Notes under the pieces: generated by a model
Told to the model about the DNA's origin: nothing
Database searches by the model: none
What the model saw: only the letters and a program-made list of their open reading frames with translations
Part shown: positions 1-64,000 of the stretch, piece by piece
How the letters are laid out: each line of letters begins with the position of its first letter
Position numbering within the stretch: the stretch's first letter is position 1
From: Agromyces sp. SYSU T00194
GTDB taxonomy: Bacteria > Actinomycetota > Actinomycetes > Actinomycetales > Microbacteriaceae
Direction: 5' to 3'
Length of the DNA: 64,000 nt
Assembly (NCBI RefSeq): GCF_040496035.1
Contig: NZ_JBEPJZ010000001.1
Coordinates: 2,480,001-2,544,000, forward strand
Position numbers and translations under genes: made by a program

Positions 1-1013
1 TCGAACTCGGGTCGTACCGCGCTGCCCCAGTGGTAGCGTGCGCCGCGTCCGCCGAACGCGATGCGGTCGTCGGCCGTGCGCTGCCCGTAGACGAGCAGGT
101 GGCGGAAGTCGCTGAACGTCTGTCCGTGCGCGATGCCGATCTCGTCCCAGACCGATGCGGGCAGCGGCTCCGTCGCGATCATCAGCGAGTACAGCGGCAG
201 GATGCGACGGCCGACGTGCGGCAGGGCCGCCCCATAGCCCTCGGTCGCCACGAGCACGTGCGGCGCGCGGACGGTCGCGTCGGCGCCGCCCGGGGTGCGC
301 ACGCGGACGCGCCCGGGCTCCCAGTCGACGACCTCCGTGCGCTCGGCGATGCGCACGCCGCGCGCCTCGACCGCGCGCGCGAGCCCGCGGACGAGCTTCG
401 CGGGCTGCACCCGTGCGCACGACGGGTCGAACACCGCACCGGTGGCGGTGCCGCCCGCCACGCCGGAGGCGCCGAAGCGGGCGACCTCCGTGTCGTCCCA
501 GTACTCCAGCGGGTCGACGCCGAACTCCGCAGCCTCCGCGACCTCGGCGCGGGCGCCGCGCGCCTGCACCTCGGAGCGCGCGAACAGCACGGTACCGCCG
601 CGCGAGAAGTCGCAGTCGATGCCCTCCGCGTCGGCCACGCGACCGACCTCGTCGACGGTCTCGATCATCGCGCGGCGCATGGCGACGGCGGCCTCGCGGC
701 CATGGCGGCGCTCGAGCGCCGACGCCGACTGCGGGAACAGCGCCGAGCACCACCCGCCGTTGCGGCCGGAGGCGCCGTAGCCCGCGATCTCGCGCTCGAG
801 CACGATGACCGACAGCTCCGGGCGCAGCAGCGACAGGTAGTACGCCGACCACAGGCCGGTGAGCCCGCCGCCGATCACGGCCACGTCCGCGTCGAGGTCG
901 CCCTCGACCCCGGCGCGGGGCATGAGGTCGTCGGCGCCCGACTCGGCGAGCGCGTCGAACCAGAAGCTCAGGTCGCGGTACGACCGCGCCGCACCGTCGG
1001 ACGCACGCGCCAT
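1..1013 (-). CDS. FAD-dependent amine oxidoreductase (DAO/PuuB-like), C-terminus cut by window edge
   Basis: The first 337 residues are visible; the C-terminus lies beyond base 1. A Rossmann FAD motif (VIGGGLTG) begins about residue 46, followed by GYGASGRNGGW, the FAD-contacting signature of the glycine oxidase/DadA/gamma-glutamylputrescine oxidase family. Such enzymes oxidise an amine with O2 to an aldehyde or ketone, ammonia and H2O2 in the cytoplasm. The ATG start shares one base with the stop of the aminotransferase upstream (TGATG), implying translational coupling. With the aminotransferase and the aldehyde dehydrogenase nearby, a role in putrescine or related polyamine breakdown is inferred; the exact substrate cannot be read from sequence. 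Confidence 0.85.
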   Translation of the reverse strand, partial: MARASDGAARSYRDLSFWFDALAESGADDLMPRAGVEGDLDADVAVIGGGLTGLWSAYYLSLLRPELSVIVLEREIAGYGASGRNGGWCSALFPQSASALERRHGREAAVAMRRAMIETVDEVGRVADAEGIDCDFSRGGTVLFARSEVQARGARAEVAEAAEFGVDPLEYWDDTEVARFGASGVAGGTATGAVFDPSCARVQPAKLVRGLARAVEARGVRIAERTEVVDWEPGRVRVRTPGGADATVRAPHVLVATEGYGAALPHVGRRILPLYSLMIATEPLPASVWDEIGIAHGQTFSDFRHLLVYGQRTADDRIAFGGRGARYHWGSAVRPEF

Positions 1014-2413
1014 CAGAGCCGGTTGCCCGCCTCGGTGAGCACGCCGCGCAGGATCTGGCCGATCTCCGCGAACTCGCTCGGGCCGATCGTCAGCGGCGGG
1101 GCGAGCTGGATCACGGGGTCGCCGCGGTCGTCGGCGCGGCAGTACAGCCCCGCATCGAAGAGCGCCTTCGACAGGAAGCCGCGCAGCAGACGCTCCGACT
1201 CGGCCTCGTCGAACGTCTCCTTCGTGGCCTTGTCCTTGACCAGCTCGATGCCGAAGAAGTACCCGTCGCCGCGGACGTCGCCCACGATCGGCAGGTCGAG
1301 CAGCTGCTCGAGCTCGGCGCGGAAGAGCGGCGAGTTCTCGCGCACGCGCTCGTTCAGGCCCTCCTCCTCGAAGATGTCGAGGTTCTCGAGCGCGACCGCG
1401 GCCGAGACCGGGTGCCCGGCAAACGTGTAGCCGTGGTAGAACGACGTGTCGCCGTGCTTGAACGGCTCGTAGATCTCCTCGCTCACGATGGTGGCGCCGA
1501 TGGGGGAGTAGCCGCTCGTCATCGCCTTCGCGCACGTGATCATGTCGGGCTGGTAGCCGTACTGCTCGCACGCGAACATCGAGCCCAGGCGGCCGAACGC
1601 GCAGATGACCTCGTCGGAGACCAGCAGCACGTCGTGCTTGTCGCAGATCTCGCGCACGCGCTGGAAGTAGCCGGGCGGCGGCGGGAAGCATCCGCCCGAG
1701 TTCTGCACCGGCTCCAGGAAGACCGCGGCGACCGTCTCGGGGCCCTCGAACTCGATCATCTCCTCGATGCGGTTCGCGGCCCACAGGCCGAACGCCTCGA
1801 GGTCGTCGCTCGGGCCGCCCATCTCGGCGGCGCGGTAGAAGTTCGTGTTCGGCACGCGGAAGCCGCCGGGCGTGACCGGCTCGAACATCTCCTTCATGCC
1901 CGGGATGCCCGTGATCGCGAGGGCGCCCTGCGGGGTGCCGTGGTACGCCACCGCGCGCGAGATGACCTTGTGCTTGGTGGGGCGGCCCTTGAGCTTCCAG
2001 TAGTACTTGGCGAGCTTGAACGCGGTCTCGACCGCCTCGCCGCCGCCGGTGGAGAAGAACACGCGGTTCAGCTCGCCCGGGGCGTAGTCGGCGAGCCGGT
2101 CGGCCAGCTCGATCGCCGAGGGGTGCGCATACGACCAGATCGGGAAGAACGCGAGTTCCTCGGCCTGCTTGCGGGCGACCTCCGCGAGGCGCGCGCGGCC
2201 GTGGCCGGCGTTGACGACGAACAGGCCGGACAGGCCGTCGATGTACCGCTTGCCCTGCGCGTCCCAGATGTGGTGGCCCTCGCCGCGGGTGATGATCGGC
2301 ACGCCGGACTCCATGGTGGACTGGCGCGAGAAGTGCATCCAGAGGTGGTCCTTTGCCTTCTGCTGGAGGGCGGCCACGTCGACGTCGGCGACGGTTCGGG
2401 TCATGGTGCTCAT
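1013..2413 (-). CDS. class III PLP aminotransferase, probable putrescine/omega-amine:pyruvate type
   Basis: A 466-residue class III (aspartate aminotransferase superfamily) enzyme, usual length. The PLP lysine is K296 in CAKAMTSGYSP, and the cofactor-ring Asp lies in VSDEVICAFGR. The best fit is the omega-amino acid/putrescine-pyruvate (SpuC-like) group, which moves a terminal amino group to pyruvate and yields an amino-aldehyde. It lies three bases after the Lrp gene, whose stop codon overlaps the AGGA ribosome site, and is coupled to the amine oxidase downstream. A second ATG nine bases in (base 2404) is better spaced from that site. The aldehyde product would feed the divergent dehydrogenase at 3047. 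Substrate is inferred from context. Confidence 0.88.
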   Translation of the reverse strand: MSTMTRTVADVDVAALQQKAKDHLWMHFSRQSTMESGVPIITRGEGHHIWDAQGKRYIDGLSGLFVVNAGHGRARLAEVARKQAEELAFFPIWSYAHPSAIELADRLADYAPGELNRVFFSTGGGEAVETAFKLAKYYWKLKGRPTKHKVISRAVAYHGTPQGALAITGIPGMKEMFEPVTPGGFRVPNTNFYRAAEMGGPSDDLEAFGLWAANRIEEMIEFEGPETVAAVFLEPVQNSGGCFPPPPGYFQRVREICDKHDVLLVSDEVICAFGRLGSMFACEQYGYQPDMITCAKAMTSGYSPIGATIVSEEIYEPFKHGDTSFYHGYTFAGHPVSAAVALENLDIFEEEGLNERVRENSPLFRAELEQLLDLPIVGDVRGDGYFFGIELVKDKATKETFDEAESERLLRGFLSKALFDAGLYCRADDRGDPVIQLAPPLTIGPSEFAEIGQILRGVLTEAGNRL

Positions 2414-2416
2414 TTC

Positions 2417-2899
2417 CTATCGTGTTCCCCAGTTGTAGAACTGCTTGCGGAGCTTGAGGTAGACGAACGTCTCGGTCGAGACGACGCCGGGGATGCTGCG
2501 GATGCTCGTGTTCAGCAGCTCGATCAGCTCGTCGTCGTCCTCGCAGACCACTTCGGCCAGCAGGTCGAAGCTGCCGGCGGTGAGCACGACGTAGTCGATC
2601 TCCGGGATCTCGGCCAGGCGGTCCGCGAGGTCGCGGGTGTCGCCGGCGGCGCGGACGCCGATCATGGCCTGACGCGTGAAGCCGAGCTGCATCGGATCGG
2701 TCACGGCGACGATCTGCATGACCCCGGCGTCGGTGAGCTTCTGCACGCGCTGGCGCACGGCCGCCTCGGACAGGCCCACCGCCTTGCCGATGTCGGCGTA
2801 CGAGCGGCGGCCGTCGGCCTGAAGCTGCTCGATGATCTTCTTCGAGACCTCGTCGAGCTGCACCGGCCGGCCGCCGTGGTTGCGCCCTGCGTTCGTCAT
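2417..2899 (-). CDS. Lrp/AsnC family transcriptional regulator
   Basis: 160 residues, the normal size. An N-terminal winged helix-turn-helix (LQADGRRSYADIGKAVGLSE, about residues 20-50) precedes an RAM/ligand-binding domain with the usual VTAGSFDLLAEV pattern. It is first gene of the operon running to the aminotransferase and amine oxidase, and is divergent from the aldehyde dehydrogenase at 3047. Regulators of this family sense amino acids or amines, assemble as octamers and wrap DNA. The shared 147-bp intergenic region carries spaced GATTC/GAATC repeats that may be its binding sites. Local control of the amine-degradation genes is inferred. Confidence 0.92.
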   Translation of the reverse strand: MTNAGRNHGGRPVQLDEVSKKIIEQLQADGRRSYADIGKAVGLSEAAVRQRVQKLTDAGVMQIVAVTDPMQLGFTRQAMIGVRAAGDTRDLADRLAEIPEIDYVVLTAGSFDLLAEVVCEDDDELIELLNTSIRSIPGVVSTETFVYLKLRKQFYNWGTR

Positions 2900-2904
2900 G
2901 CGTC

Positions 2905-2973
2905 GATTCTGTCAGTGCCGGATGCCTCCGGCAAGCGATTCCGTTGTGAATTCTCAGATTCGCGACGGAATCG
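2905..2973. promoter_or_regulatory. candidate Lrp/AsnC operator: spaced GATTC repeats and a 9-bp inverted repeat
   Basis: GATTC occurs at 2905-2909, 2937-2941 and 2957-2961, and GAATC at 2968-2972, with offsets of 32, 20 and 11 bp, near whole helical turns. CGATTCCGT (2936-2944) and ACGGAATCG (2965-2973) form a perfect inverted repeat around a GAATTC core. The array sits between the Lrp gene and the divergent dehydrogenase promoter, as expected for a wrapping Lrp-type regulator. No binding evidence is available. Confidence 0.5.
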
Positions 2974-2988
2974 ATGGTGAATGCGGGT

Positions 2989-3016
2989 TTCGGATGTCGC
3001 GTTCGACCGTTAGCAT
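2989..3016 (+). promoter_or_regulatory. promoter of the aldehyde dehydrogenase gene
   Basis: TTCGGA (2989-2994) and TAGCAT (3011-3016) are separated by 16 bases. They precede a strong GAGGAGG ribosome site (3033-3039) seven bases before the ATG. The promoter lies just beyond the candidate Lrp sites. Confidence 0.5.
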
Positions 3017-3046
3017 GGGCGGCACCGAACCCGAGGAGGCCCTGCC

Positions 3047-4483
3047 ATGCCCGTGACCGAACTCCGCAACTTCATCGGCGGCGAGTACGTCGACGCCCGC
3101 GGCGACGCGGCGCTCGAGCTCGTCGACCCCGCCACGGAGGAGGTCTACGCGACCAGCCCGATCTCGGTCGCAGCGGACATCGACGCGGCCTACGGCGCGG
3201 CGACGAGCGCCTTCGCGACCTGGGGCCAGGCGACGCCCGCCGAGCGCCAGCTCGCGCTGTTCCGCATCGCCGATGCGATGGAGGCGCGCGCCGAGGAGTT
3301 CGCCGACCTGGAGTCGCAGGACACGGGGAAGCCCCGAGCGAGCCTGGTCGAGGACGAGATCCTGCTGTCGGTCGACCAGCTGCGCTTCTTCGCGGGTGCC
3401 GCGCGCAACCTCGAGGGTCGCGCCGCCGGCGAGTACATGGCCGACCACACCTCGTTCATCCGGCGCGAGCCGATCGGCGTGATCGGGCAGGTCACCCCGT
3501 GGAACTACCCGCTCAACATGGCCGTCTGGAAGGTGGCCCCGGCCATCGCCGCGGGCAACACGCTCGTGCTGAAGCCGTCCGACACGACGCCGCTCGCCAC
3601 ACTGCTCCTCGCCGAGGTCGCCGCCGAGCACCTGCCGCCGGGCGTGCTGAACGTCGTCACGGGCGACCGCGGCACCGGCGCCGCGCTCCTGGAGCACCCG
3701 ACCCCGCAGATGGTCGCCATCACGGGGTCGGTGCGCGCCGGCATGGAGGTCGCCCGGCAGGCGGCGTCCGACCTCAAGCGCGTGCACCTCGAGCTCGGCG
3801 GCAAGGCGCCCGTGGTCGTCTTCGACGACGCCGACATCGCCGCGGCGGTCGAGGGCATCGTCGCCGCCGGCTACTTCAATGCCGGCCAGGACTGCACCGC
3901 GGCGACGCGCGTGCTCGTGCAGGCCGGCGTCCACGACGAGTTCGTCGCGGCGCTCGCCGAGCGCGCCCGCGTGCACGCCACCACCGGCGGGCCCCGCGAG
4001 GACGGCGTGTACTACGGCCCGGTCAACAACGCGAACCAGCTCGCGCAGGTCTCGGGCTTCATCGACCGCCTGCCCGACCACGCGGACATCGCGCTCGGCG
4101 GCCGCCGCCAGGGCGACCGCGGCTACTTCTGGGAGGCGACCGTCGTCTCGGGCCTGCACCAGGACGACGAGGCGATCCAGCGCGAGATCTTCGGTCCCGT
4201 CATCACGGTGCAGAAGTTCACCGACGAGGCGCAGGCGCTCGAGTGGGCGAACGGCGTGCAGTACGGCCTCGCCTCGAGCGTGTGGACGAGGGACCACGGG
4301 CGGGCGATGCGCTTCGCCAAGCACCTCGACTTCGGCTGCGTGTGGATCAACACCCACATCCCGATCGTCGCCGAGATGCCGCACGGCGGCTTCAAGCACT
4401 CGGGCTACGGCAAGGACCTGTCGCAGTACGGGTTCGAGGACTACACGCGCGTCAAGCACGTCATGAGCTACATCGGCGCCTGA
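3047..4483 (+). CDS. aldehyde dehydrogenase, probable gamma-aminobutyraldehyde dehydrogenase
   Basis: 478 residues, normal for the NAD(P)-dependent aldehyde dehydrogenase family. The cofactor-site motif TPWNYPLNM, the general base E249 in LELGGK and the nucleophile C283 in NAGQDCTA are intact. Closest by pattern is 4-aminobutyraldehyde dehydrogenase (PatD/Prr-like), converting the product of putrescine deamination to GABA. It is transcribed away from the Lrp-aminotransferase-oxidase operon with a strong ribosome site. GABA could then be used by the transaminase encoded at 22,736. Other amino-aldehydes, such as betaine aldehyde, cannot be excluded. Confidence 0.9.
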
Positions 4484-4525
4484 GTCGATGCGCGGCCGGG
4501 TCCCGGTGAGTGCCAGACTGGGGTG

Positions 4526-5536
4526 ATGGGCGAGTCGCGGGTGTTCCTCGGCGAGGCCGACGGACTCCCGGAGTGGGACGTGGTCGTCGGCCGGGCGTTC
4601 CTCGCCGCCGTGGCCGCCCCGGCGGACGCGCGGACCCTCGCGGGACTCCGCCGCCTCGCCGACGATCCGGGCGCGCTGGTCGAGGAGCTCGTCGGCGTCC
4701 TGCCGTCGGTCCGGGACGCACCCGGCGGGTTCGCGCTCGTGCGCTTCGACGACGACGGACCGGGCGCGCGCCGGGTGACCGTCGTCGTGCGCGGCGACGC
4801 GGTCGTCGACCTCGACTCCCCGGGCGGCAGCCGGCGGTTCGACGACCGGGGCATCCGCCCGTTCCACCTCGCCGACTTCGACCAGGTCACGCACCTGCTC
4901 GTCCGCGGGTCCGCCGCCGGGCTCGCGGGCCCGCGCGACGGCGAACGGGTCGGCGGCCCGGGGGCGACGGCGCGCGGTCGGGTGATCGGCTGGGCCTGCG
5001 ACGCCGCGCACGCGGCGGCGGACGTCGACGACGAGACCCGTGCCGCCGGGCTCGGCGCCGCCGAGACCCAGCTGGTGCTCCCCGTGCCCGCCGCGGCGCC
5101 GGTCACGCCCGCACGCGGCGTCGACGTGCTCGCCGAGCCCGTCTCGTCCGGCGGCATCGCCGCGTTCCGCATCGGCGCCGAGGCCGTGCAGCCGCTGGAC
5201 GGCCCCGTGTACGTCGGGCGTCGGCCGAGCCTGCCGCGGATCCCGGCGGAGGACGCCCCGCGCCTGTACGCCGTGCCCGCCGCGCTGCCCGCGGTGTCGT
5301 CCACCCACGTCGAGCTCCGACCGGTCGGCCGGACCGTCGTGGTGACCGACCTGCACTCCCGCAACGGCACGACCGTGGTCGCGCCGGGCGGCGCCCGGCG
5401 GCGCCTGCGGGGTGGCGAGTCGGTCGTCGTCGGTCCCGGATCGACGCTCGACATCGGGGGTACACTCGTCGAGATCCTCGCAGCCGCGCAGGAGCGGGTC
5501 CACGAGCCCCTCGTCGACGAAGGACCAGGCACGTGA
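4526..5536 (+). CDS. FHA-domain protein, first gene of the kinase/phosphatase/MoxR locus
   Basis: 336 residues. The C-terminal third (about 215-320) is a forkhead-associated domain with VGRRPS (G231-R232), SSTHVELR and LHSRNGTT, the phosphothreonine-peptide pocket. The N-terminal 200 residues match no domain I know and contain no membrane segment, so the protein is probably a cytoplasmic reader of the nearby kinase. The ATG at 4526 follows a CAGACT -10-like hexamer by six bases, suggesting a leaderless start; a GTG one codon earlier is the alternative. Its stop overlaps the start of the phosphatase gene (GTGA). Confidence 0.85.
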   Translation: MGESRVFLGEADGLPEWDVVVGRAFLAAVAAPADARTLAGLRRLADDPGALVEELVGVLPSVRDAPGGFALVRFDDDGPGARRVTVVVRGDAVVDLDSPGGSRRFDDRGIRPFHLADFDQVTHLLVRGSAAGLAGPRDGERVGGPGATARGRVIGWACDAAHAAADVDDETRAAGLGAAETQLVLPVPAAAPVTPARGVDVLAEPVSSGGIAAFRIGAEAVQPLDGPVYVGRRPSLPRIPAEDAPRLYAVPAALPAVSSTHVELRPVGRTVVVTDLHSRNGTTVVAPGGARRRLRGGESVVVGPGSTLDIGGTLVEILAAAQERVHEPLVDEGPGT

Positions 5537-6330
5537 CGCAGATCGGACACGGGAACCCCGGCACGCGGGTGACCCTCCCCGGCGGCGCGGAGGTCACGCT
5601 CGCCTGGGCGGCGCTCACCGACACCGGGCTGCGACGCCAGGTGAACGAGGACTCGTTCGTCGCCCGGCCCCCGGTCTTCGCGGTCGCCGACGGCATGGGC
5701 GGTCACACCGCGGGCGACTTCGCGAGCGCCGCCGTCGTCACCCGCCTCGCCGAGCACGGCGGCCGCAGCACGATCGCCGGCGACGAGATCGGCAGATCGC
5801 TCTCGGCCGCGGTCGAGGACATGGTGCGCAGCATCGGCGTCACCGACGAGGGCAGCGGCACGACGGTCACCGGCGTCGGCATCGCCGTCGACGGGGATGC
5901 GCCGGCCTGGCTGGTGTTCAACATCGGCGACTCGCGGGTCTACCGCCTGCTGGACGACGAGCTCGACCAGCTGACCGTCGACCACTCGATCGTGCAGGAA
6001 CTCGTCGACGCGGGGCACATCACGCAGGAGGAGGCGGAGACGCATCCGCACAGCAACGTGATCACCCGGGCCGTCGGCTTCCACGAGACGCCGGTGCCCG
6101 ACACGCGCCTCGTGCCGCTGGTCGAGGGGATGCGGCTGCTGGTCTGCTCCGACGGGCTGACGAAGGAGCTCACCCCGTACGGGATCCGGCACTTCCTGCT
6201 CGGCTCGCACGAGCCGGAGGCCGCGGCCCGGCAGCTCATGGACGCCGCGCTCGGCAACGGGGGACGCGACAACGTCACCGTGCTGGTCGTCGACGTGCTG
6301 CGCGTGCGGTCGGCCCCCGGCGACGCCTGA
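5533..6330 (+). CDS. PP2C-family Ser/Thr protein phosphatase
   Basis: 265 residues, a minimal single-domain PPM/PP2C phosphatase (PstP/Stp1-like catalytic core without a membrane tail). Metal-binding acidic residues are present: E39-D40 in VNEDSF, D53-G54 in VADGMGGH, D207 in CSDGLT and D246-N247 in GRDNVT. It should dephosphorylate Ser/Thr residues, presumably set by the kinase encoded next. Starts with GTG inside the stop of the FHA gene, so the two are translationally coupled. Unlike the housekeeping actinobacterial phosphatase, it is not beside ftsW/pbpA-type cell-division genes here. Confidence 0.93.
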   Translation: MTQIGHGNPGTRVTLPGGAEVTLAWAALTDTGLRRQVNEDSFVARPPVFAVADGMGGHTAGDFASAAVVTRLAEHGGRSTIAGDEIGRSLSAAVEDMVRSIGVTDEGSGTTVTGVGIAVDGDAPAWLVFNIGDSRVYRLLDDELDQLTVDHSIVQELVDAGHITQEEAETHPHSNVITRAVGFHETPVPDTRLVPLVEGMRLLVCSDGLTKELTPYGIRHFLLGSHEPEAAARQLMDAALGNGGRDNVTVLVVDVLRVRSAPGDA

Positions 6331-6383
6331 GGACGGCATCCACCGGCCGCCGTCGCCGCCGTCGCGAGGGCCGGCCGCGACCC

Positions 6384-6389
6384 TAGAAT
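6384..6389 (+). promoter_or_regulatory. -10 hexamer TAGAAT upstream of the kinase gene
   Basis: A TAGAAT hexamer lies between the phosphatase stop and the kinase. An ATG at 6388 overlaps it and so cannot be the start; this supports GTG at 6454 behind a GGGAGGT ribosome site. Confidence 0.5.
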
Positions 6390-6453
6390 GGGGGCGGGTC
6401 CCACCAGAGGCACGCCGGCGACGCCGGCGGTGGCGGGCACCGAGGGAGGTCGC

Positions 6454-7794
6454 GTGACCAGGCGCCTGCCCTCGACGCCGCCGACCATTCCCGGCTTCTC
6501 GTTCGTCCGCGTGCTCGGCACGGGCGGCTTCGCCGACGTGTTCCTGTACGAGCAGCAGATGCCGCGTCGGCCCGTGGCCGTCAAGGTGCTGCTCGCGGAG
6601 GTCGTCAACGAGCACCTCCGTCGCATGTTCCGCGCCGAGGCGAACCTCATGGCCCGGCTGAGCTCGCACCCGGCCGTGCTGACCGTGCACGCGGCGAGCG
6701 TCGCCTCCGACGGCCGGCCGTACCTCGTCATGGAGTACTGCTCGTCGGCGCTCGCCCAGCGCTACCGCGCCGACCCGCTGCCCGTCGCCGATGCGCTCGA
6801 GGTGGGCATCCGCATCGGGTCCGCGGTCGAGAGCGCGCACCGGGAGGGCGTGCTGCACCGCGACATCAAGCCGTCCAACATCCTGGTGACCGCGTTCGGC
6901 CACCCGGTGCTGAGCGACTTCGGCATCGCCGCGACGCGCGGCGAGGCCGGGGACGACGACTCCGTCGGGATGTCGGTGCCCTGGTCCGCTCCCGAGGTGC
7001 TCGCCGACGAGGACAGCGGCTCCGTGGCCTCGGAGGTCTGGTCGCTCGCGGCGACCGTGTACTCGCTGCTCGCGGGCCGTTCGCCGTTCGAGGTGCCCGG
7101 CGGCGACAACTCCACGTTCGAGCTGATCCAGCGGATCGCCCGGGCGACCCCCGCGCCGATCGGCCGGCCCGACGTGCCGGCCTCGCTCGAGCAGGTGCTG
7201 CGCCGTGCGATGTCGCGCCGCCCGGCCGACCGGCCGCAGAGCGTGGACGAGCTGCTGCGCGAGCTGCAGGAGGTCGAGTCCGAGCTCGACCTGCCGCAGA
7301 CGCCGATCGAGGCCCGCATGGACGACTGGGCGCAGGCGACCGCGATCGACGTCGACGACCGGACCGCGCTGCGCGGACCGGAGCCCGGGGGCGGCACCGG
7401 GCCCGCGGCGCGCGCCGTTCGCGAACGCCGGCGCCGGCTCGCGGGCTGGACGGCGGGAGGCGTGGTGGCCGCCGCGGTCGTCGCCGGGCTCGCCGTGTTC
7501 CTCCTGACGCCACGACCGGCCCCCACCGACCTCCCGCGCGTCAGCGACGTGTCGGCCACGGTCGACGGCACGACGGTCGTGTTCACCTGGGAGGATCCGG
7601 GCGTCGACGAGGACGACGCGTACGTCGTCACGGTCGACGGGCGTCCCTCCAGCATGCAGGTGGGCACCGAGTACCGGCTCGACGCCGGCGAGCAGTCCGT
7701 GGTGTGCGCCACGGTCACCGTGACCCGTGCCGGGCGCGTGGGCGATCCCAGCGCCGAGCGGTGCGTGGAGGTCGCGGCGGAGCCGGCCCCGTGA
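6454..7794 (+). CDS. transmembrane Ser/Thr protein kinase with extracytoplasmic FN3-like domain
   Basis: 446 residues from GTG 6454. The kinase domain (about 12-280) has GTGGFADV, K44 in VAVK, H135-R136-D137 in HRDIKPSN and D155 in DFG, all that catalysis needs. One membrane helix follows (about 330-351), then an outside domain of about 95 residues resembling fibronectin type III with a Cys pair (VVCATV, ERCVEV). This replaces the PASTA repeats of PknB-type kinases, so it probably senses a protein or polysaccharide rather than muropeptides. Its stop overlaps the GTG start of the giant FN3/Ig protein, suggesting that protein as partner. Confidence 0.93.
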   Translation: MTRRLPSTPPTIPGFSFVRVLGTGGFADVFLYEQQMPRRPVAVKVLLAEVVNEHLRRMFRAEANLMARLSSHPAVLTVHAASVASDGRPYLVMEYCSSALAQRYRADPLPVADALEVGIRIGSAVESAHREGVLHRDIKPSNILVTAFGHPVLSDFGIAATRGEAGDDDSVGMSVPWSAPEVLADEDSGSVASEVWSLAATVYSLLAGRSPFEVPGGDNSTFELIQRIARATPAPIGRPDVPASLEQVLRRAMSRRPADRPQSVDELLRELQEVESELDLPQTPIEARMDDWAQATAIDVDDRTALRGPEPGGGTGPAARAVRERRRRLAGWTAGGVVAAAVVAGLAVFLLTPRPAPTDLPRVSDVSATVDGTTVVFTWEDPGVDEDDAYVVTVDGRPSSMQVGTEYRLDAGEQSVVCATVTVTRAGRVGDPSAERCVEVAAEPAP

Positions 7795-10700
7795 TCTCCG
7801 AGTGGTTCCGCGCCCACCGGTCCGGCGTGCTGACGATCGCCGCGACGACGGCGACCACGGCGCTCGTGGCGGGCGTGGCCATCGCGAGCGGCGGGTACAC
7901 CTCGCAGCGGGTGGAGCTCGGCGACGCATCCGTCTGGGTCGCCAACGGCGCGATCGAGTCGGTCGGCCGCCTCAACACCGCCGTGCGCGAGCTCGACACG
8001 GCGGTCGAGACCGGGGTCGCGGCTCCCGTGCTGGTGCAGCGGGGTGCCACCGTGCTCGTCGTCGACGCCGAGCAGGCGAACCTGGACGTGCTCGACCCCG
8101 CGACGGCGACCATCGCGGAGAGCGTGGCGATCCCGCCGGTGCGTCCGCAGGTCGCGATCGCGGGCGAGCGCATCGTCGTGGCATCCGACGGCGACGTGTG
8201 GTCGACCCCCATCGACGACTTCGGCGAGTTCGACGGGCAGCGCGATCCCGACCTGACCTTCGGCGCCGGCACCGTGACCGCCGCCGCCGCCGACGACGGC
8301 ACGATGCTCGCCTTCACGCCGTCCACCGGGCGCGTCGCCCGGTTCGACGCCGCCGCGGGAACCGCGGTCGAGCGCACCTGGCAGGTCGAGGGCGAACTCC
8401 CGGCCGACGCCGAGTGGGCGGTCACCGCCGTCGGCGGGCACTGGGCCGTGCTGGACCGCGACGCGGGGGTCCTCCACCTCGAGGGCGGCCGGGTCGACCT
8501 GGGCGACTGGGGGGTGTCGGGCGAGGCGGTGCTCCAGGAGCCCTCGGCCACGGGCGACGCGGTGCTCGTGGCGCACCGCGGCGGCCTGCTCGCGGTGCCC
8601 TTCGGGGCGGGCGACCCCGAGGTGCTCGTGGACGCCCGCGCCGGTGCCCCGGCGGCACCGGTGCGGTGGGAGGACTGCGACTACGCCGCGTGGGGGGACG
8701 CCACCGGCTGGAGTTCCTGCGGCCCCGGCGACGCCGCGCTCGCGGGCGGCGCGGCGACGGAGCTCGCCTTCCGGCACAACGGCTCCGCGCTCGTGCTCAA
8801 CGACGCGGCGACCGGACGCTCCTGGTCGGTGCGCGACGGCTGGGCGCTGGTCGACGCCTGGGACGCGCTGCTGCGCGACGAGACCGACGAGCGCGTGGTC
8901 GAGGAGAACGACCCGTCCACGCCGCCGACGCTCGAGCGCGTGCAGGTGCCGCCCGTCGCCGTCGACGACGACTTCGGGGCGAGGCCGCAGCGGACCACCA
9001 TCCTCCCGGTGCTGCTCAACGACTACGACGCCAACGGCGACGTGCTCGCGATCTCCTCGGTCGCGCCCGCGCCGGACGGGGTCGACGTCGACCTGGTGAG
9101 CAACGACCAGCAGCTCCAGGTCACCCTGCCGGCGGGCGCCACGGGAACGATCGCGCTCGACTACACGATCGACGACGGCCGCGGCGGACAGGCGACCGCG
9201 GTGGTGCGCATCACGGCGCGCGGCGACGACGAGAACCTCCCCCCGGTGCAGGCGCGCGGCGCGTCCGCGGTGGTGGAGGCGGGCGGGCGCGTCACGACCG
9301 ACGTGCTGGCCGACTGGTACGACCCCGACGGCGACCCGTTCTACCTGTCCGACGCGATCGCGGGCGCGCCCGACACGGTGACCTACGCCCCGGGCGGCGA
9401 GGTGGTCTTCACCGAGCGCGGCGGCAGCGGGGCCGAGCGCACCGTGGGACTCTCGGTCTCGGACGGGCGCGACGTCGGCTCCGGCGTCCTGTCGGTGTCG
9501 GTGCGATCGCCCGGCTCCGTGCCGCTCATGACCGAGCCCTTCGCGGTGCTCGCGTCCGCCGGCGAGGAGCTGACCATCTCGCCGCTGCGGCACGTGACCG
9601 GCGGCAGCGGCGCGATCCGCCTGACCGCCGTCCCCGCGAAGCCCGACGTGACCCTCGTGCCCGACTTCGACACCGGCACCTTCCGGTTCACGAGCGACGT
9701 CGTCGGCACCCACTACCTCGAGTACACGGCGAGCGACGGCGACCAGAGCGCCGTCGGCGTGGTCCGCGTCGACGTCGCCGCACCGCCCGACGCCGACACC
9801 ACGCCGATCACCGTGCCGCACACGGCGTTCCTCCGCGCCGGCAAGCCGAGCGACGTCGACGTGCTCGCCACCGACATCGACCCGACCGGCGGCGTGCTCG
9901 TGATCACCGGAGCCGACGACGGGTCCGACGTCGCGGGGCTGCAGGTCGAGGTCATCGAGCACCGCCTGCTGCGCGTGACCCTCAGCGGGGTGCTCGCGGA
10001 CGGCACCGGGTCGTTCGAGTACACGGTGAGCAACGGACGCGCCGAGGCGACCGGGACCGTGCGCGTCATCGAGATCCCGGCGCCGGAGCGGCCGCAGGCT
10101 CCCGTGGCGGCCGACGACGCGGTCTCCGCACGCGTCGGCGACGTCATCGACATCCCGGTGCTGGCGAACGACCGTCATCCCGACGACGAGCAGATCACGC
10201 TGGCGGCCGACCTCGTCGAGTCGCCCGCCGCAGGCGAGGGGCTCCTGTTCGCCTCCGGCGACGTGCTGCGCTACCTCGCGCCCGATCGTCCCGGCACCGT
10301 GCAGGCGGTCTACCGCGTGGAGGCGCCCGACGGCCAGTTCGCCACGGCGACCGTGACGATCACGGTCGCCGAGGCCGACCTCGAGGACAACGCCGCGCCC
10401 GTGCCCCGCGTGGTCACCTCGCGCGTGCTCGCCGGCGAGACCGTGCGCATCCGCATCCCGATGCTCGGCATCGACCCCGACGGCGACTCGGTGCAGCTCA
10501 TCGGGCAGGAGACGCCGCCGGAGCGCGGCATCGTGGTCCGCACCGGCGTCGACTGGATCGAGTACGAGGCCGGCGAGTACTCCGCAGGCACCGACGTCTT
10601 CCGCTACGCGGTCGTCGACGCGCTCGGAGCCCGGGCGACCGGCACGATCCGGGTCGGGATCGCGCCGCGGCTCGAGGGCGTGCGCGCCCCGATCGCGGTC

Positions 10701-13679
10701 CCGGACGAGGTGCGCGCCCGCCCGGGCGGCGAGATCGCGGTGCGCGTGCTCGACAACGACTCCGATCCGGACGGCGGGCCCCTCGCCATCGTCGACGTCG
10801 AGGCGGTGGACGGCTCCGCGACGGCGTCCGTCGACGGCGACCTGGTGCGCGTGGACGTGCCCGACGCCGAGGGCCGCCACAGCTTCATCTACACGATCCG
10901 CAACGACGGCGAGGCGATCGACTCGACGTTCCTCATCGTCGACGTGAGCGCCGAGGCGCCGCTGGCGCGGCCCGAGGCCGGAGACACCGTGCTGTCGCTG
11001 TCGGACATCCTCGACCGGTCGTGGGTCGACGTCGACGTGCGCGAGAACGTCTTCTTCGCCGACGGCCCCGTCGACACGCTCGACGTCTCGCTCGTGCCGG
11101 GCTGGGAGTCGGGGGCCGAGGTCCGCGCCGACGGCACGGTCCGCGTCACGCTGGCCGACGAGCGGCAGGTGATCCCGTTCCACGTCTCGCACCCGCAGGA
11201 TCCCGCCCTCGACGCCTACGCGTTCATCCGCGTGCCCGGCTTCGAGGACGCCCTGCCGCAGCTGCGCCTCGATGCGCCGCCGATCATCGTGCAGAGCGAG
11301 CAGGAGATCGAGATCGAGATCAACGACCACGTGGTCGCGGTCGGCGGGCGCGGGGTGCGGATCACCGACGAGGCGACCGTGCGCGCGTCGAACGGCGACG
11401 GCGGAGACCTCGTCATCGACGCCGACACGCTGCGCTTCCGCAGCGCCGACGAGTACTTCGGGCCCGCCTCGCTGTCGTTCGTCGTCACCGACGGTGCCTC
11501 CGCCGACGACCCCGGAGCCCGCACCGCGACGATCGTGCTCCCCATCACCGTGCTGCCGCGCGAGAACCAGCCGCCGTCGTTCACGGGCGGCCTGATCGAG
11601 TTCGAGCCCGGGCAGCAGCGCGAGATCGACCTGCTGCGACTGACGAGCTACCCCTATCCGGCCGACCTCGACGAGCTGGAGTACCGCGTCCTGCAGCCGC
11701 AGCCCGAGGGATTCGACGTCTCGCTCGACGGGACCGTGCTGACCGTCGCGACCGGCGCCGCCACGCTCGCCGGCACCCGGGCCGCCGTCACGGTCGCGGT
11801 CCAGGACGACAGCGGCGACGGCCGCTCCGGCCGCATCGAGCTGCGGGTCGTGCCGTCCACGCGACCGCTCGCCGTCCCGGCGGCCGACTCGGCCGTGGCG
11901 CGTCGCGGATCGACGACCACGGTCGACGTGCTCGCCAACGACCAGGCGACCAACCCGTTCCCGGGCGAGCCGCTGCGGGTCATCCGCGTGCGCGGCACCG
12001 ACGCCGCGAGCCTGCCGAGCGGCGTGCAGGTGGTGCCGAGCGCCGACCGGTCGTCCCTGCGCGTCACGGTCGCGGAGAACGCCGAGCCGGTCAACACGAC
12101 CGTCCAGTACCAGGTGGCGGATGCCACGGGCGACGCGAGCCGATACGCGTGGGGCCTCGTGACCGTATCGGTGCAGGACCGGCCCGAGCCGGTCGCGAAC
12201 GCACGCGCCACGGGGTTCGGCGACGGCACGATCAGCATCGGCTTCGAGCCGGGCGCGTCCAACAACTCGCCGATCATCGACTACGAGGTCACCCTCCGGG
12301 AGCCCGGCAGCGGTGAGGTCGCGGGCGTGCACGCGTGCGCGGCGACGGATTGCACGGTGCCCACGCCGGGCAACGGCCGCGCGAACCAGGTCGCGGTGGA
12401 GGTGCGCGCGCGCAACGCCATCGGCCGGTCCGGGGCGACCGGGCTGCCCGAGCCGATCTGGTCGGACGTCGTGCCCGGCGCGCCCGCCGACCTGCGGGCG
12501 GCACCGCTCGACGGCGGGCTCCGGGTCAGCTGGACGCCGGTGGTCCCCGCGGGCGGCGGCACGCCGGTGAGCCGGTACGTCGTGATCATCGCGGGGCAGA
12601 CCGGCGAGCTGTCGGCGGCGTCGATCTGCTCGGCGACCGCGTGCACGTTCGACCGGATGGGGCTGGCCAACGGGAGTTCCGTGCCCGTGGCGATCAGCCC
12701 GCGCAACGATGCGTACCCCGCGTTGTCGATCTGGCGCGAGGCATCCGTCACCGGCACGCCGTTCGGCGCGCCCGTCGCCGGGGCCGCCGACGCCGTCGGC
12801 GATGCATCGGCGGGGGCGGTGACCGTCAGCTGGAGCGCGTTCGAGCCCAACGGCGACGCGATCCTGGGCTACTTCGTGCAGCGCCTCGCCGTCGGCAGCC
12901 GCAGCCTGCCGACCGGGCCGCAGGCGTGCTCGGTGGGCTCGCCCGCCCCCGGCGCGGTCTCCGCACCGACGAACGGCGCGGGCGTCGAGGAGACGCGGGC
13001 GTTCGGGCCCGGCGTGCGCTCGACGCGCTTCGAGGGACTCTCCGACGAGAACACCGAGTACGCGTTCGTCGTGTGGGGCTACAACCGGGCCGGATGCGCG
13101 TCGAGCCCGGTGCTCGTCGTGACGCCGCGGCCCTTCGACCGCGTCATCGACGAGGTGCGCGGCGAGATGCGCTGGACCTCCGACGGGCTGGCGTGGGACT
13201 ACCGGGTCACCTCGGTGACCCCGCGGGCGAGCCGCTACGAGATCGTGGCCGTGGACGCGGCCGGCGTGCAGCTCGCGGGCAGCGTGCGCTCGTTCGACGG
13301 GGCCGGGTGGCCGCGCGAGATGCTCGGCCGGCCGTTCGGGGAGCCGGTGCGGTTCCAGGTCCGCGCCTGCGCGCCGTGGGGCAGTTGCGGGCCGTGGAGC
13401 GCGGTGCAGCCCGGCGAGCCGCAACCATCGCTCGACTTCGCGCTGCCGAGCCGGCAGTGGGATGCTGATGCCGCGCGATGGACCTGGACGAACGCGCCCG
13501 ACAACGGCGGGCTGGCCGTCTCGTTCCGCTGCGGCGTCGGGGCCGGGGCCGGAACGGCCGCGCAGTCGGAGACCAGCTGCACCGTGAGCGGCGGGGGCGG
13601 CGCCGGCGGCGGGCAGTCCGCGACCGCGTGGCTGGACGTCACCGTCGGCGGCATCACGAAACGATACGAGAGCGACTGA
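7791..13679 (+). CDS. giant membrane-anchored surface protein with about 11 Ig-like and 5 FN3-like domains
   Basis: 1,962 residues from GTG 7791 (GTGA overlap with the kinase). An N-terminal membrane anchor (about 13-33) is followed by a roughly 340-residue beta-rich region with repeated W/D/G blades, possibly a beta-propeller. Ig-like domains of the Big_9/cadherin-like type then repeat every 92-103 residues, starting near 388, 485, 578, 673, 770, 870, 967, 1059, 1159, 1262 and 1361. Several carry the acidic VLANDxDPDG signature that often binds calcium. Five FN3-like domains (from about 1465, 1562, 1658, 1778, 1877) finish the protein. No LPXTG signal, so it should stay N-terminally anchored with a very long ectodomain. 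Function unknown; adhesion, wall spanning or scaffolding fits. Confidence 0.88.
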   Translation: MISEWFRAHRSGVLTIAATTATTALVAGVAIASGGYTSQRVELGDASVWVANGAIESVGRLNTAVRELDTAVETGVAAPVLVQRGATVLVVDAEQANLDVLDPATATIAESVAIPPVRPQVAIAGERIVVASDGDVWSTPIDDFGEFDGQRDPDLTFGAGTVTAAAADDGTMLAFTPSTGRVARFDAAAGTAVERTWQVEGELPADAEWAVTAVGGHWAVLDRDAGVLHLEGGRVDLGDWGVSGEAVLQEPSATGDAVLVAHRGGLLAVPFGAGDPEVLVDARAGAPAAPVRWEDCDYAAWGDATGWSSCGPGDAALAGGAATELAFRHNGSALVLNDAATGRSWSVRDGWALVDAWDALLRDETDERVVEENDPSTPPTLERVQVPPVAVDDDFGARPQRTTILPVLLNDYDANGDVLAISSVAPAPDGVDVDLVSNDQQLQVTLPAGATGTIALDYTIDDGRGGQATAVVRITARGDDENLPPVQARGASAVVEAGGRVTTDVLADWYDPDGDPFYLSDAIAGAPDTVTYAPGGEVVFTERGGSGAERTVGLSVSDGRDVGSGVLSVSVRSPGSVPLMTEPFAVLASAGEELTISPLRHVTGGSGAIRLTAVPAKPDVTLVPDFDTGTFRFTSDVVGTHYLEYTASDGDQSAVGVVRVDVAAPPDADTTPITVPHTAFLRAGKPSDVDVLATDIDPTGGVLVITGADDGSDVAGLQVEVIEHRLLRVTLSGVLADGTGSFEYTVSNGRAEATGTVRVIEIPAPERPQAPVAADDAVSARVGDVIDIPVLANDRHPDDEQITLAADLVESPAAGEGLLFASGDVLRYLAPDRPGTVQAVYRVEAPDGQFATATVTITVAEADLEDNAAPVPRVVTSRVLAGETVRIRIPMLGIDPDGDSVQLIGQETPPERGIVVRTGVDWIEYEAGEYSAGTDVFRYAVVDALGARATGTIRVGIAPRLEGVRAPIAVPDEVRARPGGEIAVRVLDNDSDPDGGPLAIVDVEAVDGSATASVDGDLVRVDVPDAEGRHSFIYTIRNDGEAIDSTFLIVDVSAEAPLARPEAGDTVLSLSDILDRSWVDVDVRENVFFADGPVDTLDVSLVPGWESGAEVRADGTVRVTLADERQVIPFHVSHPQDPALDAYAFIRVPGFEDALPQLRLDAPPIIVQSEQEIEIEINDHVVAVGGRGVRITDEATVRASNGDGGDLVIDADTLRFRSADEYFGPASLSFVVTDGASADDPGARTATIVLPITVLPRENQPPSFTGGLIEFEPGQQREIDLLRLTSYPYPADLDELEYRVLQPQPEGFDVSLDGTVLTVATGAATLAGTRAAVTVAVQDDSGDGRSGRIELRVVPSTRPLAVPAADSAVARRGSTTTVDVLANDQATNPFPGEPLRVIRVRGTDAASLPSGVQVVPSADRSSLRVTVAENAEPVNTTVQYQVADATGDASRYAWGLVTVSVQDRPEPVANARATGFGDGTISIGFEPGASNNSPIIDYEVTLREPGSGEVAGVHACAATDCTVPTPGNGRANQVAVEVRARNAIGRSGATGLPEPIWSDVVPGAPADLRAAPLDGGLRVSWTPVVPAGGGTPVSRYVVIIAGQTGELSAASICSATACTFDRMGLANGSSVPVAISPRNDAYPALSIWREASVTGTPFGAPVAGAADAVGDASAGAVTVSWSAFEPNGDAILGYFVQRLAVGSRSLPTGPQACSVGSPAPGAVSAPTNGAGVEETRAFGPGVRSTRFEGLSDENTEYAFVVWGYNRAGCASSPVLVVTPRPFDRVIDEVRGEMRWTSDGLAWDYRVTSVTPRASRYEIVAVDAAGVQLAGSVRSFDGAGWPREMLGRPFGEPVRFQVRACAPWGSCGPWSAVQPGEPQPSLDFALPSRQWDADAARWTWTNAPDNGGLAVSFRCGVGAGAGTAAQSETSCTVSGGGGAGGGQSATAWLDVTVGGITKRYESD

Positions 13680-13698
13680 CGATGCGAGGAGCACGCAG

Positions 13699-14670
13699 AT
13701 GACGATGACACCCGAGCAGGCCACGGAGTTCGCGGACACGTTCGACCGGCTGGTCGCGGGCGTGGAGCAGGTGCTCCTCGGCAAGACCCACGTGATCCGG
13801 CTGGCCTTCACGGCGCTGCTGACCGAAGGGCACCTGCTGCTCGAGGACGTGCCCGGCACCGGCAAGACCTCGCTCGCGCGCGCCATGGCCGAATCGGTCG
13901 CCGGGTCGAGCAACCGGGTGCAGTTCACCCCCGACCTGCTGCCCGGCGACATCACGGGCATGAGCGTCTACGACCAGCGCTCCGGCGCGTTCGAGTTCCA
14001 CGGCGGCCCGGTGTTCGCCAACATCGTCCTGGCCGACGAGATCAACCGGGCGAGCCCGAAGACGCAGTCGGCACTGCTGGAGGTCATGGAGGAGCGCCAG
14101 GTGACCGTCGACGGCGTCACCCACCCGGTCTCGCCGCCGTTCATGGTGATCGCGACGCAGAACCCCATCGAGCAGGCGGGCACCTACCGGCTCCCGGAGG
14201 CGCAGCTCGACCGGTTCCTGCTGCGCACCTCGATCGGGTACCCCGACCACGCATCGACCGTCCGCATCCTCGAGGGCGCCGGCACCCGAGCGCACGAGCA
14301 GGCGGTGCGCGGCATCGTCCGCGCCGACGAGGTCATCGACCTCGCGGCGCAGGCGCGCCAGGTCTACGTCGACGCGACGATCCACGACTACGTCTCGCGC
14401 CTCGTCGACGCGACGCGCTCCGCGGTCGAGGTGCGCCTCGGCGCGAGCGTGCGCGGTGCCCTCGGACTCATCCGCGCCGCCAAGACGCACGCCGCCAGCC
14501 GCGGCCGTCACTTCGTGGTGCCCGACGACGTCAAGGCGCTCGCCGAGCCCGTGCTCGCGCACCGCCTCATCCTCGACGCCGAGGCCGAGTTCGAGGGGGT
14601 CAGCGCGTCGAGCGTCGTCGCCCAGGTGCTGCTCGAGACGGCGCCCCCGAACACCAGGCAGGCCGTGTGA
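13699..14670 (+). CDS. MoxR-family AAA+ ATPase
   Basis: 323 residues, standard size. Walker A is DVPGTGKTS (K56) and Walker B is LADEIN (D113-E114). The sensor region TQNPIEQAGTYRLPEAQLDR is typical of MoxR proteins, which act as chaperones that mature or remodel partner proteins, usually together with DUF58/VWA proteins. A GAGGAG ribosome site lies seven bases before ATG 13699. It overlaps the DUF58 gene by four bases. The MoxR-DUF58-transglutaminase trio is a recurrent bacterial arrangement whose substrate is generally unknown. Confidence 0.95.
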   Translation: MTMTPEQATEFADTFDRLVAGVEQVLLGKTHVIRLAFTALLTEGHLLLEDVPGTGKTSLARAMAESVAGSSNRVQFTPDLLPGDITGMSVYDQRSGAFEFHGGPVFANIVLADEINRASPKTQSALLEVMEERQVTVDGVTHPVSPPFMVIATQNPIEQAGTYRLPEAQLDRFLLRTSIGYPDHASTVRILEGAGTRAHEQAVRGIVRADEVIDLAAQARQVYVDATIHDYVSRLVDATRSAVEVRLGASVRGALGLIRAAKTHAASRGRHFVVPDDVKALAEPVLAHRLILDAEAEFEGVSASSVVAQVLLETAPPNTRQAV

Positions 14671-15983
14671 CGGGCGCCGACGCGGGCGAGGCCGAGGTCC
14701 GCGGGCGCGACGGCGCGCTCGCGACCGCGGTCGGCGCGGCCGTCGACGCGGGGCTCGCCGCGCGCTCGGGCGTCTCGCGCGCGTGGGTCGCGGTGCGGCA
14801 GGTGGTGACGCCCACCGGGTGGTGGGTGTCGGCGGCCGCGCTGCTCGCCCTCGCGGCCGGCTACGGGCTCGGCTGGCTCGAGGCGGTCGTCGTCGGATGG
14901 GCGCTCGTGGTCGCGCTGGCCTGCGCGAGCCTGTACCTCGTGGGTCGCAGCGCGTTCGCGGTCTCGCTCGAGCTGCCGGAGCCGCGCGTGGTCGTCGGCG
15001 ATCCCGCCGAGGCGGCGGTGGTGGTCGCGAACGTCGGCCGACGGCGGGCCGTCGGCGTGGGCGTCGAGGTGCGCGTCGGCGGCGGGACGACCGCGCTCGC
15101 CGTGGCGAACCTCGCGCCGGGCTCCGCGGAGCGCCGCGTGCTGCCGCTCCCGACAGACCGGCGCGGTATCGTCGACATCGGCCCGGTGCGCACAGTGCGC
15201 GCCGACCCGATCGGACTGGTGCGCCGCGAGGTGGTGTGGGCCGAGCGCTCGCGCCTGCACGTGCATCCCCGCACGATCCCGATCCCCGCGGTGAGCACCG
15301 GGTTCGTGCGCGACCTCGAGGGGTCGCCGACGCGTGACCTGACCGCCAGCGACGTCGCCTTCCATGCGCTGCGGGAGTACGTGCCGGGCGACGACCGGCG
15401 GCACATCCACTGGCGCAGCTCGGCGAAGACCGGCACCTTCATGGTGCGCCAGTTCGAGGAGACCCGCCGCAGCCACATGATGCTCGTGCTCGACGCCGAG
15501 CCCGCGCACTACGCGGACGCCGACGAGTTCGAGCTCGCCGTGGGGGCGGTGGGCTCGCTCGGCGTGCGCGCGGTGCGCGACGCCCGCGGTGCGTCGGTCA
15601 TCGTCCCGACCTCGGGACCGGCCACCGCGCGGCCCGGCATGCGGGGACTCATGGACCTGCCGACGATCTCCAGAGACCGCCTGCTCGACGCGCTCTGCGC
15701 GGTGGCGCAGGACGAGCGGGCGCCCCGCCTCGTCGACGCGATGCGCATGACGAGCGAGGCGGTCATGGGGGTCTCCCTCGTCTTCATCGTGACGGGTTCC
15801 GCCGTCGGGATCGGGACGTTGCGGGCAGCCGCGGCGCAGGTGCGACCGGACGTGGAGGTCATCGGGGTGGTCTGCCGCACCGGTGCGATGCCCGGTACGC
15901 GCCGCGTGGGTGGCACCCAGGTGCTCACCGTCGGCGTGCTCGACGACCTGCGCGCGATCCTGGCACGGTCGGCGGCGGCATGA
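14667..15983 (+). CDS. DUF58 membrane protein
   Basis: 438 residues beginning at GTG within the moxR stop. Two hydrophobic helices lie near residues 48-95. The signature REYVPGDDRRHIHWRSSAK around residues 236-254 defines DUF58, a VWA-like fold expected on the cytoplasmic side. DUF58 proteins are the usual partners of MoxR ATPases. Ends in a four-base overlap with the transglutaminase-like gene, so the three are probably made stoichiometrically. Confidence 0.92.
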   Translation: MTGADAGEAEVRGRDGALATAVGAAVDAGLAARSGVSRAWVAVRQVVTPTGWWVSAAALLALAAGYGLGWLEAVVVGWALVVALACASLYLVGRSAFAVSLELPEPRVVVGDPAEAAVVVANVGRRRAVGVGVEVRVGGGTTALAVANLAPGSAERRVLPLPTDRRGIVDIGPVRTVRADPIGLVRREVVWAERSRLHVHPRTIPIPAVSTGFVRDLEGSPTRDLTASDVAFHALREYVPGDDRRHIHWRSSAKTGTFMVRQFEETRRSHMMLVLDAEPAHYADADEFELAVGAVGSLGVRAVRDARGASVIVPTSGPATARPGMRGLMDLPTISRDRLLDALCAVAQDERAPRLVDAMRMTSEAVMGVSLVFIVTGSAVGIGTLRAAAAQVRPDVEVIGVVCRTGAMPGTRRVGGTQVLTVGVLDDLRAILARSAAA

Positions 15984-18250
15984 GCGACGCGACGGGCGCG
16001 CGACGCAGGCTGCGGTGGTGGGCGTTCCCCCTGCTCGGCCTCGCGGTCGCGGCGGCCGCGGTGCCGTGGTGGCCGATCTACGAGGCACGGCACCTCGCCC
16101 TCGTGATCGGCGTGGGCGCCGCGGCCGGGTTCGCGGTGGCCGCCGTCGGCGCCGTGCGCGCGTGGCCCGCGTGGGGCGTGCTCCTGGGATGCCTCGGCGC
16201 CTACCTCGTGGTCGGGGTCCCGCTCGCGGTGCCGGGCGCCGCGTTCGCCGGCGTGCTGCCGACCCCCGCGGGCATCGTGGAGCTGATCGCCGGGACGGCG
16301 CTGTCGTGGTCGCGCCTGGTGACGATCGTGCTCCCGGTGGGCACCTACCAGGCGCTGCTCGTGCCCGCGCTGCTCAGCGCCCTGGCGTCGTCGGCCGGAG
16401 CGATGAGCATCGCGCTGCGCACGGCACGCCCGGCGCTCGCGGTGCTGCCTCCGATCGGGATGTTCCTCGCCGGCATCCTCCTGGGTCCCCGGTCGAGCGA
16501 CTGGGGCGTCGCGGGGGGCGTCGGCATGGTCGTCGCGACCCTCGCCTGGCTGGTCGCCGTGCGGCGCCTCCCGGGGGCCGAGGACGCCGCACGGCGTGGC
16601 GTCTCCGCGCGTCGGGTGGCGGGCGCCGTCGCGCTCGGCACCGCCGCGGTGGTGCTCGGCACGGGTGCGGCCGTGGCGATCGCGCCCGCAGCGCAGCGGG
16701 AGGTCGTGCGCGCCCATGTGCAGCAGCCGTTCGACCCGCGCGAGGCCGACAGCCCGCTCGCGGCGTTCCGCGCCTGGCAGCGTCCCGAGCGGGCCGACCA
16801 GCCGATGCTCGCCGTGCGCGGTCTCGAGCCGGGCGAGCGACTGCGGGTGGCCGTGCTCGACACGTACGACGGGATCGTCTTCACCGTCGGCGGCGCGGAC
16901 GGCGCGGAGGCATCCGGCTCCTTCACCCGCCTGCCCTACCGGCTCGAGCAGGACGCGCCGTCGGACCGCGAGCGCGACCTCGAGGTGCGCGTGCTCGGCT
17001 ACGAGGGCATCTGGGTGCCCGGCGTGGGACCGATCGAGTCGATCGCGTTCGCGGGCGACCGGGCGGAGTCGCTCGGCGCGACGTTCTTCTACAACGACGC
17101 CACCGGGACGGCGGCGATCACCGAGGGCCTGCGGCGGGGCGACGAGTACCGGGCGGTCGCGTACGCCGTCGCCGACGCCGACGACGTGGCGGCGCTCCGG
17201 CCGGGGCAGGCGGTGCTCCCCGCCACTCCCGCGCTGCCCGAGGGCCTGGACCGGCTGCTCGATCGGTACGCGCCGGCCTCCGAGTCGCCCGGGGAGCGGC
17301 TCGCGGGAGCCGTCGCGGGCCTGCGGGCCGACGGGTACGTGAGCCACGGGATCTCCCCGGACGAGCCGGCCAGCCGGTCGGGCCATTCGGCCGACCGGCT
17401 CACGCAGCTCGCGACCGACCGGCCGATGCTCGGCGACGCCGAGCAGTACGCCGTCGCCGCGGCGCTGATGGCGCGCGAGATCGGGTTCCCCGCGCGCGTG
17501 GTGATGGGCTTCGACCCGGGGGTCGACGCCCGCGCCGAGTCGGGGACGACCCAGGTCGCGGGCGCGGACATGTCGGCATGGATCGAGGTGCAGGACGCCG
17601 ACGGCACCTGGCTCGCGATCGACCCGAACCCCGCGCCGCGACCGGTCCCGGAGGCGGAGCCCGACGAGCCGACGGTGGTCTCGCGCCCGCAGTCGGTGCT
17701 GCCCCCGCCCGCGGCGCGGACGCCGGTGGAGCGTACCGTTCCCGAGCCCGAAGCCGCCGACGACGCATCCGACGACGACCCCTCGCCGTTCCTCGACGCG
17801 CTGTTCGCGATCCTGCGGGTCGGCGGGTGGGCCCTGTTGGTCCTCGCGCTGCTCGCGAGCCCGTTCCTCGCCGTGATCGGTGCGAAACTGCGTCGGCGAC
17901 GACTGCGGCGCACCGCGCCGAGCCCGGGGGAGCGGGTCGCGCAGGGGTGGAACGAGTTCGCGGACGCGGCGAGCGACTTCGGGTACGCCGTGCCGGCCGC
18001 GGCGACGTGCTCGGAGCAGGCGGCTGCCGTCGGCGGCATGCCCGCGCTGGTCGTCGCGTCGGCGGTCGAGCGGTCGCTGTTCGCGCCGGACGGACCGGAC
18101 GACGCCCAGGCGACCGCGGTGTGGAGCGCGGTCGACGCCGCGCGCGAACGGATCGCGGCCCGTCGTGGGCCGTGGCGCCGGCTGCGGGCGGCGGTGTCGC
18201 TGTCGAGCTTCTCGCGCCAGGCGCGGCTGCGACGCGAGGAGCAGGCGTGA
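15980..18250 (+). CDS. transglutaminase-like membrane protein lacking the catalytic Cys and His
   Basis: 756 residues: several N-terminal membrane helices (within about 1-230), an outside transglutaminase-core domain (about 440-560), a Pro-rich linker, one more helix (about 612-635) and a cytoplasmic DUF4129-like tail. In active relatives the core reads G-x-C-E-Q-F-A; here it is GDAEQYA, with Ala at residue 487. The usual HAWVE is SAWIE, with Ser at 532. Only the third residue, D548 in AIDPNP, is kept. It is therefore predicted not to be an active transglutaminase or protease, but a binding or structural module for MoxR-DUF58. Reading the bases directly confirms both substitutions. Confidence 0.9.
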   Translation: MSDATGARRRLRWWAFPLLGLAVAAAAVPWWPIYEARHLALVIGVGAAAGFAVAAVGAVRAWPAWGVLLGCLGAYLVVGVPLAVPGAAFAGVLPTPAGIVELIAGTALSWSRLVTIVLPVGTYQALLVPALLSALASSAGAMSIALRTARPALAVLPPIGMFLAGILLGPRSSDWGVAGGVGMVVATLAWLVAVRRLPGAEDAARRGVSARRVAGAVALGTAAVVLGTGAAVAIAPAAQREVVRAHVQQPFDPREADSPLAAFRAWQRPERADQPMLAVRGLEPGERLRVAVLDTYDGIVFTVGGADGAEASGSFTRLPYRLEQDAPSDRERDLEVRVLGYEGIWVPGVGPIESIAFAGDRAESLGATFFYNDATGTAAITEGLRRGDEYRAVAYAVADADDVAALRPGQAVLPATPALPEGLDRLLDRYAPASESPGERLAGAVAGLRADGYVSHGISPDEPASRSGHSADRLTQLATDRPMLGDAEQYAVAAALMAREIGFPARVVMGFDPGVDARAESGTTQVAGADMSAWIEVQDADGTWLAIDPNPAPRPVPEAEPDEPTVVSRPQSVLPPPAARTPVERTVPEPEAADDASDDDPSPFLDALFAILRVGGWALLVLALLASPFLAVIGAKLRRRRLRRTAPSPGERVAQGWNEFADAASDFGYAVPAAATCSEQAAAVGGMPALVVASAVERSLFAPDGPDDAQATAVWSAVDAARERIAARRGPWRRLRAAVSLSSFSRQARLRREEQA

Positions 18251-18786
18251 CGTGCCGCATCTGCGGTTCGGCGATGCCGCCCGGTGCGCTGTTCTGCGGC
18301 GGGTGCGGCAGCGCCGCCGGTGCGACCCCGGAGTCGCGGCGGCGACGGGACCACCGTGCCGACGACACGACGGCGCTCGTGCGCCTGCGGACCACGGGGG
18401 TGGTGAGCGTGCCGATCGGCGAGGCTCCCGCGCCGGCCGCGGGCGCCAGCGACGCATCCACCGTCTTCGCGCTCACGTTCGACGCCGGTGAGCTGCGTCA
18501 CGTGCGTGGCTCGGGGCTCATCGGCCGACGGCCCGTGGCCGCGGACGACGAGCGGATCGACCTCCTGGTCGCGATCGACGACCCGGAGCGTACGGTGTCG
18601 AGGACGCACCTCGAGTTCGGCGCGGTGGACGGGCAGCTCTGGGTCGCGGACCGCGGCTCGTCGAACGGCACCTGGGTGCGGCTCCCGCGCGGTGCCGGCG
18701 TGGTGCGCTGCGAGCCGGGCCGGCGCGTCTCCGTGCCGCGCGGGGGACGCGTCGACCTCGCCGGCCGCTGGTTCACGGTCGGCTGA
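18247..18786 (+). CDS. zinc-ribbon plus FHA-domain protein
   Basis: 179 residues from GTG overlapping the previous stop. The N-terminus is a four-Cys zinc ribbon (CRIC...CGGC, residues 3-20). A Thr-containing linker with DDTTALVRLR could be the kinase's phosphosite. The C-terminal FHA domain (about 85-179) carries GLIGRRP, SRTHLEF and GSSNGTW. Proteins with an N-terminal phospho-Thr motif and a C-terminal FHA domain (GarA/FhaA type) switch partners on phosphorylation; that behaviour is inferred here, not seen. It is the last gene of the overlapping run; two hairpins follow before the ATPase gene. Confidence 0.88.
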   Translation: MTCRICGSAMPPGALFCGGCGSAAGATPESRRRRDHRADDTTALVRLRTTGVVSVPIGEAPAPAAGASDASTVFALTFDAGELRHVRGSGLIGRRPVAADDERIDLLVAIDDPERTVSRTHLEFGAVDGQLWVADRGSSNGTWVRLPRGAGVVRCEPGRRVSVPRGGRVDLAGRWFTVG

Positions 18787-18806
18787 GGCGTCTCGCGCGT
18801 CCTCCA

Positions 18807-18870
18807 CATCCGCACGGCGGCAGGCGGCGGATGCGGTGTGCCGGCGCGCGGCCGGCCGATCGCCCGGCCG
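18807..18870 (+). terminator. two hairpins between the zinc-ribbon/FHA gene and the EccC-like gene
   Basis: CATCCGC (18807-18813) pairs with GCGGATG (18827-18833), and CGGCCGG (18849-18855) pairs with CCGGCCG (18864-18870). No U-tract follows, which is common in high-GC actinobacteria. A TGGACT hexamer (18875-18880) six bases before the next GTG suggests fresh, leaderless initiation. Confidence 0.4.
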
Positions 18871-18886
18871 GGGCTGGACTGGTCGG

Positions 18887-21712
18887 GTGCCCGAACCCGC
18901 GCTGCGCCTGCCCCCGGCCCCTCGTCCCGCGACGCGAACCCCGTTCCCCGTCCTCGCGACGGCGGCTCCCGTCGTCGGTTCCGTCGTGCTCTGGGCCATG
19001 ACCGGCTCGCCGTACGCGCTCGTGTTCGCGGCGCTCGGGCCGCTCGTGGCGATCGCCGGGGTGCTCGACCGGGGGCGTGGCTCCCGGCGTGCGGCCCGAC
19101 GTGCGGCCTCCGAACGCGAGCGCGAGCTCGAACGGGTGGGCCGGGAGGTCGCATCGGCGCACGAGCTGGAGCGTCGCGCGAGCTGGCGTGCGGATCCCGG
19201 GGCGCGCGCCGTGCTCGACGGCACCGCGGCGCGGCTGCGCTGGACGGCGTCGTCGTCGACCCGGGTCGTGGTGGGACCGGGCGAGTCGCCGAGCGCCCTG
19301 CGGCTCGACGGCGACGCGGACGACGACGCCGCGCGCGCGGTCGTGGTGGCGGCGGCCACGCTGCGCGACGCGCCGGTCGTCGTCGACCTCGCCGCCGGCG
19401 TCGCGCTGGTCGGCCCCCCGGTGCCGGCCCGCGCCCTCGCGCGTGCACTCGTCGTGCAGGCCTGCTTCGCGGGCGCGCCCGGGACCCTGGCCGTGGAGCT
19501 GCCCGCCACCCGGGCATGGGCGTGGGGCGCACGCCTGCCGCATCGCGCGCCCGGCGCGGCGGCGCGCCTGCGCGTGGTCGATGGGCCGACGCCCGGGGCG
19601 GCACACGGCGCGGGGGTGGCCGAACTCGTGCTCGCCGACCGGCGCGACGGACTCGACCGGCCGGTCGGCGCGGTCGTCGTGCTCGAGGGTCCCGCGCGCG
19701 CAACGGTCGTGCGGGCCGACGGCGAGGTGCACCCGTGCGTGCCGGTGCTCCTCGGCGAGCCGGAGGCGCTGGCGTGGGCGGACGCGCTCGGCGCCGCGCA
19801 TCCGCCCGACGGCGGCGCCGGTGCGCCCGTGCCCTTCGACGCCGCGCAGGTCGGCGGCGAGGGCCTCGTCGCCCGCATCGGCGCGTCGCCCGACGGGCCC
19901 GCGGAGCTCGACCTCGCCGCGGCACCGCACGCCCTCGTCGCGGGGACCACCGGCAGCGGCAAGAGCGCGTTCCTCGTCGCCTGGGCGTGCGCGCTGGCGG
20001 CGTCGCGCCCGCCGGCCGAGGTCGCGCTCGTGCTCGTCGACTTCAAGGGTGCCGCGGCGTTCGGCCCGCTCCTGGGGCTGCCCCACGTGGCGGGCGTGTT
20101 CACCGACCTGGACGAGGCCGCCGCCCGCCGCATGGTGCGCAGCCTCGGCGCCGAGGTGCTGCGCCGCGAGTCCGTGCTGCGACGTGCGGGCGCGCCCGGG
20201 GTCGAGGCGCTGCCCCCGGGCACGGAGCCGCGCCTGGTCGTGATCGTCGACGAGTACCAGGCGCTCGCGCGGCGCATCCCCGAGGTCGTCGCGGTGTTCG
20301 AGGACCTCGCCGCGCGCGGGCGCTCGCTCGGCATCCACCTCGTGCTCGGCGCGCAGCGACCGAGCGCGGCGATCGGGGAGGGCATCCGCGCCAACTGCGG
20401 GGTGCGCGTGTGCCTGCGCGTGATCGATCCGGCCGAGAGCAGGTCCATGCTCGGCACGGCGGATGCCGCCGTGCTGTCGCCGGACGCGCCCGGGCGGGGC
20501 TACCTCGATCGCGGGGACGGCCGCGTGGTCCCGTTCCGCGCGGCACTCGTCGCGCCGGGCGACATCGCGGACATCGGCAGGCGGCACGCCGGCGCCCCGG
20601 TCCCGCCCGCCCCCTGGGCGCCGCCCCTGCCGGATGCCGTGACGTCCGCCGACGTCGCCGCGGCGGGCGCCGCAGGGGCGCGGAGCGACCACGTGGTGCT
20701 CGGCCTCGTCGACGACCTCGACCGCCAGCGGCACGCGGTCGCGGCCTGGGACCCGGGCGCGGGCGCGCTGCTGGTCGTCGGTGGCGTCGCGAGCGGCCGC
20801 ACCGGAGTGCTCGCCACGGTCTCGGCGGGACTCGCGCGGCACCGGAGCGTGCGCCGCCTGTCGGCGTCGGTGCCGCGCAGCCGGGTCTGGGACGTGCTGC
20901 ACGAGCCCGGCGATCCGGGGCGCGTCGCGGTCGTGATCGACGACCTCGACGACCTGTTCGACGACTGGCCCGAGGAGTACCGCGTCGCCGGTGCGCAGGC
21001 GCTCGAGCGGCTGCTGCGCACCAGGTCGATCCCGGTGGCGGCGAGCGCCCGGCGACTCGCGGCCGCGCCCGGCGCCGCCCGCATCGCTCCGCTGTTCCGG
21101 GAGACCCTGCTGCTGCGGCAGCCGACCGCGGCGGACGTGCGGCAGGCGGGCGGCGACCCCGCACTGTGGCACGCGGACGCGCCGCCGGGCGGCGGCCAGT
21201 GGCGGGGGCTCGCGTTCCGGGCCCTGCGCCTCGACGCGGCGCCGGGCGCCGACGCGGGCGCCCCGGCCGACGGCACGATGCGCGGCCGCCACGTGCGAGC
21301 CCGGGGGCGCGTCGAGGCGCCGGGGGACGCGACGATCCCGCCCAGGGGCACCGCGTTCGCGTGCAGCGACGCACCGCGCGCCTTCGCCGAGCGGTGGCGG
21401 CGGGCGACGGGCGGCACGGCCGTGCAGCTCGACCCCGCCGACCCCCGCTCGCGCACGGTCCCGGTGGAGTGCTCCCCGCACGAGGCGCGGCTCGTCGTGG
21501 GCGACGCGGCCGCCTGGTCGGCGTGCTGGGCGCTGGTCGCGGGTCGCCGTGAGGAGGTCGTGCTGCTCGCCGACGGCGGGCACGCGAACCTGCGCGCGCT
21601 CACGGGCGAGCGTGCGCTGCCGCCACTGCTCGATCCCGGCGTCGCGGCGCTCTGGTGCAGGGAACCCGGTCGGCCGGTACGTCGCGTCGCCTGGGACGCG
21701 GACGCCCGCTGA
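18887..21712 (+). CDS. FtsK/SpoIIIE-type ATPase resembling EccC of type VII secretion
   Basis: 941 residues from GTG 18887. Two membrane helices near residues 18-60 are followed by an EccC-like layout. The first ATPase domain is intact: Walker A GTTGSGKS (K359), DFKGAAAF (D385) and Walker B VIVDEYQAL (D455-E456). A second, degenerate ATPase domain has G632-x4-G637-R-T, Arg 638 replacing the Walker lysine, and a Walker B-like VVIDDLDD near 683. EccC proteins power export of WXG100 substrates, but no eccB, eccD, eccE, mycP or WXG100 gene is visible in this window. It may be a divergent export motor or an FtsK-like pump serving the surface system upstream. Confidence 0.88.
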   Translation: MPEPALRLPPAPRPATRTPFPVLATAAPVVGSVVLWAMTGSPYALVFAALGPLVAIAGVLDRGRGSRRAARRAASERERELERVGREVASAHELERRASWRADPGARAVLDGTAARLRWTASSSTRVVVGPGESPSALRLDGDADDDAARAVVVAAATLRDAPVVVDLAAGVALVGPPVPARALARALVVQACFAGAPGTLAVELPATRAWAWGARLPHRAPGAAARLRVVDGPTPGAAHGAGVAELVLADRRDGLDRPVGAVVVLEGPARATVVRADGEVHPCVPVLLGEPEALAWADALGAAHPPDGGAGAPVPFDAAQVGGEGLVARIGASPDGPAELDLAAAPHALVAGTTGSGKSAFLVAWACALAASRPPAEVALVLVDFKGAAAFGPLLGLPHVAGVFTDLDEAAARRMVRSLGAEVLRRESVLRRAGAPGVEALPPGTEPRLVVIVDEYQALARRIPEVVAVFEDLAARGRSLGIHLVLGAQRPSAAIGEGIRANCGVRVCLRVIDPAESRSMLGTADAAVLSPDAPGRGYLDRGDGRVVPFRAALVAPGDIADIGRRHAGAPVPPAPWAPPLPDAVTSADVAAAGAAGARSDHVVLGLVDDLDRQRHAVAAWDPGAGALLVVGGVASGRTGVLATVSAGLARHRSVRRLSASVPRSRVWDVLHEPGDPGRVAVVIDDLDDLFDDWPEEYRVAGAQALERLLRTRSIPVAASARRLAAAPGAARIAPLFRETLLLRQPTAADVRQAGGDPALWHADAPPGGGQWRGLAFRALRLDAAPGADAGAPADGTMRGRHVRARGRVEAPGDATIPPRGTAFACSDAPRAFAERWRRATGGTAVQLDPADPRSRTVPVECSPHEARLVVGDAAAWSACWALVAGRREEVVLLADGGHANLRALTGERALPPLLDPGVAALWCREPGRPVRRVAWDADAR

Positions 21713-21742
21713 ACGCCGCCGCCCGGTCGCCCGAGGCGCGGG

Positions 21743-22732
21743 TCAGACGGTCGCGCGGATCGCGCCGACGCGGCTGCCGCCGCCGAGCACCCAGAGGTCG
21801 AGCTCCATGGCGACCTCGTCGACCGCGTCCTGGCTGAGCGCACCCGCCTCGGCGAGCAGGCGCAGCGCGACGATCGTCGACGCGCGCCGGCTGCCGTCGA
21901 GCACCTTCAGCGCCGTCGTCGTGCCGTCGGGCGCGGTCATGACCATCACGCCCTCGGCGCCGTGCTTGGCGAACACGCCGAGCCGGTCGATCGCGACCGA
22001 GTCCGGCTGCCCGGGCCCGGCGACCACCCAGCCGTTCGCGCGCACGGCCTCGGTGAGGGCGCTCGCCTCACGGTAGAGCGCGAACGGGGAGGACGACGAG
22101 GCGGTCGTGATGCGCTGGATGCCGCGCGCGAGGCCCTCGATCGACAGGGCGTGCACGGGCACGCCGCAGCCGTCGATGCCGGTCGCGGCGGGACGCTCCC
22201 CGGTGAGGCGCTCGACGACGTCGAGGACGCGGCGCTGCACCGGGTGCTCCGGGTCGAGGTACCCCTCGAGCGGCCAGTCGTTGGCGGCGCAGGCGAGCAG
22301 CATGGCCGCGTGCTTGCCCGAGCAGTTCATGGTGATGCGCTCGGGACCGCCACCGGCGCGGGCCAGCTGGTCGCGCGCGGCGGAGTCCAGCGGGCGCTCG
22401 GGCGGGCACGCGAGCATCGAGGCCGGGATGCCGGCGCGGCCCAGCAGCCCGCGGACGAGGGCGACGTGCCCCGCCGTGCCCGTGTGGCTCGCGGTGGCGA
22501 TGGCCGCGTCCTCCCCGCGCAGCGTGACGCCCGCCGACATGACGGCCACGGCCTGGAAGGGCTTCAGGCTCGACCGCGGGAAGATCGGGGTGACGATGTC
22601 GCCGAGGGTGCGGACGACGTCGCCGTCGGGGGAGAGCACGACGGCGGAGCCGGAGTGACGTGATTCGATGAAACCGCTCCGTTCGACGACGGCCAGTTCG
22701 ACCGCGTGTGCGACGCTGAAGGTGCCCGGCAC
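21743..22732 (-). CDS. asparaginase, Rhizobium type II-like (PF06089 family)
   Basis: 329 residues, start GTG. Motifs of the thermolabile asparaginase family are intact: RSSLKPFQ, SHTGTAGH, NCSGKHAAM and DGCGVPV, the SxxK and Cys/Lys residues thought to form the active site. It hydrolyses L-asparagine to aspartate and ammonia. It follows gabT by three bases on the same strand, so the two form an operon for amino-acid catabolism. Unrelated to the E. coli AnsA/AnsB fold. Confidence 0.9.
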   Translation of the reverse strand: MPGTFSVAHAVELAVVERSGFIESRHSGSAVVLSPDGDVVRTLGDIVTPIFPRSSLKPFQAVAVMSAGVTLRGEDAAIATASHTGTAGHVALVRGLLGRAGIPASMLACPPERPLDSAARDQLARAGGGPERITMNCSGKHAAMLLACAANDWPLEGYLDPEHPVQRRVLDVVERLTGERPAATGIDGCGVPVHALSIEGLARGIQRITTASSSSPFALYREASALTEAVRANGWVVAGPGQPDSVAIDRLGVFAKHGAEGVMVMTAPDGTTTALKVLDGSRRASTIVALRLLAEAGALSQDAVDEVAMELDLWVLGGGSRVGAIRATV

Positions 22733-22735
22733 GGC

Positions 22736-24115
22736 TCAGTCCAGAGCCGCGAACGCGTCGTCGAGCACCGAGAGCGCGTCGGCGATGAGCTCGTCGGTCA
22801 CGGCGAGGCTGGGCAGGAACCGCAGCACGTTGCCGAACGTGCCAGCCGAGAGGAAGAGCACGCCCTGCTGCGCGGAGGCCGCGATCAGCTGCTGCACCGC
22901 CTCGGGGTACGGCTCCTTCGTCGTCGCCGCGGTGCCGGGGCGCACGAGTTCGATCGCCTGCATCGCGCCGCGTCCGCGGATGTCGCCGATGATGTCGTAC
23001 CGCTCGCGCAGGCGCTCGAGGCCGGCCGTGAGCGCGGCCTCGATGCGCGCGCCGGCGGCGAGCAGCTCGCCCCGGTCGATGGCCTCGAACACGGCGATCG
23101 CCGCCGCGCAGGCGACCGGGTTGCCGCCGAACGTGCCGCCCAGCCCGCCGGGCTGCGACGCGTCCATGATGTCGGCGCGACCGGTGACGGCGGCCAGCGG
23201 CAGCCCGCCGGCGATGCCCTTCGCCGACAGCACGAGGTCGGGCACCCAGCCGAAGTGCTCGCTCGCGAACACGCGCCCGGTGCGGGCCATGCCGCTCTGG
23301 ATTTCGTCGGCGATCATCACGACGCCGTTGGCGGTGCACCACTCCTGCAGCGCGGGGAGGTAGCCGTCGGCGGGCACCATGAAGCCGCCCTCGCCCTGGA
23401 TGGGCTCGACCACGAGGCACGCGAGGTCGGTCGCCCCGACCGCCTTCTCGAGGTACGAGATCGTGCGCGCCGCGGCGTCCGCCCCGCTCAGCCCGTCGCG
23501 ATACGGGTAGGAGCCGGGCGCGTGGTAGACGTCGCCCGCGAGCGGGCCGTAGCCGGTCGCGTACGGGTGCGCCTTGTAGTTCATGGCCATCGTGAGGTTG
23601 GTGCGCCCGTGGTAGGCGTGGTCGAGCACGGCCACGGCGCGGCGGCGGGTGGAGCGGCGGGCGATCTTCACGCCGTTCTCGACCGCCTCGGCGCCGGAGT
23701 TCACCAGCACCGAGCGCTTGGCGAAGTCGCCGGGGGTCAGCTTCGCGAGCCACTCGGCCACCCGCACGTACTCCTCGTAGGGCGTGATGGTGAAGAGGGT
23801 GTGGATGACGTCCTGCAGTTGCCCGGCGGCGGCGGCCACGACGGATGCCTCGGTGTGGCCCACGGTCGTGACGCCGATGCCCGCGCCGAAGTCGAGGAAC
23901 CGGTTGCCGTCGACGTCCTCGAGCACCGCGCCGTTGGCGCGGGCGATGTACACCGGGAGCACGGAGGACACGCCGGCGGACACGACCGCCTCGCGTCGCG
24001 CGTGCAGTTCCTGCGACTTCGGGCCGGGGATCGCGGTGACGATCCGCCGCTCCTGCGGAATGGTGAAGACGGGTGCCGCGGCCCCGCGTCCGGGCGCGTC
24101 GATCGTGTCAGTCAT
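22736..24115 (-). CDS. gabT: 4-aminobutyrate--2-oxoglutarate transaminase
   Basis: 459 residues, class III PLP enzyme with K299 in LSAKGIAGG and IADEIQSGMARTG in the PLP-binding region. The N-terminal sequence (TIPQERRIVTAIPGPKS) is typical of actinobacterial GABA transaminases. It converts GABA and 2-oxoglutarate to succinate semialdehyde and glutamate. GABA could come from the aldehyde dehydrogenase at 3047, linking the two catabolic blocks. A TAGGCT hexamer nine bases ahead of ATG implies a very short or absent leader. Confidence 0.92.
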   Translation of the reverse strand: MTDTIDAPGRGAAAPVFTIPQERRIVTAIPGPKSQELHARREAVVSAGVSSVLPVYIARANGAVLEDVDGNRFLDFGAGIGVTTVGHTEASVVAAAAGQLQDVIHTLFTITPYEEYVRVAEWLAKLTPGDFAKRSVLVNSGAEAVENGVKIARRSTRRRAVAVLDHAYHGRTNLTMAMNYKAHPYATGYGPLAGDVYHAPGSYPYRDGLSGADAAARTISYLEKAVGATDLACLVVEPIQGEGGFMVPADGYLPALQEWCTANGVVMIADEIQSGMARTGRVFASEHFGWVPDLVLSAKGIAGGLPLAAVTGRADIMDASQPGGLGGTFGGNPVACAAAIAVFEAIDRGELLAAGARIEAALTAGLERLRERYDIIGDIRGRGAMQAIELVRPGTAATTKEPYPEAVQQLIAASAQQGVLFLSAGTFGNVLRFLPSLAVTDELIADALSVLDDAFAALD

Positions 24116-24124
24116 GGTGGCCCC

Positions 24125-24130
24125 AGCCTA
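24125..24130 (-). promoter_or_regulatory. -10 hexamer of the gabT-asparaginase operon
   Basis: TAGGCT on the minus strand ends nine bases before the gabT ATG. A leader of about two bases or none is expected. Confidence 0.5.
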
Positions 24131-24194
24131 TCGCCGCCCGGCGCCGGCGGCGGCCACGGGGCCGGCCACGGCGGCGGCGTGCGAGGATGGCCCG

Positions 24195-24671
24195 GTGAAG
24201 GACGCGCACCACTACGAGGTCGGCCTCGACTGGCTCGGCGATCGCGGCGAGGGCACCTCCCACTACCGTGCCTACGGCCGCGTCAACCGGCTCGAGGCGC
24301 ACGGCAAGCTGCATCCGATCGAGGGGTCGGCAGATCGCACCTTCCACGGCGACCGCGACCGCTGGAACCCCGAGGAACTGCTCGTCGGCGCGCTCAGCGA
24401 ATGCCACATGCTCTCGTACCTGCACGTCGCGACGAACCACGGCGTGGTCGTCGTGGGCTACACCGACCGCGCGACCGGCACCATGCGCGAGGACGGGCGC
24501 GGCGGGGGCGCGTTCACGGAGGTCGTGCTGCATCCGCGGGTGGTCGTGCGCGACGAGGGGATGGCCGAGGTGGCCGCGACGCTGCACGCCGAGGCGGCGG
24601 CGAAGTGCTTCATCGCGGCATCCGTCGCCTTCCCCGTGCGCCACGAGCCCGAGGTCGTCGTCGCGGGCTGA
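24195..24671 (+). CDS. OsmC/Ohr-family peroxiredoxin-like protein
   Basis: 158 residues from GTG 24195. The two conserved cysteines of the family are present in ALSECHMLSYLH and AAKCFIAASV, with the Arg/Glu that assist hydroperoxide reduction plausible nearby. Members reduce organic hydroperoxides using lipoylated partners or thiols; this one fits the OsmC-like general stress subgroup rather than Ohr. It is divergent from gabT. A GAGGAT hexamer six bases before GTG suggests a leaderless transcript. Confidence 0.88.
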   Translation: MKDAHHYEVGLDWLGDRGEGTSHYRAYGRVNRLEAHGKLHPIEGSADRTFHGDRDRWNPEELLVGALSECHMLSYLHVATNHGVVVVGYTDRATGTMREDGRGGGAFTEVVLHPRVVVRDEGMAEVAATLHAEAAAKCFIAASVAFPVRHEPEVVVAG

Positions 24672-24707
24672 GCGGTCCTGCCCGCCGCGACCGCGACGCG
24701 GGCCGGG

Positions 24708-25730
24708 TCACGCGCTGCGCGGGCGGCCGTACGCCAGCACGACGAGCCCGGCGGCGGCGGCGAGCGCCCGGACGTGGCGGGGGAGCGTGCGCAGGACCCG
24801 GGCACGGAACGCGCGGTCGTAGTGGCGGTACTGCAGGTCGGCCGGCCCGAACACCGCCTCGTGCGCGGGTCGCATCCCGGGAGTGAGCAGTGCGTGGTCG
24901 GCCAGGATCTGGAGGATGCGGACGGCACCGCGCCGCCGCCGGCCGCGGAGCAGGCTGCGCACGTCGGCCCGGGTCGCGAGCAGCAACTCGCGACGCAGCG
25001 CGCGGACGAAGCCCTCGTGGTCGACGACCGGATGGGCCACGCCGGGTGCCGCGCCGGCGAGGGACTCCACCGTGAGCTTCGGCCGATGGTGGAAGTGCGC
25101 GAACGTCTCGGGTCGCCCGGCGCGGAGGTCCTCCGATGACAGCCCGGCCCCGAGGACCGCGGTCGCGACGATGCCCTCGTCGTTGGGCTGCCCGACGTGG
25201 CTGTCCTGCCACTGCACCCGATGACGCAGGTCGCGTGCGGCGTCGACGGCCCGCCGGGAGAGCCGGGTCAGCGGGAAGAAGCAGCGCCACGGCTCCGCGA
25301 CGCCGCGGGTGGTCAGGTGCGGCTGCCAGAGCCAGTCCACCGCGCGTCGGATGTCCGGCGCGACCAGGTCCGCCTCGGACGCGTCGAGTTCGCGCAGGAG
25401 CGCTGCCGGGTCCGCGCCGGCGAACCTGACGTCCGGTTCGATGAGCCAGGCATGGTCGAACGCACGGGCGTGCGCGAGCGCGTAGTAGGCGTAGTCGCCG
25501 CAGCGCCATCCCAGGTCGGACATGTCGGAGCGCAGGCCCAGCTCGGCGAGGAGCTCGCGGTCGAACGGCACCAGCTCGTACTCGTCCGGCCAGACCTGCG
25601 GAGCCCCCTCGGCCGTCCGGTCGACGACGACCACGAGGCGTCCGTCGGGAACGATCTGCGACAGGATCCGATGCAGGCGCGCGACGTCCGGCGTCGGCCG
25701 GTGGGCACGGATGGCGACCAGGGAGCGCAC
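24708..25730 (-). CDS. unknown protein, possibly glycosyltransferase-like
   Basis: 340 residues from GTG 25730; a GTG two codons earlier abuts the TAGCAT hexamer directly and is less likely. I do not recognise the family with certainty. The order resembles GT-A-type proteins: an N-terminal beta-strand SLVAIRAHR, WLIEPDVRF where a metal-binding acidic motif would sit, and later TFAHFHHRP. No signal peptide; hydrophobic stretch only at the far C-terminus (LAAAAGLVVLAYG). Lies beside an unrelated secreted lipoprotein and acyltransferase. A role in envelope glycoconjugates is only a guess. Confidence 0.7.
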   Translation of the reverse strand: MRSLVAIRAHRPTPDVARLHRILSQIVPDGRLVVVVDRTAEGAPQVWPDEYELVPFDRELLAELGLRSDMSDLGWRCGDYAYYALAHARAFDHAWLIEPDVRFAGADPAALLRELDASEADLVAPDIRRAVDWLWQPHLTTRGVAEPWRCFFPLTRLSRRAVDAARDLRHRVQWQDSHVGQPNDEGIVATAVLGAGLSSEDLRAGRPETFAHFHHRPKLTVESLAGAAPGVAHPVVDHEGFVRALRRELLLATRADVRSLLRGRRRRGAVRILQILADHALLTPGMRPAHEAVFGPADLQYRHYDRAFRARVLRTLPRHVRALAAAAGLVVLAYGRPRSA

Positions 25731-25736
25731 CCGCAC

Positions 25737-25742
25737 ATGCTA
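25737..25742 (-). promoter_or_regulatory. -10 hexamer TAGCAT (leaderless start)
   Basis: TAGCAT on the minus strand ends six bases before GTG 25730, the spacing of a leaderless transcript. This decides the start of the unknown gene. Confidence 0.5.
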
Positions 25743-25808
25743 TCCGCGCCCCACGGCCGCCGCTCGCGGCCTGCACAGGCGGCGGCTCGTTCCCGGACGG
25801 AGCCTCAT

Positions 25809-25852
25809 CCGCGGCCGGGACTCACCCGCGGCCGGGACTCACCCGCGGCCGG
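25809..25852. repeat. 17-bp tandem repeat, 2.6 copies, at a gene end
   Basis: The unit CCGCGGCCGGGACTCAC occurs at 25809-25825 and 25826-25842, then partially to 25852. It covers the last codons and stop of the lipoprotein gene on the minus strand; the duplicated unit carries the stop triplet as well. Confidence 0.85.
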
Positions 25853-26744
25853 CGGAGCCGAGCGGCCAGGCGGGCTCGACCGGGCACGGCTGCCCGTCCG
25901 CCAGGTTCGCGCACGGCGGGAAGAACGCGTCGAAGCGCTCCGTGAGCGGGTCGCCGAACCACCGGTGCCAGATGCGCCAGAAGTTGAAGTTGCCCCAGGC
26001 GGAGCATCCGTCGCCGTCGCCGGGGTCCGCCAGGGTGGCCGCGTTCGGCTGGTACGGCGTGTAGTTGTACAGGCCCGCCGTCGCCTGGTTCCCGATCGCG
26101 ACGGATGCGGCGCCGCAGGACGGGTCGGGGTTGAACTGCACGTCGGTGCGGCCGACCTCGTACCGTCGGTCGGGGTACTGGGCGTACTGCCGGAACTGCC
26201 ACGCGGCCGCGTACACCTGGTTGAAGAAGCCGAAGTACCGGGAGTCGCAGTCGGCGCCGTCGGGGCAGGCGTACCCGGTCGCGCGCTCGTAGCCGTACGC
26301 CGACGGGTGGGTGACCAGCGACTGCTCCTTCTGGAGCAGCACGAGCAGCGCCCGCGGGCTCACCCCGCAGGCCCGGGCGACCTTCGCGACGATCGTCGAC
26401 GCGAGCTCCCGCCGGGTGCCCTCGTAGGCCTCGCAGTGCCCGGGCTCCACGCGCGCCTTGTCCGGGGTGTCCTCGCGGTAGTCCGCCAGGCACGGCACCC
26501 CGTCGCGGGGCAGGCAGCGGCGCGACTCGAAGAAGTCCTGCACCTGCGTCGCGGTCATCGCGTCGCTGTTGTAGAAGCTGTCGTCGCTGACGATCAGGCC
26601 GGGGTCGAACTCGTCGGGGTCGGGTTCCGGCAGCAGGCTCGCGTAGCGGGGCGCCGAGGGCGGCTCCGGCGCCTCGGCGGTGCATCCGGCGGTCACGAGC
26701 AGCACCGCGACGGCGGCCCACGCGACGGCGAGTGATCTCAGCAT
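25839..26744 (-). CDS. secreted lipoprotein with lysozyme-like features
   Basis: 301 residues from ATG 26744, chosen because a TAGGGT hexamer overlaps the alternative GTG and leaves a seven-base gap to this ATG. A lipoprotein signal ends in LLVTAGC. The mature protein has six or more Cys and the block RALLVLLQKEQSLV, in which the Glu is placed like that of lysozyme/transglycosylase folds, then SRYFGFFNQVYAAAWQFRQY. Similar sequences occur in actinobacterial secreted proteins, often beside wall-binding domains. A wall-hydrolase role is inferred from these blocks only. Its terminal residues lie in a tandem repeat. Confidence 0.75.
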   Translation of the reverse strand: MLRSLAVAWAAVAVLLVTAGCTAEAPEPPSAPRYASLLPEPDPDEFDPGLIVSDDSFYNSDAMTATQVQDFFESRRCLPRDGVPCLADYREDTPDKARVEPGHCEAYEGTRRELASTIVAKVARACGVSPRALLVLLQKEQSLVTHPSAYGYERATGYACPDGADCDSRYFGFFNQVYAAAWQFRQYAQYPDRRYEVGRTDVQFNPDPSCGAASVAIGNQATAGLYNYTPYQPNAATLADPGDGDGCSAWGNFNFWRIWHRWFGDPLTERFDAFFPPCANLADGQPCPVEPAWPLGSAGRG

Positions 26745-26751
26745 CGGGGGC

Positions 26752-26757
26752 ACCCTA
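26752..26757 (-). promoter_or_regulatory. -10 hexamer TAGGGT (leaderless start of the lipoprotein gene)
   Basis: TAGGGT on the minus strand lies seven bases before ATG 26744 and overlaps the upstream GTG, excluding the latter as the start. Confidence 0.5.
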
Positions 26758-26808
26758 CCCGCGACGCCCGGGAGATGCCCGCGCGCCCGGCCGGTTCCCC
26801 GCCCCGAC

Positions 26809-27516
26809 TCAGCCGTCGGTCAGCGGGCGGTCGTTGTAGCGGCCGGCGAGCTCCTGTGCGGAGAGCGCGTTGATGCCCGCCATCACGCGGTCGGTGAGCT
26901 CGCGCCGGGCGCGGCCCGAGGTCGCGGGCGTCCCCGGCTCCGGCGCGATCGGCGGACCGAAGTGCACCTCGACGGGACGGATGCGCGGCCAGCGGCTGCC
27001 GACCGGCTGGATGGCCTGCGTGCCGACCAGTCCGACCGGCACGATCGGGGCGCCGGTCGCGAGCGAGAGCCACGCCACCCCGGTGCGGCCGCGGTAGAGC
27101 AGGCCGTCGGTCGAGCGCGAGCCCTCCGGGTAGATGGCGAACGCGCTGCCCGACTCGAGCACGTCGCGGCCGCGGTCGAGGGCGGCCTGCGCCTGCGAGC
27201 CGGCGCCGCGCTCCACGGCGACCGCGCCGATCGCCTCGAAGAAGCGCCGCGACACCCAGCCCGATACGCCGGTGCCGGTGAAGTAGTCGGACTTCGTCAG
27301 GAACTGCACGGGGCGCGGCGCGACGAGGGGGATCACGATGCTGTCGATGAGCGACAGGTGGTTGCTGGCGATGACGACCGCGCCGGTGCGCGGCACGTGC
27401 TCGCGGCCCGTGATCGTGGGGCGGTACAGGAGCAGGGCCAGCGGGCGCAGGATCCCGCGCACGAGGAAGTAGACGAACCCGGGGCGGCTCGCGCGCACGG
27501 CGGTGGTGGCGGTCAC
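26809..27516 (-). CDS. 1-acyl-sn-glycerol-3-phosphate acyltransferase (PlsC family)
   Basis: 235 residues from GTG 27516, nine bases after a GGAGG ribosome site; an ATG four codons upstream sits too close to it. The acyltransferase motifs are NHLSLID (NHxxxxD), the glycerophosphate-binding YPEGSRSTDG and GAPIVPVGL. The enzyme acylates lysophosphatidic acid to phosphatidic acid at the membrane. Transcribed away from the phosphopantetheinyl-transferase-like gene. Other PlsC-domain acceptors are possible. Confidence 0.88.
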   Translation of the reverse strand: MTATTAVRASRPGFVYFLVRGILRPLALLLYRPTITGREHVPRTGAVVIASNHLSLIDSIVIPLVAPRPVQFLTKSDYFTGTGVSGWVSRRFFEAIGAVAVERGAGSQAQAALDRGRDVLESGSAFAIYPEGSRSTDGLLYRGRTGVAWLSLATGAPIVPVGLVGTQAIQPVGSRWPRIRPVEVHFGPPIAPEPGTPATSGRARRELTDRVMAGINALSAQELAGRYNDRPLTDG

Positions 27517-27619
27517 CCGACCGACCATACCTCCGGGTGCATGCGTCGACGGCGATGCCGGCGGCCCCCGGATCCGCGCGGTGCCCGCGCCCGCGACCCG
27601 GACGCGGCATCATGGAGCG

Positions 27620-28252
27620 ATGGATGCCACGCAGGACGGCGAGCGGCTCGAGATCGGCGAGCGGGGCCCGAGCGTGTTCGTGCATCGCACGAGCCGCCGC
27701 GCGCCGTCCGCGACGGCGGTGCTGCGGGCGCTGCTCGCCGACCGCGCCGAGGTGCCGGCGGACGACATCGAGCTGGACTGGTCCTGCCCCGAGTGCGGCG
27801 CACGCCATGCCGCGCCCGCGATCGGGTACCCCACGACGGCGTCGGGCGGGCGATGGTTCGGCGACGCCGCGGTCGGCCCCGGGATCGGCATCGCGGTCGT
27901 GGACCGACGGCACCCCGTCGGCGTCGCCGTCGAGTCGACCGACCTCGTCGACCACGCGGCGATCGACCTCGCCGCCTTCCACCCGCTCGAGCGCCGCGCG
28001 CTCGACGCACTGGACCCGGGCGCGCGCCGTGTCGCCCGCGCCGAGCTCTGGGCGCGGAAGGCCGCGCTGCTGCGGGTCGTGGGGCACACGCGGTTCGTCG
28101 AGCCCTCGAGGCTCGCGCTCTCGATGCCCGACGGCGGGCCGGGGCGCATCGAGCGCTCGGTGCCCGAGTTCGACGCGCTCGGCGCGACGCCCGAGCTGCA
28201 CGGGCTGCCGGCCGGCGGCGGCTGGGTCGCGGCCCTCGCCGTGCTCGCCTGA
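27620..28252 (+). CDS. 4'-phosphopantetheinyl transferase-like protein, catalytic residues degenerate
   Basis: 210 residues. The Sfp-like layout is recognisable: a Cys pair (CPECGARH), the VGVxVE strand and the W-x-x-K helix. But the magnesium-binding Asp of GVDVE is Ala (residue 103, GVAVE), and the helix reads WARKAALL, with Ala 148 where the essential Glu follows the Lys. It is therefore unlikely to transfer phosphopantetheine. It may bind CoA or carrier protein, or be decaying. A CATCAT hexamer six bases before ATG suggests a leaderless start. The family assignment is from pattern only. Confidence 0.7.
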   Translation: MDATQDGERLEIGERGPSVFVHRTSRRAPSATAVLRALLADRAEVPADDIELDWSCPECGARHAAPAIGYPTTASGGRWFGDAAVGPGIGIAVVDRRHPVGVAVESTDLVDHAAIDLAAFHPLERRALDALDPGARRVARAELWARKAALLRVVGHTRFVEPSRLALSMPDGGPGRIERSVPEFDALGATPELHGLPAGGGWVAALAVLA

Positions 28253-28269
28253 GCGAGTCCGGCGCCCCG

Positions 28270-28275
28270 TAGGGT
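28270..28275 (+). promoter_or_regulatory. -10 hexamer TAGGGT of dxr (leaderless)
   Basis: TAGGGT ends six bases before the GTG start at 28282; no ribosome site is present. Confidence 0.55.
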
Positions 28276-28281
28276 GGGGTC

Positions 28282-29367
28282 GTGCGCAGCGTCATCATCC
28301 TCGGTTCGACCGGATCCATCGGCACGCAGGCGCTCGACGTCATCGCCGGCGCTCCCGACCGCTTCCGCGTGGTCGGCCTCGCGGTCGGCAGCGACCGTGC
28401 GGGCCTGGCCGCGCAGGCCGCCCGGTTCGGCGTCGAGCACACCGCCGTCGGCGTCGATGAGGCGGTGCGCCTCGTCCGCGACGTCGAGGCCGACGTGGTG
28501 CTGAACGGCATCACCGGGTCGGTCGGGCTCGGCCCGACGATCGCCGCGCTCGAGGAGGGGCGCACGCTCGCGCTGGCGAACAAGGAGTCGCTCATCGTCG
28601 GCGGCGACCTCGTCACCGCGATCGCCGCGCCCGGGCAGATCGTGCCCGTCGACTCGGAGCACAGCGCGATCGCCCAGGCACTGCGGGCGGGCACCGACGC
28701 GGAGGTGCGCCGGCTCGTCCTCACGGCCTCGGGCGGACCGTTCCGCGGGCGCACCCGCGACGAGCTCGCGGACGTCACGCCGGCCGACGCGCTCGCCCAC
28801 CCGACCTGGGACATGGGGCTCGTCGTGACCACCAACTCGGCCACCCTCGTGAACAAGGGCCTCGAGGTGATCGAGGCGCACCTGCTCTTCGGCGTCGACT
28901 ACGACCGGATCGACGTGGCCGTCCACCCGCAGTCGATCGTGCACTCGATGGTCGAGTTCGTCGACGGCTCGACGATCGCGCAGGCCTCGCCGCCCGACAT
29001 GCGCCTGCCCATCTCGCTCGGCCTCGACTGGCCGCACCGCGTGCCCGGGGTCGGCCGTCCGCTCGACTTCACCACCGCCCAGTCGTGGACGTTCGAGCCC
29101 CTCGACGAGACCGCGTTCCCGGCGGTCGCGCTCGCCAAGGCCGTCGGCCGCGCGGGCGGCCCCTACCCGGCCGTGTTCAACGCGGCAAACGAGCAGGCGG
29201 TGGCCGCCTTCCACGCCGGGCGCATCGGCTTCACCGACATCGTCGACACCGTGCAGGCGATCGTCGACGGCTTCGACGCCGGTTCGGAGCCCCTGACGGT
29301 CGCGTCCCTGGCCGACACCGAGGCGCGGGCGCGCCGGGCCGCCGACGCGCGTATCGACGCCGGCTGA
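28282..29367 (+). CDS. dxr: 1-deoxy-D-xylulose-5-phosphate reductoisomerase
   Basis: 361 residues. [11 protein letters not shown] binds [15 protein letters not shown] and DSEHSAI shape the metal/substrate site, and the flexible loop follows near AHPTWDMG. It converts DXP to MEP, the second step of the non-mevalonate isoprenoid pathway; IspG, a later step, is encoded at 46,753. Starts with GTG without a leader. Followed by rseP, the usual actinobacterial neighbour. Confidence 0.97.
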
Positions 29368-29421
29368 TCCGGGCCCGGCCGCGCACAGCGGTCGGCCAGC
29401 CCGTTCCCAGCGGGCCGGGGC

Positions 29422-29427
29422 TACGCT
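29422..29427 (+). promoter_or_regulatory. -10 hexamer TACGCT of rseP (leaderless)
   Basis: TACGCT ends six bases before GTG 29434, the same spacing as at dxr. Confidence 0.55.
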
Positions 29428-29433
29428 GGGTCG

Positions 29434-30873
29434 GTGGACTCCGTGCTGGCCTTCATCCTGGGTGTGGTGATCATCGCCCTCGGCCTCGCCGTGTCGATCG
29501 GCCTGCACGAGATCGGGCACCTGCTGCCCGCCAAGCTCTTCGGCGTCAAGGTCACCCAGTACATGATCGGCTTCGGCCCGACGGTCTGGTCGAAGCAGGC
29601 CGGTGAGACCGAGTACGGCGTGAAGGCGATCCCGCTCGGCGGCTACATCTCGATGATCGGCATGTTCCCGCCCGACCGGCATCGCCCGGACGGCGGGTCG
29701 ACCGACATCGGGCCGCTGGCCGACACGGCGGATGCCCCCGAGACGACGTCCGCCGCCGACGCGCCCGCCACGGCGCGACGCATGCCCGTCGGGGCATCCG
29801 CCGCCCGCAACGGCAGCACGGGCTTCTTCCAGTCGCTCGCGCAGGACGCCCGCGCCGCGAGCGCGGAGACGATCGGGCCGGGCGAGGAGGAACGCGCGTT
29901 CTACCGGCTGCCGGTCTTCAAGCGCATCGTGATCATGCTCGGCGGCCCGTTCATGAACCTGCTGCTGGCGGTGCTGCTCTACGGCGTGCTGCTGATGGGC
30001 TTCGGCGTCGCACAGCCCAGCACCACCATCGGCTCGGTCTCCGAGTGCGTCCTGCCCGCGACCAGCGCGCAGCAGTCGTGCACGGCGGACGACGCGGCCG
30101 CGCCCGGTGCCGAGGCGGGCATCCGGCCCGGCGACCGGCTCGTCTCGCTGGACGGCGCGCCCGTCGAGAGCTGGGCGGCGTTCACCGAGGTCGTGCGCGC
30201 GAACGCGGGGCAGCCGCTCGCGCTCGTCGTGGAGCGCGACGGCGCCGAGGTCGCGCTCACCGTCACGCCGCGGCTCACCGAGCGCTACGTCTACGCCGAC
30301 GACGGCACCGTGCAGGAGGACGCGGACGGGCAGGCGATCACCGAGGACGTCGGCTTCGTCGGCGTCGGCCCCGCCGCGGAGACGGTGCGCCAGCCGGTCA
30401 CCGCCGTGCTGCCGGCCGTCGGCGACAACGTGCAGGCCGTCGCGGGGGTCATCATCAACCTGCCGCAGCGCATGGTCGACGTCGCCCAGGCCGCGTTCGG
30501 CAGCGAGGAGCGCGACCCGAACGGCCCGATCAGCGTCGTCGGCGTGGGCCGGGTGGCCGGCGAGATCGCGAGCATCGACGAGATCCCGCTGGCCAACAAG
30601 GCGGCGAGCCTCATCGGCATCCTCGCCTCGCTGAACGTGGCCCTGTTCGTCTTCAACCTCATCCCGCTGCTGCCGCTCGACGGCGGGCACGTCGCCGGCG
30701 CGCTCTGGGAGGCCGTGCGACGCGGGTTCGCGAAGCTGTTCCGCCGGCCCGACCCCGGACCGGTCGACATGGCGAAGTTCATGCCGGTGACCTTCGCGGT
30801 CGTGATCGTCCTGGGCGCCATGAGCGCGCTGCTCATCTACGCCGACATCGTCAAGCCGGTGTCGTTCTTCTGA
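29434..30873 (+). CDS. rseP: site-2 intramembrane metalloprotease (RseP/Rip1)
   Basis: 479 residues. The zinc motif HEIGH lies at residues 25-29 in the first membrane helix and the third ligand D416 in LLPLDGGH near the end; a PDZ domain sits between (about 215-285, AGIRPGDRLVSLDG). Such proteases cleave membrane anti-sigma factors and other helices in regulated proteolysis. An insert of about 75 Ala/Thr/Asp-rich residues (near 85-160) follows the PPDRHRPD loop and is long for the family. In M. tuberculosis dxr, rip1 and gcpE are adjacent; here ispG lies 16 kb away. Confidence 0.95.
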   Translation: MDSVLAFILGVVIIALGLAVSIGLHEIGHLLPAKLFGVKVTQYMIGFGPTVWSKQAGETEYGVKAIPLGGYISMIGMFPPDRHRPDGGSTDIGPLADTADAPETTSAADAPATARRMPVGASAARNGSTGFFQSLAQDARAASAETIGPGEEERAFYRLPVFKRIVIMLGGPFMNLLLAVLLYGVLLMGFGVAQPSTTIGSVSECVLPATSAQQSCTADDAAAPGAEAGIRPGDRLVSLDGAPVESWAAFTEVVRANAGQPLALVVERDGAEVALTVTPRLTERYVYADDGTVQEDADGQAITEDVGFVGVGPAAETVRQPVTAVLPAVGDNVQAVAGVIINLPQRMVDVAQAAFGSEERDPNGPISVVGVGRVAGEIASIDEIPLANKAASLIGILASLNVALFVFNLIPLLPLDGGHVAGALWEAVRRGFAKLFRRPDPGPVDMAKFMPVTFAVVIVLGAMSALLIYADIVKPVSFF

Positions 30874-30945
30874 CGTGAGCGGCTCATCCCCGGGAAGCAG
30901 CCGGGCGGACTCCCCGGGGAGGACGCGCCCGGGCGGCGACGCGCG

Positions 30946-30951
30946 TACGCT
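30946..30951 (+). promoter_or_regulatory. -10 hexamer TACGCT of the sensor kinase gene (leaderless)
   Basis: TACGCT ends seven bases before GTG 30959, favouring this start over in-frame starts about 28 codons upstream. Confidence 0.5.
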
Positions 30952-30958
30952 GCATCCC

Positions 30959-32098
30959 GTGCCGCGACCGAACGACCGCTCCGCGCGCCGGCGCGCGCGC
31001 CTCTCGGTCGTCGCGCCCGCGGTCGTGAGCGCGCTCGTGCAGGTGCCCGCGGCGATCTGGATCGCGCTGCGCATCGCCGAGCGGCCCGTCGTCGGGCTGT
31101 CGACGGTGCTGCTCGCACTCGCCGGCCCGGCCGCCCTGCTCGCCGGCCGCCGCTGGCCGGGGCCGACGGTCGCCGTGGTGAGCGCGCTCGCGACGGCCGA
31201 CCTCCTGCTGACCCCCGACGTCGGGCCCCCGTACGTCGCGCTCGCGTTCGCGATCGTCCTCGGCGTCGCCCGCGGTGCGACGGTGTGGGCGCTGGTGTCG
31301 GTCGTCGCCGGCTGGGTGACGTGCATCGCGCTCGCCGCCGACGCCGGGCTCGACTGGCATCCGTTCCAGGTCGCCCTGGTGACGGTCGGCCTCGCCCTGT
31401 GCTTCGCCATCGGCGGCACGGTGGGTGGGCGGCGCCAGCGCATGGCGCGGTTCCGTGCCGAGGCGGAGCGTCGTCGGCGCGCGGCGGAGCAGGCCGAGCG
31501 CGTGCGCATCGCCCGCGAGCTGCACGACGTGCTCGCGCACTCGCTCGCGCAGATCAACGTCGAGTCCGGCGTGGCCCTGCACCTGTTCGACCAGGACCCC
31601 GACCGGGCCAGGGACGCGCTGGCGAGCATCAAGTCGACCAGCCGCACCGCGCTCGAGGAGGTGCGCGAGGTGCTCGGCGTGCTCCGCGGCGACGGCGAGT
31701 CCGGGCCGCTCGCGCCGCAGGCCGACCTGTCGGCGCTGCCGGAGCTCGTCGAGGGGTTCGCACGGTCCGGCCTCGAGGTCGAGTTGCACGACCGGCTGGC
31801 CGTGCCGCCCGCCGCGGCCGTGCAGCTCGCCGCGTACCGCATCGTGCAGGAGGCGCTGACCAACGCCGTCCGGCACGCGGGGGCGAGCTCCGCGTTCGTG
31901 TCGCTCGCGCACGCGGGCGACGTGCTCGACCTCGTCGTCGACGACGACGGGCCGGGGTTCGAGGACGCCGAGCCCGGCGGCGGCATGCTCGGCATGCGCG
32001 AGCGCGCCGAGTTGCTCGGCGGCACCATCGAGTTCGGCGTCTCGCCGTTCGGCGGCGCGCGGGTGCGGGCACGGCTGCCATGGGCGGCGGCCCCGTGA
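30959..32098 (+). CDS. NarL-type two-component sensor histidine kinase
   Basis: 379 residues from GTG 30959. Four to five membrane helices in the first 150 residues lead to a HisKA_3 dimerisation domain with phospho-acceptor H189 in RELHDVLAHS. A HATPase domain with EALTNAVRHAG and DDGPGFED completes it. The input domain is membrane-embedded with no large sensor outside, as in DesK/LiaS-type sensors that respond to membrane state. GTGA overlap with its response regulator indicates a cognate pair. The signal is unknown. Confidence 0.93.
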   Translation: MPRPNDRSARRRARLSVVAPAVVSALVQVPAAIWIALRIAERPVVGLSTVLLALAGPAALLAGRRWPGPTVAVVSALATADLLLTPDVGPPYVALAFAIVLGVARGATVWALVSVVAGWVTCIALAADAGLDWHPFQVALVTVGLALCFAIGGTVGGRRQRMARFRAEAERRRRAAEQAERVRIARELHDVLAHSLAQINVESGVALHLFDQDPDRARDALASIKSTSRTALEEVREVLGVLRGDGESGPLAPQADLSALPELVEGFARSGLEVELHDRLAVPPAAAVQLAAYRIVQEALTNAVRHAGASSAFVSLAHAGDVLDLVVDDDGPGFEDAEPGGGMLGMRERAELLGGTIEFGVSPFGGARVRARLPWAAAP

Positions 32099-32757
32099 TC
32101 CGGGCGGTCGTCGCCGACGACCAGCACCTGGTGCGCGCGGGCTTCCGGGCCCTGCTCGACGCCGAGGCCGACATCGAGGTGGTCGGCGAGGCGGGCACGG
32201 GGGAGGAGACCGTCGCGGCCGTGCGCGCGAGTCGGCCCGACGTCGTGCTGATGGACATCCGCATGCCCGGCGGCGACGGGCTCGCGGCGACGGAGGCGAT
32301 CGTCGCGGATCCGGGTCTCGCCGGCACGCGGATCGTGGTCGTCTCCACGTTCGAGCTCGACGAGTACGTGGCCCGCGCGATCCGCGCCGGGGCCAGCGGG
32401 TTCCTCGTCAAGGACACCGAGCCCGCCGACCTCGTGCGGGCGGTGCGGGTCGTCGCAGCGGGCGACGCCCTGCTCTCGCCGGGGGTGACGCGCCGCCTGC
32501 TCGAGCGCGTGTCGGGCGGGCTCCGCGAGGCACCCGCATCCGACGCCCTCGACGCCCTGACCGCGCGCGAGACCGAGGTGCTGCGCCTGGTGGGCCTCGG
32601 CCTCACCAACGACGAGATCGCCGCGCGCCTCGTGCTGAGTCCGCTCACGGCGAAGACGCACGTCTCGCGCATCATGACGAAGCTCGCGGCGCGCGACCGG
32701 GTGCAACTGGTCGTCCTCGCCTACGAGACCGGCCTGGTCGCGCCCGGCTGGCAGTAG
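32095..32757 (+). CDS. LuxR/NarL-family response regulator
   Basis: 220 residues. Receiver domain with acidic pocket near D8-D9, phospho-acceptor D54 in LMDIRMPGG and K near 104; C-terminal LuxR helix-turn-helix beginning LTARETEVLRLV. GTG 32095 overlaps the kinase stop; an ATG five codons earlier is possible. Targets are not evident; the SHOCT protein gene directly downstream is the nearest candidate. Confidence 0.94.
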   Translation: MIRAVVADDQHLVRAGFRALLDAEADIEVVGEAGTGEETVAAVRASRPDVVLMDIRMPGGDGLAATEAIVADPGLAGTRIVVVSTFELDEYVARAIRAGASGFLVKDTEPADLVRAVRVVAAGDALLSPGVTRRLLERVSGGLREAPASDALDALTARETEVLRLVGLGLTNDEIAARLVLSPLTAKTHVSRIMTKLAARDRVQLVVLAYETGLVAPGWQ

Positions 32758-32809
32758 GCGGCGGGTCCGGAGGCGCCCGGGCGTACTCCGCGAGGCGCAG
32801 CCCGGAAGC

Positions 32810-32876
32810 ATCCGCCCAGCGGATTCGGTGCGGGGCGCGTGCGGCGACGCTGGTGGGACCGGGCGCATCCGCCCGG
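32810..32876 (+). terminator. two short perfect hairpins after the response regulator
   Basis: ATCCGC (32810-32815) pairs with GCGGAT (32819-32824), and CCGGGCG (32859-32865) pairs with CGCCCGG (32870-32876) around a four-base loop. The second stands just ahead of the next ribosome site, so it may be a leader structure rather than a terminator. Confidence 0.4.
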
Positions 32877-32895
32877 CCCGACGAGAGGAATGCCC

Positions 32896-33192
32896 ATGCT
32901 CACCGCACTGACCGCCACCGAGGTCGTCGCACACGCCGGACCCTGGGTCGGCGGCTTCGCCTGGCTCTTCGTCCTGGTGCCGTTGTTCTGGATCCTGGTG
33001 TTCGTGCTGCTGTTCACGTTCGCCGGGCGTCGCTGGCGGCGCGCGGCGGCCGAGGGGTACGGGCCGCGCGGTCCGTGGGCGCGCGGCGGCGCGGAGCAGA
33101 CGCTCTCCGAGCGCTTCGCGAACGGCGACATCGACGAGGTCGAGTACCGCGCGCGCCTCGAGGTGCTCCGCGCCAACCGCCCCACTCCCTGA
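32896..33192 (+). CDS. small SHOCT-domain membrane protein
   Basis: 98 residues from ATG 32896, seven bases after AGAGG; an ATG two codons earlier is too close. One strong membrane helix (about residues 15-42) is followed by basic residues, then a C-terminal SHOCT motif, LSERFANGDIDEVEYRARL. SHOCT tails are short oligomerisation segments on envelope proteins. Stands alone after the two-component system and before a convergent thiolase gene. Confidence 0.88.
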   Translation: MLTALTATEVVAHAGPWVGGFAWLFVLVPLFWILVFVLLFTFAGRRWRRAAAEGYGPRGPWARGGAEQTLSERFANGDIDEVEYRARLEVLRANRPTP

Positions 33193-33326
33193 GGTCGGAG
33201 GGTCGCTTTTCAGGAGCGGCGGCGACGGCGTGGCGGAATCCCGCGCCGTCAGGCCCCGGGCGCTCCGGAACGGTGCAGCCTCCGGCGCACGGCGCGGCGG
33301 GGACGGGGCACGGAGCCCGGGCGTGG

Positions 33327-34517
33327 TCAGCGCGAGAGCAGCAGCGCGTCGCCCTGGCCGCCGCCGCCGCAGAGCGCGACGGCCGCGCGACCGGAGCCGC
33401 GTCGGGCCAGCGCGAGCGCCGCGTGCAGGGCGAGGCGGGCCCCCGATGCGCCGATCGGATGCCCCAGCGAGATCGCCCCGCCGTCGGGATTGACGATCGC
33501 CGCATCGACGCCGAGGTCGCGCGCCGACTGCAGCGAGACCGCCGCGAACGCCTCGTTGATCTCGATGTGGTCGAGGTCGCCGGCCTCCCAGCCGCGACGG
33601 GCGAGCGCCGCCTCGATGGCGTGCGAGGGCTGCGAGTGCAGCGAGTTGTCGGGGCCGGCGACGTGCCCGGAGGACTCGACGACGGCGAGCCAGGGCAGCC
33701 CGCGCTCCTCGGCCCAGGCGCGCGAGGCGACGATGAGCGCCGATGCGCCGTCGCTGAGCGGCGACGAGTTGCCGGCGGTGATGGTGCCGCCATCGGCGAA
33801 CGCGGGGCGCAGCCGCCCGAGCACCTCGACGGTCGAGTCGCCGCGCACGCCCTCGTCGGTGGTCACGGTCACGGGGTCGCCCTTGCGCTGGGGCACGTCG
33901 ACCGGCACGATCTCGTCGTCGAAGACCCCGGCGGCCTGCGCTGCGGCGGCGCGCTGGTGCGAGGCGGCGGCGATCTCGTCCTGCTCCGCCCGGCCGAGGC
34001 CGAGCCGGGTGTTCACGCGCTCGGTGGACGCGCCCATGGAGTCGCCGTCGAACGCGTCGGTGAGGCCGTCGTAGGCGGCGTGGTCGAGCATGGTGACGCT
34101 GCCGTAGGCCCAGCCGCGGCGCGAGCCGGGCAGCAGGTGCGGTGCGTTGGTCATCGACTCCTGGCCGCCGGCGACGACGACGGATGCCTCGCCGAGGCGG
34201 ATCATGCGGGCCGCGTCGACGACCGCGGCGAGGCCCGACAGGCACACCTTGTTGAGCGTCATCGCGGGCACGCGCCAGGGGATTCCGGCGGCGTTCGCGG
34301 TCTGCTTGGCGGGGTTCTGGCCGGCGCCCGCCTGCAGCACCTGGCCCATGAGGACGGCGTCGACGTCGTCGGGGGAGACGCCGGTGCGCTCGAGGGTGGC
34401 GCGGACGGCCGCGGTGCCGAGCTCGACGGCCGACAGGCGTGCGAATGCGCCGTTCACGCGGCCCTGGGGGGTACGGGCGCCGCCGATGATGACGACGTCG
34501 TTGGGGGTGCTGCTCAT
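33327..34517 (-). CDS. acetyl-CoA C-acetyltransferase (thiolase)
   Basis: 396 residues. Nucleophile C92 in NKVCLSGL, the acid/base GHPIGASGA and the second Cys in ALCGGGGQG are all intact. It would split acetoacetyl-CoA into two acetyl-CoA, completing the 3-hydroxybutyrate route encoded divergently. ATG 34517 is preferred; AAGGAG lies 11 bases ahead, a little far. It shares the intergenic region and palindrome with the liv-type operon, so the two are probably co-regulated. Confidence 0.94.
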   Translation of the reverse strand: MSSTPNDVVIIGGARTPQGRVNGAFARLSAVELGTAAVRATLERTGVSPDDVDAVLMGQVLQAGAGQNPAKQTANAAGIPWRVPAMTLNKVCLSGLAAVVDAARMIRLGEASVVVAGGQESMTNAPHLLPGSRRGWAYGSVTMLDHAAYDGLTDAFDGDSMGASTERVNTRLGLGRAEQDEIAAASHQRAAAAQAAGVFDDEIVPVDVPQRKGDPVTVTTDEGVRGDSTVEVLGRLRPAFADGGTITAGNSSPLSDGASALIVASRAWAEERGLPWLAVVESSGHVAGPDNSLHSQPSHAIEAALARRGWEAGDLDHIEINEAFAAVSLQSARDLGVDAAIVNPDGGAISLGHPIGASGARLALHAALALARRGSGRAAVALCGGGGQGDALLLSR

Positions 34518-34592
34518 CGCGGTCGTGACTCCTTCGTCGGGGGTGTGGAGAGCGGGTTGCGGACCGGCTCGCTGCCGCCTAGTGTACATTTC

Positions 34593-34620
34593 TGAAACCT
34601 GAACCACCTGTCAGGTTTCA
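34593..34620. promoter_or_regulatory. 10-bp perfect inverted repeat between thiolase and liv-type operon, probable operator
   Basis: TGAAACCTGA (34593-34602) and TCAGGTTTCA (34611-34620) are separated by eight bases, and a second ACCTG-T-CAGGT element lies inside. The site is placed to act on both divergent promoters; TACATT/TACACT-like -10 elements lie just left of it. The TetR regulator at 40,915 in the same operon is the likely ligand-controlled binder. Confidence 0.6.
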
Positions 34621-34659
34621 ACCGACACTGCAGTCACACCTTCCTTGAGAGGCATACCA

Positions 34660-35856
34660 ATGCGGGTTACGAAGAAGTACCTTGCCGCCGGCGTTCTCGC
34701 CGCGTCGGCGTTCGCCCTGGTCGGCTGTGCGCCGACCGCCGCCGACGGCGGAGACGACACGACCGGCGAGGAGCTCGCCCCGGTCAGCATCGGCATGATC
34801 ACGTCCCAGACGGGACCGCTCGCCGCCTACGGCGAGGCGTACACGGCCGGCTTCGAGGCAGGCCTCGACTACGCGACCGACGGCACCGGAACCGTCGACG
34901 GCCGAGAGCTCGACATCACCTGGTCGGACGACCAGGGCAACCCCGACACGGCCGTCTCCCAGGCCAAGGACCTCATCGGCCAGGGCACCACGATCCTCGC
35001 GGGCACCGTCTCGTCGGGCATCGCCGGCGCGCTCGCCGAGCAGGCCTCGCAGAACCAGGTGCTCTACATCTCGGGCCCGGCGGCCGCCGACGCCATCACC
35101 GGCATCAACGAGTACACGTTCCGCTCGGGCCGCCAGACCTACCAGGACGTCGCGACCGCCGGTACCTTCATCGGCGACGCGGCGGGCAAGAGCGTCGTCG
35201 TGTTCGCGCAGGACACCGCGTTCGGCCAGGGCAACCTCGCCGGCGTGGAGGCGGTGCTGGGCGGCCAGGGCGCCGACGTCGAGGGCGTGCTCGTCGCCGA
35301 GGACGCGACCGAGTTCACCCCGTTCGCGCAGCAGCTCGTCGACGCCGACCCCGACCTGATCTTCGTCGCATGGGCGGGCGCGAGCTCGGGCGCCATGTGG
35401 ACCGCGCTGCAGCAGCAGGGCGTCTTCGACGTGGCCCCGGTCGTCACCGGCCTCGGCGATGTCGCGACCTACGGCGCCTACGGCGACGCGTCGGGCGACA
35501 TCAGCTTCCTGAACCACTACTTCGCGGGTGCCAGCGGCAGCGAGGCGGAGGCCGCGATGCTCGAGTACCTCGAGGCCGAGGGGCTCGTCGGCGACCTGTT
35601 CTCGCCCGACGGCTTCCTCGCCGCGCAGATGATCGTCGAGGCGGTCCGCGCCGGTGACGACGTCGACGACATGATCGCCGCCCTCGAGGGCGCGAGCTTC
35701 GACTCCGTCAAGGGCGAGGTCACCGTGCGCGCCGAGGACCACGCGGTCATCCAGCCGATGTACCAGGTGCGCCTGGTCGACGACGGCGGGTCGTGGGTCC
35801 CCGAGCTGATCGAGTCCGTCGACGCCGAGACCGTCGCGCCTCCGGTCGCCGGCTAG
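34660..35856 (+). CDS. ABC transporter substrate-binding lipoprotein (leucine-binding family)
   Basis: 398 residues. A lipoprotein signal ends FALVGC, and the mature part has the Peripla_BP_6 type I binding fold, starting with SIGMITSQTGPLAAYG. Leucine-binding-family members also carry amides, aromatic acids and other carboxylates. ATG 34660 follows GAGAGG by seven bases. First gene of the operon reaching to the CoA-transferase genes; the neighbours argue for a 3-hydroxybutyrate-related or other acyl substrate rather than leucine. Confidence 0.92.
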   Translation: MRVTKKYLAAGVLAASAFALVGCAPTAADGGDDTTGEELAPVSIGMITSQTGPLAAYGEAYTAGFEAGLDYATDGTGTVDGRELDITWSDDQGNPDTAVSQAKDLIGQGTTILAGTVSSGIAGALAEQASQNQVLYISGPAAADAITGINEYTFRSGRQTYQDVATAGTFIGDAAGKSVVVFAQDTAFGQGNLAGVEAVLGGQGADVEGVLVAEDATEFTPFAQQLVDADPDLIFVAWAGASSGAMWTALQQQGVFDVAPVVTGLGDVATYGAYGDASGDISFLNHYFAGASGSEAEAAMLEYLEAEGLVGDLFSPDGFLAAQMIVEAVRAGDDVDDMIAALEGASFDSVKGEVTVRAEDHAVIQPMYQVRLVDDGGSWVPELIESVDAETVAPPVAG

Positions 35857-35865
35857 TCACGCAAC

Positions 35866-36621
35866 ATGAGCGAACACGCGATGCTGTCCCTGAACGGGGT
35901 CGGCCTGACCATCGGCGGTGCCCGCATCCTGCACGAGGTGACGCTCGACGTCACCCACGGCGAGATGCTCGGCGTCATCGGCCCGAACGGTGCCGGCAAG
36001 ACCACGCTCTTCAACGTGGTCTCCGGCCTGCTCGCGCCGACCGCCGGAACGGTCGAGCTCGACGGACAGGACGTCACGAAGGAACCCATCCACCGCCGCG
36101 CAGCACTCGGGCTCGGCCGGACGTTCCAGACGTCCAGCGTGTTCGGAGCACTCAGCGTGCTCGAGAACGTGCGCCTGGCGGCGCAGGCCCGCGAGGGCCG
36201 GGCCGCGTCGGTGTTCCGCGTACCGCGGGACTCCGACGCGGCCACCCGCCGGGCGCGCGAGGCCCTCGAGGAGGTCGACCTGGGCCACCGCGCCGATGCC
36301 GAGGCCTCCGGCCTCGCGCACGGCGAGAAGCGCAAGCTCGAGATCGCGATGCTCATCGCGACCGAGCCGAAGCTGATCCTCCTCGACGAACCCATGGCCG
36401 GAGTCGGCTCGGGCGACGTGCCCGCGCTGTCCGAGGTCATCCGCCGGCTCCACAAGGGCGGGCGCACGGTGCTCATGGTCGAGCACCACATGGAGGTCGT
36501 GCTCGGCCTCGTCGACCGGGTCGCGGTCATGCACCACGGCGAGCTGCTCGCCTGCGACACCCCCGAGGCCGTCATGGCCGACCCCACCGTCCAGTCCGCC
36601 TACCTGGGAGAGACCGTATGA
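35866..36621 (+). CDS. livG: ABC transporter ATPase, LivG type
   Basis: 251 residues. Walker A GPNGAGKTT, the family-typical LGRTFQTSSVF Q-loop, and Walker B LILLDEPMAGV are present. The ABC signature region reads SGLAHGEKRKLEIA, lacking the exact LSGGQ as is usual in LivG. Four-base overlap with livF. Confidence 0.93.
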   Translation: MSEHAMLSLNGVGLTIGGARILHEVTLDVTHGEMLGVIGPNGAGKTTLFNVVSGLLAPTAGTVELDGQDVTKEPIHRRAALGLGRTFQTSSVFGALSVLENVRLAAQAREGRAASVFRVPRDSDAATRRAREALEEVDLGHRADAEASGLAHGEKRKLEIAMLIATEPKLILLDEPMAGVGSGDVPALSEVIRRLHKGGRTVLMVEHHMEVVLGLVDRVAVMHHGELLACDTPEAVMADPTVQSAYLGETV

Positions 36622-37409
36622 GCGAGCCGATCCTGGCCGTCTCGGGCCTCAACGCCCGCATCGCGGGCCAGCAGGTGGTCGAGGACGTCGGCTTCACCGT
36701 GCCGTCCACCGGCGTCACCGCCCTCCTCGGGCGCAACGGCGTCGGCAAGACGAGCACGATCAAGGCCATCCTCGGCCTGATCGACCGCACAGGCGACGTG
36801 CGCCTCGCGGGCGACCGCGTCGACCGCATGCCCACGCACCGCATCGTGCAGCGCGGCGTCGGCTACGTGCCCGAGGACCGCGAGGTCTTCGCGGGCCTCA
36901 CCGTCGCGGAGAACCTCCGCCTCGCCGAGCGCGACGCCGAGCCCCGGCGCGAGCTCGTCGAGCGGCTGTTCCCCGACCTCGTGCAGCGCAAGGCGCAGCG
37001 CGCCGGCACGCTCTCGGGCGGCCAGCAGCAGATGGTCTCGCTCGCCCGGGCGCTGCTCAACGACAACCGCGTGCTGCTCGTCGACGAGCCCACCAAGGGA
37101 CTCGCCCCGAAGATCGTCGGCGAGGTGGCCGAGGCGCTCGAGGCCGTCGCCGACAGCGTGCCGATCCTGCTCGTCGAGCAGAACCTGCACGTGGTGCGCC
37201 AGCTCGCGACCGACGTCGTCGTGCTGAGCGGCGGACGGGTCGTGCACACGGGCCCCGCCGCCGAGTTCCTCGACGACGACGACCTGGTGCACCGCCTGCT
37301 GGGCGTGCACGGCGACCACGCCGAAGCGGATGCCGCTGCGGACGCGCCCGCGCCCGAGGCATCCGACACCGTCACCACCAACACCGAGACCGAGGAGGGT
37401 CGCGCATGA
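36618..37409 (+). CDS. livF: ABC transporter ATPase, LivF type
   Basis: 263 residues. Walker A GRNGVGKTS, signature LSGGQQQM, Walker B VLLVDEPTKGL. The C-terminus carries a 30-residue Ala/Asp/Thr-rich acidic tail not needed for the ABC fold. Overlaps livG and livH by four bases each. Confidence 0.93.
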   Translation: MSEPILAVSGLNARIAGQQVVEDVGFTVPSTGVTALLGRNGVGKTSTIKAILGLIDRTGDVRLAGDRVDRMPTHRIVQRGVGYVPEDREVFAGLTVAENLRLAERDAEPRRELVERLFPDLVQRKAQRAGTLSGGQQQMVSLARALLNDNRVLLVDEPTKGLAPKIVGEVAEALEAVADSVPILLVEQNLHVVRQLATDVVVLSGGRVVHTGPAAEFLDDDDLVHRLLGVHGDHAEADAAADAPAPEASDTVTTNTETEEGRA

Positions 37410-38284
37410 GCACCGTCATCCTGCTGCTCATCACGGGGCTCGGCCTCGGAGCGCTCTACTTCCTGGTCGCATCCGGCCTCTCGCTGATCTACGGCCTCAT
37501 GCACGTGCTGAACTTCGCGCACGGCGTGTTCCTCACGATCGGCGCGTTCCTCGGCTGGGAGGTCGGCCGGCGCGTCTCCGACGGCAGCTGGGGCGGCCTG
37601 CTGCTCTCGATGCTCGTCGGTGCGGTGGTCGGCGCGATCGTCGCCGCGCTCACCGAGTACCTGCTGATCCGCAGGCTCTACGAGCGGCACATCGAGCAGG
37701 TGCTCGTCACGGTGGGTCTCGCCCTCGCGGGCGTCGCCCTCATGGAGGGCATCTGGGGCACCGACCCGATCTACACGGCGAAGCCCGCGTGGCTCACCGA
37801 GACCACCGAGGTGCTCGGCGCACGCATCCCGAACGACCGCTTCCTGCTCATCGGCATCGCGGTGCTCGTGCTGCTCGGCATCGTGCTCTTCCTGCGCGGC
37901 ACCCGGTACGGCCTCATCATCCGCGCCGGCGTCGAGAACCGGCACATGGTCACCGCGCTCGGCATCGACGTGCGGCGCAGCTTCACGCTCGTGTTCGCGA
38001 TCGGCGGCGCGGCCGCCGGCCTCGGCGGCGTGCTCGCGTCGGTCTACTACGGGTACGTGTCGGCGCACCTGGGCAGCTCGCTGCTCATCTTCGCCTTCAT
38101 CGTGACCGTCATCGGCGGGCTCGGCTCCCTCGCGGGAGCGGCGATCGCGTCGGTGCTCGTGGCGGTGCTCCAGCAGTTCGCCAACTTCTACCTCGGCGGC
38201 ACGGGCGACCTCGCGGTCGTGCTCGCGCTCGCAGCGGTACTGCTCATCCGCCCGAGCGGACTCATGGGGAAGGCAGCAGCATGA
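37406..38284 (+). CDS. livH: ABC transporter permease, LivH type
   Basis: 292 residues with about eight membrane helices; the N-terminal GLGLGALYFLVASGLSLIYG and LNFAHGVFLTIGAF match the LivH family. Ends in a four-base overlap with the second permease. Confidence 0.93.
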   Translation: MSTVILLLITGLGLGALYFLVASGLSLIYGLMHVLNFAHGVFLTIGAFLGWEVGRRVSDGSWGGLLLSMLVGAVVGAIVAALTEYLLIRRLYERHIEQVLVTVGLALAGVALMEGIWGTDPIYTAKPAWLTETTEVLGARIPNDRFLLIGIAVLVLLGIVLFLRGTRYGLIIRAGVENRHMVTALGIDVRRSFTLVFAIGGAAAGLGGVLASVYYGYVSAHLGSSLLIFAFIVTVIGGLGSLAGAAIASVLVAVLQQFANFYLGGTGDLAVVLALAAVLLIRPSGLMGKAAA

Positions 38285-39378
38285 CCACCACGAACCGTCG
38301 CCGCATCGCCTGGATCGGCGGCTCCGCCGCGATCATCGTGCTCGCGGCCATCCTGCCGCTGCTCGCCATCGAGATCCCCGGGGTCTTCCCCGGGCCCACC
38401 TACACGCCGGGCACGCTCCAGCTGCTCGCGTACGCCATGCTCATCGCGGCGCTCGCGCTCAGCTACCGGCTGCTGTTCGGCCTGGCCGGCATGCTCTCGT
38501 TCGGCCACGCGCTGTTCTTCGCCGCCGGCGCCTACGGGCTGGGCGTCGTGCTCGAGTGGTTCGCCCCGTCGGAGCTGCCGAGCGAGGTGGTGTTCGTCGG
38601 CGCGATCCTCATCACGCTGGTGTTCGGCATCGTGCTCTCGCTCACCGTCGGCTCGCTCGCGCTGCGCGTGGGCGGCATCTCGTTCGCCATGGTCACGCTC
38701 GCGTTCGCGCAGGCCGGGTCGGTGCTCATCCGCCGCAACCCGGGCGGCGCCACCGGTGGCGAGGAGGGCCTCGCGCTCGACATCACGCACGTGCCCGAGG
38801 GCTTCATCGGCGTGATGAACACGCGCAACCTGTACTGGTTCGCGCTCGGCGTGCTGGTCTTCGTGTACCTCGTCGTGCTCTGGGTCGAGCGCTCCCGCGC
38901 CGGCCACGTCGCGGCAGCGGGCCGCGAGAACGAGCTGCGCGTGCGCGTGCTCGGCGTGCGCCCGTACCCGGTGAAGCTGCTGGTGTTCACGGTCGCCGGC
39001 GCGCTCGCCGCGGTCGCGGGCATGGGCTACCTGCTGCTCCAGTCGGGCGCGGCGCCCCGCGTCGCCACCGCCGACTTCACGCTGACGCTGCTCGTCATCG
39101 TGGTGCTGGGCGGCGTGGGCTACCGCTGGGGCGCGATCATCGGCGGGCTGATCTACACGCTGCTCGACCAGCGCCTCACCGTGCTGGCCGGCTCGGAGGC
39201 CATCGACGCGCTGCCCGCCGTGCTGCGGGTGCCGCTGTCGGAGCCGCTGTTCATCCTCGGTACGCTCTTCATACTCGTCGTCATGTTCCTGCCGGGCGGC
39301 ATCGCGGGCATCCCGCAGCGACTCCGCACGCACCGACGCTCGACGATGCTCGAGTCGAAGGAGACCGTGGATGCCTGA
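38281..39378 (+). CDS. livM: ABC transporter permease, LivM type
   Basis: 365 residues with about nine membrane helices and the EAA-like loop near ENELRVRVLGV. AGMLSFGHALFFAAGAY is the LivM signature. The acyl-CoA synthetase gene starts eight bases before its stop. Confidence 0.93.
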   Translation: MTTTNRRRIAWIGGSAAIIVLAAILPLLAIEIPGVFPGPTYTPGTLQLLAYAMLIAALALSYRLLFGLAGMLSFGHALFFAAGAYGLGVVLEWFAPSELPSEVVFVGAILITLVFGIVLSLTVGSLALRVGGISFAMVTLAFAQAGSVLIRRNPGGATGGEEGLALDITHVPEGFIGVMNTRNLYWFALGVLVFVYLVVLWVERSRAGHVAAAGRENELRVRVLGVRPYPVKLLVFTVAGALAAVAGMGYLLLQSGAAPRVATADFTLTLLVIVVLGGVGYRWGAIIGGLIYTLLDQRLTVLAGSEAIDALPAVLRVPLSEPLFILGTLFILVVMFLPGGIAGIPQRLRTHRRSTMLESKETVDA

Positions 39379-40918
39379 CGCAGGGCTGCACACGCTGGGG
39401 CGCTGGACCCGGGATCGCGCGATCGCGACGCCCGACCGCGTGGCCGTCGACGACCGGGGCGTGGCGATCACGTACCGGCAGCTCGACGAGCGCGCGGCCG
39501 GACTCGCCGAGCGGCTGCTCGACGCCGGCTACGGCGTGGGCGACCGCATCGCGACGGTCACGGGCAACAGCGCCGACCAGGTCGTGCTGTTCTTCGCCTG
39601 CGCGAAGGCGGGGCTCGTGCTGGTGCCGTTGTCGTGGCGGCTCACGCCGCGCGAGCTCGCCGAGCAGCTCGAGGCGTCCGACCCGGCGCTGCTCGTGGTC
39701 GAGGAGGAGTTCGCCACGCTGGCCCGTGCGGCGCGCGACCGCCTCCCGGCCCGCATCGCCGACGCCGCGCCCGGCGCCCACGGCATCGAGGCCGACCTGC
39801 CCGCGCCGAGCGGGGAGCGGCGCGAGGCGCCCGAACGCCGCCCCGTCGCCGACGACGACGCCCTCCTGATCATCTTCACCTCGGGCACGACGGGCAACGC
39901 GAAGGGCGCGGTGCTCACGCACGCGAACTGCTTCTGGACGAACCTCGCGCTGTCGCGCATCGCCGAGATCACGACGCACGACACGGTGCTCGCGGTCATG
40001 CCGCAGTTCCACGTCGGCGGCTGGAACATCCAGCCGCTGCTGGCCTGGTGGGTGGGCGCGACCGTGGTGCTCGAGCGCACCTTCGACCCGGGGCGGGTGC
40101 TGCGCCTCATCGCCGAGCGCCGCATCACGACCATGATGGGCGTGCCGGCGAACTACCTGTTCCTGGCACAGCATCCGGGCTTCGCCGAGGCCGACCTGTC
40201 GAGCCTCTCGCACGCGATCGTCGGCGGAGCGCCGATGCCGCCCGCGCTGCTGCGCACCTGGCACGCGCGCGGCGTCGCGCTCTCGCAGGGGTACGGGCTC
40301 ACCGAGGCCGCCCCGAACGTGCTCTGCCTGCCCGATGAGGACGCCCGCACCCACCTCGGCTCGGCCGGCAAGCCGTACCCGCACGTCGAGGTCGCGATCG
40401 CCGACCCGGTGACGGGGGAGCAGCTCGAGGGGGATGCCTCGGGCGAGCTGCTGGTGCGCGGACCGGCCGTGTTCGGCGGCTACTTCCGGGCCCCCGAGGA
40501 GACGGCGTTCGCCCTGCGCGGCGGGTGGCTGCACACCGGCGACCTCGTGCATCGCGACGACGAGGGCTACTTCACGATCGTCGACCGCATCAAGGACGTG
40601 TTCATCTCCGGCGGCGAGCAGGTCGCGCCGGCCGAGGTCGAGGACGCACTGCGCTCGCACCCCGCGGTCGAGGACGTCGCGGTCGTGGGCGTGCCCGATT
40701 CGCGCTGGGGCGAGACGGGCCAGGCCTGGGTGGTCATGCGCCGGGGCGCGGTGACGGATGCCACGGAGCTCGTCGCCCACGCGCGCGGCGTGCTCGCGGG
40801 CTTCAAGGTGCCCCGCGACATCCGCTTCATCGACGAGATCCCGCGCTCGATGAGCGGCAAGGTGCTGCGGCACGTGCTCGCCGAGCGCGCCCGCGCGGAA
40901 CGCGAGACGGCGCGATGA
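39371..40918 (+). CDS. AMP-forming acyl-CoA synthetase
   Basis: 515 residues. ATP/AMP motif FTSGTTGNAKGA (near 170), GYGLTEAAP, the hinge IVDRIKDVFISGGEQV and the catalytic lysine in MSGKVLRH are intact. It activates a carboxylic acid to its CoA ester in the cytoplasm. Embedded between the importer and the 3-hydroxybutyrate genes, so it probably activates the imported acid; possible substrates include 3-hydroxybutyrate or acetoacetate, but chain length cannot be read. Overlaps both neighbours. Confidence 0.92.
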   Translation: MPDAGLHTLGRWTRDRAIATPDRVAVDDRGVAITYRQLDERAAGLAERLLDAGYGVGDRIATVTGNSADQVVLFFACAKAGLVLVPLSWRLTPRELAEQLEASDPALLVVEEEFATLARAARDRLPARIADAAPGAHGIEADLPAPSGERREAPERRPVADDDALLIIFTSGTTGNAKGAVLTHANCFWTNLALSRIAEITTHDTVLAVMPQFHVGGWNIQPLLAWWVGATVVLERTFDPGRVLRLIAERRITTMMGVPANYLFLAQHPGFAEADLSSLSHAIVGGAPMPPALLRTWHARGVALSQGYGLTEAAPNVLCLPDEDARTHLGSAGKPYPHVEVAIADPVTGEQLEGDASGELLVRGPAVFGGYFRAPEETAFALRGGWLHTGDLVHRDDEGYFTIVDRIKDVFISGGEQVAPAEVEDALRSHPAVEDVAVVGVPDSRWGETGQAWVVMRRGAVTDATELVAHARGVLAGFKVPRDIRFIDEIPRSMSGKVLRHVLAERARAERETAR

Positions 40919-41607
40919 GCGCGCAGCCGCGCACCGCACGCGGTGCCGAGACCCGCCGCCGCATCCTGCAGGCCGCGGAGGACGTCTTCGCCGAGCTCGG
41001 CTACACGGAGGCATCCGTCTCCCGCATCACCGACCGTGCGGGGGTCGGCCAGGGCACGTTCTACCTGTACTTCGACTCCAAGCTCGACCTGTTCAACGAA
41101 CTGGTGGAGGACCTGAACCGACGCGTGCGGCACGCGATGGCCGAGGGCGCCGCGAGCGCCCCCGACCGCATCTCGGCCGAGCGCGAGGGCTTCGCCGCGT
41201 TCTTCCGCTTCACCGCGGAGCACCCGGCCCTGTACCGCGTGGTGCGCGAGGCCGAGCTCGTCTCGCCCGACGCGCTGCGCCTGCACTACACGCGCATCGT
41301 CGAGGGCTACATCGAGGGGCTCGACCAGGCGCACGGCGCCGGCGAGATCGGCGACATCGACACCACCGTCGCCGCGTGGGCCCTCATGGGCATCGGCGAG
41401 ATGATCGGCATGCGCTGGGTGCTCTGGGGCAGCAACGGCGGCGGTCCCGGCGGCGATGCCGACCCGACCGCCTCCGGCACCTCGGCCGTGCCCGAGCACG
41501 TGCTCGACGAGATGATGCGCTTCATCGGAGGCGCGCTGGGCCGCCCAGTGGCCGCACACCAGGAGCAGGGCCGCCCGGCGGCCGCACCGCAGAAGGAGGA
41601 ATCGTGA
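40915..41607 (+). CDS. TetR-family regulator of the liv/3-hydroxybutyrate operon
   Basis: 230 residues. Helix-turn-helix at about 30-55 (VSRITDRAGVGQGTFYLYF), variable ligand-binding domain after. It lies inside the operon with four-base overlaps on both sides, which fits autoregulation. The 10-bp palindrome at 34593-34620, before the first gene, is the best operator candidate. Its inducer is probably an acyl-CoA or hydroxy acid from this pathway; that is inference. Confidence 0.93.
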   Translation: MSAQPRTARGAETRRRILQAAEDVFAELGYTEASVSRITDRAGVGQGTFYLYFDSKLDLFNELVEDLNRRVRHAMAEGAASAPDRISAEREGFAAFFRFTAEHPALYRVVREAELVSPDALRLHYTRIVEGYIEGLDQAHGAGEIGDIDTTVAAWALMGIGEMIGMRWVLWGSNGGGPGGDADPTASGTSAVPEHVLDEMMRFIGGALGRPVAAHQEQGRPAAAPQKEES

Positions 41608-42350
41608 CCGACCTGACCGGACGACGCGCGCTCGTCACCGGCGGCGCCAGCGGCATCGGCGCCGCGTGCGCCCGCGCCTTCGCCGACCGCGGCGCCTCCG
41701 TGACCGTCGCCGACCTGAACGGCGACGCCGCGACCGCACTCGCTGACGAGATCGGCGGCACCGCGTGGCAGGTCGACCTGTCCGACACCGCGGCGCTCGC
41801 CGAGACGGTGCTCGACATCGACATCCTCGTGAACAACGCGGGCATCCAGCACGTGGCTCCGATCCAGGAGTTCCCGCCGGAGAAGTTCGCGCTCATCCTG
41901 CGGCTCATGCTCGAGGCGCCCTACCTGCTGGTGCGCGCCGCCCTGCCCGGCATGTACGAGCGCGGGTTCGGCCGCATCATCAACCTCTCGAGCGTGCACG
42001 GCCTCCGGGCATCCGCCTTCAAGTCGGCCTACGTCTCGGCCAAGCACGGCCTCGAGGGCTTCTCGAAGGTGACCGCGCTCGAGGGCGGCCCGCACGGCGT
42101 CACGAGCAATTGCGTCGACCCGGCCTACGTGCGCACGCCGCTCGTCGAGAAGCAGATCGCCGACCAGGCGCGCGTGCACGGCATCCCCGAGGAGGAGGTC
42201 GTGCCGAAGATCATGCTCACCGAGTCGGCCGTGAAGCGCCTCGTCGAGCCCGAGGAGGTCGCGTCGCTGGTGTGCTGGCTCGCCGGCCCCGACTCGGGCA
42301 TGGTCACGGGCGCGAGCTACACCATGGACGGCGGATGGAGCGCGCGATGA
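41604..42350 (+). CDS. 3-hydroxybutyrate dehydrogenase (SDR family)
   Basis: 248 residues. NAD-binding TGGASGIG and VNNAGIQHV, catalytic S in LSSVHGL and YVSAKHG (Tyr-x-x-x-Lys). The combination with IQEFP after NNAG and the C-terminal loop matches bacterial D-3-hydroxybutyrate dehydrogenases, which make acetoacetate with NAD. GTG start follows AAGGAGGA. The CoA-transferase downstream would then activate the acetoacetate. Confidence 0.93.
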
Positions 42351-43249
42351 GCGCCCCCGAGCTGCGCACCGCGCCCGTCGCGGGCGGCGAGCTGACCTAC
42401 GGCGAGTGGCGGTCGGATGCCACGGGCACGCCGGTGCTCGCGATCCACGGCATCACCTCGAGCCACCTCGCCTGGCCGTTCGTGGCCGACCTGCTCGATG
42501 GCGTGCGCGTGGTCGCGCCCGACCTGCGCGGACGCGCGGGCAGCAACGGCCTGCCCGGTCCGTTCGGGCTGCGCGTGCACGCCGACGACATGGCCGCGGT
42601 GCTCGACGCCGCAGGCATCGAGCGCGCGGTGGTCGTGGGCCACTCGATGGGCGCGTTCGTCGCCGTGCGGTTCGCCGAGCTGCACCCCGAGCGCGTGGCG
42701 TCGCTCGTGCTCGTCGACGGCGGCCTGCCGATCCCGCCGCCCGCGGGCATGACGCCCGAGGAGGCCGCGGCGGCGACGCTCGGACCCGCGCTGGAGCGGC
42801 TGTCGATGACCTTCGAGTCGGTCGAGGCGTACCGCGACTTCTGGCGGAGGCACCCGGGCATCGGGCCGTACTGGTGCGACGAGATCGAGACCTACGTCGA
42901 CTACGACCTGGTGGGCGAGGCCCCCGAGCTGCGCGCGTCGGCGAACCCCGAGGCGATCGCCGAGAACGCGCTGCAGCTCGACGGCACCGACGACTACGCG
43001 GCGGCACTGATGGCCCTCACCGTGCCGATCACGTTCGTGCGCGCCCCGCGCGGCCTGTTCGACCAGCCCGACGCGCTCTACGCGCCCGAGACGGTCGACG
43101 CCTGGCGCGGCCAGCTGCACGACGCGACCTTCCTCGAGGCCGACGACGTCAACCACTACACGATCATCATGGGCGAGCACGGTGCCCGACAGGTCGCACC
43201 GGTCATCGCCGACCGGCTCGACCAGGCGCGAACGAAGGAGAACGCATGA
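42347..43249 (+). CDS. alpha/beta hydrolase
   Basis: 300 residues. [10 protein letters not shown] forms the oxyanion region, GHSMGA holds the nucleophilic Ser, with Asp and His expected late (VNHYT near 283). No signal peptide, so it acts inside the cell. By position it may cleave an ester of the pathway, such as a 3-hydroxybutyrate oligomer or an enol-lactone. Overlaps its neighbours by four bases. Confidence 0.85.
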
Positions 43250-44037
43250 CACTCGACAAGGTGGTCGGTTCCGCGGCGGAGGCCGTGGCCGACATCCCCT
43301 CTGGCGCGAGCCTCGCCGTGGGCGGGTTCGGGCTCTGCGGCATCCCGATGGTGCTGATCGACGCGCTGCTCGAGCGGCGCGTCGGCGAGCTGTCGGTGGT
43401 GTCGAACAACTGCGGCGTCGATGACTGGGGCCTCGGCGTGCTGCTGGCCGAAGGGCTCATCCGCAAGATGACCTCGTCGTACGTGGGGGAGAACAAGGAG
43501 TTCGCCCGCCAGTACCTGTCCGGCGAGCTCGAACTGGAGCTCACCCCGCAGGGCACGCTCGCCGAGAAGCTGCGCGCGGGCGGCAGCGGCATCGCCGCGT
43601 TCTACACCCAGACCGGGGTCGGCACGCAGGTCTCCGAGGGCGGCCTGCCGCAGCGGTACGCGGCGGACGGGTCGATCGCGATCGCGAGCGAGGCGAAGCC
43701 GAAGCAGGTCTTCGAGTACCGCGGGGCAGACCGCGAGTTCGTGCTCGAGACCGCGATCACGACCGACTTCGCGCTCGTGCACGCGCTGCGCGGCGACCGG
43801 CACGGCAACCTCGTCTTCGACAAGTCGGCGCGCAACTTCTCGCCGCTGGCCGCGATGGCGGGTGCCGTCTGCGTCGCCGAGGTCGAGGAGCTCGTCGAGC
43901 CGGGCGAGCTCGACCCCGATGCCGTGCACCTGCCCGGCATCTACGTCGACCGCCTCGTGGTGGTCGGCACCGACGTCGAGAAGCGCATCGAGAAGCGCAC
44001 CGTGCGCCCGACCGACCAGACCGCAGAGGAGCACTGA
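43246..44037 (+). CDS. scoA: 3-oxoacid CoA-transferase, subunit A
   Basis: 263 residues. GGFGLCGIP and [12 protein letters not shown] are characteristic of the alpha subunit of succinyl-CoA:3-ketoacid CoA-transferase, which moves CoA from succinyl-CoA to acetoacetate. Directly followed by subunit B. Confidence 0.94.
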
Positions 44038-44038
44038 C

Positions 44039-44680
44039 ATGGCACTCACCCGCCTGGAGATGGCCGCCCGCGCGGCGAGGGAACTGCCCGACGGCGCCTA
44101 CGTGAACCTCGGCATCGGCCTGCCGACGCTCGTGCCGAACTACGTGCCCGAGGGCGTCACGGTCGTGCTCCAGTCGGAGAACGGCATCCTCGGCGTGGGC
44201 CCGTACCCCACCGAGGACCAGGTCGACCCCGACCTCATCAACGCCGGCAAGGAGACCGTGACGGTGCTGCCCGGCTCGGCGTACTTCGACTCGGCGATGA
44301 GCTTCGGCATGATCCGCGGCGGCAAGATCGACGCCGCCATCCTCGGCGCCATGCAGGTCTCCGCGACGGGCGACCTGGCCAACTGGATGATCCCCGGCAA
44401 GATGGTCAAGGGCCCCGGCGGCGCGATGGACCTCGTGCACGGCGCCAAGCAGGTCATCGTGCTCATGGAGCACGTCGCCAAGGACGGCTCGGCGAAGATC
44501 GTGGACGAGTGCTCGCTGCCGCTCACCGGCATCGGCGTGGTCGACCGCATCATCACCGACCTCGCCGTGATCGACGTCACCCCCGACGGGCTCGTGCTCG
44601 TCGAGGTGGCGCCCGGCGTCACGGTCGACGAGGTCGTCGCCGCGACCGAGCCGCCGCTGAAGGTCGCCATTCCCGCCTGA
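44039..44680 (+). CDS. scoB: 3-oxoacid CoA-transferase, subunit B
   Basis: 213 residues. The catalytic Glu is E47 in [19 protein letters not shown] and the [13 protein letters not shown] loop are intact. ATG follows GAGGA after the scoA stop by one base. Together with the dehydrogenase and the divergent thiolase it completes conversion of 3-hydroxybutyrate to acetyl-CoA. Confidence 0.94.
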
Positions 44681-44766
44681 TCCGCCGCACGACGACCCCG
44701 ACGTCGACGCACCACCGATCCACCGTTCCGTTTCGTTCCACCGCACCACTCGACGAGGAGTCAACC

Positions 44767-45822
44767 GTGACCGACACCCTGCTGCACGGCATCACCGCCC
44801 ACGACGTCACCACCCCGCGCCTGACCGCACGCGTCCTGGAACGGCCGTCGCCCGATGCGGCGCGCACGGTGCTGTTCGTGCACGGCAACGTCTCGTCGTC
44901 GCTGTTCTGGCAGCCGACCATGCTGGCGCTGCCCGACGACGTGCGGGCGCTCGCGGTCGACCTGCGCGGCTTCGGCGAGTCGGAGACGCTGCCCGTCGAC
45001 GCCACGCGCGGCCTCGGCGACTACGCCGACGACGTGGCATCCGTCATCGAGGCCCTGGGGCTCGCCGACGTGCACCTGGTGGGCTGGAGCATGGGAGGCG
45101 GCGTCGTCATGCAGTTCCTGCTCGAGCACCCGGCCGTCTCCGTGGCATCCGTCACCCTGGTCGACCCCGTGTCGCCCTACGGCTTCGGTGCGACGGATGC
45201 CTCCGGCGCGCTCGTGACCCCCGATGCGGCCGGTGCCGGTGGCGGCGGGGCCAACCCGGAGTTCGTGCAGCGGCTCGCCGACGGCGACCGGTCGTCGGAT
45301 GCGGCGACCTCGCCGCTCTCGGTGTACCTGGGCACGTACGTCAAGCCGGGATTCACGAGCGAGTACGACGCGATCTGGGTCGAGTCGATGCTCACCACCA
45401 AGACCGGCGTGGGCAACTACCCGGGTGACGCGACCACGTCGGAGAACTGGCCCGGATTCGCGCCGGGCACGAGCGGCGTGCTGAACACCATGGCGCCGAC
45501 CGTGTTCGACGCCTCCGGCATCGCCGACCTGGCGACCAAGCCGCCGATCCTCTGGATCCACGGCGCCGACGACGTGATCGTCTCGGATACCTCCTTGTTC
45601 GACCTGAACAACCTCGGTGCGCTCGGTGTCATCCCCGGCTGGCCGGGGGCGGATGCCGCGCCGCCGCAGCCCATGGTCTCGCAGACGCGCGCCGTGCTCG
45701 GCCGCTACGTCGACAACGGCGGCACGGCCCGCGAGGTCGAGGTGCCCGACTGCGGCCACTCACCGCACCTCGAGCACCCCGACGTGTTCCTCGGCGCGCT
45801 GCTCGACCAGCTCGGCGGCTGA
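44767..45822 (+). CDS. alpha/beta hydrolase, second in the operon
   Basis: 351 residues from GTG 44767, nine bases or so after GAGGAG. Nucleophile in GWSMGGG, oxyanion HGNVSSSLFW, acid D in HGADDVI and His in DCGHSPHLEH. Only 22% longer than the first hydrolase but clearly a different subfamily, with a Gly-rich lid near 150-165. Eighty-six bases separate it from scoB, so it is probably co-transcribed, possibly more weakly. Substrate unknown; an ester of hydroxy acids fits the context. Confidence 0.85.
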   Translation: MTDTLLHGITAHDVTTPRLTARVLERPSPDAARTVLFVHGNVSSSLFWQPTMLALPDDVRALAVDLRGFGESETLPVDATRGLGDYADDVASVIEALGLADVHLVGWSMGGGVVMQFLLEHPAVSVASVTLVDPVSPYGFGATDASGALVTPDAAGAGGGGANPEFVQRLADGDRSSDAATSPLSVYLGTYVKPGFTSEYDAIWVESMLTTKTGVGNYPGDATTSENWPGFAPGTSGVLNTMAPTVFDASGIADLATKPPILWIHGADDVIVSDTSLFDLNNLGALGVIPGWPGADAAPPQPMVSQTRAVLGRYVDNGGTAREVEVPDCGHSPHLEHPDVFLGALLDQLGG

Positions 45823-45984
45823 CGCCTCGGCGGGCGCCGATCCGCGTTCACGGATGCGGACCGCCGCCCCGACACGCCGCCGGCGCGCGCGCCTGCACGG
45901 CGTTTCGCCGACGATCTCCGCATCCGGGTGCGCGGAGGTTGTGGACATCCGGGTTCGGCGCGTGCCGCCGGGACATGATGAAGC

Positions 45985-46686
45985 GTGCGCCGATCCTCAC
46001 CACGCGGCATCGTCGCCGCGACCCTGATCATCGCCGTGCTGCTGCTCGGAACGGGGTGCACGGCCGAACCCGGTGAGACGGGCGCCCCGTCGTCCGGTGC
46101 CGGGCAGGGCGCGTCCGGTCCGGCCGACGCGGGCGCCGAGGACCCGAGCGACTCGTCGGCATCCGGTGACGAGGGCGGCGGCTCCGATGACGGCGACGAT
46201 GCCACGGACGCTGCGGCGGCAGGCGTGATGATCGTGCTGCGTGCCGATCGTCTCGAGTTCCGCGTGCCCGGGAACGGCGTCTCGACGGTGGCGTTCGCGG
46301 CGGCGGTCGACGGGGCTGCGGCCGGCATCCGCGGCTTCCTGATGCAGCAGGGCGTGGACGTCGAGGCGATCGAGCGGGCCGACGGCGGGTCGTATTCCTG
46401 GGGCGGCATGACGATCGCGCCAGCGGACGCCGGTGCGGACGCGCCGACGTGGGGTGCAGCGTTCTCGAGCGACTTGGTCGGTGACATCCGCCTGGTCGGT
46501 CCCGAGCGGATCTCGGTCGGCGATCCCGTGGACGCCGATCGCCACGCGACCGCGTACGACTGCGACGGGCAGGTGCGGCTCGACGAGGGCTCGGCGGTCG
46601 AGGACTGGGAGCTGCGGGCCGAGACGGACGAGCACGGGATCGTGACCGTGCTCCGCGCGCCGGTCGTCGCGGGCACGTGCGGATAG
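45985..46686 (+). CDS. small lipoprotein of unknown function
   Basis: 233 residues from GTG 45985. Lipoprotein signal ending LLLGTGC, then a Ser/Gly/Asp-rich linker of about 45 residues and a compact C-terminal domain with two Cys (TAYDCDG, VAGTCG). I recognise no family. A CATGAT hexamer five bases before the start fits leaderless initiation. It may be a surface or periplasm-like protein; the 160 bases before it hold nothing else I can name. Confidence 0.7.
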   Translation: MRRSSPRGIVAATLIIAVLLLGTGCTAEPGETGAPSSGAGQGASGPADAGAEDPSDSSASGDEGGGSDDGDDATDAAAAGVMIVLRADRLEFRVPGNGVSTVAFAAAVDGAAAGIRGFLMQQGVDVEAIERADGGSYSWGGMTIAPADAGADAPTWGAAFSSDLVGDIRLVGPERISVGDPVDADRHATAYDCDGQVRLDEGSAVEDWELRAETDEHGIVTVLRAPVVAGTCG

Positions 46687-46739
46687 CCCCCGACGCGCGC
46701 GGATGCCCACGCGCCGCCCCGGGGCATCCGACCCGCACG

Positions 46740-46745
46740 TAGACT
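46740..46745 (+). promoter_or_regulatory. -10 hexamer TAGACT of ispG (leaderless)
   Basis: TAGACT ends seven bases before GTG 46753; ispG therefore has its own promoter despite lying after the inserted catabolic genes. Confidence 0.55.
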
Positions 46746-46752
46746 GGCAGAC

Positions 46753-47904
46753 GTGCCTGCAGTGAATCTCGGAATGCCGAAGGTCCCCGAAACCCTCGCC
46801 CCGCGACGCAAGTCGCGCCAGATCAAGGTCGGCAAGGTGCTCGTCGGCGGAGACGCGCCGGTGAGCGTGCAGTCGATGACGACCACGCCGACGCCGAACA
46901 TCAACGCGACGCTCCAGCAGATCGCCGAGCTCACCGCGTCGGGCTGCGAGATCGTGCGCGTGGCCGTGCCGAGCCGCGACGACGCCGAGGCACTGCCGAT
47001 CATCGCGAAGAAGAGCCAGATCCCGGTCATCGCCGACATCCACTTCCAGCCGAACTACGTGTTCGCCGCGATCGACGCGGGCTGCGCCGCGGTGCGCGTG
47101 AACCCGGGCAACATCCGCAAGTTCGACGACCGCGTCGGCGAGATCGCCAAGCGCGCCAAGGAGGCCGGCGTCTCGCTGCGCATCGGCGTGAACGCGGGCT
47201 CGCTCGACCCGCGCCTGCTGCAGAAGTACGGCAAGGCGACGCCCGAGGCGCTCGTCGAGTCGGCCGTCTGGGAGGCGAGCCTCTTCGAGGAGCACGACTT
47301 CCACGACTTCAAGATCTCGGTCAAGCACAACGACCCCATCGTCATGGTGAAGGCGTACCGCATGCTCGCCGAGCGCGGCGACTGGCCGCTGCACCTCGGC
47401 GTCACCGAGGCCGGCCCCGCCTTCCAGGGCACGATCAAGTCGGCGACCGCGTTCGGCATCCTGCTCGCCGAGGGCATCGGCGACACCATCCGCGTCTCCC
47501 TGTCGGCGCCGCCGGCGGAGGAGGTCAAGGTCGGCCTGCAGATCCTGCAGTCGCTGAACCTGCGCGAGCGCAAGCTCGAGATCGTCTCCTGCCCGTCGTG
47601 CGGGCGCGCCCAGGTCGACGTCTACAAGCTGGCCGACGACGTCACCGCGGGCCTCGAGGGCATGAGCGTGCCGCTGCGCGTCGCGGTCATGGGCTGCGTC
47701 GTGAACGGACCCGGCGAGGCGCGCGAGGCCGACCTCGGCGTGGCATCCGGCAATGGCAAGGGCCAGATCTTCGTCAAGGGCGAGGTCATCAAGACCGTGC
47801 CCGAGGCCGAGATCGTGGAGACGCTCATCGCCGAGGCGAACCGCATCGCCGACGAGATGGGGGCGGATGCCCCGGTCGGCAGCCCGCAGGTCGTCACGAG
47901 CTGA
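46753..47904 (+). CDS. ispG: 4-hydroxy-3-methylbut-2-enyl diphosphate synthase
   Basis: 383 residues. The 4Fe-4S ligands are the CPSCGR pair and the Cys of [11 protein letters not shown]; the TIM-barrel begins [13 protein letters not shown]. It converts MEcPP to HMBPP in the MEP pathway. Converges with the pyroglutamyl peptidase gene, 16 bases apart. Confidence 0.97.
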
Positions 47905-47920
47905 CCGGCCCGCGGCAGGC

Positions 47921-48559
47921 TCAGTGCAGCGAGCCGCCCGCGAGCGCGAGGTCGGCCGGGGTGTCGAGCGCGACGCGGCACGCGATCGCGAGCGCCTCTG
48001 CGATGGTCACCGCCGGCAGCGACGGCGCGCCGTCGGGCGCGCTCTCTGACGCGTACGGCACGTGGATGAAACCCGCGCGCATGCCGGGGCGCCGGGCGGC
48101 GAGCTCGGTGCCCGCGTAGAACACCGCGTTGCACACGTACGTGCCGGCGGTGGTGGACAGCGACGAGCGGATGCCGCGGGCGGACAGCTCGGCGACGATG
48201 GCCTTCACCGGCAGGCCCGTGAAGCGCGCGTCCGGCCCGCCTGCCACGACCGGCGCGTCCAGCGGCCGGTCGCCGTCGTTGTCGGGGATGCGGGCGTCGG
48301 CCAGGTTCACCGCGATGCGCTCGGGCGTGATGCCGTCGCGTCCGCCGGCGAGCCCCGCCGCGATGACGACGTCGGGGGAGTGCGCGTCGACGAGGCGCTC
48401 GAGCTCGGCGGCCGCGGCGGCGAACGAGACCGGCAGCACGGCCGTGACGAGTCGTTCGGGAGCGTCCCAGCTCGCGGCGACGGCGCGCACCGCGTCGCCC
48501 GAGGGGTTGACGGCGTCGCCGCCGAAGGGCTCGAAGCCGGTGAGGAGCACGGTGGTCAC
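47921..48559 (-). CDS. pcp: pyroglutamyl-peptidase I
   Basis: 212 residues from GTG 48559. Catalytic Cys-His-Glu is visible: E in TPERIAVN, C in TYVCNAVFY and H in GFIHVPY; the N-terminus is LLTGFEPFGG. It removes N-terminal pyroglutamate from peptides in the cytoplasm. Leaderless: TAGGCT ends eight bases before the start. Confidence 0.94.
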   Translation of the reverse strand: MTTVLLTGFEPFGGDAVNPSGDAVRAVAASWDAPERLVTAVLPVSFAAAAAELERLVDAHSPDVVIAAGLAGGRDGITPERIAVNLADARIPDNDGDRPLDAPVVAGGPDARFTGLPVKAIVAELSARGIRSSLSTTAGTYVCNAVFYAGTELAARRPGMRAGFIHVPYASESAPDGAPSLPAVTIAEALAIACRVALDTPADLALAGGSLH

Positions 48560-48567
48560 GGCATCCC

Positions 48568-48573
48568 AGCCTA
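48568..48573 (-). promoter_or_regulatory. -10 hexamer TAGGCT of pcp (leaderless)
   Basis: TAGGCT on the minus strand, eight bases before the GTG start, no ribosome site in between. Confidence 0.5.
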
Positions 48574-48685
48574 GGCGCGGCGGGTTCCGGGAATCACGAG
48601 ATCGCCCCACGCGGGTAACACGGGGGTAACGGTCCGCTTCTAGGTTCGAGCCAGAGGGGCGGTCGCCCCCGGGGAGGGGAGTGCC

Positions 48686-50200
48686 ATGTCGAACCGGTCC
48701 ACCAGCGCGAAGGCGAGGCCCGAGAAGCATCCGGTCGACCAGGTGCCGGCGCTCGCGCGGCTCTTCCCGCTCGGGCTGCAGCACGTGCTGGCGATGTACG
48801 CGGGCGCGGTCGCCGTGCCGCTCATCGTCGGCGGCGCGCTCGACTACGCGCCCGAGGACCTCGCGTTCCTGATCAGCGCGGACCTGTTCGTCGCGGGCAT
48901 CGCCACGCTCATCCAGACCATCGGGTTCTGGCGGTTCGGCGTGCGGCTGCCGATGATCCAGGGCGTCACGTTCGCCGCCGTCGGTCCGATGATCTCGATC
49001 GGCCTCACCTACGACATCACGGCCGTCTTCGGCGCGACCATCGCGTGCGGGCTGTTCATGGTGCTGCTCGCCCCGGTGTTCTCGAGCCTGCTGCGCTTCT
49101 TCCCGCCGATCGTCACCGGCACGGTCATCCTCATCATCGGCCTGTCGCTCATGCGCGTCGCGGCGGGCTGGATCACGCACAACCAGGAGTCGGCCCGTCC
49201 GATCGACGTGGCGTTCGCGTTCGGCACGCTCGCGCTGATCGTGCTCATCGAGCGGTTCGCACCGCCCGCCCTCGCGCGCGTCTCGGTGCTGCTCGGCCTC
49301 GTGGTCGGCACGCTGGTCGCGATCCCGTTCGGGCTGGTCGACTGGACCGGGGTGGGGGATGCCGCGTGGTTCGCGTTCATCACCCCGTTCCACTTCGGGC
49401 TCCCGACCTTCCCGCCCGCGGCGATCATCTCCATGCTCATCGTCGGCCTCGTCATCATGACCGAGACCACGGGCGACATGATCGCGATCGGCGAGATCGT
49501 CGATCGGCCGGTGCAGAAGCGCCAGCTCGCCGACGGCCTCCGCGCCGACGGGCTCTCGACCCTGCTCGGCGGCATCTTCAACACCTTCCCGTACACGGCG
49601 TTCGCGCAGAACGTGGGGCTCGTCAGCCTCACCCGGGTGAAGTCGCGGTACGTGGTGACGGTCGCGGGCGGCATCCTCGTGCTGCTCGGACTGATCCCGA
49701 AGGTCGGGGCGATCGTCGAGGGCGTGCCCACCGCCGTGCTCGGCGGCGCGGGCATCGCGCTGTTCGGCATGGTCGCTGCATCGGGCGTGCGGTCGCTGTC
49801 GAAGGTGAGCTTCAACAACTCGAACGTGCTCGTCGTGGCGATCTCGGTCGGCGTGGCGCTGCTGCCGACCGTGGCGCCCGGCATCTACGACGAGTTCCCC
49901 GACTGGTTCCAGCTCATCTTCGACTCGGGCATCTCGGCGGGCGCGATCTGCGCCATCCTGCTGAACCTGCTGCTGAACGGCGAGCAGATGCGCGCGGCAC
50001 GCGCCGACGAGCCCGCGCTGAGCGCCCACGACGCGGTGCGGGGGCCCGCGGCGGCGGTGCTCACGCATCCGGATGCCACGGGCACCGGCCTCATCGCGAC
50101 GGTGCGCCTGCCCCGGGGCGACGCGGAGCGCGTCACCGAGACGGTCGTCGAGCCCATCGACGCGGAGGACGCGGAACCCGAGCCGGAGCCCGAACGGTAG
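48686..50200 (+). CDS. NCS2 nucleobase:cation symporter (uracil-xanthine permease)
   Basis: 504 residues, 12-14 membrane helices. [18 protein letters not shown] and the QTIGFWRFG signature followed by [11 protein letters not shown] place it in the NCS2/xanthine-uracil family; the substrate-site helix holds [13 protein letters not shown]. It imports a purine or uracil with protons. The acidic C-terminal tail (after about 440) is long. ATG follows GGGGAGGGG; a direct GGGTAAC repeat and a TAGGTT hexamer lie upstream. No purine riboswitch is visible. Confidence 0.92.
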
Positions 50201-50228
50201 GCGGACGCACCCGGGCGGGCGCGACCGG

Positions 50229-51155
50229 CTAGCGGGTGACCTTCCCGGTGAGCTGCGCCAGCCCGCGCAGGTACATCGGCCGGGCGAGCACCCACCCGGC
50301 GACCATCACGACCACGGAGCCCGCGAAGACGGCCGCGCCGATCCAGTTCACCTCGTCGGACCCGGCGTACATGTGGTTGAGGTTGCGCAGGGCGCCGGTC
50401 GCCAGCACCAGGCCGACGTGCGCCACGACGAACGCGACGAAGAAGAGCATCGTCGGGAAGTGGATGGCGCGCGCCAGCTCGATCGGGTACGCGCGGTTCA
50501 GCCGCGGGGCGTCGACCGGCCACGCAGGCGACATCCGCAGGCCGGTGACGAGCGCGAGCGGCGCCGCGACGAACACGATCGCGAAGTACGCGAGCAGCTG
50601 CAGGCTGTTGTAGACCACCCAGCCGTCCTCGGTGGGCCAGTCGAGCGAGAGGTACTGCAGCAGCACCGACAGCGCGTTCGGCACGACCTCCCACGAGGTC
50701 GGCACGATGCGCGCCCAGTGCCCGGTCGCGAACAACAGCACGACGAACACGATGCCGTTCAGCACCCACAGCGCGTCGAGGGTGAGGTGCAGCCACAGGT
50801 CGAAGCTGATCCGCTTCGGGGCGCGCGTGGTGCGGAACCGGCCGGTGTTGTCACGGGTCCAGTGGGCCTCGGGCCGGGTGACGGTGCGCACACGCCACCC
50901 CGTGCGCACGATCAGCAGCACGAAGAACGCGTTCAGGAAGTGCTGCCAGGACAGCCACGCGGGGAACCCCTCGGGCGTTCCGGGCGGGGGCGGCACGCTG
51001 CCCGGGTACGCGGCGATGAAGTCCTCCACGCCGGCGAGCGTGCGCAGCCAGCGCGCCAGCAGGACCACCGCGACCACCGCCACGATCGCCGCCGGCACGG
51101 CCCAGCCCAGCACCTTCCGACGACTGGCCGCCGGGGTGCGCGTGGCCGTGCTCAT
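50229..51155 (-). CDS. membrane cytochrome b (b561/FdhI-like)
   Basis: 308 residues with about five membrane helices. Histidines in [30 protein letters not shown] and VVAHVGLV are placed to bind two b hemes, as in cytochrome b/b6-domain and formate-dehydrogenase gamma subunits. The gene overlaps etfA by four bases, so it is made with the electron-transfer flavoprotein. It could carry ETF electrons to quinone in place of ETF-ubiquinone oxidoreductase; that is inference from operon position. Confidence 0.87.
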
Positions 51156-52114
51156 CGTCGGGCCTCGACCGCGTCGATGAGCTTCGGCACGACCTGGAAC
51201 AGGTCGCCGACCACGCCGAGGTCGGCGATCTCGAAGATCGGGGCGTCGGGGTCGCGGTCGATCGCGACGATCGTCTTCGACGTGCGCATCCCCGCGAGGT
51301 GCTGGATGGCTCCGGAGATGCCGAGCGCGAGGTAGAGGTCGGGCGCGACCGTGGTGCCGGTCTGCCCGACCTGGAGCTCCTGCGGCGCGTAGCCGGAGTC
51401 GACGGCGGCACGGGAGGCGCCGACGGCGGCGCCGAGCGCGTCCGCGAGCTGCCCGACCAGCGCGAACTGCTCGCGGGAGCCGAGCGCCCGGCCGCCGGAG
51501 ACGACCCGCGCGGCGCCGCGCAGGTCGGGACGGCTGGTCGAGCCGCCGAGCTCGGCCGCGTCGAGTGCGCGCACGCCGGCGGGGGCGTCGAGCGCGACCT
51601 GCTCCACCTCGATCGCGTCGGCAGGTCCGACCGGCGCCGTCGCGCCCACGCGCACCGTCGCCACGATCGGACCGCCGTCGGCGCCGGACGTCACGATCCA
51701 GCTGCCGCCGAACACGGAGTGGGTGACCCGGACGCCCGCCTCGGCACGCTCCACCGCGATCGCGTCTGCCGCGACCGGGGAGTCGGTGCGCGCGGCGAGC
51801 CGGCCCGCGACCTCGCGTCCCTCGACGGTGTGCCCGGCGATCACCGCGACGGGCTCGACGAGCGCGACCGCGGCGACGAGCAGGTCGACCTGGGGCGTGG
51901 CGAGCACGATGCCCGCGTCGTCGATCTCGGCGATCACCGCGCGCGGTGCGCCCGCCGCGCGGAGCCGATCGGCGACGGCGTCGGCCCGGCCGGGCGGCAC
52001 GACCGCCACGGCGACGGGATCGCCGAGCGTCGAGGCGGCTCCGACGAGCGGGTCGATCGTGTTCCGCACGGCGCCGTCCGCGGCGACCTCGGCGAGTACC
52101 AGCACGCTGTCCAT
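51152..52114 (-). CDS. etfA: electron transfer flavoprotein, alpha subunit
   Basis: 320 residues from ATG 52114, eight bases after GAGGAG; the GTG two codons earlier is too close. The FAD domain is clear: [30 protein letters not shown] and GISGAIQH. With etfB it accepts electrons from acyl-CoA dehydrogenases. Its ribosome site overlaps the etfB stop. Confidence 0.94.
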
Positions 52115-52127
52115 GTCCACGTCTCCT

Positions 52128-52895
52128 CTAGATCAGGTTGCGTTCGGCGAGGAAGTCGGCGATCGCCTCGGCGGCGGAGCCGTCGTCGACGATGCGGGCA
52201 CCGGCGGAGCGCTCGGGCGCCTGCGCGACGCCCACGACGACCGAGGCCGCGGTGGCCGGGGCGAGTCCGAGGTCGGCGAGCCCGAGCCGGTCGATCGGCT
52301 TCTTCTTGGCCTGCCGGATGCCGCGGAACGATCCGATCCGGGCCTCCGGGAACCGTTCGGTGACCGAGACGATCGCCGGGAGCGGCACCTCGACCCGCAT
52401 CGACTGGAACTCGGTCGCGCGGTCGGCGCGGAGGAGGCCGTCGGCGACCTCGAGCGAAGCCGCGGCGCTCACGAGGGGGATGCCGGCGCGTTCGGCGAGC
52501 ATGGCCGGGAGCATGCCGCCCCGGCCGTCGGTCGACTCGACGCCGGTCAGCACGAGGTCGTAGGGCTCGCGTGCGAGCGCCGCGGCGAGCACGCGTCCGG
52601 TCTGCAGCAGGTCGGAACCCGCGAGCGCGTCGTCGACGACGTGCACGGCGCGGTCGGCGCCGAGTGCGAGTCCCGAGCGCAGTGCCGGCTCGACCGTCTC
52701 CGGCCCCATGGCCAGGAGCACGATCTCGGCATCGCCGAGGGCCTCGCGCAGCTGCAGTGCCGCCTCGAGCGCACGGTCGTCGATCTCGTCGGGCACCGCG
52801 TCGGACGCGGCGCGATCCGCGCGCCCCGTCGTGGGGTCCATGCGTCGTTCACCCCAGGTGTCGGGCACCTGCTTCCGCAACACGGCGATCCTCAT
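52128..52895 (-). CDS. etfB: electron transfer flavoprotein, beta subunit
   Basis: 255 residues from ATG 52895 after GAGGAGG. MRIAVLRKQVPDTW, DEIDDRALEAAL and the AMP-site VESTDGRGGMLP are family features. First gene of etfB-etfA-cytochrome b, with its own promoter and a probable TetR operator. Confidence 0.94.
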   Translation of the reverse strand: MRIAVLRKQVPDTWGERRMDPTTGRADRAASDAVPDEIDDRALEAALQLREALGDAEIVLLAMGPETVEPALRSGLALGADRAVHVVDDALAGSDLLQTGRVLAAALAREPYDLVLTGVESTDGRGGMLPAMLAERAGIPLVSAAASLEVADGLLRADRATEFQSMRVEVPLPAIVSVTERFPEARIGSFRGIRQAKKKPIDRLGLADLGLAPATAASVVVGVAQAPERSAGARIVDDGSAAEAIADFLAERNLI

Positions 52896-52932
52896 CGATC
52901 CTCCTCGCACGTCGTCGGCATCGGATGCATCG

Positions 52933-52967
52933 ATCATACAGTACTGCTGAGCACACGCAAGTACTGT
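52933..52967 (-). promoter_or_regulatory. etfB promoter overlaid by an 8-bp inverted repeat (probable TetR operator)
   Basis: On the minus strand -35 TTGCGT (52955-52960) and -10 TATGAT (52933-52938) are 16 bases apart. ACAGTACT (52938-52945) and AGTACTGT (52960-52967) form a perfect inverted repeat that brackets the spacer and touches both hexamers. Binding would block RNA polymerase. The TetR gene directly upstream is the likely owner. Confidence 0.65.
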
Positions 52968-52979
52968 TCTGCGTATCGT

Positions 52980-53600
52980 TCAGGCGCGGGTGCGGAGCCC
53001 GTCGAGGAGGAGGTCCGCCAGCGCGTCGAACGAGTCGGGCTCGGTCATGCCCGTGTTCCGCCGCACCTCGCGCTGCTGGATGCGCACGATCGCCGACGTG
53101 GCGAGGTCCGCGGCGAAGGCCGCGCGCACCGGTCGGATCGCGCCGGCGGCCACGCCCGCCTCGATCAGCTCGCGGATGCGGCGCGCGGCGCCGGCGGCGT
53201 TGACCTCGTAGACCTCGCGGGTGGGACCGAATCCGACGACGTCCTCCATGAACGTCTCGGATGCGTCGCGCACGGCGTCCGAGACGCCCGTCAGGTACGC
53301 CCCGAGGCGGTCGACCGGGTCCTCGTGGTCGGCCACGCGCGTCTCGATCATGTCGGCCGCGCGGCGGAAGTAGTCCAGCACCACCTGGCGCAGGAGCTCC
53401 TCGCGCGTCGGGGCGAGCGCGTAGATCGTCGACTTCGAGCAGCGCAACTCCGATGCGGTCTCGTCGACCGTGAGCGCGAGGAACCCGCGTCGGAGGTACA
53501 GCTCGCCGAGGCGGCGGTAGAGATCGTCCTGTCGGCTGGTGCGCCGGGCCGACGTCGGCGTCGGAACGGCGAAGCGGGTGGGGTCGGCGGGTACGCTCAT
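52980..53600 (-). CDS. TetR-family regulator upstream of etfBA
   Basis: 206 residues from ATG 53600. Helix-turn-helix near 45-65 (VDETASELRCSKSTIYALA); C-terminal domain unlike the other regulators here. Same strand as etfBA, 84 bases upstream, with the AGTACTGT repeat between. Predicted to repress etfBA-cytochrome b until fatty acids or their CoA esters appear. Confidence 0.92.
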   Translation of the reverse strand: MSVPADPTRFAVPTPTSARRTSRQDDLYRRLGELYLRRGFLALTVDETASELRCSKSTIYALAPTREELLRQVVLDYFRRAADMIETRVADHEDPVDRLGAYLTGVSDAVRDASETFMEDVVGFGPTREVYEVNAAGAARRIRELIEAGVAAGAIRPVRAAFAADLATSAIVRIQQREVRRNTGMTEPDSFDALADLLLDGLRTRA

Positions 53601-53635
53601 AGGCCCATTCTGGCCGGACGCCGGCACCGACGGCG

Positions 53636-54142
53636 CTAGGCGGGGCCCTCCGCCTCGAGCACGAACCAGAAGTGACGGCCGCGGTGCAGCACGTCCTTGC
53701 CGTTCATCACGCCGAGGAGGAGGCCGTCGCCCGCCCGCTTGAAGTGGTCGAACGTCGCCATGCCGTCGTAGACCATCGTCGCCGTCACCTCGCCGCGGAA
53801 GGCCACCATCCAGAGCGACGCGCCGCCGCGCGCGAGCTCGACGTTGTCCACCAGCGTGCCGTCGGGCTCCGCGCAGACGATCGGGCTCACGTCGTTCGCC
53901 GAGCGCATGTGCTTGCCGTGCCAGCGCACGCCGTCGAGCACCCGGCCCAGGCCGTGGCCGGTCGGAACCGCCGACCCGCGCCAGCGACCCAGGAGGTCGT
54001 CGATCGCGGCGACGGGCAGGGCCGACCAGAGCTCGTCGAGCTCGTCGGGGTCGACCGAGTCCCGTGCGAGGAGGGTGCGCACGCGCGCCTCGAGGCCGGG
54101 GTCGACCTCGAGGCGCGCGTGCGCCGTGGCGGCGGCGGTCAC
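53636..54142 (-). CDS. GXWXG/DUF4334 protein
   Basis: 168 residues. GRWRGS is the GXWXG motif (N-terminal GXWXG domain), and the C-terminal half with ATMVYDGMATFDHFK and LLGVMNGKD is a DUF4334 domain. Biochemical role unknown. GTG start overlaps the acyl-CoA synthetase stop, so the two are coupled; a lipid-related function is inferred. Confidence 0.88.
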   Translation of the reverse strand: MTAAATAHARLEVDPGLEARVRTLLARDSVDPDELDELWSALPVAAIDDLLGRWRGSAVPTGHGLGRVLDGVRWHGKHMRSANDVSPIVCAEPDGTLVDNVELARGGASLWMVAFRGEVTATMVYDGMATFDHFKRAGDGLLLGVMNGKDVLHRGRHFWFVLEAEGPA

Positions 54143-55728
54143 CCGTCCGCCAGCTCCGCCAGTCGATCGCGCAGCACGGTCTTCAGGACCTTGCCGCCCG
54201 CGTTGCGGGGAAGGGCATCGATGATCACGAGGTCCTTCGGCAGCTTGTAGCGCGCCAGCGTGGCGCCGAGGAAGTCGTTGAACTCCTCCAGTGAGAGCTC
54301 CTGGTCGGGCTTCAGTGCGACGAACGCGACCGGCACCTCACCCCAACGGTCGTCCTCGCGGCCGATGATCGCGGCCTCGAGCACCTTCGGGTGCGCGAAC
54401 ATCGCGTTCTCGACCTCGGCGCAGTAGATGTTCTCGCCGCCCGAGATGATCATGTCCTTCTTGCGGTCGACGACCCAGACGAAGCCCTCGTCGTCCTGGC
54501 GCACCAGGTCGCCGGAGTGGAACCAGCCGCCGGCGAAGGCCTTCGCGGTCTCCTCGGGCTTGTTCCAGTACGCCGACATCATGGTCGGTCCGCGGTAGAC
54601 GATCTCGCCCACCTCGCCGACGGCGACGTCGTGCATCTCGTCGTCGACCACCCGGTACTGGATCGTCGGGATCGGCTTGCCGACCGAGCCCAGCTTGCGG
54701 CGGGAGTCCTCGCCGCTCAGCACGCAGGTGATCGGCGACATCTCGGTCTGGCCGAACACGGCGACGTTCGTCGCATCGGGGAAGGTCTCCTCCATGGCGC
54801 GCAGCACGGTGTCGGAGGCCGGCGCCGCACCCCAGCTGATGATGCGGAGCTTGAGGTCGCGGTCCTTGATGCCGGGCAGCGCGCAGATGGCCTGCCACTG
54901 CTGCGGCACGTTGAAGACGATCGTCGCGCCCTCGCGCTCCCACGCGTCGACGACGGCGGCCGGGTCGAACGCGCCGAGCGGGTGGATGACCGTCGGGATG
55001 CCGAGGATGAAGTTGGCCGCGATCGAGCCGAGGCCGGCGATGTGGAAGAACGGCGCGGTGAGGAACGCGATGTCCGACTCGTCCCAGACGGCGTTGCTGC
55101 GGATGCAGGTGACGGCCTGGAGGTACATGTTCCGGTGCGAGAGCATCGCGCCCTTGGGTGCGCCGGTCGTGCCCGAGGTGTACATGAGCAGCGCGGTCGA
55201 GTCCTCCGGCACGTCCTCGAGCTCGATCTGCTCGGCGTCGGCGAGCACGTCCTCGTACGACTCGAACCCGTCGGCCGTGCCGAGCACGATCTTGGACTCG
55301 ATCGTGTCGGTGAGTCCCGCGACGGCCGCTGCGAGCGGGGCGAGCATCTCGTCCACGATGATCACGCGCGACCCGCTGTCCTCGACGAGGTAGAGGATCT
55401 CGGGCGGCGTCAGGCGGAAGTTCACCGGCACCGCGATGGCGCCGAGGCTGTTGATCGCGAAGACCGACTCGACGAACTCGGGCCGGTTCAGCGTGAGCAG
55501 CATGACTCGGTCGCCCGAGCGCACGCCGCGGGCCCGCAGCGCGCCGGCGAGCGTCAGCGAGCGCTCGTGCAGCTGCCCCCAGGTCGTGTCCTGCCCGAGG
55601 TAGCGCAGCGCGACCGCGTCGGGCTGCGAGACCGCGTGGCCCGCCGTCTGGCTCATCCAATGCGTGCGGAAGCTCCAGGCCGGCACCGTCTGTGCCACCG
55701 GGCTCTCCGCAACTGCTGAGTTCGTCAT
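54139..55728 (-). CDS. AMP-forming acyl-CoA synthetase (long/medium-chain type)
   Basis: 529 residues from ATG 55728 after GAGAGGG. Motifs YTSGTTGAPKGA, GQTEMSP, DRKKDMIISGGENIY and the catalytic Lys in NAGGKVLK are intact. It activates fatty or aromatic acids for beta-oxidation. Divergent from the double TetR gene; its promoter is -35 ATGACG and -10 CATACT, with 11-bp-spaced repeats over it. Confidence 0.92.
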   Translation of the reverse strand: MTNSAVAESPVAQTVPAWSFRTHWMSQTAGHAVSQPDAVALRYLGQDTTWGQLHERSLTLAGALRARGVRSGDRVMLLTLNRPEFVESVFAINSLGAIAVPVNFRLTPPEILYLVEDSGSRVIIVDEMLAPLAAAVAGLTDTIESKIVLGTADGFESYEDVLADAEQIELEDVPEDSTALLMYTSGTTGAPKGAMLSHRNMYLQAVTCIRSNAVWDESDIAFLTAPFFHIAGLGSIAANFILGIPTVIHPLGAFDPAAVVDAWEREGATIVFNVPQQWQAICALPGIKDRDLKLRIISWGAAPASDTVLRAMEETFPDATNVAVFGQTEMSPITCVLSGEDSRRKLGSVGKPIPTIQYRVVDDEMHDVAVGEVGEIVYRGPTMMSAYWNKPEETAKAFAGGWFHSGDLVRQDDEGFVWVVDRKKDMIISGGENIYCAEVENAMFAHPKVLEAAIIGREDDRWGEVPVAFVALKPDQELSLEEFNDFLGATLARYKLPKDLVIIDALPRNAGGKVLKTVLRDRLAELADG

Positions 55729-55755
55729 CGAATCCCTCTCCACCTCTTCGTGCAG

Positions 55756-55794
55756 GTATGCACCCAGTATGCATGACCGGCGGCGTTCCGTCAT
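55756..55794 (-). promoter_or_regulatory. acyl-CoA synthetase promoter with 11-bp direct repeats
   Basis: On the minus strand -35 ATGACG (55789-55794) and -10 CATACT (55766-55771) are 17 bases apart. GTATGCA occurs at 55756-55762 and 55767-55773, exactly 11 bp apart, one copy covering the -10. A same-face site for the divergently encoded double TetR protein is likely. Confidence 0.5.
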
Positions 55795-55877
55795 CACTTT
55801 TGTTAATCGCGGTTCTCATCTGTGGACTGCGGCGGTCCGATGCGACGTGGCATGCGGCGCCGCGGGCGGTCGTACCC

Positions 55878-55883
55878 TAGGGT
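55878..55883 (+). promoter_or_regulatory. -10 hexamer TAGGGT of the double TetR gene
   Basis: TAGGGT precedes the GGGAGG ribosome site (55891-55896) and the chosen start GTG 55902. Confidence 0.45.
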
Positions 55884-55901
55884 GCTGGTGGGGAGGTGCA
55901 C

Positions 55902-57110
55902 GTGTCGGAAGTCGTCACCGAAGGCGTGCGGCGCAGGCCGAAGGACCGCAAGCAGCGGATCGAGGCGGCGGCCGCCGAGGCGTTCAGCGCGCACGGATTC
56001 CACGCCGTCGGCATGGAGGACATCGCCGCAGCGGTGGGCGTCTCCGCCCCGGCGCTCTACCGGCACTACCCGAGCAAGTACGCGCTGTTCGTCGCCTGCG
56101 CCCGCGGGCTCGCCGGCGGGCTGCTCGACGGCATCGACCGGCTGCCCCGGACCGACGACCCCGAGGAACGGCTGGACCAGCTCGTGTCCTCCGTGCTCCG
56201 GACCACCGTCGCGAACCGCCGCACCGGCGGCCTCTACCGCTGGGAGGGCCGCTACCTGGCGCCCGAGCACCGCGCCGAGATCGGCGCCCAGTTCGATCGC
56301 CTGACGGCCACCGTCGCCGACGCCCTGCTCGAGGTGCGGGACGACATCACGCCCGAGACCGCCGACCGCGTCGCATCCGGCGGGCTCGCGGTGATCGCGT
56401 CGATCACGGCGCACCGCACCTCGCTCGGGGTGCGCCGGATGGAGCGGGTGCTCGGCGGGGCGGCCCACCGGGTCCTCGCCGTCTCGCTCGACGGGGTCGA
56501 CGCCCCGCCCATCGAGCGCACCGACGGCGAGCCGATCGGCGGTCGTCGCGAGTTGCTGCTCTCGAAGGCGATCACCCTGTTCAACCGGCGCGGCTACCAC
56601 GACGTCGGCATCGACGAGATCGCGGCGGCGGCGGGGCTCACCCCGTCGGGCGTCTACCGCCACTTCGCGGGCAAGTCCGACATCCTCTTCGCGGCGTGCG
56701 TGCGGGCGGCGGAGCGGCTGACCCAGGTGACGGCGGACGCGACGTCGCGCGCCGGCGACGACCCCGAGGGGGCGCTGCAGTCGATGGGGCGGGCCTACAT
56801 CCGCTTCGCCTTCGAGCAGCACGAGCTGCTCTCGGTGTACTCCGCCGACGCCACCAGCCTCGGCGAACAGGACCTCTCCCGGCTGCTCGCGCTGCAGCGG
56901 GAGCACGTCGCCGAATGGGTGAACCGCCTCCGTGCGGTGCACCCGTCGCTCGACCTGCCGTCGGCCCGCATCCTGGTGCACGCCGCACTCGGCGTGGTCG
57001 TGGACGGGGGCCGTCGCTCCCGGTGGAGCGACGACCCCCAGGTCGTGCGGTGCGTCGCGGCCATGGTCGATGCGGTGCTGGACCCGCCGGACACCGACCT
57101 CGGCCGCTGA
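55902..57110 (+). CDS. double TetR-family regulator (two TetR modules in one chain)
   Basis: 402 residues from GTG 55902, five bases after GGGAGG; GTG 55896 is inside the ribosome site. Two complete TetR units follow one another: helix-turn-helix 1 at about 15-66 (MEDIAAAVGVSAPALYRHY) and 2 at about 218-266 (IDEIAAAAGLTPSGVYRHF), each with its own helical domain. Ordinary TetR proteins are dimers of about 200 residues, so this is a fused dimer or heterodimer. It sits divergent to the acyl-CoA synthetase and convergent with the aldehyde dehydrogenase. Confidence 0.93.
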   Translation: MSEVVTEGVRRRPKDRKQRIEAAAAEAFSAHGFHAVGMEDIAAAVGVSAPALYRHYPSKYALFVACARGLAGGLLDGIDRLPRTDDPEERLDQLVSSVLRTTVANRRTGGLYRWEGRYLAPEHRAEIGAQFDRLTATVADALLEVRDDITPETADRVASGGLAVIASITAHRTSLGVRRMERVLGGAAHRVLAVSLDGVDAPPIERTDGEPIGGRRELLLSKAITLFNRRGYHDVGIDEIAAAAGLTPSGVYRHFAGKSDILFAACVRAAERLTQVTADATSRAGDDPEGALQSMGRAYIRFAFEQHELLSVYSADATSLGEQDLSRLLALQREHVAEWVNRLRAVHPSLDLPSARILVHAALGVVVDGGRRSRWSDDPQVVRCVAAMVDAVLDPPDTDLGR

Positions 57111-57122
57111 CGGCCGGGCGCC

Positions 57123-58592
57123 TCAGGCGCCGTGGCCGCCCTGCTTGCTGCCGTGGAGCGAGTGCAGCATCGACCTCGCGATCTTCATGTCGCGCTCGGA
57201 CCGGTCGATGCGCAGGAGGTCGAGCGGCGCCTTGAAGCGCTGCACGGTCATCGACTTCGCCCGGCTGAACTCGCGCAGGCCGTCGGGCCCGTGCACGCGA
57301 CCGAAGCCCGAGCCGCCGACGCCGCCGAACGGCAGCGCCGCGACGCCGGCGAAGCCGAGCACCGAGTCGATCGTGACCGCGCCCGCCTTGAGTCGCGCGG
57401 CGATCCGCTCTCCCTGCCTGTGGTTGCGCGTGAAGATCGAGGCGCCGAGCCCGTAGTCGGTCGCGTTGGCCTTCTCGACCGCCTCGTCGAGGTCGGCGAC
57501 GCCGTTGACGACCAGGGTGGGGCCGAACGTCTCCACGCAGACGGCGTCGGCGTCCTCCGGCACGTCGGTGAGCACGATCGGCTCGACGTACGGCGCCTTC
57601 ACCGAGTCGACCCCGCCGAGCAGCGCGGTGCCGCCGCGGGTCAGGGCGTCCCGCACGTGCTCGCGCACGACGTCGCCGCCCGACGGGTGGGTCATGCGAC
57701 CGTACGAGGCGGACTCGTCCGCGCCCGGCGTGAGCGTGCGGGCCTTCTCCACCAGCAGGTCGAGGAACTGCCGGCGCACCGACTCGACGACGTACACGCG
57801 CTCGACGCCCACGCAGGTCTGGCCGCTGTTGCCGAACCCGCCGAACACCGCGAAGTCGGTCGCGAGGTCGAGGTTCGCGTCCGCGGCGACGATCATCGCG
57901 TCCTTGCCGCCGCACTCGGCGACCAGCGGGGTGAGCCGCTCGGCGCACGTCGCCATCACGCGCTTCGCGGTTGCCGTCGACCCGGTGAACCCGACCTTGT
58001 CGACGCCGGCGCGGATCAGCGCACTGCCGACCTCGCCGCCGCCCGTCACGACCTGCAGCACGGGCTGCTCGGGGTTCGCCCGCGTCCACGCCTTGGCGAG
58101 CCAGACCGCGGTGTCGGGCGTGAGCTCGCTGGGCTTGAAGACCACGGCGTTGCCGGCGGCGATCGCGTACCCGACCGACCCCATGGGCGTGTAGAGCGGG
58201 TAGTTCCACGGACCGATCACGGCGACGACGCCGTACGGCTCGTAGCCGAGGGTGGCCTTCTGGTTGAACGCGACCGCCCCGGCCGGTACGCCGCGGCGCT
58301 TCAGCACCTTCTCGGCGTGCTTGGCGGCCCAGTCGAGGTGACCCAGGGTCAGCATGATCTCGAGCGTGGCGTCGCCCTGCGGCTTGCCCGTCTCGCGCGA
58401 GATGATCGCGGCGAGGTCGTCGGCGCCGTTGGCGATGGCGTTCTTCCAGGCGAGCGTGCGGCGACGACGCTCCTTGTAGCCCAGGCTCGCCCACCACGCG
58501 GCCGCCTCGCGGGCGGTGGCGACGGTCGCGGCGACGTCGGGCAGGTCCGGTGCAGGCTGCTCCTGCAGCTTCGCGGGGTCGGTCAGTGTCAT
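57123..58592 (-). CDS. NAD(P)-dependent aldehyde dehydrogenase
   Basis: 489 residues. Cofactor region IGPWNYPLYT, general base in VAECGGKDA and nucleophile C260 in NSGQTCVGV. C-terminal half resembles fatty or aromatic aldehyde dehydrogenases, including the membrane-like ALDH3 group, rather than the 3047 enzyme; the last residues are basic. It converts alkanals to fatty acids that feed the synthetase. It is under the GTGAATGATCATTCAC palindrome upstream. Confidence 0.9.
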   Translation of the reverse strand: MTLTDPAKLQEQPAPDLPDVAATVATAREAAAWWASLGYKERRRRTLAWKNAIANGADDLAAIISRETGKPQGDATLEIMLTLGHLDWAAKHAEKVLKRRGVPAGAVAFNQKATLGYEPYGVVAVIGPWNYPLYTPMGSVGYAIAAGNAVVFKPSELTPDTAVWLAKAWTRANPEQPVLQVVTGGGEVGSALIRAGVDKVGFTGSTATAKRVMATCAERLTPLVAECGGKDAMIVAADANLDLATDFAVFGGFGNSGQTCVGVERVYVVESVRRQFLDLLVEKARTLTPGADESASYGRMTHPSGGDVVREHVRDALTRGGTALLGGVDSVKAPYVEPIVLTDVPEDADAVCVETFGPTLVVNGVADLDEAVEKANATDYGLGASIFTRNHRQGERIAARLKAGAVTIDSVLGFAGVAALPFGGVGGSGFGRVHGPDGLREFSRAKSMTVQRFKAPLDLLRIDRSERDMKIARSMLHSLHGSKQGGHGA

Positions 58593-58629
58593 GGGATGCT
58601 CCGCTTCCTCGGGGAGTTGCTGATCAGAA

Positions 58630-58645
58630 GTGAATGATCATTCAC
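58630..58645. promoter_or_regulatory. 16-bp perfect palindrome between aldehyde dehydrogenase and TetR genes
   Basis: GTGAATGATCATTCAC is fully palindromic and stands upstream of the dehydrogenase (minus) and the divergent TetR (plus). The TGAATGA-TCATTCA form recalls the FadR box of Bacillus. A direct operator for the TetR at 58757 is likely. Confidence 0.65.
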
Positions 58646-58707
58646 AGTATCCCGGACTCGTCGACTCGATACAAGATGTCCCGGCGCAGCTGGGGATGAC
58701 GTGAGAG

Positions 58708-58727
58708 AATCGAACGACGATTCGATT
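58708..58727. promoter_or_regulatory. second inverted repeat upstream of the TetR gene
   Basis: AATCGAA (58708-58714) and TTCGATT (58721-58727) are a perfect 7-bp inverted repeat with a six-base spacer, 30 bases before the TetR start. It may be a second operator or an autoregulatory site. Confidence 0.4.
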
Positions 58728-58756
58728 TCCCGCCGCGGCGGGAGAGGGGAGCAGGC

Positions 58757-59404
58757 ATGGCCCAGCGCAGCGTCGCGCCGCAGGTCGCGAGCCCCACCAA
58801 GTCGGAGCGCACTCGCGAGCGCATCCTCGACGCGGCCGCCCACGTGCTCAGTCGCAAGGGGTACGCGGGCACGCGCCTGAGCGATGTCGCCGAGGTCGCC
58901 GAGGTGCAGGCGCCGGCGATCTACTACTACTTCCCGTCGCGGGACGACCTCATCGAGGAGGTCATGTGGGCCGGCGCCCACCGCGTGCGGCTGCACGTGC
59001 AGGCGGTGCTCGACGAGCTGCCGCAGGGCACCGAGCCCATCGATCGCATCCTGGTGGCCGTCGAGGCGCACCTGCGGTACGAGCTGAGCATCTCCGACTA
59101 CACGACGGCGTCGGTGCGCAACGCGGGGCAGGTGCCCGAGCAGCTGCGCACCCGGCCCGCCGAGGAGGAGGCGGCCTACAGCCGCATCTGGCGCGACCTG
59201 TTCGACGAGGCGCAGCGAGCCGGCCAGCTTCGCGAGGACCTCGACGTCAACGTCTCGCGCCTGCTGCTGCTCGGCTCGATGAACTGGGCCGCGGAGTGGT
59301 GGAACCCCCGGATGCGGTCGCTCGGCGACCTGGTCCACGCGGCGCGCTCCCTCGTGCTGCACGGCATGGGGGCCCCGGAACTCGGCGAGCGCGCGGCGCG
59401 CTGA
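58757..59404 (+). CDS. TetR-family regulator beside the aldehyde dehydrogenase
   Basis: 215 residues. Helix-turn-helix near 40-62 (LSDVAEVAEVQAPAIYYYF) with a ligand domain typical of TetR_C_33-like fatty-acid regulators. ATG 58757 follows GGGAGAGGGGAG. Probably autoregulated and repressing the divergent dehydrogenase through the palindrome at 58630. Confidence 0.93.
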   Translation: MAQRSVAPQVASPTKSERTRERILDAAAHVLSRKGYAGTRLSDVAEVAEVQAPAIYYYFPSRDDLIEEVMWAGAHRVRLHVQAVLDELPQGTEPIDRILVAVEAHLRYELSISDYTTASVRNAGQVPEQLRTRPAEEEAAYSRIWRDLFDEAQRAGQLREDLDVNVSRLLLLGSMNWAAEWWNPRMRSLGDLVHAARSLVLHGMGAPELGERAAR

Positions 59405-59457
59405 GCCGCCGGGCCGCGCTCGCCGGCGCGTACGACGTCGCGGCCCGCCGCACGACG

Positions 59458-59498
59458 ACGCGGCCCGCGACGAGGCCGATGCCTCGCGCGGGCCGCGT
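59458..59498. terminator. strong GC hairpin between convergent genes (bidirectional terminator)
   Basis: Arms 59458-59469 (ACGCGGCCCGCG) and 59487-59498 are complementary, and CGAGG (59471-59475) pairs with CCTCG (59482-59486) inside, with one bulged base. It lies between two gene ends that face each other; no U-tract. Confidence 0.6.
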
Positions 59499-59503
59499 AC
59501 GGC

Positions 59504-63953
<4,450 letters not shown>

Positions 63954-63979
63954 GGTCCTGTGTGTCCTCCCGATCGCGG

Positions 63980-64000
63980 TCACAGCCCGAGGCTGCGGCC
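63980..64000 (-). CDS. C-terminal end of an upstream gene (partial)
   Basis: The minus strand reads six codons (GRSLGL) and a TGA at 63980-63982. The following thiolase start is 27 bases away, as within an operon. The end GRSLGL would suit an acyl-CoA dehydrogenase, but too little is visible to name it. Confidence 0.35.

Follow-up and report, generated by a model that had tools for sequence, protein, structure and literature searches.

An Agromyces PFNA-type operon with an EccC-like ATPase and its apparent link to type VII secretion in actinobacteria

The PFNA operon of bifidobacteria encodes, in order, a kinase, a giant protein, a MoxR ATPase, a DUF58 protein and a TgpA-like membrane protein (TGM), with PP2C and FHA genes optional; it is designated pkb2-fn3-aaa-atp-duf58-tgm, with prpC, a hypothetical gene and fha as the optional members, and has been published as "found only in bifidobacteria" (PMC8430577, PMC6803598). 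In Bifidobacterium longum, the kinase is reported to phosphorylate MoxR and the operon genes to be co-transcribed (PMC8430577), and the giant is described as a 1,994-aa protein with FN3 domains at 1,494-1,671 (PMC10688814). A second comparable system is T7SSd of Actinomycetota (Olsenella uli type: TsdA, TsdC, TsdD, TsdH, TsdI), for which WXG100 proteins, an FHA-EssC protein, a kinase and the 1,654-aa Ig-like protein TsdI are described; TsdI has been suggested to cross the envelope in the manner of EsaA (PMC11217815). Two further points of reference are the MoxR-DUF58-TgpA trio with an intact transglutaminase site and the EccC/EssC proteins of T7SSa and T7SSb, in which membrane helices are combined with FtsK/SpoIIIE ATPase domains.

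The window examined here is a 64,000-nucleotide stretch of the genome of Agromyces sp. SYSU T00194 (NZ_JBEPJZ010000001.1, positions 2,480,001 to 2,544,000, forward strand), in which positions 4526-21712 are occupied by the following genes.

4526..5536, +, FHA1, C-terminal FHA domain at about 5285-5458 (Pfam FHA 24.4 bits, above the cut-off); N-terminal ~230 aa without a Pfam match
5533..6330, +, PP2C Ser/Thr phosphatase (Pfam PP2C_2; DGMGG motif)
6454..7794, +, Ser/Thr kinase (Pfam Pkinase 130.6 bits; domain at about 6502-7239)
7791..13679, +, giant protein of 1,962 aa (Pfam Big_9, Cadherin, fn3)
13699..14670, +, MoxR AAA+ ATPase (Pfam AAA_3 211.6 bits; Walker A GTGKT and Walker B DEINR intact)
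14667..15983, +, DUF58 protein (Pfam DUF58 44.2 bits)
15980..18250, +, TGM (Pfam TgpA_N and Transglut_core; catalytic residues absent)
18247..18786, +, zinc-ribbon/FHA2 (Pfam FHA 26.6 bits; GR, SRTH and NG residues in the FHA domain)
18836..21712, +, EccC-like FtsK/SpoIIIE ATPase with a helical membrane region (GTG start at 18836 or 18887)

The nine co-directional genes recognized by the first-pass annotation are borne out by the ORF coordinates and by Pfam or NCBIfam support, as are its genes for the writing, erasing and reading of phosphothreonine, its MoxR-DUF58 pair, its anchored giant ectodomain protein and its EccC-like ATPase. The four-base overlaps said to join nearly all of the first eight genes are real, but the wording was slightly strong, since they occur at five of the eight junctions; the remainder are gaps of 123 bases (PP2C-kinase), 19 bases (giant-MoxR) and 49 or 100 bases (FHA2-EccC). 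By inspection of the translations, the kinase has one hydrophobic helix (~7440-7509) followed by a short FN3-like ectodomain, the DUF58 protein has hydrophobic segments at its N-terminus, and FHA2 begins with zinc-ribbon-like CxxC pairs. The kinase GTG start at 6454 is preceded by GGGAGG, and the PP2C scores 196 bits against the NCBIfam Stp1 family, below that family's cut-off. The window contains no Rfam or tRNA matches, the promoter scan returned none, and the terminator scan found one where 1.1 were expected. The flanking genes, an aldehyde dehydrogenase upstream and, on the opposite strand downstream, an L-asparaginase and a class-III aminotransferase, belong to metabolism and are unrelated to the locus. 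The nine-gene order is kept in five same-genus loci (L041-L045), except that FHA2 was not detected in L044, and the arrangement is therefore not due to chance.

Judged by homology and gene order, the window locus can be assigned to the PFNA type. The five core PFNA genes lie at 6454-18250 in the same order as in the bifidobacterial operon, and their products are homologous to those of eight Bifidobacterium-family loci, with identities of 38-44% for the kinase, 51-56% for MoxR, 30-39% for DUF58 and 26-29% for the TGM (E about 1e-42 or lower); in the giant, identity is 31-32% over about 1,210-1,290 aa of the Ig region and 24-28% at the N-terminus. The TGM of one of these loci (L137) is 88% identical to that of Bifidobacterium anseris. 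The PFNA operon is characterized by a membrane-bound FN3 product of about 2,000 aa, and the window giant has 1,962 aa, an N-terminal anchor and fn3 at 1467-1547. PP2C and FHA genes, optional in the PFNA operon, are present here as well; in the window, unlike in the PFNA operon, FHA1 and PP2C come first, and FHA2 and the EccC-like ATPase follow the TGM. The combination, for which the first-pass annotation knew of no described function, is thus that of the PFNA operon (PMC8430577, PMC6803598).

The operon is not confined to Bifidobacterium. Sampling of 297 genomes across the order to which the window belongs revealed the N-terminal domain of the giant in 181, spread over 56 of 94 genera, which rules out a Bifidobacterium-only operon; the restriction fails as a published description and is not a property of the gene set. 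Nor is co-occurrence of the families rare beyond close relatives, the outcome that would have told against the first-pass reading. Among 76 giant loci of 19 kb or more, which were chosen by TGM or giant matches, MoxR was found in 72, DUF58 in 73, TGM in 71, the kinase in 65, FHA in 61, PP2C in 44 and EccC in 13.

The giant comprises an N-terminal hydrophobic anchor, six Big_9 Ig-like stretches and a C-terminal FN3 region that lacks a hydrophobic segment at its end, and profile-to-PDB matches suggest a possible beta-propeller near the N-terminus (~7890-8930). Its length is narrowly constrained: of the 120 best matches, 115 fall within 1,962 ± 10 aa. In a hydrophobicity scan of 115 giant homologues, an N-terminal segment was present in all 115 and a C-terminal segment in none, in contrast to TsdI, which is described as having a Sec signal and a C-terminal transmembrane segment (PMC11217815); 16 of the 115 also have a mid-protein hydrophobic stretch.

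The TGM had been called a pseudo-transglutaminase, which is right for the window and holds across the family. The catalytic Cys position is Ala (codon 17438-17440) and the catalytic His position, as set by the register against TgpA 6g49, is Ser (17573-17575). The Cys is absent from all 74 giant-locus TGM proteins and from the 120 best listed matches of both the Bifidobacterium and the window TGM searches, and in a phylogenetic tree the Cys-less TGMs it contains are split from 18 Cys-bearing TgpAs. The loci of these 18 share the MoxR, DUF58, TgpA_N/Transglut_core order with the window but, unlike it, have no Ig giant and, in the region examined, no kinase and no EccC. On this evidence the PFNA 'transglutaminase' is a pseudoenzyme, which appears to be a new result.

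The PFNA module is tied to type VII secretion by gene linkage, and this too appears to be new. Sixty giant-bearing genomes, hand-picked for a known giant position and 10 contigs or fewer, were searched with an EssC query (A5) derived from five genomes outside the 60. One EssC type (A5-type) was carried by 36 of them (at least 1,000 bits; all 36 such rows, and part of the weaker ones, were entered for linkage), and in 24 of the 36 a giant is encoded on the EssC strand no more than 25 kb away, where 0.34 were expected (~70-fold above chance); this count uses the listed giant positions and one (G239) added from L080, without which 23 are linked. EssC lies away from the giant in 12 of the 36, and an A5-type EssC is missing from 24 of the 60 genomes, including all four of the Bifidobacterium family, in which no same-strand EssC was found near the giant. 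EssC is distant or absent in many giant genomes, and none of the partner genes follows the L167 giant within about 8 kb, so the module can occur in the absence of secretion genes.

Where EssC adjoins the TGM, a WXG100 gene lies immediately 3' of it in six of seven genomes outside the window's genus. Among 80 named EssC loci, the best 80 of 580 and biased by the query towards A5-like EssCs, a TGM is found upstream in 46 of the 65 with at least 5 kb of upstream sequence (in L182 and L212 it overlaps the long EssC ORF and so was missed by the automatic rule), and 58 of the 71 with at least 1 kb of downstream sequence have WXG100 no more than 4 kb downstream. In loci without an Ig giant, a class in which L078 was placed because only the propeller part is present, an EccC gene accompanies 7 of 22 Cys-less TGMs compared with 0 of 18 Cys-bearing ones, and a kinase gene 13 of 22 compared with 0 of 18; four such loci (L090, L094, L106 and L109) have the order WXG100-EccC-...-MoxR-DUF58-pseudoTG. 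Export of the giant by the EccC-like ATPase is conjectural; the position of the relatives' EssC beside WXG100 genes points to WXG100-type proteins as the substrates and suggests that the giant belongs to the apparatus. The EssC-linked relatives resemble T7SSd in having an EssC-type ATPase, WXG100, FHA domains, a Ser/Thr kinase and an envelope protein of very large size with Ig-like domains; the main text of the T7SSd paper makes no mention of DUF58, MoxR, transglutaminase, fibronectin or PFNA (PMC11217815).

The window itself, unlike T7SSd, lacks WXG100: no such gene was found in its first 30 kb or in L041-L045, and the genome's own WXG100 genes are at C1:75376 and C1:290299. In its EccC-like protein a single Walker A is intact (GTTGSGKS, ~19943-19966), alongside a degenerate second site (GGVASGRT, ~20780-20803), with SGR replacing SGK in all six same-genus rows; a search of the protein for Walker A sites beyond these two found none. 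NCBIfam EccCa gives 215 bits, below its cut-off, and a profile of the six same-genus rows matches EccC 4nh0 at 3e-89; the AF2 model is weak (pLDDT 63.7, the last 159 residues below 50). The window is a derived version, differing from the EccC/EssC proteins of T7SSa and T7SSb in its single intact Walker A, Arg in place of the second-site Lys and an FHA domain on a separate protein. In a phylogenetic tree, the EccC-like protein occupies its own long branch and is not nested among the PFNA-linked EssCs (its closest grouping has weak support, 77%), so that the gene may have been acquired separately, and its interpretation as a shortened PFNA-linked EssC is not supported.

It is proposed, with about an even chance of being correct, that the PFNA-type module of the window and its relatives is the assembly, envelope-spanning and phospho-control unit of a secretion apparatus resembling type VII. 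The giant would be an N-terminally anchored rod of fixed length whose probable beta-propeller sits at the membrane and whose Ig/FN3 domains pass through the thick wall as a conduit, and the catalytically dead TgpA-like protein would provide a scaffold in the membrane. MoxR would use DUF58 as its adaptor and drive ATP-dependent assembly or remodelling of the giant/scaffold complex. The kinase ectodomain would read the envelope and the kinase phosphorylate MoxR and FHA partners; PP2C would reset this phosphorylation, and the FHA proteins would recruit the EssC/EccC ATPase, which in many relatives is an EssC with WXG100 genes downstream. Homology, linkage, active-site states, the constant giant length and the hydrophobic anchor are observed here; the conduit and scaffold roles, the recruitment by FHA proteins and the sequence of steps are inferred. 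A narrower formulation, which we consider less likely than not, is that these loci define an undescribed, phosphothreonine-controlled T7SS subtype of Actinomycetes, in which a PFNA envelope machine has a ~1,960-aa propeller/Ig/FN3 conduit, a dead-transglutaminase hub and a MoxR-DUF58 motor, the window being a stripped derivative whose single-site EccC would drive or gate the giant and no longer WXG100. If the proposal holds, one branch of type VII secretion is assembled by MoxR, controlled by phosphorylation and equipped with a candidate component for spanning the wall, and the passage of T7SS substrates across a thick wall becomes directly testable in harmless soil species. An operon studied as a bifidobacterial sensor of human cytokines would then belong to an envelope machine that is widespread in actinobacteria and independent of hosts.

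Alternatively, the module could be a stand-alone giant-adhesin or wall-rod system in which the kinase, MoxR, DUF58 and pseudo-transglutaminase handle the folding and positioning of the giant once Sec has exported it. On this view EssC/EccC and WXG100 would often lie nearby but act independently, and the window EccC-like gene would be a lineage-specific addition. This is a credible though less probable reading, consistent with the 24 giant genomes without A5-type EssC, those of the Bifidobacterium family included, with the long branch of the window EccC and with the reported mediation of adhesion by B. bifidum FN3 (PMC12607495); the strength of the EssC-giant linkage, the recurrence of the association at Cys-less loci in other orders and the narrow giant length, unexpected for a repeat adhesin, argue against it. 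The bifidobacterial proposal of a host-immune sensor, in which the giant captures host cytokines for sensing by the kinase, draws on reports that a B. longum FN3 fragment binds TNF-alpha in vitro and that the operon is induced (PMC8430577, PMC10688814). The module is also carried by Agromyces, Arthrobacter, Terrabacter and Cryobacterium. These are mainly environmental genera, and host sensing is therefore unlikely as the original or general role, although gut species could have put cytokine binding to secondary use.

Kinases, FtsK-like ATPases and MoxR proteins also occur in anti-phage and conflict systems, and the window MoxR scores 46 bits against Pfam bpMoxR (cut-off 27). AAA_3 is, however, far stronger, PADLOC at E 1e-10 matches the kinase and FtsK-type domains and none of the other seven proteins, and the gene set does not appear in the consulted portion of the conflict-systems paper (PMC7159879), so that a defence role was rejected as very improbable. 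Cross-linking of the giant into the wall by an active transglutaminase, suggested by the TgpA_N and Transglut_core domains, is scarcely credible given the absent catalytic Cys and the tree split, and was likewise rejected.

The motifs of the other PFNA products were also read across the giant loci. The DxSxS motif, which forms the vWA metal site, is absent from the window DUF58 and from all 74 giant-locus DUF58 proteins. DGMGG is present in 44 of 45 PP2Cs and HRDxKxxN in 61 of 64 kinases that could be read at these positions. The window protein is a MoxR Proper AAA+ ATPase by its AAA_3 domain, intact Walker motifs and adjacent DUF58, and the Walker A and Walker B motifs are retained in 75 of 75 giant-locus MoxRs.

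The gene set of the window locus (4526-21712, plus strand), for which the first-pass annotation knew of no described function, has already been described in part as the PFNA operon of bifidobacteria. This operon comprises pkb2, fn3, aaa-atp, duf58 and tgm, accompanied in some species by prpC, a hypothetical gene and fha (PMC8430577; PMC6803598). In B. longum it is reported to be co-transcribed, and its kinase Pkb2 to phosphorylate the MoxR ATPase (PMC8430577). The operon has been claimed by its authors to be "found only in bifidobacteria" (PMC10688814); a 2025 review considers that mycobacterial moxR loci resemble it (PMC12067865). A search of 296 genomes of the class detected relatives of the window's TgpA-like transglutaminase-type protein (TGM) in 91. 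A profile of the N-terminal domain of the giant protein (its first 380 residues, A2) was searched against 297 genomes of the order and matched 181 of them, representing 56 of 94 genera (E 1e-5), but only 9 of 198 genomes sampled across the phylum at E 1e-10. Eighty regions were fetched, 78 around selected TGM matches in other genomes and two from the window's genome (a second TGM locus and a separate type VII secretion system, T7SS), and 40 further regions were taken around giant matches. Eight of these 40 (L132-L139) belong to a single family (f48), show the PFNA gene order and are taken to be from Bifidobacteriaceae because the TGM of L137 matches named Bifidobacterium proteins (B. anseris, 88%). 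The window proteins are homologous, gene for gene, to their counterparts in these loci, and the window locus is therefore a PFNA-type operon outside the bifidobacteria.

All nine window genes are present and lie in one direction, as first annotated (ORF reading with Pfam/NCBIfam support); the four-base overlaps said to join nearly all of the first eight are real, but occur at five of the eight junctions in total. Metabolic genes without relation to the locus lie on both sides. The closest named relatives are from Agromyces, both for the TGM (79% and 78% identity) and for the N-terminal 460 residues of the giant (83%). A second PFNA-type copy (L057) is present in the window's genome, and the same-genus genomes G094, G117 and G213 carry three such loci apiece.

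In 76 giant loci of at least 19 kb each, the partners found were MoxR (72), DUF58 (73), TGM (71), kinase (65), FHA (61), PP2C (44) and EccC (13), with the MoxR, DUF58 and TGM trio complete in 69. Among the remaining seven, tandem giants in L144, L162, L163 and L168 displace the other genes beyond the region end, in L052 and L151 the interval between giant and DUF58 lacks MoxR, and in L167 the giant is alone, with about 8 kb downstream holding no partner. Tandem giants, as two large adjacent ORFs, also occur in L048, L055 and L170. The order varies: FHA-PP2C-kinase may lie 5′ of the giant, as in the window, FHA-PP2C-FHA-kinase may lie 3′ of TGM, or kinase and FHA may be divergent.

Among the best 120 of 409 giant homologues, whose named members are almost all Microbacteriaceae, 115 span 1,938-2,000 aa (mean 1,962, sd 10); the remaining five fall below this range, perhaps as fragments. 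Each of the 115 possesses an N-terminal hydrophobic anchor segment and none a C-terminal one; 16 have a mid-protein segment and two an LPxTG-like string close to the end. Over a wider range of families, 79 of 93 locus ORFs matching the N-terminal domain measure 1,761-2,147 aa, while of the remaining 14 two are longer and 12 shorter, some of them truncated where the region stops. Pfam gives no match for the N-terminal domain, and the similarity of its profile to the designed Cake/Pizza beta-propellers in the PDB (2.8e-5 and 7.7e-5) is suggestive of a beta-propeller. In L078 and L206 (the latter from Janibacter melonis) the giant is cut down to this propeller part (435-aa ORF), still beside MoxR-DUF58-TGM-EssC-WXG100. 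At L132:8087-14668 (minus strand), in the Bifidobacterium family, giant and MoxR are joined in one continuous reading frame, without a hydrophobic segment to separate them, in agreement with a fusion reported in B. breve (PMC8430577). Such a fusion is puzzling, with the giant outside and the ATPase cytoplasmic; the explanation may be an internal start or cleavage.

In the giant loci, Walker motifs are intact in all 75 MoxR proteins, HRDxKxxN is present in 61 of 64 kinases (HHD replaces HRD in L132 and L139, HRG in L159) and DGMGG in 44 of 45 PP2C proteins. The vWA motif DxSxS occurs in none of 74 DUF58 proteins. The term pseudo-transglutaminase proved apt, the catalytic Cys being absent from all 74 giant-locus TGMs; it is kept in 18 of 40 TGM loci without an Ig giant. 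It is likewise absent from all of the best 120 of 864 matches to the window TGM, and in the best 120 of 534 matches to the Bifidobacterium-type TGM this position is Ser in all 120, the His position Thr, Glu or Ala in 114 and the Asp position Tyr in 105; some of these matches carry no species name. A tree of 118 TGMs (114 from loci and four Bifidobacterium proteins) has a single split, with support of 1.0, between the 18 Cys-bearing sequences and 100 others that include every giant-locus TGM. This family is thus wrongly labelled when called a "transglutaminase, presumably a cysteine protease".

An EssC-like gene lies 3′ of TGM in seven genomes beyond the window's genus (L053, L065, L069, L078, L154, L155, L158), and L080 ends in an EssC fragment after TGM; three of these ORFs (L078, L080, L158) have N-terminal FHA matches. 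WXG100 genes, searched for in 14 genomes, are immediately downstream of EssC in six of the seven, including G298, where the match was below the Pfam cut-off but was recovered, as two genes, with a custom profile. None was found at that place in G411, on the contig of G349 (where EccC, in L161, is upstream of the giant), or in the window locus and its five same-genus relatives. To avoid bias from the chosen loci, 60 other giant-bearing genomes were searched with an EssC profile built from five further genomes (A5). A strong EssC was present in 36, and in 24 of these (23 without G239, whose giant position was added from L080) it lay within 25 kb of a giant on the same strand, against 0.34 expected for an assumed 3.7-Mb genome. 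It was unlinked in 12 (G148, G138, G485, G469, G393, G316, G394, G330, G522, G489, G430, G404), a count that uses the giant positions of the A2 survey and may miss second giants.

In named genomes scanned with A5, among the best 80 of 580 EssC loci, TGM (46), kinase (28) and PP2C (28) lie upstream of EssC in the 65 loci with at least 5 kb upstream, WXG100 lies downstream in 58 of 71, and TGM and WXG100 occur jointly in 40 of 60, examples being Terrabacter, Phycicoccus, Intrasporangium, Propioniciclava, Cellulosimicrobium, Arthrobacter, Herbiconiux, Cryobacterium, Microbacterium, Actinomyces, Demequina and Dietzia. A common order, pieced together from several loci, runs giant-MoxR-DUF58-TGM-FHA-PP2C-FHA-kinase-EssC-WXG100. 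Where the Ig giant is missing from the locus, EccC is near 7 of 22 Cys-less and 0 of 18 Cys-bearing TGMs (p=0.011) and kinase near 13 and 0, respectively (p=8e-5; Fisher tests, relatedness ignored); the 22 include L078 with its propeller part, and four, which come from other taxonomic orders, have the arrangement WXG100-EccC-...-MoxR-DUF58-pseudo-transglutaminase.

Helical membrane segments and a single intact ATPase site mark the window's EccC-like protein; in all six same-genus sequences Arg replaces Lys at the second site, and no third Walker A was seen. The six-sequence profile matches EccC 4nh0 at 3e-89. In an AF2 model made with 11 distant EssCs (pLDDT 63.7), the first ATPase domain is modelled, the second in part, and the last 159 residues score below 50. 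In a tree of EssC-type ATPases this protein stands apart from the PFNA-linked EssCs. The EssC of the separate T7SS of the window's genome (L060, contig C1:286000-302000), which has an FHA domain and is accompanied by a WXG100 gene, groups with them; neither giant nor TGM was found in that stretch.

The closest known T7SS to the EssC-linked PFNA loci is the Olsenella uli-type variant, T7SSd, reported to comprise WXG100, FHA-EssC, kinase and a 1,654-aa Ig-like protein, TsdI, proposed to span the envelope (PMC11217815). DUF58, MoxR, transglutaminase, fibronectin and PFNA do not occur in the main text of that paper, and a mainly open-access literature search found no paper joining PFNA or MoxR-DUF58-TGM to T7SS. 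In G360, a Bifidobacterium-family genome, a PFNA giant and an EssC of opposite orientation lie about 24 kb apart (C2:376178-404247), and this EssC is perhaps part of a T7SSd.

The giant might form a wall-spanning element, for which MoxR-DUF58 would act as assembly motor on a dead TgpA hub, with the FHA proteins providing phospho-dependent links to EssC/EccC. Because the PFNA module also exists without EssC, the safest statement is that it is a phospho-controlled envelope-assembly module that is a frequent partner of type VII secretion. Larger ORFs directly following WXG100 genes (L174, 954-2249; L176, 3399-4763) are possible T7SS substrates.
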